A stretch of 64,000 bases of DNA from Trileptium ribeirensis (taxonomy: Eukaryota > Nematoda > Enoplea > Enoplida > Thoracostomopsidae): assembly GCA_030248225.1 (NCBI GenBank), contig JASANE010010146.1, forward strand, positions 1 to 64,000, in the 5' to 3' direction. Below are positions 1 through 64,000 of this stretch, piece by piece. A model generated the notes under the pieces. That model made no database searches. It saw only the letters and a program-made list of their open reading frames with translations, and was not told where the DNA came from. The position numbers and the translations under genes were made by a program. Numbering within the stretch: the stretch's first letter is position 1; each line of letters starts with the position of its first letter.

Positions 1-2997
1 GCGGTGGCCAGATTAAATTATTTCTGCTATATAACAATAACTTTGCCAACTACTTCTGCCTCACTTTAAACTCTCAGTTGTTCACATTTGTGTCCAATCT
101 AAGCACTTAATTTATCTAATGATTATTGTGCGCTGATTGATGTTCATTTTTGGTGTTCTTTCGATTTATATTATGGTAGAAATCTGTATTCAGTTAAAAC
201 ATGAATATACCTTCACTGACTTATTTTTAATGCGACACAAATCTATAAACAGATGTAAGGAGCAAGGACATACCCCCATGATTTCTGTCCATATATTATT
301 CAATTCACCTTTTCTTCGATGTTCTTAGTAAGCATGCTGTACGAACGATGGTTTGATGAACATCCATTCTTGAGTCGTTGACGACGTTCCAGAATCAAAA
401 AAGTTGCAGTAAGGTATATTTTCATATCTACTTTAGGACTTGAATAAATTGTTTGTTTGATTAATTTAGATTTGCGCAATATTTCAACTGTTTCGTAAGA
501 CAGATTCAGGATTTCCTAAGATAAACGCGCGGATTTCTTCGTTACAAGAACTTTCATTTTGTTTACCTTAAGTTTCACCTTTACTTTATAAGAATGTTTA
601 GCTAAACCAAGGGCCAATAAGTTGTACTTAGTAGTTTTAAGAGTAACATATTCTCTTGAATTTTAGTCCTAAATGTTATGGAATATTATACTTAGAATTA
701 AAGAAATTATTAATTTATTGCCACGTCATTCCTAATTTTTTTCAGAATTTCGCCTTCACTATTAATACCAAATAGGGAATATTTCCTAAAAGAATGTAAT
801 ATTGAATATTAAATATTAACTCCATTATTATTTAAGCAGTTTTAACTTCTCTCGAGGATTCCTACCAATGAAGGAATTTCATCCCAACGCCACACCCCCT
901 GTGAACATCTATGATACCCACAATAATGATAACAGTACGTGATAAAAATAAGCGTGATAATAGATATATAATTATCTGATATAATAATATTTGGTATTAA
1001 CCAGGCGACGGACCCCCAGGTCCTAGTCTACCCCCTTGATGGGCCGCTCCGCCAAGGGCCTCTGCTCCTGAGACGACCTCTCTTGCCGACGACCCCGGCT
1101 ACCCATCTTCGACCTCGGAGCGTTAGCATGTATGTAGTGAGGGCTTGACGATAATCATTGGTTTATTTAGGGTCCAGTTGAACACACTGAAAAGTTTTTT
1201 AATTTATTTGTGATTTCGAATTAAGATATATTTTTTCAAATAAAGAATATTAATAGTAAGATTTTACAAATGGAGCCTAAATGACAGCTATCAAACTGGA
1301 GCTTATTAGAATAACAAAAGAAATCTCCAATAGTTAAATATATAAGCTGTTAAATTCCAATATCTGCTAATATAATGACGGTTTTTAGCAAATGTGTATA
1401 TTCTAATATATATTGGTAGCTTGCGAAACGGAAATTTATACGTAATTTTGGAAGTTGTCATCAGCTTAAGAATTTGATATCTTTCGAGCAGCAAATCCTG
1501 TTCATCTTTTTTCCGTAAGATTATCAGGCATCATTCCTCTTTACGAGATTGGTTTTCTACATGACAGCTAAATTTGGATAAATGATTGAATTCTATAGCT
1601 AGCAAAATCGACACCAAACCCAAAGAATTATTGAAAATTATCTGTTATTATATTATTGTTGCAACTTATCGCTACAGGGAACCACAAAACAGATTTGTAT
1701 ATTCTATCATATTATGTCTGATAATATAGAACCGGTTGGTGTATTTTTTATGACAATTATAATTATTGTTCGATCATTTGAGTTCATAAGTTTGTATATA
1801 TTGAACCGAAGGTCGCTGGATGTGTGTGATTTTTTTTAGGATTTTTTAAATAGTATCCATGCGCTATACTCTGCATTGTAAAATTATTATTTCTGCATAG
1901 TGCCTTGATTACATCGGGAAATTTTATAATTTAACGTGTATATCTATCTAACAACATATTATCATGTGCCTAAGCATAATTTAACATATGTATCATTTCA
2001 CTGCTACTGTCAAAGACGTTGAGGGCTTCCATCTAATCAAATTTATATTAAAACATTGTTTGGTTGCTGCGCATACAGCTATTGTAAGAATTGTGATCAC
2101 GTTCATATATGTAAAACTCCGCGCTATAAAAATATATATAAGCTTTCCCATACAGATCTGCTAAAAACAAGCGTTAAGTTTGTGCAAACTCATCCATTAC
2201 TATCACAGTGACATGCAATATAGCATTACCTGCACTGACATCACTAGCGCACTTAGTTAGTAAGTTAGACCCGTAAGTAGATTTTTTCTCTTATAAAATG
2301 AAATCGCCGACTGAGCAAATCAGATTTTGTTAAATATAGAGATTTCTTATTAAATTTATACTAACAAATGTCTGAACCGGTTCGCATGGGGAAACAAACG
2401 TTTAAAACTTAATATTGGTCTAAGACAATATAAAAATTTCGCTTCTACATGCGATAATGTGGGCATGGCTGGATCGATTTTAGTTTGAATCAAGTTTTTC
2501 GGTACATAAACCTTGGTATTCTTATTTTGTACACCGAAGTTCTACCTTCTAAGAGTGTAAGTGGTATAATCACAGGTTTTGAAATAAATATCGCCATAGT
2601 TGTTGTTTATATAAATGTGGTTGAATTTGTCACTGTGCATATGAGTTAAAACAAGGTATCATGAAATAATGATATATTCAAATCAGCTACTGCGAGGCAG
2701 CAAAATAAGCCCATATACATTTTGAGTCGTAATATATATATATTTGATGTCATCTATTCGTGGGAATTCATATATTATTTTCACTTTAACGCACTCCCGA
2801 AAACAAATGCCGCTACTATGTGGTCATAAACTAAATGTGGTCGAGACAAAATGAAAAGACATTTTAGCAAAATTGTCAACGTCAAGGGCAATTGGTTACA
2901 GTTAAGAACCAATTCTACATAGCTATATCAAGTTTTATTGCACCCACAAATATAATTTCGCAAGGGAAGTATGTCTTCAATGGAAGTAATATTACCA
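1..2997. other. Non-coding AT-rich stretch
   Basis: I see no credible gene here. The open frames are short, lack splice context and show no recognisable motif. A GC-rich patch at about 1004-1140, rich in C tracts, is the only compositional break and is listed separately. Confidence 0.6.
1004..1140. repeat. Dispersed C-rich repeat, copy 1 (partial)
   Basis: A GC-rich block rich in CCCCC, GACGACC and CCGACG motifs, ending near a GCATGTATG-like string. Similar blocks occur at about 13.15, 21.85, 26.06, 28.68, 35.96 and 42.03 kb. The fuller copies flank a core of repeated GCAAAAATTGGGG-like words. This copy appears to lack that AT-rich core. The class of element is not identifiable. Confidence 0.4.
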
Positions 2998-5900
2998 GAT
3001 TGGTTAATAGATTGCAACTTGAGCAGATAATGCACAGGGTTACAATAAACGAAAACATCGACGACAGCTGAACAACTCAAGAAGTAACAGCTCCCAGCTA
3101 GCTAGCCGTGTATTGGACTAGTGAAATACAGCGCTAAATTTGAACTACGTGGTTTGGTGCAGCAGTAGCGTATACATGCAAACTCAATCAAATATCTTAT
3201 AGACCACCATCCTGAAACAGTGGTAAATAAAACAATGCTAGAATTTAACGTCTGTAGAACTGGTTAATAGATTGCAACTTGAGCAGATAACGCACAGGGT
3301 TACAATAAACGAAAACATCGACGGCAGTTGAACAACTCAAGAAGTGACAGCTCCCAGCTAGCTAGCCGTGTATTGGACTAGTGAAATACAGCGCTTAATT
3401 CGAACTACGTAGTTTGGTGCAGCAGTAGCGTATACATGCAAACTCAATCAAATATCTTATAGACCACCATCCTGAAACAGTGGTAAATAAAGAGGGGAAA
3501 ACGGGGCGAAGCAAACAATGCTAGAATTTAACGTCTGTAGAACTGGTTAATAGATTGCAACTTGAGCAGATAATGCACAGGGTTACAATAAACGAAAACA
3601 TCGACGACAGCTGAACAATTCAAGAAGTAACAGCTCCCAGCTAGCTAGCCGTGTATTGAACCAATGAAATACAGCGCTTGATATAGTGGGTAGGATAATA
3701 ATTAATATTATAGATAAAATATAGATTTAGAGAATAGATGATAGAGAGATAGAAGTACAATAAACGAAAACAATGACGGAGGAACAACAAAGGACAGCCC
3801 GCGCAAATTTGAACTACGTAGTTTGGTGCAGCAGTAGCGTATACATGCAAACTCAATCAAATATCTTATAGACCACCATCTTGAAACAGTGGTAAATAAA
3901 ATAATGCCAGAATTTAACGTCTGTAGAATTGGTTAATAGATTGCAACTTGAGCAGATAACGCACAGGGTTACAATAAACGAAAACATCGACGGCAGTTGA
4001 ACAACTCAAGAAGTAACAGCTCCCAGCTAGCTAGCCGTGTATTGGACTAGTGAAATACAGCGCTTAATTCGAACTACGTAGTTTGGTGCAGCAGTAGCGT
4101 ATTTTTTTCGGCTATTCTATCAAATAATCATATAATTTATAGACCACATCTAACAGAAGATCTAATTACTGAACTAAATCACTAAAACATATTACAATAA
4201 ACAAACATACCAACAACTCAAAACATCCCATTACCTTACTAAAATACAGCTAATAAATATACATGCAAACTCAATCAAATATCTTATAGACCACCATCCT
4301 GAAACAGTGGTAAATAAAACAATGCTAGAATTTAACGTCTGTAGAACTGGTTAATAGATTGCAACTTGAGCAGATAATGCACAGGGTTACAATAAACGAA
4401 AATCGGGTGAACAATCAAGAAGTGACAGCTCCCGTAGTAGCGGTATGGACTTAAAGGCTAAATACAGCGCTAATTCGAACTTACGTAGTTCGGTGCAGCA
4501 GTAGCGTATGCATGGTAACTCAATCAAATATCTTACAAGCCTTACTATCCTGAAACAGTGGTAAATAAAACAATGCTAGAATTTAACGTCGTAGAAACTG
4601 GCTTAGATATTGCAACTTAGCAGATACGCACATCGACGACAGCTGAACAACTCAAGAAGTAACAGCTCCCAGCTAGCTAGCCGTGTATTGGACTATTGAA
4701 ATACAGCGCTAAATTTGAACTACGTAGTTTGGTGCAGCAGTAGCGTATACATGCAAACTCAATCAAATATCTTATAGACCACCATCCTGAAACAGTGGTA
4801 AATAAAACAATGCTAGAATTTAACGTCTGTAGAACTGGTTAATAGATTGCAACTTGAGCAGATAACGCACAGGGTTACAATAAACGAAAACATCGACAGC
4901 AGTTGAACAACTCAAGAAGTAACAGCTCCCAGCTAGCTAGCCGTGTATTGGACTAGTGAAATACAGCGCTTAATTCGAACTACGTAGTGGGCAGCAGTGC
5001 GTTCTGCTCTCTTCGTACCCTATCCGACAGGTAGAATCAGCGATTAACGTCTGTGAACTGGTTAATAGATTGCAACTAGAGCAGATAAACGCACAGGGTA
5101 CAATAAACGAAAACATCGACGGCAGTGAACAACTCAAGAAGGACAGCTCCCAGCTAGCTAGCCGTGTATTGACTAGGAAATACAGCGCTAAATTTGAACT
5201 ACGGTTTGGTGCAGCAGTAGCGATATACATGCAAACTCAGTCAAATATCTTATAGACCACCATCCTGAAACAGTGGTAAATAAAACAATGCTAGAATTTA
5301 ACGTCTGTAGAACTGGTTATCTGCAGATACTTTAGCAGATAACGCACAGGGTTACAATAAACGAAACATTAAGACTCAGAAGTACAGCTCCCGACCGCCA
5401 CTAGATGCTGAAGATACAGCGCTTATTTCAACTACGTAGTTTGGTGCAGCAGTAGCGTATACATGCAAACTCAATGACTACAGACCACCATCCTATGAAC
5501 AGTTGTAAATAAAACAATGCACCTGCGCGGAGATACGTACGATTTGGGCTTGAAACGCTTAGATATTGCACTAGAGGATAGAACTAACAGGCAAACATAA
5601 CGAAAACATGAGCATGACAACCAACAGGAACCGAGGCGAGCCGGTACAGGAATACAGCGCTATGAAAAGAGGAGGGCAGCAGCAGCAGAGAGCACTATCA
5701 ATACGAACACTATGCTACCCGAAACAGGAAGAAAAAAAAGCGCCAAGATTTAGGAAACGGTAGAATTTAACGTCTTACGACCTGTTAATAAGATTCCACT
5801 TGGAGCAGATAACGCACAGGGTTACAATAAACGAAACATTGACGGCAGTTGAACAACTGGCAGAATACAGCTCCCAGCTAGCTAGCCGTGTATTGGACTA

Positions 5901-8522
5901 GTGAAATACAGCGCTTAATTCGAACTACGTAGTTTGGTGCAGCAGTAGCGTATACATGCAAACTCAATCAAATATCTTATAGACCACCATCCTGAAACAG
6001 TGGTAAATAAAACAATGCTAGAATTTAACGTCTGTAGAACTGGTTAATAGATTGCAACTTGAGCAGATAACGCACAGGGTTACAATAAACGAAAACATCG
6101 ACAGCAGTTGAACAACTCAAGAAGTAACAGCTCCCAGCTAGCTAGCCGTGTATTGGACTAGTGATAAACAGCGCTTAATTCGAACTACGTAGTTTGGTGC
6201 AGCAGTAGCGTATACATGCAAACTCAATCAAATATCTTATAGACCACCATCCTGAAACAGTGGTAAATAAAACAATGCTAGAATTTAACGTCTGTAGAAC
6301 TGGTTAATAGATTGCGAGATAACCAGGGGACAAATAGAAAACAGCGTGCTGCCTTATTGGACGGAGGAATACAGCGCTATTCGAATACTGTTTGGTGCAG
6401 CAGTGCGAATGCATGCAAACCTATCAAATATCTCAGAATCATCCGAAACAGTGTAGTAAACAACTAGTTTACTCTTAGAACTGTATAGATTGCAACTGAG
6501 CAGATAACGCACAGACAATAAACGAAACATCTTCAAACAATCTCAAAACAGCTCCCAGCTAGCTAGCCAACTAGGAAATACAGCGCACGAACTATAGGGC
6601 AGCAAGCATACATCAAACCAATCATATCAGAAATCCAAACAAGAAATAAAACAACAGAAAACCAGAACAAAACAGATGCACAACGAGCAGATAACGCACA
6701 GACAATAAACGAAAACATGACAACAGAGAAAAACAACCAAAAGAACAGCTCCCAGCTAGCTAGCCAAATACTAGAAAAAGGCTAATCGAACGACGAATGC
6801 AGAGAGCGATAATCAAACTCAATAAATATCTAATAGACGACGATCCTAAAAAGGAAATAAAACAATCTAAATTAACGTTAGACCGAGATATCAACTAGCA
6901 ATATAATTACAGTGTACAATAAACGAGAACAATACCAAAGCTAAAGTGAAGAAGAACAGCTCCCAGCTAGCTAGCCGTTATTAACCAATGAAATACAGCG
7001 CTAAATTAAATACATGAGTGCAGCAGAGCGTATACATCAAACTCAATCAAATATCTATAGACGACTATCTAAACAGGAGAAAATAATCCAGATAACGTTG
7101 AGAATAAAATATAACGAAGCAGATAACGCACAGTACAAAAACGAAACATACGCAGTACAACTTAAGAAAACAGCTCCCAGCTAGTAGCGTACTAGAAATA
7201 CAGCGTAATTCAACTACGAGTGCAGCAGAGCGATAACTTGAGCAGATAATGCACAGGGTTACAATAAACGAAAACATCGACGACAGCTGAACAATTCAAG
7301 AAGTAACAGCTCCCAGCTAGCTAGCCGTGTATTGAACCAGTGAAATACAGCGCTAAATTTGAACTACGTAGTTTGGTGCAGCAGTAGCGTATACATGCAA
7401 ACTCAATCAAATATCTTATAGACCACCATCTTGAAACAGTGGTAAATAAAACAATGCCAGAATTTAACGTCTGTAGAATTGGTTAATAGATTGCAACTTG
7501 AGCAGATAACGCACAGGGTTACAATAAACGAAAACATCGACGGCAGTTGAACAACTCAAGAAGTAACAGCTCCCAGCTAGCTAGCCGTGTATTGGACTAG
7601 TGAAATACAGCGCTTAATTCGAACTACGTAGTTTGGTGCAGCAGTAGCGTATACATGCAAACTCAATCAAATATCTTATAGACCACCATCCTGAAACAGT
7701 GGTAAATAAAACAATGCTAGAATTTAACGTCTGTAGAACTGGTTAATAGATTGCAACTTGAGCAGATAATGCACAGGGTTACAATAAACGAAAACATCGA
7801 CGACAGCTGAACAACTCAAGAAGTAACAGCTCCCAGCTAGCTAGCCGTGTATTGGACTAGTGAAATACAGCGCTAAATTTGAACTACGTAGTTTGGTGCA
7901 GCAGTAGCGTATACATGCAAACTCAATCAAATATCTTATAGACCACCATCCTGAAACAGTGGTAAATAAAACAATGCTAGAATTTAACGTCTGTAGAACT
8001 GGTTAATAGATTGCAACTAGAGCAGATAACGCACAGGGTTACAATAAACGAAAACATCGACGGCAGTTGAACAACTCAAGAAGGAACAGCTCCCAGCTAG
8101 CTAGCCGTGTATTGGACTAGTGAACTACAACGCTAAATTTGAACTACGTAGTTTGGTGCATCAGTAGCGTATACATGCAAACTCAATCAAATATCTTATA
8201 GACCACCATCCTGAAACAGTGGTAAATAAAACAATGCTAGAATTTAACGTCTGTAGAATTGGTTAATAGATTGCAACTTGAGCAGATAGCGCACAGGGTT
8301 ACAATAAACGAAAACATCGACGGCAGCTGAACAACTCAAGAAGTAACAGCTCCCAGCTAGCTATCCGTGTATTGGACTAGTGAAATACAGCGCTTAATTC
8401 GAACTACGTAGTTTGGTGCAACAGTAGCGTATATATACATGCAAACTCAATCAAATATCTTATAGACCACCATCCTGAAACAGTGCTAAATAAAACAATG
8501 CTAGAATTTAACGTCTGTAGAA
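2998..8522. repeat. Satellite array, about 260-bp unit, roughly 20 copies
   Basis: Direct tandem repetition of a unit that carries TGGTTAATAGATTGCAACTT, then GCACAGGGTTACAATAAACG, then CAGCTCCCAGCTAGCTAGCC, then CTACGTAGTTTGGTGCAGCA. Clean neighbouring units, for example those around 7480, 7740 and 8000, are offset by 260 bp. Two subtypes can be told apart: one has CGACGACAGCTG with GCTAAATTTGAAC, the other has CGACGGCAGTTG with GCTTAATTCGAAC. They alternate in several places, suggesting a higher-order dimer of about 520 bp. Clean blocks lie at 2998-4100, 4258-5330, 5800-6310 and 7230-8522. The stretches between are scrambled. Frames up to about 86 codons inside the array are products of the repeat and not genes. 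Confidence 0.95.
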
Positions 8523-9020
8523 TGTACTTGCATTTTATTATAGGGCCACTGATAAAGTATTGAATAGTCTCAAACTGCCCAGTCTTATAGAACCGGCGCA
8601 TTTCTATGCTGGTAAATGTAAATGAATTCAATTCTCGGATACTTTGTTATGTAATTAACGCAATGAATTTTTGTTATACCGGTTTATAATAAGGGGAATT
8701 GCACAACTTGTACAATCCAATATTCCAAGAGCCAATTATAGTCCAGTCTACTTAATAGTGTGATACTATTCAGCTTTTCAATGTTTTTGTCAGGGGTGCG
8801 GTACCAGCCGATATCGGACTGAACTGGTTAATAAAGCCAGACAAAAGAACATTAAGATATCCGACGAACAAATATATAATAAATTAGCATGATGAGCAAT
8901 TAGTTTTATCATGCATTAAAGAAGAGTATGACACTTTTGTTCACTCATATGTTAACCCGTGTTTGATGACGGGGACGTTTTCGGCGTGACCCCCCTCTCT
9001 ATTCCGGACTCCCATTTTTA
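8523..9020. other. Non-coding spacer
   Basis: Unique-looking AT-rich sequence between the satellite and the GC-rich hairpin. No coding signal recognised. Confidence 0.5.
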
Positions 9021-9124
9021 GGGGGTAGCTCGGAACCCCCCGTTTTGGGGGGTGGGTCAGTTGAACCGGTAGCTGCTTATAAACTGACCCGCCAAAATTT
9101 GGGTGTACGAGCTACAGTCCCCCC
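9021..9124. repeat. Long imperfect hairpin, GC-rich
   Basis: The left arm (9021-9062) begins GGGGGTAGCTCGG and ends GGGTCAGTT. The right arm (9082-9124) begins AACTGACCCGCC and ends GAGCTACAGTCCCCC. The arms are complementary with a few mismatches around a loop of about 19 nt. This is probably a fold-back element or part of one. No target duplication was recognised. Confidence 0.7.
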
Positions 9125-9530
9125 TCCCCACAAACCTAAAACTGGGGCATCTGCGCATGACCAGCATCCTATGATTTAATTAGTTACTTTAAAGTATTAC
9201 CCTTTTATATAGTCACTTTATTTGATATTATGTAAATTTTCTAATAAAATGTTTGATTTTGCTAATGTTTTCCATTGTTCTACGCCACCCAGTTTCTATA
9301 CTTGTATATCTATACCTCAAGTCCTGCCCGACGAAATAACACGCCAACCATTTCGGACCTTACTTATTCTGAAGCGGTTTAAAATGAGGCTCAAATACAC
9401 AGGCCCTAAAGTTTTTAAGCCTTTAGTTAATTCTACATTTACATCTCAGTTCACGGGATATTTGTAATTTTTATTTGATCCCAGAGTTTGTGCTTTTAAG
9501 AATGTCAACTGCTATTTGCATTCTTAGGTA

Positions 9531-10080
9531 CCTTGACTATACTACATACATGGCGTCTGTTGCAGTGCGTTATAATTGTTTGAATGTTAACTTATGGCGC
9601 TAGTGTTCATACCAATAGATAACTAAGCATAACGTATGAGAACCGCTCCTGCTAAGTCTCAGGACAATATGTATTTTTTTCTTGTGAAATTATTACTGCG
9701 ATTTTCTGTTTGGCTATAATGTGCTGAAAATACCCCATTGTTTCAGGTTCCACGCAATGTAACTTTGCAAAGAAGTGTCATCGAAGGCCCCACATTGTTT
9801 TACGAGTGTCATCTTGAGTATACTACATATACGGCATGTGTTGCAGTGCGTTATATTTGTTTGGATATTAACTTACGCGCAAGTGTTCATGCCATTACAT
9901 AACCCAGCATAACGTACGAGAACCGCTCCTACTAAATCCCAGTACAGTTTATATTTCTTTCTTGTAAAATTACAAGTTTGATTTTTTGTTTGGCTATATT
10001 TTGCTGAAAATACCCTAGTGATTCTGGTTTCAGGCAATGTACTTTTGCCATAAAGTGTCATCGATACCCCACCTTGTTTA
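9531..10080. repeat. Two-copy tandem duplication, about 281-bp period
   Basis: Copy 1 runs from about 9531 to 9811 and copy 2 from about 9812 to 10080. Shared words include GTTGCAGTGCGTTATA, CATAACGTA(T/C)GAGAACCGCTCCT and GCTGAAAATACCC. Divergence is moderate and scattered, so the duplication is old. The 81-codon frame just upstream (9222-9467) has no support as a gene. Confidence 0.85.
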
Positions 10081-10379
10081 CAGGAAGCACGAAATTATGT
10101 AGCAAATTGAATAGCTTTGTACGAATCACATAGACATTTTGGGTTGAAGCGTTTATTCCGTCATAACAACATTTTTCAAAACTAATGAAACATTATACGA
10201 CAGAAAAATTTTAGGATCCCTATTATGAATGTATTTGTTGTACAACCAATTTTCAGTCGGTGGGTTACATCTCTGCTGAAATTTATATTTTCGATAATCT
10301 TGCCATTGTAACTAGTTCAAACGACTATCATCACCAAAATTAAAATTCATATATTCTCGTTAGCAACAATAGCAAACGA

Positions 10380-10813
10380 TAAATAGTCATATAAAACATA
10401 CAACAACAACAAACTCTAGCGCTACCTACAAAAACAACCTCAAAACGCTACCATAGAAAAAAACATCAAACAACGCCAACCACAAGCAGATATAAACACC
10501 AAAAAAGATACCCAGCACAATCTCCACAACATAAAGAGATCCCTACACATCCCTCAATCCAACCAAATTATCTAGCCCAAGCTAGACAAACAAACAAAAC
10601 GCAAAACAAAACACAAAAAAAAAACAAATCAGCAACCAAAATATCTCATAAAACCATCAACAATACCCACCAGCTAACATATAAACAAAAATTATTATAC
10701 AATAAAAACAAAACCAACAACATAAACCACCTAACAAACAAACACACACCACCTAAATACCTACATCTAAACTTCCCACCACCCCACCCCAATCATAACT
10801 CCCCCCCCCCCCC
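10380..10813. other. C/A-rich block depleted in G and T, ending in a poly-C run
   Basis: For about 430 bp the + strand is almost entirely A and C, with very few G or T, and it ends in a run of about 14 C. The flanks have normal composition. It is neither a simple tandem repeat nor coding. It may be a real skewed element or a low-quality consensus. Confidence 0.6.
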
Positions 10814-12423
10814 ACCATTTGCTCGTCGTCAAAACAGCAAGCGACTTACGCTTTATTTGTCACCGATTTAAGTGGTGACCTAATTTCTAACGTTTGGCTT
10901 TCCAAACTCAGAGATTGGTGCCTGTTTTAGTTCTTATGGAATTTCGCGGTGCTACCGCACCGCTCGACGTTATGGATGCTATTTAACATTAAAGTGGGCC
11001 AAGAAACGTCTAACCATATGCGCAACAACCATGGTGGGATTTGTGCCCCCACATTTTGAGGCCCGGACGCCCAAGTTTCTCAACACACAATCCCCTATTA
11101 ATATTTTATTTCGTCAAAGTTTTATAATCTACTATTCGTTAACAAGTGAAATTCGGGAGATAAATGCGACTACTGACTTGGGCTCCCTCACTATTTTGAA
11201 CGTGGTTGTACCACTGCGTTTTACCCCTCGTATAAACTGATAGAGCACAGTAGATTACAGAAACGGCACCATAGTATCGTCAAAAGTATGACATATTAAC
11301 CCCTCTAAGAGACTGGCTCCTTAAAATATTGATGTTGAAATTATGCTATTGCGAGTTCACGTGTACTTGGAACACAGAGGTTGGCATCAAAACGCAATAA
11401 AACGAATAGTGAACATGTCTTCAGTTTTTACGAGGCCCAATAGGACTCATTAAACTCTAACAATTTTAGGGAACAGATGCGGCGCGTCAAAAGTTATCTA
11501 GCGTTGTTCGGGGTGCTATCCTTTTTGGCAAATATTGACATTTACTGCGCTTCAAAATGACTTTTTATTGAACAATTGAGCGACAATCAACAATTTAGTA
11601 AGCCACGATGCGTTAAAAATTGATGCTATGCCCACATTGTGTTTTGAGTCGGGGGCCAGGGCGTGGCATATTAAATGGTGTCAATTTCCAACGAGCCGAT
11701 ATACAATAAAAATATCAATTTCGAATTTTAATGACCAAAACTAATTTTAGCATTCTAATCATTATATGTATAAAGATGACGTATACAATCTTAATTGTAG
11801 GTCTTCGTGCTTTTTACTTCATTAAAATATCATGTCGTGTGTTTTTGTGCTACAGTCCTTTAATAGTTCAATGAACAAGAAGGAACTAAATATAATTGAT
11901 TTATATTATAAGAAATTTTGGAAATTTAATATTTATTAACTGTAACTAGTAATATTTGTAATTAATGTAAGGTATCCATATAACGGCTAGCGATTAACGA
12001 AACTGAATTTTTATCTTGAAAAGCTAAAATGTCATAAACTTGAAAAGATGAGCGATTTGAACATATTAATGATGAAAGGATTCGCGACTGCTCTTCCCGT
12101 TGGACTAGCCGCTATTCGAATCCGATCCTTTAGTTAGCGAGACTATCGCAGTTTAACTACACAAGAACCCGTCATGCCGCGAAAAAACTTATGTAGTGGC
12201 GCGTCACATCATTTGCTTGCGAAGCGATAATTCTCACTTCGAGCTATCATAAAATGCTTTATGCTAAGGATCACGTCGGCAGATGCGCAGCACGCTATTC
12301 AGACATGAGGGGGGCACAGTCAAAAGTGAGGTGAGCGTTAGGGGAAATAGCGAGATAATTTCGGCCACAGTATATGTAGAATGTAGAGTATTCCCGGTGG
12401 AATTTTGTGCGTATCGCGTCACT
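10814..12423. other. Non-coding stretch
   Basis: No gene recognised. The 69-codon frame at 11031 has no motif or splice context. Confidence 0.5.
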
Positions 12424-12748
12424 TAAGGTGCGTTCACACGTCAAAAACTTTTTGCTAAAATTTTGAGCTCAATATTTGATTAAAACTTGGTTCTAATGCG
12501 TAATGGAAAATATGGCAAATCACCACGCGCCAAAATTTGAGTTCAAAACCTAGAGCTCAATATTTTTCAACCGCGATTCCTTGTTCCCGATTGGGCGAAC
12601 CAAATGCGCTACAATAGATTCAACTGTGGTCCCACTTCCAAATTCACAAAAAATGCTTTAAAATTTTGATCAAAATTTGAGTTCAAAATTTGACCAAACT
12701 TTGAGCCCAAAACATGGATTAAAATTTTGAAGTGTGAGCACGTCTTTA
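12424..12748. mobile_element. MITE-like element, family 'TTCACACG'
   Basis: The left end reads AAGGTGCGTTCACACGTCAA. The right end, read on the opposite strand, begins AAAGACGTGCTCACACTTC. The interior is full of TTTTGAGCTCAAAATTTT-type self-complementary words. Related copies lie at 52690-52937 and, in part, at 44120-44222. There is no coding capacity, so it would have to be mobilised in trans. Confidence 0.6.
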
Positions 12749-13139
12749 GCATATTTCAAATAATTTTTTTACGACTTCGCATATGCGCTCGCACGTTTTC
12801 CTATAAATTATACACTATATATTACTAAAGCAGCAACTGCTTAATGATAAATTGAAAATATATTCTTCACCCATAATAGCTGTAGCGGTAAATTTTACAA
12901 CAAATAAGTTTGTTAACCAAACGCATACTGGTTACCAAAAAGTCAGCGTAAGGAGGTTTGCATCATAGCTTTAGGGGAATCATTGCGAGCTCTGAACTGA
13001 GGCAATGGTTTACCAACTGAAGGTGTACCAGTAACAAAATTATTTTGCACAAACAAAAATTAATTTTTTGATAGGACAAACATAAAGATAACACACTAGT
13101 ACCTACAATATATGACAAATATTACTTGTAAATATAGGC
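12749..13139. other. Non-coding spacer
   Basis: AT-rich. No feature recognised. Confidence 0.4.
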
Positions 13140-13400
13140 TAAGGCCTAGGACCCCTCCCCAAAGACTATGACGTACCTCTTCACCCCTGAGGATACCAAT
13201 ACCCTGCCATCCTGCTGCTCTGCATCCTACCCCTTCCTCCCCCCCCTCCCCCCGCCCACGGTGCGCGCCAAATTGTGACAGGAATTGGTAAAAACAGGGG
13301 TAACGTCGGTGAAAATAGGTCCAAGGTTCAGCACCCCTTTGAGACGTCCCCCCGGCCGGTATCGGCTACCCCCGTGAGAACTTGGAGTGTCAGCATGCAC
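13140..13400. repeat. Dispersed C-rich repeat, copy 2
   Basis: Runs of C, a GTGCGCGCCAAATT junction, an AT-richer core (GGTAAAAACAGGGGTAAC), then another C-rich flank ending GTGTCAGCATGCACG. The C-rich / AAAATTGG core / C-rich layout is shared with the copies near 21.9, 26.2, 36.1 and 42.2 kb. Confidence 0.5.
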
Positions 13401-15349
13401 GGTTTATTTCTACTTGCACGCTTACTTGTGTGCGACTCATAGCAAATCTATTTATGCTATCAATGACGCTAATCATAAACATATACATCGATTTTCAACT
13501 TTAGATAGCAATGAGATTCCAAAAACTTGACATTGTTGCGCCATCTAGTCAGCGGCTATTATTATTGCACATTAAAACTTTTCCAATGTTCGAGTCTCAA
13601 ATAATTTGAATTTGCTAACTAAGGTTGTTGCATTGAACCTAGTTAGCAACAGGGTTGTCTCATCAATCACTTCAGTCTGTTGCACCAACAATGTTTCGGG
13701 AGCTAGCCATAAAGCTACATAAAGCAGCAACCTTTGAAACCTTTCAAATTGTAGAAAGCAACATCAAAAGTTGGACAGAATAATTATTGTTTTATTGCCA
13801 CATTCTATACTGAGGTGTTACGACAAGGCGATGTCTGCGATGGCTATAGAACGATCTTAAAACAGCGTATCTTGGTCAAACAAAACTATGTCAGAAATCT
13901 AGGGTAGGTTTATTAGATACCTGGCTGGACATTAAGCTGTAGTTGTCACAATGTATATATAAGTAACTTGAGAATTATTTGGGAAAAGAAGGTTTTAACA
14001 GTGTGTCTTGTTTGTATATGCCATACCAATATCAACGAAGTTAAATTAATAGTTGTCAGCACGAATTTTGCTTAAAATCGTTTTAAACAACCCATTTTTA
14101 TAAACAGTTATTCGGCGATAATCCTGACAGCCAATGATAACCAATGCTAATATGCCGGAGGCCAGTCAGTCACGTTTTCGAAATTTTTCAAACTGTATAA
14201 AGAACGTTGTACACAAAGTGGCTTGTACCTTATTTGATTTGTCTGTGATAATTATAGTGCCGTATTGATATCAAAATTCCGAAATTGCAGTGTTGTGTTT
14301 GGTTTAGCAACTCAGATAAAACCAAAATCATCATTGCAATGTCAACGTCAATGGCGGGTAATACCTTTTTAATGTCTATATATTTGATTGGTATCTATTG
14401 ATACCTAGTTATCTTTGAAATTAGTTGAGGTGAGAAGTTAGGCTCTAAGGTCGGATCGACACTGCCCGGCTCTAGAACCGAACAGTGCCTGCCATGATGT
14501 CCGAGTGTGGTGTGTCTGGAGAAGATGAGGTGAGCTATTAAAAGCTCTTTTCTAAAATAACAAATATAATTATAACAGCTAATGCATACTGCAATAAATA
14601 GTTAGCAAACAGCAAGAACAGTCGAGATGACTACAGTTCAGCTCTGAAAAGCAACTATATAATTCGTATAATCATGTATTCTCTCTAACTTACTTAATCG
14701 CGAAATTTTATTGTTAGGCGCCTAGGAGCCGAACCGCGCCTGACTTTTATAACATACATATATAGAATGGGCACAAACACTGGGGACGGTGTGCGGATTG
14801 GGCGCAGTGTAATTGTCCAAGCTTAAATCTTGAGTCCGCGGCAGAACCGTGCCTAGGGATTCAAAGCCCCCAAATCCTTGTGTTACGTCCCATACCTTGA
14901 GCCTGGGGGCCCACCCTGAAATAAAACACATTTGAGCGTGTCCGTTCATCGTAATTTGTGGTGGGCTGACACTACCTGCCAATTACTCCGTAAGCCGAAG
15001 AACCTTCGGCACGTATGGAATATATACGTGATTCTTTTTAGTAGATGACTCGTGGTTCTGGCACTTTTTATTGGGTCGCACGTTATCCAAATGATTGTTG
15101 TTTCTGTTATTGGAGGCTGTTAAAAAGATTAGATGGTTCCTTCTGGCGGTAAACAATACTATGATTTATATGGCTGCCGCGGGCTGCTATAACATGTGTA
15201 TAGAAACCTGATTTCGGTACTGGGTCTTTAAACAGAGCATATGGACTCAGAGGAACATAGTTATGAGCTTGCAGGAAGCAGTTTCAACAGTTTTACCCTC
15301 GAAAAATGTATTAACTCTTTTACGCCTAAAATTCGCTCTTTTGAGGCTG
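13401..15349. other. Non-coding stretch
   Basis: No gene recognised. Three spaced words of the form GAACCG followed by a few bases and GCCT occur at about 14478, 14732 and 14846, perhaps marking a degenerate repeat. The 86-codon minus-strand frame here has no family resemblance I can see. Confidence 0.4.
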
Positions 15350-15925
15350 ATGCATCATTTACGATAAGATGCGTTCGCACGGTCCTGATTATGTCACGTC
15401 TTCAAAATGGCTAGCTGCTACGTCACGCAGACAGTACAGCTCGACTATTAAAATTTTGAATAGCCTAGCTAGTCTATGAGTTTGTCAACGACTATCGGGC
15501 CGGACTGTGCTTTTGCCACGATTCCTTCAGCTTAGCCCCTATAACTTTTAAGAAAGAGATCATTTAGTCTGCGAACATTACGTTTTACTATACGTATCTA
15601 AATAATGCCCAAGCCACGGCATAGTGCTTCAAATGGTAATTGTATATAAAAACAAATATGTAATTTTGAATTGTATGAATATGCTATTAGAAAAAATGCC
15701 ATTACACTAAGCACAACACTAAAAAACATTTTTTCAATTGACGGTTAAGACGGGCGCCTGGTTTGTCACACAGAGCCTAGCTAAACTCTCTGTCACATTA
15801 AGACTGGCTAAGCCATCACAATGCACCATAGTAGTCCAGCTAAGCAGTAGTTCACCCGAATTAGTTCAGTTTGACGTGTGACATAACTTAGCCCTGGCGC
15901 ACGCATCTTATTGTAAATGATGCAT
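15350..15925. mobile_element. Inverted-repeat DNA element, about 576 bp
   Basis: The left terminus ATGCATCATTTACGATAAGA (15350 onward, continuing TGCGTTCGC) is matched on the opposite strand at the right terminus (ending at 15925), with only a few mismatches over about 30 bp. A second, inner partial copy of the terminus (AAGACGGGCGCCTGG near 15748) points to internal rearrangement. No transposase frame is present. Superfamily unassigned. Confidence 0.7.
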
Positions 15926-16917
15926 AATTTAATGTAAAATGTTGCTACTTTTAAGATGAAATTTTCCTGTCATTTTAAAAGATATAATTTCTAAACTAAA
16001 CATTGCTGAGTCAATAAAATAGCGTAAACAGCTTGCTGGAGCAGTTTTTTTCATTTGTAACATATTTTATTACAGAACACCAAATACAGCAAAAAAACTA
16101 AGTTTTTCATAATTTTGTTCAAAATCGGCTATATTCAATCATTTCAAAAGGTAGCATAACGAATAAGCATTCTGGTAAATTTTAAGACAAGGATAAAAAA
16201 GTTGGAAAAATTTTTTTATTTTGACTTCCAAAAATTTAATTATCAAAATAAACAAAATTGAGGCTAAAATGCATCAATATAGCCCAAAATATGATCCAAA
16301 CCTCTTTCGTAAAATTTTACGAAAGGAAAAGTTTTTTTTTTATAAAATTTACCGGAAGAGGTCGATAACTTATTGTTTGTCACTTTCCAGTAACAGGGAA
16401 ATATAGTATTTTCGGCCAAAAACAACAAAAAACCGAAAAGGGCTCCACAAAATTATCCCGTCTACTTTTTGATTTTTTAGTCAGATTCCAGCAAACATGA
16501 CTAGTTAACCAATAGGCCAATCGAGGTATTTCTAAATGACCGCCAATAATTAACCTACAAAAAGGAACTAATACAGTTAAACTATCCATAAAAAGTTTCT
16601 GTAAAATAGTAGGAAATGAATTGAGTTTCCTCCTGCAAAAGCGCAACCGATAACAAAGAAATCAGAAGGAAAAATAAAATAAGAGAGGAATACTTTTCTA
16701 AAAAGCGCCCCCAAGAGTTCTATACAATAACGAAGCGGAAGCCCAATTTTGGGATTTCGCAATATAAAAACCGGGTTTTAAAAAAAGGATTTTTGACACC
16801 GACACATCCATATATCATGAATTCAGTTAAGATATCGTAAAAATAAAAACGAATCAACGTTTTACCATTTCATGGTGTTGGAACATGATGCAACACCAAT
16901 CGCCTGAACAGTATCAC
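15926..16917. other. Non-coding AT-rich stretch
   Basis: No gene recognised. The two overlapping minus-strand frames at 16380-16762 show no motif. Confidence 0.4.
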
Positions 16918-17232
16918 CTTAGGTGCAGTGGCGAGGCCAGCCCTCTGAATTTGGGGGGGCTATAGCCCTACGACCGTTCACTTCTTACTCAACACAACTA
17001 CAACTTACAACTATTAACTTTTTATATCGGAACAGACAGTGTGTTCGTATGCTGGAGTGTGTACGCTTGCGTTCGTTGGTTGTTGCGTGAAGCTGTCACG
17101 ATTGTTGATGGGGCGAAAAATGTGGGAACTGAAAAATTTGGGGGGCTAATCCGTTTCAATTTGGGGGGGGCTAGGTTTTGAATTTGGGGGGGCTTAGCCA
17201 GCCCCCACCCTAGCCTCGCCACTGCTTAGGTG
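16918..17232. mobile_element. Non-autonomous hAT-like element with perfect 8-bp target duplication
   Basis: The element proper is 16926-17224. It begins CAGTGGCGAGGCCAG and ends CTAGCCTCGCCACTG (imperfect inverted termini). It is flanked on both sides by CTTAGGTG, an exact 8-bp duplication as expected for hAT transposition. The interior contains poly-G tracts (GGGGGGGCTA-like) near both ends and has no coding potential. The intact duplication suggests a fairly recent insertion. Confidence 0.85.
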
Positions 17233-19351
17233 ACGTGGAAAACATATGAAAAAGACAGAGACTATGAATAATTTAATTTAGGGGGTCCAGGGTATCCGCA
17301 AAAATTGTTTTCATTTTAGTGGGTCAAATTTGGTACTAAATGAATCCTATAGGTCAGAACTATCAAATAAACACAAATTCAACCGTGCATTTCCAACAGC
17401 ACGTCAACACTGGGCTAAAACAGTTTTTCAGACATCCTCAGGCTAAAAATACAATATATTGAAGGCTCTTCTTTCAGAGGACTAACAAACTCTGTTGTAT
17501 GCAACAGGATTTTGTGGGTTATCTTCGATATATTAATATAAAATCTATTCCACATGAAATTTGTACGATCGCGATTTAAACAGCTGCTAAAACTGGCCAT
17601 ATAATGGTCTCACAGTGTCAACATTAGCTTTCGCTTACAAACCAGGATTTCTCTTGTCATTACGCCATGTTTCGGTACTTTTCCTTTGATGACACATCGA
17701 TACCACTCTTTTAGCGATATATAATATAATAGCTCTAAAAGTCTATTAAAATTTAATAATCTTCTTTTGAAATATTTTTTGTATAATCTGTAATAAGCCT
17801 TCATCGATTTGGAGAAAGGAAGCTTTTATTATACTTTTTCGTTTTTAGATAGAACTTTTAATAGAACTGAACCAAAGTGGTGTATTCATAACGTTGACTT
17901 GTTTTGTACCGTGTGCAAACATTAACAGTGAAATGCAAATTTGCTTCAATGAGTCACACAGTTCAAAGCATTATTTTAAAACAGCGCAAAATATATATGA
18001 TTTCATCCAGTTTTTTAGAGTTAATAGTCTCACATCATTTGAACGGAATGCATCTGAAGTATTTTTCTATGGGGTTGGGGTTGCGATAAATTTTGAGGAT
18101 ACAAAATTGGGATTCTAATTTTATTCGTATCGGGGGTTTGGTCTTAGGTTAGAATATTTTGGAGAGATGAATCCAAGCCTCACACCTCCGCAAAAGTGTG
18201 CTACGCGGCTATGTTTAACAGAATAAAATATATATATTTTGTTCGATGAGTATTTTTGTCGGTTTCGTAACGTTATTCGTTATTTATTCAATGGTGTTTC
18301 AATGTTGTATCTTGTTTTTAGCTATGTTTGTTAGTTTATGGGGTATTTTCAGTGCTTTTTAAATTATATATTTTATATAAATTGGTACACAATGTTTTTA
18401 ATGTGTGGTTTGGTGAAGTTTAAATTTCAATGCATTGGCCACACCTAATAATAACAATGTATGCATTGCAATGCAGTACAGTTAAGGGTCTTCGATTTAC
18501 CCAAAATGTTCACGACGCCTTTGGTGGTTTGGGGCGGGAGCGTTTGGGGTATTTATTATGACTTGAGACGGGGGTTCCACCTATACGCAGTAAGTCTGCC
18601 TATCTCGACCAATATGACATAGATAATCTGGATGTGTTTCACCTTATCTTACCCCCATTCGCATATATGTTTTATCTAATGCCCATTTTATGTTTTATTT
18701 TAGCTTCCCACTAATGTCTGATATTAGCTTGCCTCCAGATGTTTTGTATCGTAGCTTTTCCCCCTCAGTTTTTATCCTCCCCCTATTCACAATAGTTCTC
18801 GGGTGCTAGTCCATGCCACCAACCACCATGTCGCTAAATAAGCAACAAGATTCGCCTAAAGCAGAAACAGCATCACCGGCAGGCATGAATTACGCCAAGT
18901 AACAGTCTACATTTTTATCATGAACTTTTGGTTTTAATAACCGAACACCGTGTAATGCAGGTGCTTGGCCACGGGGGTGAAGACTGGGGGCCGTTCTCCC
19001 CAGTTCGACATTGGTACCCCTCCCAGTTTGCAACTGCAAGAAAAATTTTCCAACGTGTCACATTAACACTTGAATTGACCCCCACATTGAGTGGGTGCAC
19101 CACAGTTGAAATTTTTCTGGTGGCGACCCTGGTGTAGTGTAACTATGAACAAGCTGCTGTCTAAAAACGTGAACGGCCGGAGAGCAAACACCGGAGGCCG
19201 GGCATGTCGGAGCGCTGTCAACCCTGGAATTTGTTTGGGGTACCGCCATGAACGGTTCGTGGAAAAATACTCTTGGCACGAAATAAAATTACGTATGCAC
19301 GTCATGTGCATGTGGGCGTGCGGAAGATTTACATCGGGTGGCAAGGTCAGT
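17233..19351. other. Non-coding stretch with a GC-richer segment from 18.95 kb
   Basis: From about 18950 to 19520 the sequence becomes GC-richer and carries overlapping open frames on both strands (up to 124 codons), none with a recognisable family. Open frames on both strands over a GC-rich patch are common by chance and in repeats, so I do not call a gene. Confidence 0.4.
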
Positions 19352-19522
19352 CACCGGCGTAGCCAGAAACTTCTGCATGGAGGAGCACTGAATGTGCTAG
19401 GGGGGCACAGTTTACACACGCCTTTCACACGTAACCGTGAACTTCACTTTTCTGTGATATTTTAGGGGCATAGATGCTGCACGGGGTGCACTGCCCCAGT
19501 GCCCCCATTGGCTATACCCCTG
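19352..19522. mobile_element. Possible degraded hAT-like MITE
   Basis: The left end CACCGGCGTAGCCAG resembles the reverse complement of the right end TGGCTATACCCCTG, the pattern of CAGGGG-TAGCCA hAT termini. The flanking 8-mers (AGGTCAGT and ATTTCACT) agree only in part. Tentative. Confidence 0.35.
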
Positions 19523-19837
19523 ATTTCACTGTTTATTTATATTTAGAGTGGTACGGAAAATTTGTTAAATGTCGAGGTTTGACCCACGAAGTAAGGTAAG
19601 GTTGAAACGGTTTGATGGGCTATTACCCGGTGTCTCCCACTACTTGGGTACGCCCATGATGTCAGGTTTTGTCTCTGCTTCACTTAATACCCAATATGCA
19701 TATGCCGTAACATGTATATATAATTCGCTCACGCTTTGTATGTATATAAAATACTACATACAATATTCTTTCACATATTTTACTGTTATTTAGTATGCTG
19801 TCACCAATATATTCAAAATTTATAACTTTTTATGTTG

Positions 19838-19845
19838 TATATAAG
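19838..19845 (+). promoter_or_regulatory. Possible TATA box of variant exon V1
   Basis: TATATAAG lies 143 bp upstream of the V1 ATG at 19981. Transcription would then start near 19868. TATA-like words are common in such AT-rich DNA, so this rests on position alone. Confidence 0.35.
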
Positions 19846-19930
19846 CAACGCCACAACCCAACAAATATAGAACATTCTCTATATTAACACAAAACTATAC
19901 GGAACTCATGTATTTGAATGGAAATAATAC

Positions 19931-19932
19931 AG
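19931..19932 (+). other. Possible acceptor (cis or trans) upstream of V1
   Basis: The AG of AATAATACAG, 48 nt before the ATG at 19981. It is weaker than the equivalents at V2-V4. Its use would remove the in-frame upstream ATG at 19918, which otherwise adds 21 residues that would bury the signal peptide. Confidence 0.3.
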
Positions 19933-19980
19933 AAATTTGAAACTTTAATAAGAATTAAATTTTTATACAATAATTATAAA

Positions 19981-20284
19981 ATGTGGCTGTTCCGTTTATC
20001 GTTAATTATAATTATCGTTCTCGTACCCCGCCAGAGCGAATTTGTTCAATGCTACAACCAAAACCCAAAAATCTACGTCGACGTTGAATGTATAAATTTT
20101 ATCGATCCGTTTCTTCACGGTTTCGATGTTCATTTACCGGCTCGCTTTATGGATCAGTATTTAAGTCCGTTCAATTCACCGCTGCTCTATGCAACTGCAA
20201 TCCCGATGAGTCCGTCAAGCACAGTGGAACCGATTCGAAAGAAGCTCTACTACGATCAAATCAAGGATCATATAGTCAATATTG
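19981..20284 (+). CDS. Variant exon V1: signal peptide and N-terminal half of an FN3 domain
   Basis: Encodes 101 residues plus one base (phase-1 end) before GTAAGT at 20285. It starts with a hydrophobic leader (MWLFRLSLIIIIVLV) ending around a Cys just before Y-N-Q-N-P. The mature part has the family signature: YVDV-x-C-I-x-F-I-D-P, HG, VHLP, then Y-x-T-A-I-P and KLYY-x-Q-I-K-D ending I-G. The pattern fits FN3 strands A to E, with the missing F/G strands supplied by the constant exon at 51283. Spliced, the protein would be 297 residues, secreted and probably GPI-anchored. I chose the ATG at 19981 because it gives a clean signal peptide; an in-frame ATG at 19918 also exists. No private downstream exon is visible before the next variant. 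By hand alignment V1 is about half identical to V2. The biological function is unknown. Confidence 0.8.
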
Positions 20285-20410
20285 GTAAGTTAGTTTAATA
20301 AAGTAATGGATACGTATGCCTAATGCTTTTTATGCTTGCAATCACTGTGTTTGAAGCGCACGTAACTAATAAGTCACATTACAATTATAAATTTGCAATT
20401 TGAATGCAGA

Positions 20411-20522
20411 TGAACTGCAATTCCGATGAGTCCGTAATGGTCCAGGGAATTCTGCTATCAGCAGATCGAAAATCATACTTATCAATCAGTATTGGTGTGG
20501 TAGTTTAATAAAGTATGGATAC
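20411..20522 (+). pseudogene. Decayed partial duplicate of the end of V1 and the start of its intron
   Basis: The sequence from GAACTGCAATTCCGATGAGTCCG to TAGTTTAATAAAGTATGGATACC parallels 20193-20312, where V1 reads GCAACTGCAATCCCGATGAG and its intron reads TAGTTTAATAAAGTAATGGATAC. The copy has indels, and the donor GTAAGT has become GTGTGG. It therefore lacks a start, a reading frame and a functional donor. It shows that this exon type does duplicate locally. Confidence 0.7.
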
Positions 20523-22221
20523 CTGTGTTGTTACCATACCCGTACGGCAGCACGCGGTGGGTTGGGGCGAGGAGGTGCGGACCACACCCCAGCCTACATT
20601 TTACATGGGAAGGCCTAAATTGCGGTGGACCCCCAGTTTTTATGCGTTCCTATAACTTTGCCCAATTTTCCCGTATTTTGCTAAAAGTTTCCCCAGTTAG
20701 TGCAAATTTTTAGCACAAATTTTTGCCAAATTTGCCAATTCCGGCCACCTTTGGCGCGTTCGCGATGATAGGGATGGGGCAAATGTTGCTTGGTGGAGTT
20801 CGACTTTCAGGGTTAACACTCTACCCTCTTATGGACAGCTATTTTCTATACACCCTGCCAGTCGTTTGTCCAGATTGGAAAATTTTATGTAACTAAACTA
20901 CTTGTGTGGCTCGTACAGCTGGACCCTCCCACCCGCAGCTAGTGTGGTACGGCCCTGTGCCATACAATGTATTTGTGTGCTTGAGGCATAACTTCTCCGC
21001 CATTGATCGCATTTGCGAAATATAAAATTTAAAATCGCTGCATCATGTTAAGTGAATTTTAGGGCCATATAGTAGGTTTGGTTATTGATTAACATATTGA
21101 GCAATAGGCTTCGCTTCTTTAGTTTAAGGATTTATGCCCAACGCTAAGCTAGTAAGGTACAATAAAATTATGGTATTTCGAAAAGTGGATAAGATCTTTA
21201 TTATTAAAGTGTCAAATGTTATACAATAAGTGGTGTAACTTTTGTTTGCTGATCTCGGTTTGCGAACGGTGTTACTGAATCAGAGTCAGATTTGTATGGG
21301 TACAACAGAAATATTGTAAAAGTTAGCGAAAGGCTGTCGGTACATTCTAGTAGCTAGGACTGTGTAAACCAATGGCAGTATTTGGGACCCAGTTTTGAAG
21401 TCGAATTCAAAAGAATAAGGGAAAGAGTGTCGGGGACATGGATTTGTTTTCAAATGTGTGGGGGGGTGGCAAAACCATCATATATTATGTTATAGATGTC
21501 CATAGGGATAATTCTCCAGGAGATCGCACCTACCTCTTGTCGTGACGGCTGAGTACCCCTGGCCTTTCCCAGACGCACGCTGCAGGTATTTTGGTAGCTT
21601 TGGCTAAATTTGGCAAAAATTTCCTAATAATTTGCTCAAATTGGCAAAAATTGGGTAAATATTCTCGGTCATCGCAACATCGTCTGTCGCCTTAACAGAA
21701 AGTCAACCCCCAATCCTCCAGATTGGAGCACATGTAAAGTGGGACTCCACCATTAGAATACACCCTGTGCTAATGCTGTAGCTACGGTGACTGTATATCT
21801 ATGACGTGATTAATATTTACAATTCAACAAGATATGATCATACACGTTCATAGGTGAAAGGGAGGATTACCTCCCTGAGGCTCGGATACCTCCTTCCGCT
21901 GGCCGGCTGCCGATCCTGCCACCCTAGTGCGTAGTCCAACTCCCTCCCCCTACGGCGGCCTAATTTTGGCGATAAACGAGGAAAAATCGGGGGAAAATTG
22001 GCAAAAATCTGGAGAGATTAGCAATAAACGGGGGAAATTGGGGCAAAAATTAAAAAAATTGGGTCCCAAAGGATAATTTATCCTTCTGACGACCTCTCTA
22101 ATGAAAAAATCCCCCTGGGAGCTCGGTCTTCGTTCATGTATGGATATCATTGTGTACCACTAACCTCAGACAGCTGTTAATTTTCCAAAAAAAATGTTTT
22201 TATCTGTGAATCTCGAATTGG
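20523..22221. other. V1 intron, repeat-rich segment
   Basis: Contains pieces of the dispersed C-rich/AAAATTGG repeat at about 20540-20770, 21530-21720 and 21840-22140. No coding exon recognised. Confidence 0.45.
21840..22140. repeat. Dispersed C-rich repeat, copy 3
   Basis: A C-rich left flank (TCCCTCCCCCTACGGCGGCC), a core of repeated GGGGAAATTGGCAAAAAT-like words, and a right flank containing TCTGACGACCTCTC. Same layout as the other copies listed. Confidence 0.5.
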
Positions 22222-22914
22222 TCGTCACTGGATTGCTGGATTATAGTGAATATTTATAAAACACGTAATTGAATCTAACTGTGCACAGTTCACGATATTT
22301 TCTGTTTCTGCTGATCCAATGCTTTTCCGCGTATATTCTTGCAGAACCGATATAAATGGCAAGATTTTTTAGATTTGGCCACTTGGTGTTCCCAGCGGCT
22401 GGATTGATGGATTGTTGTGAATTTTTATAAGTCAGGCATATAATTGAATGTAACTGTGCAAAGTGCATAATACTTTGTGTTTGCGCTGGTCCAATGCTTT
22501 ACTGCGTATATTCTTGCAGAACCGATATAAATGGCAAGATTTTTTAGATTTGGCCACTTGGTGTTCCCAGCGGCTGGATTGATGGATTGTTGTGAATTTT
22601 TATAAGTCAGGCATATAATTGAATGTAACTGTGCAAAGTGCATAATACTTTGTGTTTGCGCTGGTCCAATGCTTTACTGCGTATATTCTTGCAGAACCGA
22701 TATAAATGGCAAGATTTTTTAGATTTGGCCACTTGGTGTTCCCAGCGGCTGGATTGATGGATTGTTGTGAATTTTTATAAGTCAGGTATATAATTGAATG
22801 TAACTGTGCAAAGTGCATAATTGCACTTTGTGTTTGCGCTGGTCCAATGCTTTACTGCGTATATTCTTGCAGAATCGATATAAATGGCGAGATTTTTTGT
22901 TTTAGCCACTTGGA
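22222..22914. repeat. Tandem array, 175-bp unit, about 4 copies
   Basis: Successive units repeat CGTATATTCTTGCAGAACCG, GGCCACTTGGTGTTCCCAGC and GGCTGGATTGATGGATTGTT at intervals of 175 bp. The two middle units are nearly identical and the outer ones are diverged, typical of homogenisation from the centre. The near-identical 72-75 codon minus-strand frames it produces are repeat artefacts. Confidence 0.9.
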
Positions 22915-23721
22915 ATCCAATGCATTTTACGTTATAGCACATTATTGGTCGAGAAATTAACTGACAGGCAGATTATTTTCATAAAGCTGCAACGTTACTT
23001 TGTGCAATTTTAAAAAATCAGTCGTTTTCGAGCTATTTCTGATCCAGTGTTTAAAAGTACTCAAGTAAAGAAATTTTCAAAATTTTGGTTAAGTGAGTTT
23101 CTTGGTTTTTGCGATGAACGATAAGCTTATAAGGTTTATTTAGCTCGTTAAACATGTTAGTTTTATTATTTTAGATTTGTCTTAGGTATGTGACTAGCGA
23201 AGTCAAAGGTCATTAGCCGGTTGCAATGGGCTAAAAATGCTAAATTTCTTGCAACAGAAATGGTCAAAATTTGGCATATTTCTCTAATTAGTTGTACGTA
23301 AAAGACGTCAATAGTATTACAGGTTTTCGGGGTTTCCGAATTCTGGGAAGGCAATTGTATCCAATATAGCAAACGTTAGGCGCCCACAGTGTGAAAATAT
23401 ACTCTTGTGAAACTCTTGTTTCTTGAAAGATGCTTAGTGATCTCTCTTTTTGGCCATTGTCTAAAGATATATAAAAGGATTCTGTGGTTTTGATATTTTC
23501 AGAAAGGGGTCACGACGATAACGATGCCCTTAATTCACTGCTAATTTATAATTATTAACTTTACCTGTCTTTCAGGGGGCTCAGTAGGTTTAATTTAGAA
23601 CGTCATAATAGTCTCCAAGCACAGATTATGTATCAGGGGGTTTTGTAGCCCAGCTTATCACCTGTCTATCTATCTATGTAGCAACAGATACTTCGTTTCC
23701 CTTCTTCATGTCATGTGTTTC
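22915..23721. other. Intronic non-coding spacer
   Basis: No feature recognised between the 175-bp array and the 37-bp minisatellite. Confidence 0.4.
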
Positions 23722-24279
23722 GGATCACCTCGCTTCACTAGTGCTATCCGATAGGATAGGATCACCTCGCTTCACTAGTGCTATCCGATAGGATAGGATC
23801 ACCTCGCTTCACTAGTGCTATCCGATAGGATAGGATTAGCTCGCTTCACTAGTGCTATCAGATAGGATAGGATCACCTCGCTTCACTAGTGCTATCCGAT
23901 AGGATAGCATCACCTCGCTTCACTAGTGCTATCCGATAGGATAGGGTCACCTCGCTTCACTAGTGCTATCCGCTAGGATAGGATCACCTCGCTTCACTAG
24001 TGCTATCCGATAAGGATAGGATCTCCTCGCTTCACTAGTGCTATCCGATAGGATAGGATCACCTCGCTTCACTAGTGCTATCCGATAAGGATAGGATCTC
24101 CTCGCTTCACTAGTGCTATCCGATAGGATAGGCTCACCTCGCTTCACTAGTGCTATCCGATAGGATAGGATCACCTCGCTTCACTAGTGCTATCCGATAG
24201 GATAGGGTCACCTCGCTTCACTAGTGCTATCCGATAGGATAGGATCACCTCGCTTCACTAGTGCTATCCGATAGGATAG
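23722..24279. repeat. Minisatellite, 37-bp unit, about 15 copies
   Basis: The unit is GGATCACCTCGCTTCACTAG followed by TGCTATCCGATAGGATA. Most copies differ by 0-2 bases, and a few have an extra A (GATAAGGATA), giving 38 bp. Each unit contains TATCC-GATA-GGATA, a 5-bp stem with a 4-nt loop, plus the palindrome ACTAGT. A 75-codon minus-strand frame arises because three units equal 111 bp, giving a 37-residue periodic product. There is no start context or splice signal to support it as a protein. Confidence 0.95.
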
Positions 24280-26059
24280 GTAATTTTTTTACAATTCTCT
24301 AACGAATATGTTTATTGTGATGTGATTTGTATTCGAAGGTGGGGTTGTAAACAAGAGTTGATTTATTTGTTATCCTTTAGCATATATTGTTGTTCGGCAT
24401 AAATGGCTGATTGGCGTTTTGTGAAAGCTTAAAGGATCCACAGTGAAGGTTCTCTTGCTGTGCAGCTCGTGGAAGGTCCCTGTATGTTATATATATATAT
24501 CTAAAAGCCTGATTTTTAGTCGGCGTTTAAACAAATTACTAAATTTAGGGTAATACTGTTTCCGTCTGGCGAAACGTTTTAGGATGATGCCATGTTCCCC
24601 AACCTGTAGTGGTTCACGTCTAGTTTTCCGTTTGGTTGTTCATATAATGGTTTTTCGTTTCAACTTAGGCATACGCTTTGGTTCAAGCCTAAGCCAACCT
24701 AGGCTCACATTTGGAAATCAAATTTTTGGCCCTTCCATTCGATATAAAGTTTGCTTGTTACTATGCTACTTATATCAGTTTCACTTACTGTTGTAAATGA
24801 AAAACTTTACATAATCCGTAATTTGTCCAATCGTACAGGTGATAAAGCCAATCCAGTTTGAAGGTGACCATTAAAATAAAGCGTGCTGTTTAGATAAGCT
24901 ACTATTGAAAAGTTATTGGAATCATATACGTTTAAGCTAAAAAAATCAAACTCGCTAAATTTAGGAACATAATTTAGATTTGAAACAGTGTTTGTTGAAA
25001 GAATAAATAGTTTCATCCGAGAAGGTTAGAAAACTGAGAGAGAAACGTGTAAATTTAATTTCTTTTTCGTTGAATTTCGCTATCTTTGGTCAAAACTCCA
25101 AACCATAACCCACACAATTTGTGAGAGTTTGAGCTTTGTGAGTAAAACATACAAGAATAAAATTAATAAGACTAATCGCTTGCCGGAAACAAATAGACAT
25201 TATTATTGTGTCCTTTGATTGCGGGCCGGGTTAGGGCGATTTTGCGGTCTCACTGTTTAGGCGATGATAAGAATTTTGTTTTCTGAAAAGCGATGACATT
25301 GGCCAAGGCAAAAGAATTTACCGTTCGTTACTGAGTTAGTTAGAATGAGAAAATGTGTGTATATAATCAATTGTAAATTTTTTTGGTGTGGAGAGGTGTG
25401 AATAGTTTGTGGGTTGGGTAACTTTCGTCGTATGACAATAAACAGAAAACAATATTATAATTTCGTTTTATTGTTGTATTTCTTGCCGCAGACTATGCTT
25501 TTACTCTTTGTGTATATGCGTTCACCGTTGGAGGACTTTCAAATTCACGTTTTTCATTGTCTATGTAGTATATATACATGTTTTGAACATGACTGTTTCG
25601 ATGAATTTTTGATAAATTATAACTATTTCAGTAACTAAACATGCCTTCGAATCGAATGGAAAAAAATTCCCTACGCTCGTAAGCTTTGCGTTTCTATTGT
25701 GTGTAGAGCAAATTGAACAGGTAAAGAAACACACAAATAAAAGCGCTACACGTCAAAGCATTCAATATTTTCATATTTTCGAAAAACTCACGCTTTAATG
25801 TAATATGTTCGTGGTACTGTTTTTTTTAAATTGGTCAAAAAATTTATCTACAATTTCAAGTTTACGTATATTGTGTTTGTAAATTATTATGTGTTAATAT
25901 GTGGAGTATCATGTCATTGGTGTTGCCACTGTCTGGGTGGGGGCGTGCGTGCGCTCCCGTCTCCATAATCCATCTTGTTTACAGCTGTAAAAAGAATTTT
26001 TCTGTTTGCAGCTGTGAAATCGATCTATTGAGTCGATCGATATCATGCATGCTCCAAGA
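24280..26059. other. Intronic non-coding stretch
   Basis: No exon supported. A minus-strand frame at 24807-25016 follows an acceptor-like TTTTTTTAG and a plus-strand frame at 25414-25638 has a hydrophobic start, but neither has a family resemblance or partner exons. Confidence 0.4.
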
Positions 26060-26420
26060 TAGAGGGGAGAATTAAACTACCTGAGCTACGAACCCCTCGG
26101 GCCATCGCCATTGTCCTTCTAATGGACGTAGCGTAATCTCCTCATAAGGCTCCGCACCAGCCTGCCTCCTCGGCGGCGAAGGCTCGCCGAAAATTTTGGT
26201 AAAATCTTGGGAAATGGGCAAAATGTGGAGGGGGTAAATTGACCAAATAAAAACCTAGGGGAAAACGATGACCAATGTCGAGTCACCAAAAATTTTTAAT
26301 TCAAAAATTTATACCGACTGGCTTATGCCCCTTCCCAGGGGCGACCCCCCATCTGGAGGAAACGCTATCCCTCTGGGCGTTTGGAGTTGGCGCATGTATG
26401 ATCTTTACCCATAATGTGTC
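26060..26420. repeat. Dispersed C-rich repeat, copy 4
   Basis: C-rich flank (ACCAGCCTGCCTCCTCGGCG), core with GGTAAAATCTTGGGAAATGG, then a C-rich right flank ending GGCGCATGTATGATC. Same organisation as the other copies. Confidence 0.5.
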
Positions 26421-26480
26421 AGTGTCCTCCAGATGAAATTTTCGCGAGACGCCCCTCTTACGTATGTATATAATATATAT

Positions 26481-27896
26481 CAGGGAGTGACCGGAATTCC
26501 GGTTCTTGCGAAAATCGTGTTCCGGTTAACGTTCCGGCAAAAGGCAAATACGATACTGGATCCGGAATTTCGGTTTAAAAATTTTTGTCTAAAGTTTTTT
26601 CCAGTTTTTTTGCTTCATCTGTGGTCCAAACATTATGTTATATAGAGATAGTGATCAAGTTTCAATACAACCAAACAAAAGAAAATATTAACTCAGCACA
26701 TTGCGCTGTGAAACGTAAGTAGGACACATACGTAATTTCAGTAGCAATTTGTCATCTTCACCCTGCAGGAGTTTGTTAATGAAACAAAGCCAGATCGATG
26801 CTTGTAGCAGCTGTTTACAAGTATGTTAATGATTAAACTGGTCCAATCAGGGGCGTAGCCAGAGGGGGCCGCCCCCCATCCAAAGCGACCGGTGAAAATT
26901 TCGGTAAGGTCTCCCTTATTATGTTTGGATTTTTCAGATTGGATGAACTTTGGAAAAACATCGGGAAAAATTTTCGCGCTTCGCGCACTTATTTTAATTC
27001 AGTTCAATTGAGGGCTGGACACTGATATATAAGAACTACGGACAAAACCAACCTTGCAAAAAATTTTGTCCGCCCCCCCCCAATCAAAAAGTCTGGCTAC
27101 GGCGCTGGGTCCAACTGGGAAAAAGAGTATGGATTATTCAGAGGTATTTAACTGTTAGATTGGATAAAATAAATTGCATCAAACGCCAGTCAGTGCGCTT
27201 GTAAACTTTGTAAATCAGTCTACATTGGAGTAAAATAACATATCTGCAAAGCAGCCAGAAACTGCTTTCTTGGTAATAAACTGTATTTATTGAAGCTGTG
27301 CGATTAGTAGCGCAGCTTGTCTTATCTATAGCATTCTGATCAGAAAATTGTCATCATCATCTAGCCGATGGGCACTGGTTGCCAACGCTAGCCTAAACAA
27401 TGTCTCTAACCACTAAACAGAAAATAATAGTATAAGTACCTTCTTTTATTATATAAAACAATAATTTTAAGTTTCCTATGGAAAAACATGTAACAAACTT
27501 ATGCCTAGTAAAGGAAGGCGACTGGAGACAGAGCGAAATTGTCTAGTCTACGCTCCATGTGTTACAAGCACATTCAGTTTGATGCAGTTTACGTAAGCCT
27601 GTATAGCGGAAGACATCTTTTGCTCTGGGGTTCCAAAAAGCGGACATATCGCTCGATAACTAAACATTATTAGCTTCCTCAATCTCTTCAAAGTTCCAGA
27701 GATACAATAAGGTCATCGCAATACATTAAGGTTAATGTAAAGGTTATTTTTAATACGTTTTAAATCCACTGTACCTTCAATTCTTCCTTCATCTGTTTTA
27801 CTATATATATAAGTTCCAATTTCGGATGCGGTTTACGTGGAATTTTTCCGGTTGCTGTTTCCAGTCCCCATAATTTTCAGTTCCTGTTATTTCCTG
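26481..27896. mobile_element. hAT-like element with CCGG-rich ends, copy A (interrupted)
   Basis: Starts CAGGGAGTGACCGGAATTCC and ends near GTTATTTCCTG. It aligns along its length with the intact element at 53064-54246: shared words include GAAACGTAAGTAGG, CCTGCAGGAGTTTGTTAA, GATCGATGCTTGTAGCAGC-like and ACTGGAGACAGAGCGAAA. It is interrupted at 26848-27107 by another element. The flanks ATATATAT and GTATATAA agree in 6 of 8 positions. No transposase frame. Confidence 0.75.
26840..27115. mobile_element. Nested hAT-like MITE, about 260 bp, with 8-bp target duplication
   Basis: The element 26848-27107 begins CAGGGGCGTAGCCAGA and ends TCTGGCTACGGCGCTG. It is flanked by GGTCCAAT and GGTCCAAC, an 8-bp duplication with one mismatch. 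The uninterrupted relative at about 53.44 kb has GGTCCAAC once at this place, which confirms the insertion point. Confidence 0.85.
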
Positions 27897-27904
27897 GTAT
27901 ATAA

Positions 27905-30900
27905 ACATAGTACATTATATATGTAAAATTAGATAATTCAGCGCAGGCGAGAACACCAGATACTTGTCAGAAGACCAATGTGTTTCAATGCGCAATTTTC
28001 TTTGCTCAATTTGAGAAATAGGCTGTGTTTTCGCTCATTTCTATATGTGACACGTGCTTGATTATGTATAAAATTGGTTTTAGAAGTATGATATGCAGTC
28101 CGTGATTCATTTGGGAATATATGAGTTACACGCACGTGTGTAAAACTATATAGTCATATGATTACTCCCAAAAATATCTGATGTGCAGCATGATTATAAT
28201 AGTAATTTAAATCTGCGTATACATGTATTGAATATTGTGATATAAATCGGAACCGGAATACTGATTCAGGTAAAATTCTAGTTTGGACTAATTTTTTTAA
28301 ATGTCTTACCGTAGCCAAATTTTGCTACCTATACTGTTAAACTGCCTCCAACAACAAGTGCAAAGGTCTTCATCAGTTAATTCCCACATACCTGTGACAT
28401 AGCAATATAGGGTAGTTTCGAATATTTCATGATGCTGACAATTGTTTAACACTAGTTATTTATGCAGCTAACGAGTCGAGCCAAGCCTTTCCTAGAAGTT
28501 CTGTAAACAAGCAATCGAAGTTGAATCTATCGGATATAAAAACCAGCCTGACCGAGTCTAAAAATTGAGGTTCATTCTCTACATTTTAGATGTCATCATT
28601 GCATTATGTTGCTTTTTTGTGTTAATATGACCTACACACTGTCCTTGCGCATAGTGATCGGATTAAACTATTGCTAGCTTTAGGATAGGGGATTACCCCT
28701 GAAATCCCCCGAGTCCTCGGCTACCTTTATTACCAACCGGAGGCCTCCCCCTCCCCAGACCCGGCTACCCCACCTCCCCCTGGATTTTCCTAACTCGATC
28801 CATGCATGATCTAGTAGATACATCATGTTGGCTGGACGACCGGGTATTGGCGTCGCCGAGCTCTTTTATCTAAAGGCGCTTGAGCTAATTTTTAAAGCTT
28901 AATGTTTTAATCAAATATTTTATGGGTAATCTTTTCTTATTTCACTCTGTTGCAATTAAAAGCCATCAAGTATCCTCAAGGAAATGTTGGTATATGATAT
29001 GAAGCATTAATTCGCGGAAAAAATTTCAAACGGCTTTGAAGTCAAAGCTTCGTCCCCAATTCTAGTATATTATACCATGCGACTGTAACACGAGTTCGAA
29101 AAAAGTATTTAGAGCCCAGTGGTCGCGAAGAACCAAATATTTCATTTGACTGGTAATGACCACAAATACCCATAAGTACAAAAACACAATATCGCATTCA
29201 AACCTTCAAAGAGGTCATACCGAAATATAGCTGTATATAATAATTATTGCTTTTATGATCATTTGGATTCACACACAATTCTAGTTGAAAATGAATATTT
29301 TGAAATCGGAATAAATGTCACTTCTTGTTTGATAATTTGGCATTTGTTGTGGTCTAAATATTGTCACAAGAGATCATTTTTAACGAACCTTTATGACACG
29401 TTGTCATCACAATCAGGCACGCTAGAAACCAATTTTTGCCACAACTAATAATTCCAATCGCATGAGTAACGTGGAGATACATGCCAATAAAATGAATCTA
29501 TATTACAGCTCTATTGCTGTTACAATAGATGTACTGCAGAGATAAATATGTTGAGATGGCTTTAGACTTTGCGGATTTTCTTACTTGCGGGCCAGGCATT
29601 CGACTTTTATATCATATATACATGGCATGGTGTATAAGTTTTAATTAGGACATAAAATGGAATCATTGCAGCATCATGGCTATTAGTTGAATAAAAATTC
29701 CCTTTTAATGATGACATTCGTAATATATAAAGCGTTAGTACTGCAAAGTACTAACGGCTATTAGCGTACTGTGTCAACACCTGACCGATTTCGTCTGAAA
29801 TATAACCCATTGGTTTGAATTCCCACCAGAGCTCTGTTTTGTTACTATCCGCCGTGCATCGATAAATATTACTTATTAAAATATAATTCGCGTGGTGACA
29901 GCCCAACTACCGTTAAAACTCTTCGAAACTCTTAAATTAACTTTTGTATGCGTAAATCGACTGGAAATGTAGTAACTCTAAAGATGGAAATCAAGTCGTG
30001 GACCAAAAATTTAGACCAAAATGCAAAAAATAGGTACTTGATGGTATCCAAAGAATTTGAAATTTAGATATGAAAACAAGGGTTGTTCGACATCAGCGGA
30101 AGAAATTAAGTAAAGGCTTGTATACATCCCATTAAGACTGACCTAAAATTAGATACATCATTCCAGAGTTATAGATGCTGCAATTAAGACCGCCGTAGCT
30201 ATTCTAGTGAAACATCACATGTCAACTAAGTTAGAGCACAGCATTTCATTACTTTGATTACCAAACCCGTATGTATATATTTGATTTTATGCTTTTTGCA
30301 CGTAGTAGAGTTTCTGGCACTATTTTGTAATACTATATATATATGGCAATTACCAAAACTGTATTACTGTTGCGGAATAGTTTCACGCCCACACGGTCGT
30401 AACCAATGGCTAAAAAATGGATTTAGCTTGAGATAAGTGCAATGAAAATATATGTGATATCTGATTGATAAAACTGAGGGTTGAAAATTTAGACGAATCC
30501 ACACTATATCAAAAACGAAACCTGGCGTTATGGACGATAGCCGTCATATGCTGAGTGCTCCAACGTAAACTTTAAGATTGAGGCATCAATTGACCCGAAT
30601 AGAAAATGCGGGATCCTGATTCGGATTCATTAAAACTATGACATAAATCAGATTTGTTTTACTTTCCGAAATCACTTAACTAATTACGCCGACTACCCAC
30701 TAGCCGATTGACAGAGAACATGCTCGTATAAAGCAATCATGATATGCTAATTTCTATGCTGTATATAAATGAGATGCCTGTTTTTAAAAGACACTACCAT
30801 CGTTGTAATTCTTTTAGTAATTCTTACCTATTAACTTATTAAAACTTGATGCTAGAAACCAATTATACACTGCTCTACTAATGTTATTAACGCTAACGCT

Positions 30901-30942
30901 ATTGTTTTTTATTGCATCTTGTCAAATGTCATTAAACTCAAA
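27905..30942. other. Intronic non-coding stretch before V2
   Basis: Contains a C-rich patch at 28680-28810 (partial dispersed repeat) and a perfect hairpin at 29733-29756. No exon recognised. Confidence 0.4.
29733..29756. repeat. Perfect 10-bp hairpin with GCAA tetraloop
   Basis: CGTTAGTACT, loop GCAA, AGTACTAACG. The loop fits the GNRA class that stabilises RNA hairpins. It stands alone within the V1 intron, and no RNA gene is evident around it. Confidence 0.6.
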
Positions 30943-31040
30943 CAGTATATATTATATATCGTTATTTTAAAAGTTTTCGTAAAGTTTCAAGGTTTTTTCC
31001 AACATATAATTGGCGACAGATATATATTTTAATAATAATT

Positions 31041-31042
31041 AG
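31041..31042 (+). other. Possible acceptor (cis or trans) upstream of V2
   Basis: The AG of TTTTAATAATAATTAG, only 23 nt before the V2 ATG at 31066, with no ATG in between. The position matches the sites at V3 and V4. Confidence 0.45.
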
Positions 31043-31065
31043 CAGTTGCATCATTGACGAACGGT

Positions 31066-31363
31066 ATGCGATATCGTCTTGCTTCGATTGCAGTTTTAAG
31101 CTGGACAATCTCGTGGGTCGCAGCTTATAACCAGAATCCTAAGCTGTATGTCGATGTTAAATGTATCGATTTTATTGATCCACTAATGCATGGCCTAAAC
31201 GTTCATTTACCTAAAGAGACACTGTCCCAACTTGCTAATCCGGATATGCTCGAAGCGACTATGTATACTACGGCAATTCCGCTGGACCCTTCTCAAAGTA
31301 GCAACAAAGCAATACGAAGTAAACTCTACTATAATCAAATTAAAGATCAAATGCTTCATATTG
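31066..31363 (+). CDS. Variant exon V2: signal peptide and N-terminal half of an FN3 domain
   Basis: Encodes 99 residues plus one base, ending at a phase-1 donor GTAAGT (31364). The leader MRYRLASIAVLSWTISWVAA looks like a good signal peptide cut just before Y-N-Q-N-P. Shared signature: YVDV-x-C-I-x-F-I-D-P, HG, VHLP, TAIP, KLYY-x-Q-I-K-D, ending H-I-G. It is closest to V1; between VHLP and TAIP the two differ strongly. Joined to the constant exon it gives 295 residues. The in-frame TTG 12 nt upstream is not a likely start. No constant-type exon lies between here and V3. The frame stays open beyond the donor to 31464, so an unspliced read-through product would be short and would lack the FN3 completion. 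Confidence 0.8.
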
Positions 31364-34327
31364 GTAAGTATAAGTGGCTTAATGCGATTATGTATGACAC
31401 AAAAATGTCGGAAATGCTGTTATTTCAACCTTTGAAGCTATTGAACGCTGCAGTAAACAAGTAAAACATTTGGAAACATATATAGCCAGTTACGAAATGA
31501 ATAATTTTGCGAATGCTTTAGAAGGGTGTAACCAGGGTGACGGGTGGTTTTCTAGCCACTTTTTCGCTCGCTTAATTTTTTTGATAATTCGTCGAAAGAA
31601 AGGTTTGATTGGGTTCGAAATATTGTAATCTGAGGGTAAGTGTCACCAAAAATTTACACAAATTTATATACATATAAATAATATACATACACGACTTTTG
31701 CTAAGATTGTTCTTCGACGGTGCAGCTATGGACCATTTTGGTGACTGGGCAGCTGTGTATGTATGAAATAAGGACGAATGGACGAAATATGCATTTCGAA
31801 ATTCTGGCTTCGCCCTTGGGTCACTTCGCATTTTCAATGTGTTTTAATATGTTGTATTCACAATCTCTAAGCTACAACTATTAGGTATTATTGTTACGTC
31901 CAAAATTGAGATATATATTTGAATATGTTTAATATTCAGCGGTGTTGCTTAAGTTTGATGAGGGTATCATATGTGAGAATTTTTTTGAGAAATCTTTGCT
32001 GATGACTTTTTTTTACAATATTGCAAATTTGAAAATCTTATACAATCTAGAGTAAATGTTTTTCCACAAAAATAGCAGTGCTAACTTGTTGAAGCTACAG
32101 TTGTGCATTCCGGCGATTTTGACCCTAAATTCCGAGTTCCTGACCGGATATTAAAAATTTATTCGAACAATGTTGATGGGTCAGCGCAGAGGCTGTAATT
32201 TATTTAAGACAAATACTGAAATTCTGGTCATACTGAAGTTCTCGGAACAAATTAATTATGAGTAAGGATAACGGAAACTTCGGAATATCGAAAACAAGTC
32301 TCTTTTAAATGAAATCATAATTTTAATCATTCCATGTAGTTGAGAAGTTAAAAATTCTTGTGTATAAGTGTTTATATATATTTATATATTTATCATTAAC
32401 GGTGTCATAAGGTCACAGGGTCAGGATGCGACCGTTGCATTGCTGGTCCGGGTATCTAGGTATCCTGATATTGCATCCTGTGAGCAGTTGCAAAATGTTA
32501 CTGGTTTAGAAGCCATAAAATTGATTTGATGATGCCGAGTATACACTGTTTACTGATATGCTTTCCGGTAACCTTTTGAGAAGAGATTTTCTCGTTGGAT
32601 GGCAAAAACTAGTTTTAATGGTCCTCCACCAAATCTGGAAGCACGGTTTCCAATGTTTCGCAGCTTATATCTCGCGACCCAGGCTTCCAGAAACCACTAT
32701 CCGAAATCAGCTGAAGGAGATCTACAACTTTGTTCAACATCACTTGTTTTGTTGGACCACTCTCTGTGCCGCTTTATTGTTGACGAACTCGATTTCCAGA
32801 ACGTAGTCTGTTTTTATTTATCCGATTATCTATGGCTATCTGGGCATCAAAATATGGCCTATATGTAGGTTTTCCTGAGTGCTGGACAAGATGGATTCGT
32901 TACATAGAGTCCGGAAAGAGTATTTCATACTTTTCAGCGGTTTTCAAGCAGTTTAGGATCGACAAACCACATTTGTTGGTCTTCACTTGGTTGATTGTTA
33001 TACGTATATTGCTTTCAGTACTGAACAAAATGCCATAGAATGATCAAAAAATTTTATCGATATATCATGAAAATTCAGGGAATAAGCAGATTTTTAAATA
33101 ATACCCCGTGGAAGTTGCATATTGTTCTGGAAATTTCTCAATTCAAATAACAAACATCAGATGCCACAAAGTTTCACTTTTGGTCAGAAATTATATATTT
33201 AGCCCCAACTGTTTCGACAGTTGCAAGTTAGTGGCTTTTGCACAATCCCGATCTCTGGCTTCCACTTGGCTCTGGCGGCTCTCTGGCAGTTCATTGAAAT
33301 TATCAAAATATCCAAAACATTTCAAATTCATTCTGAATAATTTAACGTTTAGTTTAAATTGAAATAGCGCTCCAGATCGAATATTTCAGCTTAGCCTATT
33401 TTAATAAAAGACGGTTTACTATAATAGGCTTAATCGTTGACTCAGTGTATGCCTATACCGCAAATATTAGTGCAAAATCATCTTATCAATATAAAAATGT
33501 TTGTTTTTATATCTCAAATCCTTTATAGGCACATCATAAAATAGAGTTGTAGTAGTGAATGGTAAAGTCTAGTATCTAATCTTTGAAGTTTAAGTAAAAG
33601 TTTGAAATTTTAAAATATGGTCTCCATATCCTTATATCCGGATTATTCGAGGTATCCCACAATTTACCCATATATTCGTATATGGCAATCCATAACCCTG
33701 CCCATCACTAGGCGACCGTGTTGTCTTCATTAGGTTCTGGTTCCATTTGGACCAAAAATAAGTATATATGGCTGACCAATATGCGGTCATAGTAATTATT
33801 ATATCAATTTTAAACATTTCAACTCAAGCGGTCGAAGAAGCGCCTAGCCAATTAACACCATATAATAGGTGTGGCATTAAGAAATTGATTGTATATAATG
33901 TAATCAAATTTCAAATTGTTGAAAATTAATTATCGATTGATTGTAAACAAAGCCATTTCTTTACCAAGCACATTGAATTGCATGCATTATATATAGGCTT
34001 TTACATTGAAGTAGAAGCAAATTGTTTTTTCGCAACGTTTCGAAAGTATTATTCAAGTTTTGTGAGGTAAGCTAGAGTTTATCTTTGGTAGATTCATAAT
34101 GAAGCCGATGCACACAAGGTTGTGTTTGTATAAAATTTTTTCGACTCAATCGCTTGGAAAGATTCTCGGTTTTTCAGGTTTGGTTTCTAGTGCTTTATAT
34201 CGCCAAATATACAAAATCTTTCATTTCAACGGGGTCGACATCCTAATTGTGTTTAAATATGCGTAAGCTAATTATACAGTTAACTTTTTACAGTCGCCCA
34301 TTGTGTTGTTCTATATTGTTGCATTGT

Positions 34328-34410
34328 ATAATAATAATAATAATGGCATTTATAACGCACCTTTTTCGCAAAAGCGTTGCAAAAGCGCAAGAGATTGTCA
34401 TAATATACAA
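34328..34410 (-). mobile_element. LINE 3' end fragment (L2/CR1 type)
   Basis: An (AAT)n tract followed by GGCATTTATAACGC and CTTTTTCGCAAAAGCGTTGC, closely matching the 3' end of the LINE fragment at 45619. Read on the minus strand it is a terminal hairpin-like sequence followed by a short microsatellite tail. Only the last 80 bp or so is present. Confidence 0.6.
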
Positions 34411-35959
34411 TAATTAGAATGAATCATTATATCGCCAAGTATAGAAGATCATACACTGCAGCGGCTTTTGGCCGTAATTGTGTACCTACCATATGTGCGC
34501 TAACTCTATTAGCCAACTTCTAACAGTTTTTTCCCAATGTGATATTCTACACATTGGTTGCTCCAAACAATTACTTACGTAGTTGAACAAGCTCATAATG
34601 CAAGTAAGTTTTTGTTTTAAAGAAAAAGATCTCAAATTATGTCTAATTTATTTGCTTAACATTCTTTTTAAATACATATACATATACAAAGAAATACACA
34701 CACCAAACCGATGACAGTAATATGACACTTTCGAAACGACCAGAGCAAAGATGTGGTTAATAGATTATCGAAATGAACGGAATTAGCGTGGCATCTAGTA
34801 CATATAATATCGACGTGAAACCGTTTTTTTCTGTGTCAATTATTGCTATTTATATATATATGGGTGTCAAATTATGCACGATAGTAAGTTTTCATCCATT
34901 TCTGTCTCTTGCTACTAACCGGTATTTATATATTTGTTTTCCCAAAAAATTCGAAGCTTTAAGGGTGGTGCTGCATGGGGCGATAATTTTGACAATGTGA
35001 AATTTTGGCGCTTTTATTTTTAATTGTAATGTTGAGAAATAGATGGGCTATACATTTTTAGGGAAGCTGGGTACGATGAAAGCAATTGCGTCAAACCCAG
35101 GCAATTCGGCAAGCACTAAGGCACTACAGCGTAAATATTTTTCTAATTGGCGCTTTCCCATACCCGAACTCAGCAAGTAGGCCCATCTTATCCACGCTTG
35201 AGATAAGAAGTTACTAATATGAACCTAAAATTGCAGCCACTGTTTTTCTTTCTTAATATGCTGCATGTGCATTTTTACCTTTCTTTGACTTTAAAGAGGT
35301 ATCTGGAAGCTTAATTTGGAACCTCAAAATTTGCAATGAACAATGACTAGCCACAGTCGTCCCGTTCTCCTCAGCGTTTTAATTCCTGGTGTTAAACAAT
35401 TCTTAGCAACGTTAAATATTCAAAATTATTTTATGTTGCGTTCTCGCAAGTATACGATAATTAACTGATAATAACAGGTTTGGCAGTAGTTGTTTGTCGC
35501 AAGACACTAAGGAAGAGCCGTTAGGTTGTAGTTTAAATAACGGCCTGGCTAACAAATACTGTATTCCTAAGTGCATTAAAAATTCTAAATATGTTAGTGT
35601 TTGATTGCCTAATTGTTGCCTAATTTTTTATAAAGTGTTTAGTAGAAATCGCGAAATGCGTATTATGAAATTGAAAGAGCTAATCAAATATACCTGAGCG
35701 AATACAAAGACAATATATTTCGTTTGTAAGCTAATTTTTGATGGAAATGGAAATGTTTTACTATAAAATGCGCCATTTTGATATCCAAAAGGCGTGAAAC
35801 CTGAACTTTGATTCCGGCAAAAATGCTCGGAATTTGTCACAACAAAACCACTTTATTACAGCTAATCTGTTCCCGACTTTTTCCAGTCTAATGTTGGATA
35901 TTCAAATGTCATTCGCGTACAGAGATTATTACGACCCCTAGAACATATGTATCGATGGG

Positions 35960-36300
35960 TAGGGGAGTTACAACTAAGGGTCGGACCCCCTACACAGGAC
36001 ACCTATGTTCTACGGATCGTAATATCATTTGCGTAGAGATTTAGCGAACAGATGTAGGGAACCCCAAGCCACATGTACTCCTACCTACGCCGCTCGTGGA
36101 AGGCGCGCGCAAAATTTTTAGCAAAAATTGGGGTAAAATTTGCAAAAATTGCGTTAAAATTTTCAAAAATTGGGGTAAAAAAATTGGCAAAATGTCAGGA
36201 GGAGTCTACCCCCTGAGACCTCCGGCGACCTCTACCTCCCTCCGCCGACAATCTACCCTCTCTAAGCCGACGGGTTTTCGACACCTACATCCTAGAACCA
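35960..36300. repeat. Dispersed C-rich repeat, copy 5
   Basis: A C-rich flank, then a core of repeated GCAAAAATTGGGGTAAAATT words (36110-36190), then a C-rich flank with CTCCGGCGACCTCTACC. The 107-codon frame here is only a product of the repeat. Confidence 0.55.
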
Positions 36301-36547
36301 TGCTTCAGGGTCCTGGCGTTGCAACGGAACGTGAACGTGATATCCCACTTAGCTCAGTGTTTGTCGTCTACCAGCTACTAACTTACGAACTACGTACTAA
36401 TTTTGAGTTCAAAATCTGAACATTTGAACGTTTATTCTATATAACATAACTGTTAACCCTTTAATATGGGATTTGATTTTCTACGCAAATTCGAGAGGCA
36501 TCGAACCCTGATTAAATAATTAATACCAACATAATACTCAAAAGAAA

Positions 36548-36571
36548 TGCTCTATTTACGAGCATAGAGCA
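36548..36571. repeat. Perfect 8-bp hairpin with an alternative pairing
   Basis: TGCTCTAT, 8-nt loop, ATAGAGCA. The loop contains GAGC, so TGCTC can alternatively pair with GAGCA. It lies about 215 bp upstream of the V3 start. Significance unknown. Confidence 0.4.
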
Positions 36572-36749
36572 CGGTTTCTGGAGGAACTCGTAAAGTAACC
36601 GAATAACAACCCACGTGCAAACATACACCACAGACAAACTCAGTTAGCACACGACCTTGTAGTCTACGCTGTCGTCTCTGCCACATCATGTAATAAAGAG
36701 CTGAATAGTTTTATCAACTTAAATTTTGTTGGTGCGATATTTAAATTTT

Positions 36750-36751
36750 AG
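36750..36751 (+). other. Possible acceptor (cis or trans) upstream of V3
   Basis: The AG of GATATTTAAATTTTAG, 34 nt before the V3 ATG, with no ATG in between. Confidence 0.45.
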
Positions 36752-36785
36752 TGCGAAATTATAGAAAACATTGAAACCGCTTAAT

Positions 36786-37065
36786 ATGATGTGGCTTAGA
36801 ATAATATTTATGCTTTGTCCAAATTTGATAATTTCATATAATCATAACCCGACGGTGTTCGAGGACACAGTTAACATTATAGCGTTAGTTGATCCGCTGC
36901 TGCACGGCTTCAGCCTACATTTCCGAGAAACATTCCTGAAACATATTTCGAGCAGGTTTATTTCAACTGTTTTATATGCTAGTGCAATGCCGCTGGAGCG
37001 TAAGCTAATATCTCAACGGAAGCGGTTCTATTACGAAGATATTAAGCGAAGTGTTATAATTATAA
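36786..37065 (+). CDS. Variant exon V3: signal peptide and N-terminal half of an FN3 domain
   Basis: Encodes 93 residues plus one base, ending in the phase-1 donor GTAAGT at 37066. Two adjacent ATGs (36786, 36789) start a hydrophobic leader (MMWLRIIFMLCPNLIIS), followed by Y-N-H-N-P. The signature is kept but diverged: L-V-D-P, LLHGF, LHF, Y-A-S-A-M-P, R-F-YYED-I-K-R, ending I-S. It lacks the Cys that V1 and V2 have before I-x-F-I-D-P. It is the shortest variant, giving 289 residues after joining to the constant exon. The final codon becomes Ser, as in V4; V1 and V2 give Gly. The frame runs on beyond the donor to 37217, but that tail is unlike the family. No constant-type exon lies between here and V4. 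Confidence 0.75.
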
Positions 37066-40000
37066 GTAAGTTTGTATATTTATTCTATTGTTACACCTTG
37101 CTGTTGCAGACAATTATATATTACCATCTGGAGAGTGACATTTTCCCGCACGTTCTAAGCTATTATGTTGCCTTATCATCTCTTGAAAGAACTGTATATT
37201 TTAATCATCAGTGCTAGGCATTAGAAATCACACCAACCATATTATGAACCTTGCGCTAACATTTGCCTTCAACCAAATGGATCAGTCACAATCTTTCTCT
37301 ATTCAAATCATTTCTGGATAACATCAGTGTTACTTGCGTTGTCTGTTGCAAGCAATTTAGTTGTACAATAGGCAGCTGTGCGCAGTGCGTTGAAATATTT
37401 GGAAGGAAGGTTGTGATGAGTTATAACGAGTAGGAGTTTAGAGAATTACTTTACGTACAAATCTTTGAAAGCACTGCTGTTTATTGTAGAATTAACTTGT
37501 AACACAGGTTATACAGTTTAAGCTGTGCGTACAAACCTATTGGTGCACGACACATCATGTTACAGGTCAGTTGCAGCATATGTATAGGCATCCCAGTTTA
37601 AAATGATTTGTATGTAGGTAGTAACTCAATCAAATGCATGGTTAAATATGGCGCAACTTTTACTTCGCTCCGATTGCTTTTGTTATAGCTGTCATGATGA
37701 GACATTGTTTTCAACTTTTGAGACTGCATGGTGAATAGATGATAAGGTATATATACTAAAATGTTTTACAAATTTACCTAATATGTAAAGTGCAAACAAA
37801 AGTTGGTATATAAATTATAAATGCATAAATTTATATATTTCGGTACTCTTACCTTCAATTGCGATTTACTAGCATCAAATATTGCTAGTAGTTCAGTAAA
37901 CAGTATTTGTTGATTAAATAATAACATACATTACAGTAAATATCGTTATCGTAAATAATTAGGCCGACGACACATTCATAATGAACTTAGCCCAAAAGCG
38001 TTCAATATTGTCAAGTGTATTCAGCGCGGCTACTTAAAGGTTTTATAAAGTCTGATGTGCTATTCCCCGTACTAGTTTCCGTTTTAGAATGTACATAAAC
38101 TATATATAGGTCTTGTTTTGCAACACACTGTATGCAATATGTCATATTGTTAATTATGATGTGATTAGCATTTCGGTTGAATATATACCATACACAAATT
38201 TATGTTCACCGATCTAAGGTAAGTTGGTACATACAGCTGCACAGCGTTTCTTCGAAACTTACTTTTGAAGTTTGCCGTTGAAATTTTGTGCAAAGTTGCA
38301 TCGGTTCTGCAGTATTTTAACAGTAAGACTATAATACTTTTATATCTTTTCTCTATTCATAATGGATTTTGTGGCATGGCTTACAGCGAACAACATTCGA
38401 TCCTGCACCATACTCACGTATAGCTATCGTTTGTAGCACATATCTGGACGGGCTAAATGATGTCTGATCAACTTGAACGACTCCTTCCAGACGTATTAAT
38501 ACAAAATTATATATGTATTGTCCAATTTCCACTAATTCTGATAATACCGATCTGAGCACAAAATTAATTGTAACCATCTTGCATGGTAGCGCTGAGTTAT
38601 GAGACAAACAGACAAACCATTTTTTGCACAGTTGACCACTATTTTGAGGAAACTCTGCTGGAGACGTATACGTACCTATATATGCTGTGGAAATAAAGAA
38701 TCTGATTTAAGATAATTCATTATTATATATATAGATTAAATTGTCTTAAATTAGGCTTCTTTATTTCTGTACAAAGTATTGTTACGCACGCAGTTTAAGG
38801 CTGATTCTCATATCAAGAAAACACCCAATGCACGATCGCATCTATTCCTATATGTGAAACACACTAATATGTATCTATATTTGTAAAACAAACATTGAAG
38901 TTTATTTTTCCCATCAGAATTTAATTTTATTTCTCCGACATTCTTTCTTCCCCTGTGGCATACATTTTAGATTTATCTGTAATAACCCTGCTTAAATGCT
39001 GAAAAGCTACGACGGTTATATGCTAGAGCACTAATAATTATAGGTCAACAGCAGTTAAGCGGCAGCAATTTTTCTGTTGTCGTTAAGATTTTGTCTCAGT
39101 GTTTTGAGGCAATAGCAGTTTTGTTTTGTTTTAGGCGGTGACGTCGAAATATATATCATTTTCATCAATATATAACTTTTATCATAGAGGCTTGCAATTT
39201 TTGCTATACAAAGACTGCAAACTATATAAAAATAGCAAAAGTGTGCAGGAAAATGTTATTTTTATATACTGATTGACTGTTAAGCACAACTACACTGTTA
39301 TTGATAATAACTTATTCAGCTCACAAAAACTACTAAATATTATTAGTTTTTGGTCACATTTCAGGTATGGTTACTACTACGATATAAGTGCCAAGACCTG
39401 TTGGATTAGGGGAGGGGAGGAGCGCTAGGAGGTAGATTTTTGGGGTATGTGACAAGTCTCCCATGCATAGTGTACCGTGTCAAATTTTTCCATACAATTA
39501 TTCGATTAGTGTTTCGTCTTTCTAAGCCTGAGCCTTAGTCTAAGCCTGATCTCATAGTTAAACTTTAAATTTTTGCCCTATATATGGTACTCAGATAAAG
39601 TTTTCACTACCTATAACGGGAACTTGCCATCGTCCGATTTTTACAAATGTCTACAATTTTCCTTGACAAAATTTTGCTATAATAGGTAAGATTTTGTTAA
39701 TATCGCAAAAATTTAACTAAAATTCTTAAAATTTTGTTAAAATAACTAAAATGACCTATTCGCCTTCGGCGCGGGAACGGGGTGCATGGTCGCAGTATTG
39801 GGTGGGTAAATATATCCAAAATCTTTCAACCTTCTCACTATGTGCGCGATACCTTAGCGTTGGCGTAATTTTCATTCACTTTCTACAGATTCGGAACAGT
39901 GACATTATAATTAGTAATGGTTTGCTGTAACTATTGACCCACTTAAGCGCTGTGGGGTAATTTTGATGTGATTGTGTAAATATAAATGCAAGTTTAGCAA

Positions 40001-42019
40001 TTACGCTTTTGCTTCATTGAATCCTATCAACGGGTCTTCTAGCGCTTCAGATGGTTTCACATTTAGGGTATAGCATAGAATACCCGATTTGAGTATATCT
40101 CAATTTTGGGAATAGTTACAGAGCTACAACGTTAGAGCTATATATGAGGCGTGTTCGTATGCAGAAGTTAAAGTTAGTTTTTTGTTTTATCAACCCACGA
40201 GAATTGTGCGCACTGTGGAACTGTCAATGAAACGCTTGCCTTAGAACGAGACAGTTATATATGTTTATAGTCAAAGCTAAAATACAGCAATGATAAGGCA
40301 CGTTGTCTAAAAGTACTAACTCCAGAAAGCGTTATTGTGCGAAGTTAAGCTTCGTTTTATGTTCGCACAAAGCGAAAGTCACAGCAGTCATTTCCCAAGA
40401 ATAGAAAACGAAACAGACAGGTATCACAATTTCCTTTGGTGCACAGCTTAACTCAGGATTAATTAGTTGTTCAAAATACGTAATTGTCATACTGTACTAA
40501 ACATTTTACACTGCTTTAACTGACAATTAAGAACATAGAGTTATAGCTTAGCCGAATTTGTCACGAAATTTCTCGACATTTGCGACTGGCGTAAAGGTTA
40601 TATCTAAACTTGCATATGTCTCTACGCTATACGCAAAATAAACTAGCTTATTTATCAAGTTAGTTGGATGCAATATTGTTATGGACTTTTATGGCCTTAC
40701 CTTGTGCAAACAGTAAGAGTGACTCAGCTGACTCCATTTTTTAAATACGAATTGAATTTCCTAATGAAATGAAAAACTATTAGGAATTCAAACGTAAATC
40801 AGAGAAACTTGTCTTTAAGCCGAAATTAACAGATGACTATAGGCTGCACCGGTTTATTGCCACAGAATGGCTCAGGCATTTTTACTCCTAGCTGTAACTT
40901 GCAGTGCATGAATTTTTGCATTAAAACTATAAACCCCGATTGAAATAATTTCCTTTGCTGTATATCATCTGAAACCAGGTAAACCTTATATTAATGAAAA
41001 TAAAACATCAATCCATAGAAGAGACTGCTTTCATAATATAATACGAATATATTTTATACCATTGATATGGCCGTTGTACGCCATGTTGCTTCCACACAGA
41101 GTAACGATCTGCTTTGACTAACAACAGTTCGATATAAAAACCTTCGTTCCTACTAGCGGCCAAACTGGGAGCTGCATATTTCTTACCTCAATGACCAGAA
41201 TTGGATTATAGGATACCGTATTGCAGTAACACTATTGACTGTCCAGTGTCACATTATGCCAAAATGGACTCACGCAGTTGTGATTGAAGTACTTGTTGGC
41301 CACAGCAATGCTTCAGGATTTGGACGAAACATCTAATATTCAGGGGCAGTTATTGCGGATTGTGACTATGGCTTGTATAAGCAATTTTTTTAATTTGACC
41401 CAAAGTTATCAATGATTAAATTTAGGAACCTTTTAATTACATCGGTCTTTTAAACTCCACGTTTCCGCTAAAGCAAATGAGATTTCAGCTTTTTGCAACA
41501 ATAAGGGCGGATCGAAGTAAAATTAATGGTTATCTCGCATCACGCAGCCGGGTAACCGACGCTGCATGGAGAAGGATGTAGTTACAATCAGTCAAAAAAT
41601 AGTATATATATTAAATTGCGTAGTGGTGATACTAGCGCTTGTCACAATATTCCGTTATCTTTACGACATGAATTTCAGAGTTTTTATCATCTTACGTGCT
41701 TTTTTATTTTTTGCAAAACCGAAGTTGTTTCTTGTACAATACCAATTCCCAAAGGTGATGTTTGTTGTAAAATTAATGAAATTGCCACGGCATTAGTTAG
41801 TTTCGCAACGTGGTATTAATTTCTCAATCCCGGTGTCATTATCGTTGGTAACTTAAATTATCAACAACCGCATTGGCTTTCGCTTATATATAGTTGTATT
41901 GTGTCAAAAGAAGTGATTTCAGACAGATATTTTATATATTTTTCGCCATTCAGTGCTCTTGAAGGCATATCGCTTTAGTGATTTCAATCTTTTTACTAGC
42001 AATATACTACTTGAATTAC
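37066..42019. other. Intronic non-coding stretch after V3
   Basis: No exon recognised. Contains the inverted-repeat hairpin at 38691-38767 and an AAATTTTG-rich patch at about 39640-39780. The overlapping frames at 41566-41819 have no supporting context. Confidence 0.45.
38691..38767. repeat. Imperfect inverted repeat, about 27-bp arms
   Basis: The left arm AAATAAAGAA...ATTTAAGATAATT and the right arm AATTGTCTTAAAT...TTCTTTATTT are complementary with few mismatches around a loop of about 20 nt. A small fold-back or MITE-like unit. Confidence 0.65.
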
Positions 42020-42410
42020 AGGTGTCGATAGAGAGGAGTTGGTGGCTTACCCCCTAAAGCTTGTACTCCCTCAAGCTAAATTCACCTCCTGACGGCTCCG
42101 CACCCCACTCCCCTGGGCCCAGGGCGCGCGGAAAATATTAACAATATGCATAAATGGGATGAAAATTTGCAAAAAATAGTGGGAATTAGGAAAAATTTAT
42201 CGCAAATTAGCAAACATTGGGGAAAATTTTAGTAAAAGTAGGAAAAATTTTGAGCTTGTAAATATTTCAAAAATTTGCTCTTTCCCCATCTCTCCCCTCC
42301 CCCTCCTCGACGACCATCCCTCCGCCGAGCGCATATACCCACCCCGACGAAATCATATACCCTATAAGCAGACGAACATTTGACACTGACTTGAACCCGA
42401 ATGTATCTGA
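42020..42410. repeat. Dispersed C-rich repeat, copy 6
   Basis: C-rich left flank (CACTCCCCTGGGCCCAGGGC, GCGCGGAAAAT), a core of GGGGAAAATTTTAGTAAAAG-like words, and a right flank CCCTCCTCGACGACCATCCC ending in GACACTGAC. One of the fullest copies in the window. Confidence 0.55.
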
Positions 42411-43466
42411 TAATGCCACATTCACTATTTATTCAATTTTTGAATTGTAAAACCAAGTTTCATGAATTTGCAGCAGATTTTTGGAATTCTAAATTTTCCT
42501 TAAACAAAACCAACATTGAAACAAATAGTGTCGAAAAGTATATAGAAATACTGAAACATATTTGAATTCCTTTCTTCTTTCTATAACGGAATTGATCTTT
42601 TACATCCATCATGAAACCCAGTTTCAAACAAATCAAATTAGTCCCGAGAGGCTTCTGATCAATGATTCAATCATTATTATTTTTATTTCTACTCAAACGC
42701 ATTTCGCCGATGAATCACCGCCGTAGCTTTACATATATCCTAGTTTTGTGGTTCATGAGGCATTTTGGAAGCCTTACTTTAAGTGGCAATTAAACAGCAT
42801 TTATATGTGCCATATTTTCAACGAATGCGTTTAATTTATTCCGCCGTTTTTAGGCGGCTAGCCAAACTGCTGAATAATCGTAGTCTTCTTGAGTTTAACT
42901 AATATTTAAGCTATATTACGACGTTCTGTGCATTAAACTCGCTCGGCTGGGGAAACTGAACGAGTGTGCCCAGCATGTTCTTAGTAGGTATCTATTTCGA
43001 GGTTCCACAGTGAGCTTCCTAAGCCAACTTCAGGCATCAACAATACATTAAGAGCAACGTAACTGTCATATTCTGAACACCTGGCAAGTGTTATTAACTA
43101 AAATATTAGGAAAGCCCAAAAGGCTAAAAAATGTTTCAAATTCCTGACAATTTGTGAAGGAAATCATGGGAGCAGCGCAAACTCAGATGTAAGAGCATTA
43201 TTAATATTTCATTACGTGTAGGGAAAAAATTGCGGAAATCCAACGACGAGTTACGCATGAAACAGACCGATAAAAACAACTATTTGAACAGCTAAATACT
43301 GTCTTCATTCCTCTGCAGTAATTTTAGTTGTCAAATTTTATGTTATTACTCCGTATTTCTATTTTTCGAATTTTGAACTTTAACCTTTGTTTACGTATAT
43401 TCGTCTTTTATTTATTTATACTCGCTGAATTTGATAATTTGGTTGTTTAAGTCAGTCTATATCATC
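42411..43466. other. Intronic non-coding stretch
   Basis: AT-rich. No feature recognised. Confidence 0.4.
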
Positions 43467-43780
43467 ATCTTGGTGACGAGCCGATGTTGGCTATTTATTT
43501 ATGGAACTTTTTTCTGTTTTTTTGCCTAAATAGTTATTAGTCAGGATATCTTGGTGACGAGCCGATGTTGGCTATTTATTTATGGAACTTTTTTCTGTTT
43601 TTTTTGCCTAAATAGTTATTAGTCAGTATATCTTGGTGACGAGCCGATGTTGGCTATTTATTTATGGAACTTTTTTTGTTTTTTTTTGCCTAAATAGTTA
43701 TTAGTCAGTATATCTTGGTGACGAGCCGATGTTGGCTATTTATTTATGGAACATTTTTCTGTTTTTTTGCCTAAATAGTT
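43467..43780. repeat. Tandem array, about 82-bp unit, 4 copies
   Basis: The unit carries ATCTTGGTGACGAGCCGATG, TTGGCTATTTATTTATGGAA, a T-rich run and CCTAAATAGTTATTAGTCAG. The starts are at 43467, 43548, 43630 and 43712. Copies differ mainly in the length of the T run, so the array is young. Confidence 0.95.
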
Positions 43781-44119
43781 TTCAACTTACTTTCACTACT
43801 TGCCATTTATGAATTGTACAATACTGTAAACTCAGATAAAATTCTATCAGTTTTGGTATAATTTTGTAGCGTATATATTCATGTTTTCGGACAACATGCT
43901 GGCTCACCTGGTTCGTAGCCTCGTAGTAATTCGGTCTGTGTCCCTCAAATCATGCATTTTTGTAGTTATTTCGGTAACGAAAAATATAACTATGGCAGAA
44001 GTAACAGTTTCTGTATTGATTATTGCTTCATTACTCACATTGCTCATATATACACATTACTCCCTATAACAGCGTCGATAACCAATGTAATGTATACGCG
44101 GAAATGGAATATAATATTC

Positions 44120-44222
44120 TAAAAGCTTGTTCACACGCTCAGGCTTTTTGCTCAAATTTTGATAAAATTTTGATCTAAATTTAAAAGCAATTTTGGTAAG
44201 TTTGAACTTGTGAACACTATTC
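44120..44222. mobile_element. Short MITE-like fragment, family 'TTCACACG'
   Basis: Begins CTTGTTCACACGCTCAGGCT, with TTTTTGCTCAAATTTTGATA inside and AGTTTGAACTTGTGAACA at the far end. It resembles the elements at 12424 and 52690 but is much shorter. Confidence 0.5.
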
Positions 44223-44683
44223 AAACATTTCATTGATATCCTTTAGCCAATCATCGACGATGCGCTTTTGCTTAGCATTCGGTATATATATGATGTACCG
44301 CCATATGAAGGATAGTTCAGAACACGTTGTAGCCTTTGCAACAAATAGCCAACAGGAGACTTTCGGGAGGAACTTTCGGGAAATCTTTAACAAATTAAAA
44401 GCCTTATATATTGTCATTAATAATTCGCAATGAGATTCGAGCCATTGGTATATACATGTTATGCAATGTTGCAACCCATAAACTGATTCATCTGCTTTCA
44501 CACAGCTTGTTAATGCTGTTCGAATGACATATAAAATTATACATTTATCGCGAAAACTTTGGATATTTGATAACCGAAACATCATAAAATATTTGCTATA
44601 ATATTGTCCCAATGAATATTTTCTCTCGCAGGTCGTTGAGCTGGGTCGAATTGCATTGAAATTGTCGCCTCTATGTCTAAAAT
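44217..44683 (-). CDS. Possible terminal exon of an unrecognised antisense gene
   Basis: An open frame of about 155 codons on the minus strand, from an acceptor-like TTAATTTTAG (AG just above 44678) to the stop at 44217. The product has mixed hydrophobic and charged character and several Cys, with no transmembrane or signal-peptide pattern. It ends K-Q-K-R-I-V-D-D-W-L-K-D-I-N-E-M-F-E. It is the longest minus-strand frame in the window. Two shorter frames at 44683-44895 and 44876-45136 lie upstream and could hold further exons or remnants. I do not recognise the family. It sits inside the large FN3-gene introns, on the opposite strand. It could be a host gene exon, a transposon relic or chance. 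Confidence 0.35.
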
Positions 44684-45618
44684 TAACCAATTTCAGTCTC
44701 GGGGAGATTAACCGAAAAAACCCCAGAAGCCAAGCAGCAGCTTAGAAAGAAATAATGTATTTTGTTGCATATGATAGTTACTACAGGGTGAATTCTACTG
44801 AATTCACTTGTATTTATTGAAATCTTATACCGAATGACCATATTTGGTTTCATTCTTTTGCTAAAGATATATTTGTCACTCGGATACCGCGGCATTTTTA
44901 GTATTTCTCAATGGGCAGTTTAGGTTTTTGGTTATCGCAAAACTGACAATGGTTCTCAGTGCACAAAATTGGTAACAAAGTAAAATTTGTGTATTACAGG
45001 GCTTCAATTCCACGAGAGAACAGGGTCGAACGCTAATGTCTGATAATAAACTTGAATCTTTCGAGTAGTGCTTTTCGGGATTTTGGGCGACGCCAAGGCA
45101 ATAATGTGATGTTGATCCCCTAACATTCTTGCACAATTCATAGGCTTTTCCAAGCTTACTTTCGTTTATTCAAAGTTTGTTTGTATGTAATGTGCTTAAA
45201 TTAGTGCATATATAACTGAATTTCTTTTCAAAATATATAGTTTAAACCATATAAGACAACACAAGCTGTTGGGAATTAGCTATTATTAGTATATACCTTT
45301 TCATCTTTTCCGATTTTTCATTATTTGACTGAACTTCAATTTTTATGGTAATTCTCGCCTAATTTCAGAATAAATTTAGACTTATTTTCGCAAATACATT
45401 TTTTATTTATCCGACTAAAGCTGTTTTTAACTAAAACTGTTTCATCTAACTAAAGCTGTTGTTAGGAATATTTATAATCTAAGGCTTCTAGATTTCTCAA
45501 TACAGGTGTACTAGAGTAGTCTACGTGCGCCCTCATATACCGCTCAAAAGTTGTCTGGCTGGAAAAGTGATCGTTAATCGAATACCAGCATTATAATTTC
45601 AACTCATGCCCTATAATC

Positions 45619-46175
45619 AACAACAACAACAATGAATTTATAACGCGCTTTTTTCGCAGGAGCGTTGCAGAAGCGCAAAAAGAGAATGTAATGATACGTG
45701 TACAATATGAAAAATTGTCATGTCATTGGGAATAAATGAGTCTTTAGTTTAGATTTGAATTGAGTAATTTCAAGATCACGATTTCTCAATGTGGCTGGCA
45801 GTTTATTCCATTCTGAGGGTCCCAAAAATTGAAAACTGCCATTTCTTGTCATATCAATACGCAATACCCGTTCGTTGGCAAGTCGCGATCCTGTTGAGTT
45901 TGTGAGCATGTCAGCAATATATGTCGGACTGTTGACACTAAGTGCGTTGTATACCAGTAAGAGAATCTTGTATTGAATGCGTCGGTCAAGAGGCAACCAA
46001 TGAAGATTTCTCAAAACGGGTGTTATATGGTCTTGTCGACGGGCCATCGATACTATTCTTGCCGCTGAATGTAGAAGCCGACGGAGAGGCAAGAGGCTAG
46101 CACTGGGCAGTCCACAGTATAGCGTATAGCGTATACAGTAATCATTGATAAATTGCTTTGCAAATACTTTATTGT
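45619..46175 (-). mobile_element. 5'-truncated LINE of the L2/CR1 clade, reverse-transcriptase C-terminus
   Basis: On the minus strand an open frame gives the typical end of an L2/CR1 reverse transcriptase: I-N-D-Y-C, then Y-C-G-L-P, then A-A-R-I-V, H-I-T-P-V-L-R-N-L-H-W-L-P, Y-K-I-L-L-L-V-Y-N-A-L, and finally W-N-K-L-P-x-x-L-R and F-K-S-K-L-K-T-H-L-F with a stop at 45718. The frame is open for 124 codons below 46092 and the family resemblance continues to about 46175. Below the stop is a 3' UTR (CGCTTCTGCAACGCTCC, GCGTTATAAATTCATTG) ending in a (TTG)n tail at 45619-45633, the usual hallmark of this clade. The catalytic FADD region, ORF1 and the endonuclease are absent, so this is a dead-on-arrival copy. 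Confidence 0.85.
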
Positions 46176-47241
46176 CAGAAATTTATTTGTTTTGTTTGTC
46201 GCATAGTTCAAAGTAAATGAGAAGAATTTAACTATAACTAAAAGTTTTCTAAAATTTCATTTGGTTACTTCAAACTGTAATATTAACTATATAGTTTAAT
46301 GTTGAGTCAACACATTTTCAGTGTACCGACGTGGGAGGGTGATTGATCCAAGTTTAAACGACACGTATGACACTAGCCCCCGAATTTTGAGCCTGAGACT
46401 TTAAACTATGAGTGCGGTGATCGCGGGATTTCGTGCTTTAAATATATACCTTTTATATATCAGAAATAAGCCCCGATTTGTCAGTTCGGGTCCCGTCTGT
46501 CACCGGGTCACGATTTGTAACCCCGTCTGATTTAGAAGCCAAAAACACTCTGCTCTGTACTGTACTCAACATAACAGAAGAGCGCTTTTTGTCTTCTACC
46601 ATGTTGGTTCTGCTCTTCTGGAAACTCAAACGCACGTAAATCGAGCTCTACAACGGCGCTTGATAAAAGTTCGCAATAAGAATCCGACCAGAACCTTGGT
46701 AGGTTAGTAATAAGATGATGGGCTGGCTCGTGAGGCACTTTCATGTCGTGCAGCTTGAAGACAAGTTTTATAGCCCTAGACAGCAGATATATTCCTTTTC
46801 AAATCAGTTTCACTTCAAAGTTTCAAATCGCCCACAAGCGGCTTCACATGATGGGAAAACTACTTCCAAGGTATAGCCAAACGACTTACTTTTAACTTGA
46901 ACACTTACCAAATTCGGTTCAGCACTGTAGTCTCTGGTCAAGGCCTTGAATAAAAACGCAATTGTAATCCGTCTGTAATAGCGGTTTGCTAAGCAGATAT
47001 TAGCAGTTTTCCAAGATAGTTTTTTTACGAATTCCGAGAATTACTAAACATTGGCTGCTTTGGAAATTAACTTCTAACTAGGCTACGACCGTGACCGGGT
47101 CGTCGGATCTTCAGGTCACTGCCATGATCGCGTTACCGGTTTTCTTGCCACTACCAAGGCCGGTCACCGATCTACAGTATGGTGACCCGGCTCCATCTCT
47201 GATTTTTGATATATATTATTTTTAATTGCTGTTTTCTCTAC
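46176..47241. other. Intronic non-coding stretch before V4
   Basis: Contains GTCACCGGGTCACG at about 46498 and GTGACCGGGTCGTC at about 47090, perhaps parts of one diverged repeat. No exon recognised. Confidence 0.4.
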
Positions 47242-47243
47242 AG
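47242..47243 (+). other. Probable acceptor (cis or trans) upstream of V4
   Basis: The AG of TTGCTGTTTTCTCTACAG, which has a good pyrimidine tract, 20 nt before the V4 ATG. It is the best of the four sites in front of the variant exons and resembles the constant exon's acceptor TTGCTGTTTTAG. Confidence 0.55.
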
Positions 47244-47263
47244 CAATTTATTACGTACTACAA

Positions 47264-47582
47264 ATGATCAAAGTAATAGGTTATATATTCATACTGTTCG
47301 TATTCAATGCAGTATTCGTCCGAGTTCGTTGCTATAGTCAAAACCCGATCACCTATATTGATACGACACTAATTGACTTTGTTGATCCGCTTGTCCACGG
47401 TGTCGATGTTCATCTAAACGAACAGCTAATCGAGCAACTTTTCGCTGATCGCTCAGTGATTAGCGATTTTTATGCTACTGTCGTTAAGTTAGTAAGCGCG
47501 AGTACGAGACGCGATTTTGACGAAACTAGTTTACGTTGGAAATTAGATTATCACCAAGTTGAAAATCTTATTGTTCATATCA
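47264..47582 (+). CDS. Variant exon V4: signal peptide and N-terminal half of an FN3 domain
   Basis: Encodes 106 residues plus one base, ending at phase-1 GTAAGT (47583). The hydrophobic leader MIKVIGYIFILFVFNAVF runs up to a Cys before Y-S-Q-N-P. Family signature: Y-I-D-T, L-I-D-F-V-D-P, VHG-VDVHL, Y-A-T-V-V, and W-K-L-D-Y-H-Q-V-E-N ending H-I-S. It is the longest variant, with an extra run of about 10 residues (around S-T-R-R-D-F-D-E-T) before the last strand. It is closest to the constant exon (intron 3.7 kb) and would give a 302-residue protein. A conventional two-exon gene needs no more than V4 plus the constant exon, so this is the least disputable product of the locus. Confidence 0.85.
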
Positions 47583-47811
47583 GTAAGTTAGAGGATAGAC
47601 TATATATATGAATGTTTTAGTGGTGGCTACCACTATAGAGAAAACCATAGAATGTTATGACAGCACAGAGTAATTTCTTAACTGGGTGTTCCACGGTGTT
47701 CGTACATAATGCACTTTCCAGTTCGTATGGCAGTGGTGGTGTGTTATTTCACATGACTGTAAGTTGGAGCATAACTAAATGAATGCTTTTGTTGTGTATT
47801 CAGTGCCGTGC

Positions 47812-47871
47812 CTAGAGCCCCTCTCCAAAACCCCGTTTAGGGTGCAGCGAAGTCTGCAGAGGGCTCTAGGG
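47812..47871. repeat. Hairpin within the V4 intron
   Basis: CCTAGAGCCC...CTCT pairs with AGAGGGCTCTAGG around a loop of about 34 nt. The flanking CAGTGCCGTGCC resembles a hAT-type terminus, but I found no matching far end. Confidence 0.5.
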
Positions 47872-48529
47872 AAGTGCCGTAAGCAGCAAAAAATTAAAGT
47901 AATCTCAAAAATACGTCATTCTTGTGCCCAAGATATTGCAATTATTTGTGTAAAATTGTGCAGATATATACATATGGGAGAGATTAATATTCGCTCGATT
48001 ATAGAAATCTTGGTGGGGCCCGCGCTATCTGTTCGGAGGTGGGTGCGGCTGGGCCAGATAGACACTACTGTATCTATCTTGCTGCTACCAAGAATCGTTT
48101 CCCACTGTTCCAACATAACTTCTACCCCAAACAGGATATAATGTTTATAATTATAATTTGAAAACGGCGTTTTTCATGGTTTATATACGCAATATATATA
48201 CCTTAGAGTTCATAATGGGTGTTCCGATTCAAGGACTTCTATTAAGTATCCCCCGGAGTGCTTTTGAAACTTAGGAATTGTGTATTAACATGGCAAAGCT
48301 AAAGATTTTCAGACTTTTCCGCCGCTGCGTCGACTATCATCGACCCTTGGTAATACTAAAATAAACTATTTATGGTCGGCTGCATGATTCAAAATGTATT
48401 ATATATACATGCATTATTGTGCTTAGAAATTAGTTTCCTTTCCTAAGTTTTTATATATTAAAATTTGACCTGGATTTTTATTTGATTGTCAAGTTAGTTT
48501 ACAAAAGTAAACTCGAAATGCTTATATAT

Positions 48530-48870
48530 GTTTAATATTTAGCAATATTTTGCTAATTTTAAGCATAACTAAGCTAAATTTCTTGCTAAATTCTAAGTAT
48601 TATGCTAAATTAGTTCCTAAAATGTTTAACATAAGTGTAGCTTAATATTAAACAAAACTGTGCTTAAAACCTTAAAATTTAAACATAATATTACTAAATA
48701 TTAAGTAGAATTTTCAGCTTTGGTTTTGATATATACTTTAATTATTTAACATTATTATGCTTAATTGTTAGTTAAGTTTAATAAAGCTTAATATTAAGAA
48801 TCAGATTTTGCTAAAAGTTTGCAATAAGCATAACTATGTTTAAAATTAAGCATAATTATACATATGCTAT
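48530..48870. repeat. Low-complexity block built from TTAAGCATAA / TTATGCTTAA words
   Basis: AT-rich sequence in which TTTAAGCATAA, GCTAAATT, GTTTAATATT and their reverse complements recur irregularly. Because both strands of the same word are present, the transcript could pair with itself in many ways. Not a regular tandem array. Confidence 0.6.
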
Positions 48871-50081
48871 GCTAGACTATATAAATCATATTTCTGCGTA
48901 CTGGATGCTGTGCTGTAATTTTATGCTATTATATAATATACTTGTGCTTAAAAACGAAGCCTTGATGAAATTACTTATTGTTTGCCTACGCTTGTAACAT
49001 ATGGACATTAAAGTTTCCTAAATTTTTCTCCAAATATTAAACTGTGAAACAGAGTCAAGCTCAACAGGGTCGTCTTTCCCCGCCGACTTCGCGGTGCCCG
49101 TTCCCACCGCTGTGGTTTCGCAAGATAGTAGATAGGAACAGTAGGAATCTCGTTAATCCATTCATATGCGTCATTAGACGTCGAGCATTTGGGGCATTTG
49201 AGGCATTTGGCTACCTTAAGAGAGTGATAGTTAGAGGAGTGAAACAAACCGTAAACATCATGATCCGTTTAATGGTTAATAATGGTGTGTTATATGTAAG
49301 AGGTCACAGAAAATGAAAATCATCGCAGTATATTTCAGAGTTACTCCTGAAACTACAAAACTCTCAGTGTAATTAAGTATTTTTAAATTTAAGTCAGTTT
49401 AAGTCAAATGCGTATAGCCTAATAGTGTATCAGGTCTGAAGAACTCCAATATAAGTGAAGCGGTGTAGCCTTAAACGTTGGTTGCTATCTATGGAAATAA
49501 AAGATTTAGCTGCTTTCCGCTGATGGATTACAGAATTTACCAGAAGCTTCAGCAAAATGCCGCTATTTACATACTAGACATTTGTAATCTAAACTTTTCA
49601 AATTCTATATATAATCTAATCTTCAAATTTTGCCACTTTAATTATTCGTATAATTTTGTTTCTTGTGGGTACATCAAAATTGTTGACTTTCGATTTTGCA
49701 CATTTTATAACGAATCTTATTTAATATATAGTATGTACCGCATTTATGGGTGATTTTTGGGCGACCCGTACTTGTGTCTATAGCATAAAAGAAGGCGCCA
49801 ACAATTAATTATAGTTTTTTTTAGTTTGAAAACCAGTTCAAAAAATCACGTTCTGCCAACATAACGTTTAGTATTACTGCATAAAATACTGGTAGCGCCG
49901 CACGGTAGTTATAACAAAGGAGCGCAAAGCACAATGTCCACGATTTGAATTTCGCTTTTGTCCTCCAGGCTTCCTCATCTCCTAGGTTGTGTGTTCATTT
50001 CACATAGGGCACCTGAAATGTAGTTTGATATAGTGTGCAGCAGTGTTGGGTTTACACAAAATTATTTACGTTTACAGTATA

Positions 50082-50424
50082 ATTACTAACATGACTTGTT
50101 TCGTTCAGGCAATTGTAAAATAGTTAGCATACTGGAATTGTATCCGCTGTATGTTATTGCGACAATAACGGAACCATGAAAACTAAACATATTTATACCT
50201 TAGTTTCAGTGGTCTCGTACCACAAGTAGTTTTCGGTATCATAATATGATCTAAACATATGATTATTAACATGACTTGTTTCGTTCAGGCAATTGTAAAA
50301 TAGTTAGCATACTGGAGTTGTGTCCGGTGTGTTTTATAGCGACAATAATGGGCCCATGAAAACTAAACATATTTATATATACCTCAGTTTCAGTGGTCTC
50401 GTACCAAAGGTAGTTTTCGGTATC
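50082..50424. repeat. Two-copy tandem duplication, about 180-bp period
   Basis: Copies at 50082-50240 and 50262-50424 share ACATGACTTGTTTCGTTCAG, GCAATTGTAAAATAGTTAGC and CAGTGGTCTCGTACCA. They are about 95% similar by eye, so the duplication is recent. It lies in the intron directly upstream of the constant exon. Confidence 0.9.
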
Positions 50425-51282
50425 AATGTCTCTAAGTACGTGGTGTACAGCACAACAATTGCTGCAGGAAGTTCGTTCGAAAATATACGTTTTTTCAACA
50501 TTATGCAGCTTGCAAGAAATATTTTTTCCCGAAATTAAATTTGGCCCAAGTCAAGCTAAGGGGCATAACGTTATATCCTAAAACAGAACAACTTAGTGTG
50601 CGAGTTGGCTGGGCAGAAGCATCCGATACGGAAGCTTAGTAGATATAAGGCTTATATAAGGATATTAGCTAATACGCAGGCTAAGACTTAGTATATTGAG
50701 GACGGCACAAAATGCCCTTAGCTTGACACTGGCCGCATTTTCTATATTTATAACATATCTATTATGAATACTCCAAGTGGCTTTTATTTGTGCGTGCATT
50801 GAGATCTCAGCTCAGAGGACGTTGTATGCCATCAATTTTAAATGTTTTGCGCCATGGCGAATACTATTTGCAAGCTAAGAATTTTTAGTAGTACCTATCA
50901 TTTTTTCAATTTTTGCGAAACTTCTACCATTATGGCATGAGAAAAAGAGATTTTATTTCTGTTTTATGGAAAATGTGAATATGTTAATGAGTAATCTTAC
51001 CAGGGCAAAACAATAGTATCGCGGTAATTATCTTAGTGTTTTACTGAATCGCTGTGCCAGCTTGCAACAAGCTGAAAGTTTGGATTTTTCAACTACAATG
51101 ATATAAAATTTCAGAAGGTTTTAACTGTCACTATGTTTATGTATATATTTTGAAACCAAGAATATGTTACTCCAATATTTGCTATTACGAGTTTTTCATC
51201 TTCAATGATCAGTTCTACTAAATACTGTTATACATATATGTATATATTTGTTAAACTCTAAATATTTTCGTTGCTGTTTTAG

Positions 51283-51872
51283 GCAATCTTGAAGCGAAAT
51301 CATGGTACTACGTTTGTATCGAGTTCGAAAATATGCACCGTGACCATCGTCAAGGCAATACATCAACGACATGTCGACTTGTACGAACACTTGATCAGTT
51401 CGGCAAAGCAGCCAGTTCTGTTGTAGCCGATGTCAATTTGGTACTGCTCTCAGACGTTAGTATGGAGTTTCAGCTTGCTGTCGACAGCACTTTTCCGCTT
51501 TTGCTCGACGTCTACTTGGAACAAGGTCCAACAGCGCTGCAAACATTCTACGTTAGTCAGCCTAAAACAATTCATGTTACATTCGATCATCTTCGGCCAG
51601 GATTCAACTATGGAAGACTATGCGTTCGCGAGGCACCGATATCGGTTTCGTACACCGCCATGGGACGTACAGTTAATGTTGCACGAACGGCATGCTATTT
51701 GGAAGAACTTAAAACGGAACTTTTACAAGTTGTCGCGTCTGAACCCGCAGCGTTTGTCCGTGAAAGTCGAGATGTTATTCCGGCGTCCGCCGCTTCAAGG
51801 TATATTCACGTCAGTTTGATCGCACTGATGCTAAACTTGCTAACAGCTCTAACAACATTATCTGCCAAATAA
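51283..51872 (+). CDS. Constant exon C: end of FN3-1, FN3-2 and GPI-type tail
   Basis: The acceptor TTGCTGTTTTAG precedes the exon. Its first two bases (GC) complete the split codon (Gly after V1 and V2, Ser after V3 and V4), followed by 195 residues and a stop. Residues 1-36 begin N-L-E-A-K-S-W-Y-Y-V-C-I-E-F and end V-R-T-L, the F and G strands of an FN3 domain with Cys 11 and Cys 30. Residues about 45-145 form a second FN3 domain with the matching motif H-L-R-P-G-F-N-Y-G-R-L-C-V and Cys 113 and 137. N-T-S at 25-27 is a potential N-glycosylation site. Residues 173-195 are a hydrophobic tail preceded by small residues A-S-A-A-S (167-171), as for GPI attachment; a very short single-pass anchor is the alternative. 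It is the only exon of its kind in the window. It resembles invertebrate two-FN3 surface proteins in layout; function unknown. Confidence 0.88.
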
Positions 51873-52071
51873 ACTTTATAAATAGTTTCAGTGTTGACTG
51901 CATGGAATTTCAATTTCCATAACGGAAAATGGATCTGACCTAAATTTGAACCTTGATATATATATTGTTGTAACCTTTATAACAATTATTGCCCGAGTAC
52001 TGTCAAGCAACGGCTGTCCCAAGTTTGAGATTTTGACTTACAGTCAAAACCCAGTCGATTGTAATTAGTCA

Positions 52072-52077
52072 AATAAA
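52072..52077 (+). promoter_or_regulatory. Poly(A) signal of the FN3 gene
   Basis: AATAAA 200 bp after the stop, followed about 20 nt later by the GT/T-rich GGTGTTTTTTCGTG. Shared by all four predicted isoforms. Confidence 0.65.
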
Positions 52078-52099
52078 GCTACTTCAGTATCACCTGGTG

Positions 52100-52689
52100 T
52101 TTTTTCGTGTAGCGGTGTTCATTTACAGACGTTATCTACATTATCAACTTTAGCAATGATTTTGTATCTCAATTTTGAAACAATTTGTGTGAGAATACTT
52201 CCGGTCACCAACCCTACGGAGCTGTTCAACTCATTTTGTCAACGTTCTACGTCGATTTGGCAGTTTGATGTCTTGAAGTACTGATTTGGAAAACCGAATA
52301 ATGGCTAAAGATCTGGCATACCATCACATTGTCGCCTGTTACCGTTGTTGTTCCGTTGTACCCTGGTTGTGGTTCCTTGGACTGATTCAGCCTACTTCAT
52401 CTCGTTTAGCGTTTTTCATGGTGTAATTTTTACGGAAATATTTTACAATTATATTGTGCTAAGACAGCTGCTACTTTCCACCCGCATAATACCATTTGAA
52501 GCTATATGGATATAGCTAAATGGAAAAATGTGCTAGATCTTGGAAAGGTCCGTGTGTCTATCTACGACTTTGGCATAAATTTAGGCTTATATAATTTTCA
52601 TATTAGTATAATTACAGCCAGTTTACTATTTACTGTGTCCGTAATTTCGTTTACATTTTTCTGAGATATATGCCGTAGAACATTAACCA
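52100..52689. other. Non-coding downstream flank
   Basis: No feature recognised between the FN3 gene's 3' end and the next element. Confidence 0.4.
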
Positions 52690-52937
52690 TAAAGGTGTGT
52701 TCACACGCTTAAACTTTTGGCTTAAATTTTGAGCTCAAAATTTTAAAAGAAAATTTAGATGTTTTATAATTTGAGTGCAAAGATTTGCAGGTAATACATC
52801 TCGACGATGATTGGCTAAAGGAATATCCTTGAAAAGTTTGAACAGTATTCACACGCTCAAACTTACCAAAAATGCCAGAAATATGCTTTCAAATTTGGAG
52901 CACAATGTTTGAGCGTGTGAATTTGCAGCGGCCTTAA
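52690..52937. mobile_element. MITE-like element, family 'TTCACACG'
   Basis: The left end is AAAGGTGTGTTCACACGCTT. The right end, on the other strand, reads TTAAGGCCGC then TTCACACGCTCAAAC. Another TTCACACGCTCAAAC-type word inside (about 52850) suggests a composite or nested copy. Confidence 0.65.
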
Positions 52938-53055
52938 GTTTGGTAGTTATCGAAGATGAGCGTGTGTACAACTTATGCCTGACTTATTCGGCTCAGGAAA
53001 AATCAGGGGATGCCGGTATTGTTTTAATTTAGCTACGTGCCCGAAATCCGTACAC

Positions 53056-54254
53056 GCCGAATCCAGGGAATAACCGGAATTCCGGTTCCGGTTCCGGCGA
53101 AAATCGTGTTCCGGTTGCGGTTCCGGCAAAGGGCAAAAACCATACCGGAACCGGAATTCCGGTTTAAAAATTTTGTTTGAAATTTTCCACGTTTTTTGCT
53201 TCATCCTGTAATCCAAACATATGTAATATATATTATACAATGATCAAGCTCCAATACAACCAAGCAAAAGAAAAGATTAACTAACCAATTTGCCGCGTGA
53301 AACGTAAGTAGGGCACATAATTTGAGCAGGAATTTTTCATAATAACCTGCAGGAGTTTGTTAAATCAAAGCCAGGTCGATGCTTGTAGCAGCTATTTCAC
53401 ACATTCAGAAGTCTGCGGGGTACGTTCGAATTATACCGGTCCAACTCGGTAACAGAGTATGGTTTACGTAGAAGTACTTAGCCTATGCTTGGCCAACATA
53501 AATTGCGTCAAGCACCAGCCGGTGCGCTTTAAACTTTGTAAATCAGATGAAATTGAAGTAAAGTAACGTTATCTGCAACGCAAGCAGAAACTGCTTCCTT
53601 GGCAATGAACTGTATTTATTGAAACTGTGCGAGCAGCATCACAGTGTGTCTCATTTATAGCATTCTGATTAGAAAGTTATCATCATTATCATCAAACAGA
53701 CAGGCACTGTTTGTCCAACGCTAGCCTAAACAGTGTCTCTGACCACTGGTCAGAAAATTACCTTCTATCTATTATTTTTTCTTAGAATCATATAAACCAA
53801 TAATTTTAAGTTTCCTACAGAAGAACATGTAACAAACGTATGCGTAGTAAAGGGAGGCGACTGGAGACAGAGCGAAAGTGTATATTCTACGGCCCAAGCT
53901 TTGTAAGCACATTCGAATTGACGTAGTATACGCAATGGTGTAGAGTGGAAGACATTTTTTGCTCTGAATGCCCAAAAACCGACATATTTTATCGATAAAT
54001 AAACATTATTAGCTTCCTCAGTCTCTTTAAAGTTTCAGAAGATCAATAATACCATCGCAATACATTAAGTTTAATGTAAAAGTTATCTTTAATGCATTTT
54101 AAATCCACTATGCCTTCATTTCTTCCATCATCTGTTTTACTATATATAAATTTCGAACACCAGGTTCCGGTTCCCGATACGGTTTAAACGGACGGTTCCG
54201 GTTGCTGGTTCCCGTTCCGGTAAATTTCGATTCCGGTTATTCCCTGGCCGAATC
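53056..54254. mobile_element. Intact non-autonomous hAT-like element with CCGG-rich ends, copy B
   Basis: The element is 53064-54246 (1183 bp). It begins CAGGGAATAACCGGAAT and ends with the inverse (ATTCCGGTTATTCCCTG). It is flanked on both sides by GCCGAATC, a perfect 8-bp duplication. Just inside both ends are clusters of CCGGTTCCGG and CCGGAATTCC. No transposase frame. Copy A at 26481 is its diverged relative. Confidence 0.9.
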
Positions 54255-55045
54255 ATATCATGATAGCCTTCAAAGCGTTCTCTGACGTATTTGAATTGTC
54301 TACGCGCGGGAAATTAGCTCTAAGGGAAATTGATATAATTGTATAATTTTTCGAAATTTTTACAATAAGCTGGCATCATTTTTCCGATTTATATAACATA
54401 TAGTTTACGACAAGTGTGTGGAACTCGTTGCGAATGCATTGTAGGAAAATCGGCTTCTGCTGTCGGAAAACGAGTGAACACCTGTAAATTTAACAATAAA
54501 ATTATACCGGTAATGTCAGTCTGAAGCTTGTTCAATCATGTTGCTTTGTTATTTTCAGTGATAGTTTTAGGATTATATTAGAATATGTGTGAACTTCAAA
54601 AATATGCTTAGTCGTAATCATTTCGGTAATGTAAAGTCCAGAAGTCACCATTTCCTAAAACTGATTTGATTGGACCAGTTGTCACCGCAAATATAGAGGC
54701 GATAAGCACACGGATCGTTGCGCAGTATGCCAACGTAATTTCCCGGTTTGTTCAATGCAGTAGGGTAACTGGGATACAGCGCAATAGTTCAACGCAATCC
54801 AGATTAAAAAATTGTTTTTGGAGACTATTTATCAGATGCAGATAATTAGCTGAATGATATTATTGATCATATCTTACTTTATATTAATGCGGAAAACTGT
54901 CCTGATATATAGGGAATTGATCTAAAAGATGCTGGAAAATGCGGAAATGAGCCCGCCAGATTGTACAGACACCCTGATTTGGGCTTGAGAAGTATCTAGA
55001 CATTTTCTGTCAACTTTTCATTTATACACCCTTCATAATCTCTGG
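54255..55045. other. Non-coding spacer
   Basis: No feature recognised. Confidence 0.4.
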
Positions 55046-55859
55046 ACTACAATTAGAAATGAACCGGGGCTTAGCCCCGGGCCCGGGGCAACGAATTTAG
55101 CCCCGGGTCGGGGCAACGACGTTAAGGTATAATTTGGGTGCCAGGGTTGGGGCCAGCGTTTCAGAAAAAAATAGTTTTGGTACCAAATTAGTGGAACAGT
55201 TAACAAATCAATCTGGAGCTTTAGCTGAAGATATAATGCTTGCTACTAACTAGGACAGTGAAAATTCCACATGACCTTCCTGAAACTGTGAACTTTAGCT
55301 CACAACGTACAGTTTATTAAACTAATAAACTAAAATGTTAAAAACGATTTGTGTTGAGTTTTTGATATTTCAACGAGATTATTACGTATACGGACAAAAG
55401 TTTGGAATGAATTTTCTTTTGACAAAAATATTTTTGATCGGGGATGTTTTATTCTGCGTCATATGGTTCGAACTTGAACTATAATACATAATGGTGGCCG
55501 TGAAATTCGTCTACCCAGTTCGATAATACATGCATTATTTCTTCAACTGCTACAATAGCAGCGTTATGGGTTAACGATATATCCGATTAGTCGGAGTCGA
55601 AACTTAACAACCCCGTATATAGTTGTTAAATATTTTCGCTTATGAATTCGCCTCACTCCGTGGGTGGTCCGGATTCCCAAGAAGGATTTTACTCCCTCCA
55701 ACCTCCTGTCGGCAAGTATGTATATGTGGTATATATGTATGCTCTATATGCGCTGGAAAGACGAACACATAGTACTTTTCTGCTAGCCCCGGTCCCGGCC
55801 CCGGTAGGCTAGCCCCGGCCCCGGTAGAATTCTTGCCCCGGTACAACACTAACTACAAT
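55046..55859. mobile_element. hAT-like element with CCCCGG-rich ends and perfect 8-bp duplication
   Basis: The element 55054-55851 starts TAGAAATGAACCGGGGC and ends GCCCCGGTACAACACTA (imperfect inverted termini). ACTACAAT is present exactly on both sides. Both ends carry several CCCCGGGCCCGGGG-like or CCCCGGCCCCGG words in an otherwise AT-rich interior. It has no transposase frame; the 69-codon minus-strand frame at the right end is a product of the repeats. Confidence 0.85.
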
Positions 55860-56162
55860 CATATGGTACTTTAAAAGCGATTGCTTCGCAACAGCTTCTA
55901 CATCATAAACAGCAAGCAATATTAAGTGTATTGATATATACCTTACTCAAAGTCTCAGACCAATATTGTCAGGCACTAATATTCTGTTTGGCTGTAATTT
56001 CTTATCTGCCGAAGACTAAATCCATGAAAGCATAGACAAACTGAAACTATGAATCTCGCACACATATGTTAAGTATAAATGATCACAGAAATAATCACTG
56101 CTAACGAAATGTCAATTCGCTAGTTAGAATATGATTACAATATAGTAATAACCGTTTCAAGC

Positions 56163-56235
56163 GGGTCCATGGTGTAGTGGCTAGCACGTCTGCTGCGCAC
56201 GCGGAAGGCCTGGCGTTCGATTCCCGGTGGACCCA
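56163..56235 (+). tRNA. tRNA-Val-like gene, probably a relic (anticodon position reads CGC)
   Basis: The cloverleaf parts can be assigned: acceptor GGGTCCA/TGGACCC (perfect), D arm GTGT/GCAC, anticodon stem TCTGC/GCGGA, loop TGCGCAC, T loop TTCGATT. The overall sequence is that of animal tRNA-Val (GTGTAGTGG, ACGTCTGC). However, the usual U33 is G, the anticodon place reads CGC instead of a Val anticodon, and the T stem TGGCG/CCCGG has two mismatches. It is therefore likely a pseudogene or a SINE head. Confidence 0.55.
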
Positions 56236-56463
56236 TTCTTTAGCTTGAGCGTCGTTTAACAAAAATGGCTAACATAGCCTATATTTGGTGAATCCGACGT
56301 GTCATCCCTGTGCAGATCAGTCTATGCGAAGAGTAATGAGCTCAGAAATGTCTGCTCCGCAGCTGGCCGCGGGGTTATGTAAATGATCACAGAAATAATC
56401 ACTGCTAACGAAATGTCAATTCGCTGGTTAGAATATGATTACAATATAATAATAACCGTTTCA

Positions 56464-56491
56464 AGCGGGTCCACGGTGTAGTGGCTAGCCC
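56464..56491 (+). pseudogene. Truncated tRNA-Val-like fragment
   Basis: GGGTCCACGGTGTAGTGGCT plus a few bases: the acceptor 5' strand and most of the D arm, then unrelated sequence. It is the end of the second copy of the flanking duplication. Confidence 0.7.
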
Positions 56492-59400
56492 GAGGTATAT
56501 ATTATAAAATGTGGACAAATACATTTTTTCTGCTCATTGCCGATGTTTATAAAATCTAATATCATTGATGTTTCAATATGGAAACGCTGTTCTATGATTT
56601 GGGCAAGGCAGTTTGTTTAAAATATAAATTAAGACCAAGAAATATGTAATAAAATGTCAAGTTTCAGTGTAATATTTATTTAAATATGTATTTTAGCGCC
56701 CAAATCATGTAAATTTTTATTATTAGTGCGGAAGCAATATTAACACGTACCCATTGACAATCCTATTTTGTTATTTTGTAGTAATTTGACATGCAAAACT
56801 TTCATAAGCTAATTTCTTTTCTAGGACACAAAATTATTTGTGAACGGATTTTGTCGGATTTGAAATAAAAAAACGTTATGTTCACGAAATCTAATCAATG
56901 AGATTTGCTTGATAATCTGTGAAATTGTTTCTTTTATGACGTATCAATTGCATTTAAATGAGCTCGTTGACAGATGCCAGTGCTAATTATAAACGCCGTA
57001 ACGCTATGATTGCAAATGTCTAATTCTTGGCTAAATCAAAACCTTGACTAAATCAAACGGTATTTCATATTTTTTTCGTAACATTGAATATGGATTCCAT
57101 ATCGGGTATATATTACGAAGTGGAGCATTGTTAGCTGGCGCATATTAACATGAGTCGGGTCTCGGGTATACTTAAAGTTTCGTGTTATATACATAAAGTT
57201 CTATTGTCCGAAAGTGTAATAGTTTCAGTAACATATGATCGATCAGTGCATTTTTGTTCTAACTAACATATCGCTTACGGAAAAAATTTTATATTGAGTA
57301 TAAAATTATGTCTTGATATTATATTCCACAAATAACAAATATCTACTCAATTTAGAAAAAAAATTCGTAAATTCAACTTAGAGAATTTCATTTGAATCTA
57401 AAAGAAAAATGCAGTTGTGAAGTCTGAAGTTTGTTTGCAATTCATATAGAAACTACTGAGCTTTTGTTGAAGGAGCTGAACTTAGGCGGTGTAAAAGTAT
57501 TGACAAATGTAGAAATTTAACACCACATTGGGTACTTCTCTTCACATTAACTGCACATAAATTGAACTATTAAATAATGAGGAAACCAGTGTTTTATAAC
57601 ATTGTCGTATTGCCATATATTATGTGAATTGTAAATAATTTGAATTTCGGTTTTGTAATGCATCCATTTGTCATGCCGCAAGACGTATAACGTTTAGTGA
57701 TATTACTGTTCTTCAATGATCCATCGTCAACTCTTGGTACACTTATGCTATGGAACTATATAAGCCATACAAGCAACATTGGCAAACAAGTTGCATATAT
57801 AACAAAAATATAGATTTTAAAGAGAGCGACAGTATGTTATTACTAAAACTAAATATGGCTGTGATATCGTGACTTTGATTAAACTGTTTGAAGAACGTGT
57901 TTAAAGAAACTTGGTCCGGCGTGAAAAAAACAAAATTTGTGGGCCAACGTAACTTTTACGGGCAGAACAAAAATGCATGCTATGCCGTTCTCGGGTGTTT
58001 CCTAGAATTTCCTCAGCACGAAATTGGTAAATTTTGAAGACAGCGAAAATTTTAGTACCATTCGACTCAGCTCAGAGGCCGTACAAAAATACTCATTTCT
58101 GCAATTTTTATGCAGTTTTTTCGTTTTTTTGGGTTTGCAATGGTCCCCCATTGGTTCCCAATATTTCTCGATTAGTATAAAATCTCATGTATCATTCGAA
58201 CCGCATTGAAAATCAGCGTAATTCGTTAATGGGTTAACGACTTACTCTAAGGCTTATGATTTCACATAAGTCACTATAATTCTTTAACCCGTGAACCGAT
58301 AAAGCTGTTTTTATCACCAATCGAATGGTGTATAAAATTATATAATTATCAAGACAAAATTCTTTCGAAAATTTTGCGTACTAAGGCGGGACCATTAAAA
58401 TATCACGAAAATCTAAACAATATTGTCACAAATACTGCCGAAACGAGTATTATCTGAACATTCCCTCATCGTTCTGGGTCGAATGGTACCAAAGTTACCA
58501 CTGTATCTTCAATATTGATCAATTTCGGCTGGGGCTTCCGGGAAAGACTCCATTTCTCAATATACCTAGCGTTAGCCTAAGCTAACCTCTTATGAGAGCT
58601 TTTTATTAGCCTATACCAAGCGTAATCCTAAGCAGTGTATACCGCCCTCCGAACCGTCCTCCCAACCGCACTAAGCTGTTCTTATTTACGGTATAACGTC
58701 CGGCGCGGAAAGGTGACGCGGGCCAGATCTATGCATAAATATGGTAAAAATGAAGCTGATTTAAATTTCTGTTATCGATTTATAATGAGATCGTCTAAAA
58801 TTCAATTCTACAAAGATGAAATAAAATTGACTTATTTTACAATGATTGTTTTAAAATCGACTATACTGATATTAAATCGACTCGTTTTAAATCGAGTTTG
58901 TGGATGACATTTTAAATCAGTTTTAAAATCTTGCTGGTATAGGCCGCCTATTTTAAATTCAATCATTTGTTGATCTGATGATTGGAACTCGCTTTAAATT
59001 TACCTCACTTAAGTGAAGTGAAGGCGGAATTTAAATCACCTTTTTGTGAACTTGAAATAAAAATTAGATCATCCAAATTAAGTAAAAGTCAGAGTGAGTT
59101 AAAACGAAAAATGGAATAGATTTTATAATTTATTTTTACCATATCACCGCACACATCATATTGCAATTTACCGCATAAAGGCCATTTTATTGGTTGATAT
59201 ATATTTATTCTTTAAATGCTCATCTTAAGCAGTCCTTATTCGTATCGTCTGCTAATTGCAGCTCGGACAATTCTTTTCAAAAAGATACTTTTATGAATTT
59301 GAAACAACCGTAAGAATTGAAAGTATTTGCTTAATAGCTGTGATACTATGACGCCATAAACGGATATTTGACTGAATATCACTTACTGAGAGTCTGGGGA

Positions 59401-60486
59401 AAGGCCAAACATCTTCTTACCGTAATTTAGCCATAGTGTCTAGATTTCGGATTATCTTAAGCCCTCAAAACTAATTGACTACTTTTATACAACCATTTTG
59501 CAAGGCTTATTATCGTCAAATTGTGTAATAGGTAATATAAAACATATTAACACTTAAGAATATGTGGTTCATTTCATGTTTTACGGTATCATATTATGTC
59601 AAGTTCTTCTCTAATATGGTGTTATAAAGTTTTGTCAATCAGAGCCTACAACTGAGCAACGCAAGGAGTTGCCAAAGCTCTCACACAAACGTCAAATTTT
59701 TCTGTTTGGTACTCGCGTCAAGTTTGTTCTCCGCCAATGTTATCTCGTGGAGTGGGCTTGACATGATCTGGATACCCATATATTCCACAATACACGGGAA
59801 ACATTGTAGTATCAAAATTATTGTAACGTATGAAGTGATTGTTAAGCAGTATTTTACGCATTGTGAATGCTATTTATAGCAATGTTTGTGATCATTAATT
59901 TTTTGCATTTTGCTTCAATAAATTACAGTTCAGCACAACTATGTGCGGTGATCCAATAAAGATGTGTTAGGCGTAATACCGCAGAAAATGCATTGGTCAA
60001 GTTGACATTGTGCTTGACTGATCCTCGCAAACGCATTATAAAAACACAAACTAAACCATTTATATATGTATATATACGGCATTTTGTTGTACTTTTATTT
60101 AACCGAGCATCAACCGAGACAAAAAATGCCAGAAATTGTACTCCATAGTCGAGCAGAACATATAAACACAACAAAACGGTTACGTTAAGTTGTTATGCAA
60201 AATAATGAGCTAGATGTTTCGCAAGCTCCGTTAGGTTTTTAAAATTTTGGAATCATGTGTTCAACCTGAACCATGTAATATTGTGATCTATGCTTTTATA
60301 GTTCTGTTCGTTAATATTTGTGAACTTACATAGTCTCGGCTTGGCATATAAATTCATCGTTTATCAATTCACATCAATAAAATAAACGACATAATAAGGA
60401 CCTAGTACCATGTTAGTCCCATAACGAATTTATACGTTAGGCGCATAATTTATTTACTTGGAAAAAAGAAACCAAATGTAAAAATT
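56492..60486. other. Non-coding AT-rich stretch
   Basis: No gene recognised. At about 58770-59050 the word TTTTAAATC and variants recur, including TTTAAATCGACTCGTTTTAA. The segment also has a small hairpin (TTCAATCAT...ATGATTGGAA) bordered by CCGCCT and AGGCGG. It may be a MITE remnant. Confidence 0.45.
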
Positions 60487-60558
60487 TCGGCGCGGGTGGA
60501 AGTTGAAGCACCGTCTTGACTGGCAGGACAGCGCCTAGACCACTCGGCCATGTTTCTA
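60487..60558 (-). pseudogene. Class II tRNA-like (Leu/Ser) relic
   Basis: On the minus strand the sequence has a good A-box/D-arm (TGGCCGAGTGGTCTAGGCG), as in tRNA-Leu or tRNA-Ser, followed by a weak anticodon stem (GTCCT/AAGAC, one mismatch) and a degenerate B box (GTGCTTCAACTTCC). The acceptor stem does not close. Probably a tRNA pseudogene or tRNA-derived SINE head. Confidence 0.4.
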
Positions 60559-60929
60559 CAAACGTTTCCTGAATTACATTGCGAGCAACTTCAACTGTGG
60601 TGCGAGTTTCCCCAAAGAGGTTTGAAACGCTGCAGTTATTCTAATCTTAATAATTTAGAAGGGGTAGCAAATAATTAACAGCATTGAGCCAAACCAGAAC
60701 TAGAACACGGAAAGCTAGCTACCTGAATTTCACGGTTAGAGCCAGCAGCACTACAAAATCACTACACTTATGTAAAGACTATTTGGATCACCCTTCATAT
60801 CCTAGCCAATGCGTCTTTCTAGTTGTTTAGTTTACTAATAGTTTACACAGCAGCAGAAGAACAGATAACGGTTGCTATTACCTTAGTTAAACCCAGCGGT
60901 AATGAAATATATACCTATAAAATGTTTAC
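60559..60929. other. Non-coding spacer
   Basis: No feature recognised. Confidence 0.35.
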
Positions 60930-61052
60930 GAATATATTAGTGATGCGGACCAGACCGGTCCGGTAACTGTTACCTGGTCCGATCCGGCTTCAATAGTGGT
61001 TCAGTCCGGTCCGACCCCGGACCACCCCGGTCCGGTCCAGCACCGAATATAA
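60930..61052. mobile_element. Collapsed hAT-like element made of CCGGTCCGG words
   Basis: 60938-61044 starts TAGTGATGCGGACCAGACCGG and ends GGTCCGGTCCAGCACC. The flanks GAATATAT and GAATATAA match in 7 of 8 positions. Nearly the whole 107 bp consists of CCGGTCCGG-type repeats, as if only the two subterminal clusters of a larger element remained. Confidence 0.5.
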
Positions 61053-61590
61053 AAATTCTAGATTGTTTTCCAAAATCAGCAGAACACAAAATGTTTGCCT
61101 ATTACTAAAAGGAAATCATGAGACGGCCGCAGTTTGTTAAAGTAATGTTACAAACTGAGTATAAAGACCACCCTAGCATACGTTGTAGATAAATTTTGCC
61201 ACCTTTCTTTCCTTTCACTTTGCTTGCTCTCTTCGCTCCATGATTCAGTTATGCTACAACCTCATGCCAAGATGGGTCTCCGAGAGTTTGGACTTGTGGC
61301 AAATTATCCCGTTGAAGTTCGGATCAGGTTCTGCACCATACCCTGACCCATTCTGACATGTAGCATAAGATACATTCTATATTACACACTTATTATTATC
61401 AACACTATTATGTCATTTTGGATGCGCACCGGGATCAGCCTTAAACACCAAATCAACCACAATGAACAGGTAATCTTAGAAATTTCGCCCTTTATTCCCG
61501 GTCAATCCGACTACGCATCCGTACTTCCCTCATATAAACAATTATAATATATATATACATAGTAACACCATGTCTTCACTCCATAGGGTC

Positions 61591-61767
61591 GACCGGATAC
61601 CACAACTAAAATTTCGATTGATTCGTGGCAGTGCCAAAATGACCTCGGGCGGGTGGAGCGTGACGATACGACACATTATAATCCTTGTACAGCTTTATTT
61701 TACAACAATGATACATGATGCACGATAAAATACTCGGGTCACGCTCCACCGGTATCCGATCGCCCGT
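61591..61767. repeat. Hairpin element, left copy
   Basis: Begins GACCGGATACC and ends GGTATCCGATCGCCC; inside, GGGTGGAGCGTGACGAT is mirrored by GGGTCACGCTCCACC. The unit can thus fold on itself. It recurs in the opposite orientation at 62785-62979. Confidence 0.8.
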
Positions 61768-62784
61768 CACATTAAAGTGACCCATTTTTGACCCTAGAGT
61801 TAGAAACATTTCCATTTTAGGTGGTCCTTTAAAAATACCTGAAAATATCATTTGATTGTCAGTTGCGGCAGCTTATTGAATTTTAAAATCTTCGACAGTC
61901 GTTGCATTGAAAAAGGTAACTTCGAAACGTCAACATCGTTCCATAGTGGTTTCTCTGGATGGTTATCACCTTCCTGATTTGGATCACCTTGAGTATCTTC
62001 ATAGCTTTGACCAAGTTCTTCGCTGTAATCAATTTCGCCTTGATGACTATTACCACACAAACAATCAGTTGAATATTCACTGTCAGTAGAGTCCGAGTCT
62101 TCGTGAAGCTATCTAACCCGGCAGAAAATTTAGACGTGTAGCCACTAGATCCTTTTAATATATCTATAAATTCCTAAGAATAAGTAAACCCGTAAAAACA
62201 TCGATATGTGGAATCGAATTTTAAAATAAAAAATATAAAAGATACAACACTAATCCATGACGAGTCCGTAAAACGTTTTACCTACTGGCCATATCATTCA
62301 ATGAGAGTACAGGGATGAAACTCCTAAAATGAAGTGTCGACCTAGATAATACCGAAACACGCCTTTGACAAGTTGATAAGTTGCCATTCGGATATGTATC
62401 TCGAGCTAAAATGGCTTAACACCGAAATCAGTATATTGTCACTTTAACTGTGCAAGGATTGTGTTTAGGAACCTCACAAGACGAGCGAAACAGACGCTTC
62501 ACGACAAACTCGAATATTGCATCACGTCGCAATGTACGCTAGTACAAATGTATGACTCTATTCGGGAAAGGTTAAAGTCACGCATTAGCAATAACCGGTA
62601 ATGATTCAGCAAAATTACAAATTTTACGAACGTACTAAAATTGTTTGTTATTACAATAACCAAAAATACTAATATATGTATATGTACTAGTGTAACAGCC
62701 CGAGATTTTTAGGATTCTAACGGGATATACAAAAGGAGAAAGTATGCAAAGCTTAGTCAAAATACGGGGTGAATACCGTGGGAC
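61768..62784. other. Spacer between two inverted copies
   Basis: About 1 kb. Overlapping frames of 60-70 codons on both strands at 61848-62089 have no recognised family. Confidence 0.4.
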
Positions 62785-62979
62785 GGGCGATCGGATACCG
62801 GTGGAGCGTGACCGAAGTATTATGCTGTGTACCATTAATCGTTGTTATAAAAAATAAAATATGTTATAAAATGTCATGGGTATAATGTGTTTTATCGTCA
62901 CGCTCCACCCGCCCGAGGTGCGCGGGGTGATTTTGGCACCAAAATGGAATACTTGCGACACTAAGTAGGGTATCCGGTC
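62785..62979. repeat. Hairpin element, right copy (inverted)
   Basis: Begins GGGCGATCGGATACCGGTGG and ends GGTATCCGGTC, the reverse complement of the left copy with moderate divergence. It carries an extra CCGCGCACC-like insertion next to CTCGGGCGGG. Confidence 0.8.
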
Positions 62980-64000
62980 GGCCCCAAATGGATTTGATGA
63001 TAACACAAAATGTATTGTCGTAATGTGCTACGTATATATATATTGTGGAAAGTGGTGGCGCACTCGGATGGGCCGGGGACAAGGGGCGAGATTTCGACAA
63101 TCACCTTTCGGTTTCAATTGACTCGGTGCCCCAAGGCCGATCCCGGTGCGCCCCATAGTAACGGTACTGGGTTAATATTATTGGCAATCCGTGTCATTTT
63201 ATAAAGAAGGTATTTTGTGTTGCATGTCCGGACAGGTCGGGGTGTTACGTGGAATTTTAACCCAAAATTTTAATGGGGGAGTTTTTATAGTAATTTCGAA
63301 TTCAAGGACCTGTTCTGGCGTGCAACTGTGGTATCAATACATCAGAAAGTGAAGCGAGAAATTAAAACTCACAGGAAAGAAAGGCAACAAAGGTTATCCA
63401 CAACGCCCTTTTCACAGGGCCCACTCAAAAGCGAAAATTTTCTTAATCTTAGGCAGCCAAGGCCCATCGGGCCTAGTTCATTTCTATAAGGGACCTATTA
63501 GGCTTGGTAAATTTGTGGGTTGGTCAGTTTTGTCTCCTGACCCTGAAGATACTTACGGACCCCTAACTCAAGCGTTTAAAAACACCCAATTTTTAAAGTC
63601 TCAATTCCCCAAATCAAATAAACCAAAAACCCCAATTTTTTCAAGCTCAGCACCTCCACAGGAAGTCTTACCCTAACGATCTTACCGAAAACCGTTGGAT
63701 CACCCTACCAAAACCGGTCCGAGCAGGACCTCCGGATCTTTTCCCGCAGACACCAAAATTTTCTGTCTTTGGTCCACAAAATGGCCTCTAGCAGGCCACC
63801 TATGGGATATATATTAAAATTAATATTTCTATCAGTAGGCGACCAGCCAGGGCGTGAACCTGGTCCCGCCCCCGGCCGCCTACTGTTTTCCGTTGAGTAG
63901 CAATGGTCAAAAACGCGTTCAAACCCTGATACAATTCTGGCGCCCTGGGCGCTCGTATAACTTTTCTCTCGAAAATCGCCTCGCCGACCAGCGCGAGGTT
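62980..64000. other. GC-richer non-coding end of the window
   Basis: No gene recognised. A nested hairpin lies at 63835-63887 (CAGTAGGCG...CGCCTACTG outer, ACCAG...CTGGT inner). C-tract-rich patches recall the dispersed repeats but are not alignable by eye. Confidence 0.4.

Follow-up and report, generated by a model that had tools for sequence, protein, structure and literature searches.

Four predicted alternative first exons in tandem upstream of one constant exon in the nematode Trileptium ribeirensis

In the nematode Trileptium ribeirensis, four related exons and a single downstream exon probably form one gene, in which the four serve as alternative first exons in tandem and share, by prediction, one constant exon as splice partner. 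They lie in the window, a stretch of 64,000 nucleotides from contig JASANE010010146.1 (C6724). In the genome, 64 of 104 candidates match PF01484, the N-terminal family of cuticle collagens and a marker of nematodes; a control set of 14 well-known genomes gave no match, but the eight named among them are prokaryotes, so that it excludes no other animal. For COX1, only a mitochondrial-like piece with stops turned up, on C17193. The predicted architecture is that of variable first exons: V1 to V4 are homologous, stand in tandem on one strand, carry their own ATG and share a phase, with one acceptor, that of the constant exon C, and no private C found for any of them. The favoured explanation is that a family unrelated to the protocadherins has a cluster of variable first exons resembling theirs. 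A sequence-only reading of the window had proposed one gene with at least four N-terminal variants over tandem genes without 3′ exons. With splicing predicted, the one-gene reading is favoured because the array recurs elsewhere in the genome, no C remnants were found between the V exons and the V codons bear the marks of selection.

Exon anatomy of the window

19981..20284, + strand: V1, predicted first coding exon of 101 complete codons plus 1 base
20285..20290, + strand: V1 donor GTAAGT, phase 1
31066..31363, + strand: V2, predicted first coding exon of 99 complete codons plus 1 base
31364..31369, + strand: V2 donor GTAAGT, phase 1
36786..37065, + strand: V3, predicted first coding exon of 93 complete codons plus 1 base
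37066..37071, + strand: V3 donor GTAAGT, phase 1
47264..47582, + strand: V4, predicted first coding exon of 106 complete codons plus 1 base
47583..47588, + strand: V4 donor GTAAGT, phase 1
51277..51282, + strand: acceptor TTTTAG of the constant exon C
51283..51872, + strand: C, constant last exon, the sole C-type exon found on the contig
52072..52077, + strand: AATAAA, possible poly(A) signal, 200 bases past the C stop

The four V exons, their donors and C were all located where the sequence-only reading had placed them. Each V exon has a hydrophobic N-terminus behind a start codon and, as had been claimed, a phase-1 GTAAGT donor; the junction reads G/GTAAGT at 20284 and 31363 and A/GTAAGT at 37065 and 47582. 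C begins at 51283 behind its acceptor (TTTTAG/GC) in a phase that matches these donors and has its stop at 51872, and V4 lies 3.7 kb from it. The ATG of V1 that directly precedes the hydrophobic stretch is at 19981, with a second possible in-frame start upstream at 19918, and V3 may start at 36786 or 36789. V1 is predicted to encode a signal peptide followed by the first part of FN3-like domain 1, and C the rest of that domain, the whole of domain 2, a stalk, a hydrophobic C-terminus and the stop.

V2, V3 and V4 are 47%, 38% and 34% identical to V1. A whole-genome search with V1 recovers them at E values of 7.9e-23, 1.2e-10 and 3.7e-10, respectively, thus their likeness is not due to chance. 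The description of V1 to V3 as diverged yet intact holds, since all three are open and keep GTAAGT. The claim of a single matching downstream exon also stands: a C-exon profile run over the whole 66,787-bp contig, which is gap-free with zero N, gave neither a second C nor a C remnant at E below 0.1. The best stray match (E 0.11) lies at 54571, downstream of C.

Selection on the V exons and recurrence of the layout

To judge from their codons, the V exons are evidently old copies maintained by selection. Identity at codon positions 1, 2 and 3 is 0.51, 0.67 and 0.37 among the V exons of the window (6 pairs) and 0.48, 0.68 and 0.37 among those of contig C905 (28 pairs), where chance would give 0.26-0.29. 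Selection is indicated by the conservation of positions 1 and 2 while position 3 is hardly conserved; the identity per codon position took the place of dN/dS, as third positions do not differ much from chance.

The same layout is found elsewhere in the genome. A search of its 687 Mb returned 36 separate matches to V, of which five or more are copies that are broken, cut or inverted, and 12 separate C-type matches, one of which is a fragment. Contig C905 carries nine V exons (eight intact) on one strand ahead of a single C, and ends with one inverted V copy. C5645 has a V-C pair followed by seven more V exons, six of them intact, behind which the contig shows no other C, and C7937 has three V exons with no C exon on the contig for them. 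The C exon of C1804 is 0.8 kb from the contig end, and this contig is a candidate source of the C used by the C5645 run and the C7937 trio. Seven further loci consist of a single V and a single C, 1-6 kb apart in the same strand and order, and four paralogs hold both halves in one open frame. Between the V exons of C6724 and C905, both without N, no C exon or remnant was detected at E below 0.1.

Exon models were made for 28 of the 36 V matches, leaving those on C9506, C19998, C9011, C5048, C13103 (two) and C11365 (one) and the inverted copy on C905. Twenty-five of the models start at an ATG and are open throughout, another open one has lost its start to the contig end (7937_a) and two are broken. 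Broken copies lie on C905 near 24310-24555 (frameshift) and on C5645 at 8346-8642 (stops); the copy on C19998 is broken by frameshifts. A near copy of V1 on C9506 was rejected as dead: it has 83% DNA identity over 1 kb and ends 20 bases before the donor. The broken 905_g and 5645_c were excluded from the tree and from the entropy, codon and acceptor tables, and 7937_a from these three tables; the C tree omits P0001, P0007 and C19998 (excluded by pattern or length). An automated N-terminus finder was right in 22 of 26 rows and misplaced in four.

An AG in matching phase lies just upstream of each of the 12 C-type exons, and all 28 modelled V exons have a GT at the matching place, although exon ends were chosen by eye, so that the agreement in phase owes something to this choice. 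Of these donors 21 read GTAAG, including GTAAGA in 905_i; the seven weaker ones (GTGAGT, GTACGT, GTTAGT twice, GTATAT, GTAGGC and GTATGT) all lie outside the window.

These observations bear on the possibility that V1 to V3 are what is left of tandem genes stripped of their 3′ exons, with V4-C as the sole working gene. Broken V copies are indeed present on C905, C5645, C9506 and C19998. However, no C remnants were found between the V exons, V1 to V3 remain open with GTAAGT donors, and codon positions 1 and 2 are kept while position 3 is near chance. The same loss would also be needed in at least seven more intact V exons on C905, and in five on C5645 and two on C7937 even with a C just off those contigs; such a history is very improbable. 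V4, the V exon nearest to C, could nevertheless be the only one in use.

Separately transcribed parts are joined by trans-splicing in Drosophila mod(mdg4), and V and C might likewise be transcribed apart. The same anatomy would be expected, introns would otherwise reach 31 kb, and the run on C5645 and the trio on C7937 are without a usable C exon on their contig. Trans-splicing does not require a shared strand, however, and V and C are on the same strand at all 11 loci that have V before C with both exons on the contig; the single exception to this rule is the terminal, inverted V copy of C905. Joining in trans is accordingly very improbable.

Domain fold and relatives

Searches of Pfam with V1 to V4 and C matched no family even at E 1 (no FN3, Ig or cadherin); P0001, P0006 and one intronless paralog likewise matched none at E 0.1, and five other open reading frames of the window gave no family. 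The predicted model of one relative comprises two FN3-like domains with the FN3 beta sandwich fold, the first of which is split by the V-C border. Its fold matches include the FN3 structures of sDscam along with many other FN3 proteins. On this model the domains have an FN3-like fold; they are called FN3-like, and not members of the Pfam FN3 family, because neither the exons nor the three proteins scanned (P0001, P0006 and the intronless paralog) match a Pfam family. The half-FN3 content attributed to the V exons from sequence therefore survives as a predicted fold and fails as a Pfam match.

Eight database relatives are known, all uncharacterised and 236-344 amino acids long, and P0006 (A0A1I7SMH1 of Bursaphelenchus xylophilus) is the only named one. 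In six of them (P0001-P0004, P0006 and P0008) the V-type half and most of the C-type half occur in one chain, and the complete ones among these have hydrophobic ends. Both halves go together there, as is predicted for the window gene, whereas the relatives are known as single proteins only. A database search with V1 joined to C found no transcript of the species and nothing near-identical, the best matches having 43-53% identity. The intronless paralog, used as a query against other species, found no relatives; it missed P0004 despite clear kinship (tblastn E 4.7e-68), thus its silence means little. At the other end of the protein, 10 of the 11 complete split-type C exons, all except that of C5645, finish in a hydrophobic stretch compatible with both a GPI signal and a membrane span.

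The split domain also informs the suggestion that V1 to V3 join private short 3′ exons, giving secreted half-domains or proteins with other tails. A short, unrecognised exon would be invisible to homology searches. In the predicted model, however, domain 1 without C misses its last two strands, and the GT at the matching place is kept in 28 of 28 modelled V exons; private exons are thus hardly to be expected.

Sequences flanking the V exons

An in-frame stop lies 9-183 bases 5′ of the ATG in all 25 V exons that are open from an ATG, which is a weak sign on its own. The 7-mer TTAGCAG is enriched in the upstream sequences (7 of 22 against 0.52 expected), without a fixed place and marginally after multiple testing, and T-rich words rank beside it. 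A scan for acceptor-like sites in the same region showed no enrichment, with p < 0.1 in three of 25 exons, V3 included (KS p 0.23); its power is low, as only five of 12 C acceptors pass. V4 has TTTTCTCTACAG 20 bases ahead of its ATG, hence a 5′ UTR exon or leader joined at this site is possible. The canonical nematode SL1 exon has no exact match in the genome.

On the 3′ side, the V exons could in principle be choices for a somatic DNA rearrangement that places one V beside C, for which there is nothing direct and only the V-to-C layout is compatible; since the conserved donors would serve no need and only donor-like 7-9-mers stand out in the 300 bases 3′ of array V exons (best other 7-mer p 2.5e-4, uncorrected), this idea has next to no probability.

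Proposed mechanism

Under the favoured explanation of one gene with alternative first exons, transcription would begin separately at each V exon, from a promoter of its own, and splicing would lead from the phase-1 donor of that exon to the C acceptor at 51283 over an intron of 3.7 to 31 kb. Later V exons would then lie within the intron of upstream V transcripts. The predicted products are at least four secreted or membrane-anchored proteins that would be identical apart from their signal peptides and the beginning of FN3-like domain 1; they may be anchored at the surface and use their variable loops for recognition.

Such an array may have expanded as copies of the V exon, without C, were added, once an intron had come to separate domain 1 between two strands. 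Likely earlier stages persist in the same genome, namely the four one-frame paralogs, then the seven loci with a single V and a single C, and finally the arrays. It is conceivable, if doubtful, that nematodes independently invented a repertoire like that of the protocadherins or sDscam at several loci, with a switch point in mid-domain. Cells, tissues or individuals would then choose among four to eight or more first exons and display different FN3-like tips on a common anchored protein, for cell identity, mating or pathogen recognition, or surface variation.

Comparison with known systems

Arrays of variable first exons in surface proteins are described from vertebrates (protocadherins) and chelicerates (sDscam, PMC4835542). 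Among the matches listed in the open-access literature, none deals with a nematode array of this kind.

The vertebrate clustered protocadherins (Pcdh alpha and gamma) resemble the window gene in having tandem variable first exons, a common 3′ part and a cell-surface product, which is a prediction here. Their variable exons carry the whole cadherin ectodomain with the membrane span. In the window gene, by contrast, V encodes no more than a portion of one FN3-like domain, the rest being carried by a single C, and its exons are without a cadherin match in Pfam (E 1). Three constant exons follow the variable exons in the Pcdh clusters, as outlined in PMC1885805.

Chelicerate sDscam loci, in the account of Yue et al. 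(2016, PMC4835542), have tandem 5′ cassettes that number from 2 to at least 40 per locus and consist of two or four exons, which encode complete Ig domains of a Dscam protein; an in-frame stop just 5′ of the ATG served there as a sign for the cassettes. An adhesion-type protein, several loci with differing cassette numbers and the in-frame stop upstream of the ATG appear common to both systems. The cassette of the window differs in being one exon that ends inside an FN3-like domain, with no Ig or FN3 match in Pfam.

Another comparable locus is UGT1, which according to PMC1885805 also has tandem variable first exons, a common 3′ part and birth and death of V exons with pseudogenes, whereas it makes enzymes and has four constant exons; its layout is called vertebrate-specific in that source. 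If the interpretation of the window gene is correct, a nematode would provide a further, unrelated case, with a first exon that ends inside a domain, and evolution would have reached this design repeatedly.

The V1-V4 exons and their probable constant exon

The sequence-only reading held that four related signal-peptide exons (V exons, each predicted to encode a signal peptide and the first part of FN3-like domain 1) stand with one constant last exon (C), and all of its coordinates were confirmed:

V1, 19981-20284: V exon, phase-1 GTAAGT donor at its end
V2, 31066-31363: V exon, phase-1 GTAAGT donor at its end
V3, 36786-37065: V exon, phase-1 GTAAGT donor at its end
V4, 47264-47582: V exon, phase-1 GTAAGT donor at its end
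C exon, 51283-51872: preceded by TTTTAG in the phase matching the V donors; terminal TAA
AATAAA, 52072: 3′ of the C exon

V2, V3 and V4 share 47%, 38% and 34% protein identity with V1, which recovers them in a whole-genome search at E 7.9e-23, 1.2e-10 and 3.7e-10, respectively. By chance, 211 of 20,000 random 90-codon frames of the window contig (C6724) are open. Tandem repeats occur at 3001-8523 (several arrays, 260-base repeat), 22266-23004 (175 bases), 23722-24280 (37 bases, 15 copies) and 43467-43780 (82 bases).

A C-type profile, derived from 15 proteins, was searched against every frame of 15 or more codons from six contigs, covering C5645 up to base 20,000 only. It bears out the further claim that a single constant exon lies downstream of V1-V4, finding one C on the 66,787-base window contig and one on C905 (39,965 bases), which carries another array of V exons. 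The profile detected no second C on either contig; the best stray matches were at 54571, downstream of the window C (E 0.11), and on the opposite strand of C905 (E 2.7). Both contigs are free of any N, thus no C exon is concealed in a gap there.

The best reading of this layout is a cis-spliced cluster of alternative first exons: each V exon would start separately, from a predicted promoter, and be joined to the one C through a predicted junction. This reading is preferred because of the anatomy, the phase, the finding of no other C, the recurrence of the arrangement and the signs of selection.

Condition of the V exons

Of the 36 V exons, 28 were modelled: 25 have an open frame from an ATG, one has an open frame truncated by a contig end, and two are broken. 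A GT occupies the corresponding position in every one of the 28 (GTAAG in 21). Because V exon ends were set by eye, the phase reflects that choice in part, whereas the presence of GT does not. An in-frame stop lies 9-183 bases 5′ of the ATG in all 25 V exons open from it, consistent with V exons being first coding exons. A hydrophobic N-terminus was detected in 22 of 26 V rows, the finder having misplaced the segment in the remaining four. Identities at codon positions 1/2/3 are 0.51/0.67/0.37 in the window array (6 pairs, chance 0.26), 0.48/0.68/0.37 in C905 (28 pairs, chance 0.29) and 0.56/0.68/0.36 in C5645 (21 pairs, chance 0.29), from protein-based alignments that raise positions 1 and 2 somewhat. 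Because position 3 is near chance and positions 1 and 2 are not, the array V exons are, judged by these identities, old copies retained for their protein.

TTAGCAG is present within 300 bases 5′ of seven array V exons out of 22 (e.g., at window 31039 and 47000), where 0.52 would be expected, and seven of its eight occurrences on C905 are on the gene strand. Its position relative to the V exons is not fixed, and it is not to be leaned on as a promoter-type sign. A low-power search for acceptors 5′ of V exons gave 3 of 25 at p < 0.1, including V3.

Copies across the genome

Searches covered the 687 Mb assembly (20,229 contigs, C6724 among them), with match counts for large families being lower bounds. 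The C exon has 16 matches including itself (19 candidates) and V1 has 40 (42 candidates); all 39 matches to a C905 V exon fall within V1's 40, so the V list seems nearly complete. At four places common to both lists a single open frame spans V and C (C16583, C8690, C19762, C19046); setting these aside gives 36 V and 12 C that stand separately. The frame continues into a hydrophobic segment in the first three, then into a long polar tail in C16583 and C8690, while that of C19762 stops there. Seven C exons are each preceded by one V on the same strand (two each on C11365, C16695 and C13103, one on C15810). The other contigs are:

C19998: broken V-C pair
C905: nine same-strand V exons (one frameshifted), then one C; tenth V inverted, a near-copy, at the contig end
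C5645: V-C pair, then seven further V exons (one with stops); no additional C match
C7937: three V exons, without C
C1804: C close to its end, without V
C9506: one V, without C; copy truncated before the donor
C9011: one V, without C
C5048: one V, without C

The inverted V at C905:39551-39901 (+) is near-identical to 35260-35575 (-), with the frame shifted near its end, and is possibly an assembly palindrome. At C9506:21803-22769 the V1 region is duplicated over 1 kb (83% DNA identity); this copy ends 20 bases short of the donor and continues beyond the break as an open frame of different sequence.

History of the arrays

V exons of the same contig group together in the V tree of 30 sequences, which takes 7 changes where shuffling gives 19.0 on average and none of 200 shuffles went as low; those of C905, C5645 and C7937 are intermixed. 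The 22 array V exons group at 94/90, just under the tool's starred level, a set that excludes both the intronless clade and the loci with a single V; V1-V4 as one group are weakly supported (75/41). The window C exon is sister to that of C905 in the C tree (90/87), but the four C exons labelled array-type do not group together (3 changes, a count no higher than this being reached in 92 of 500 shuffles). With the root of the tree not fixed, we infer that a one-exon gene would have gained an intron inside domain 1, after which the V exon would have been duplicated by itself.

Source genome and known systems

The cuticle-collagen N-terminal family, which we take to be a nematode marker, has 64 genome matches and points to a nematode; despite these, the canonical nematode SL1 exon has no exact match in the 687 Mb. 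A cytochrome oxidase I-like stretch interrupted by stops (C17193:64554-65603) is probably nuclear-located mitochondrial DNA.

No nematode array of such variable first exons was among the open-access papers that the literature searches listed. In the work on chelicerate sDscam cassettes, the upstream-stop sign served alongside RNA-seq, 5′ RACE and promoter assays (PMC4835542). By domain content the window gene belongs to none of sDscam, the clustered protocadherins and UGT1, but its layout is like that of all three.
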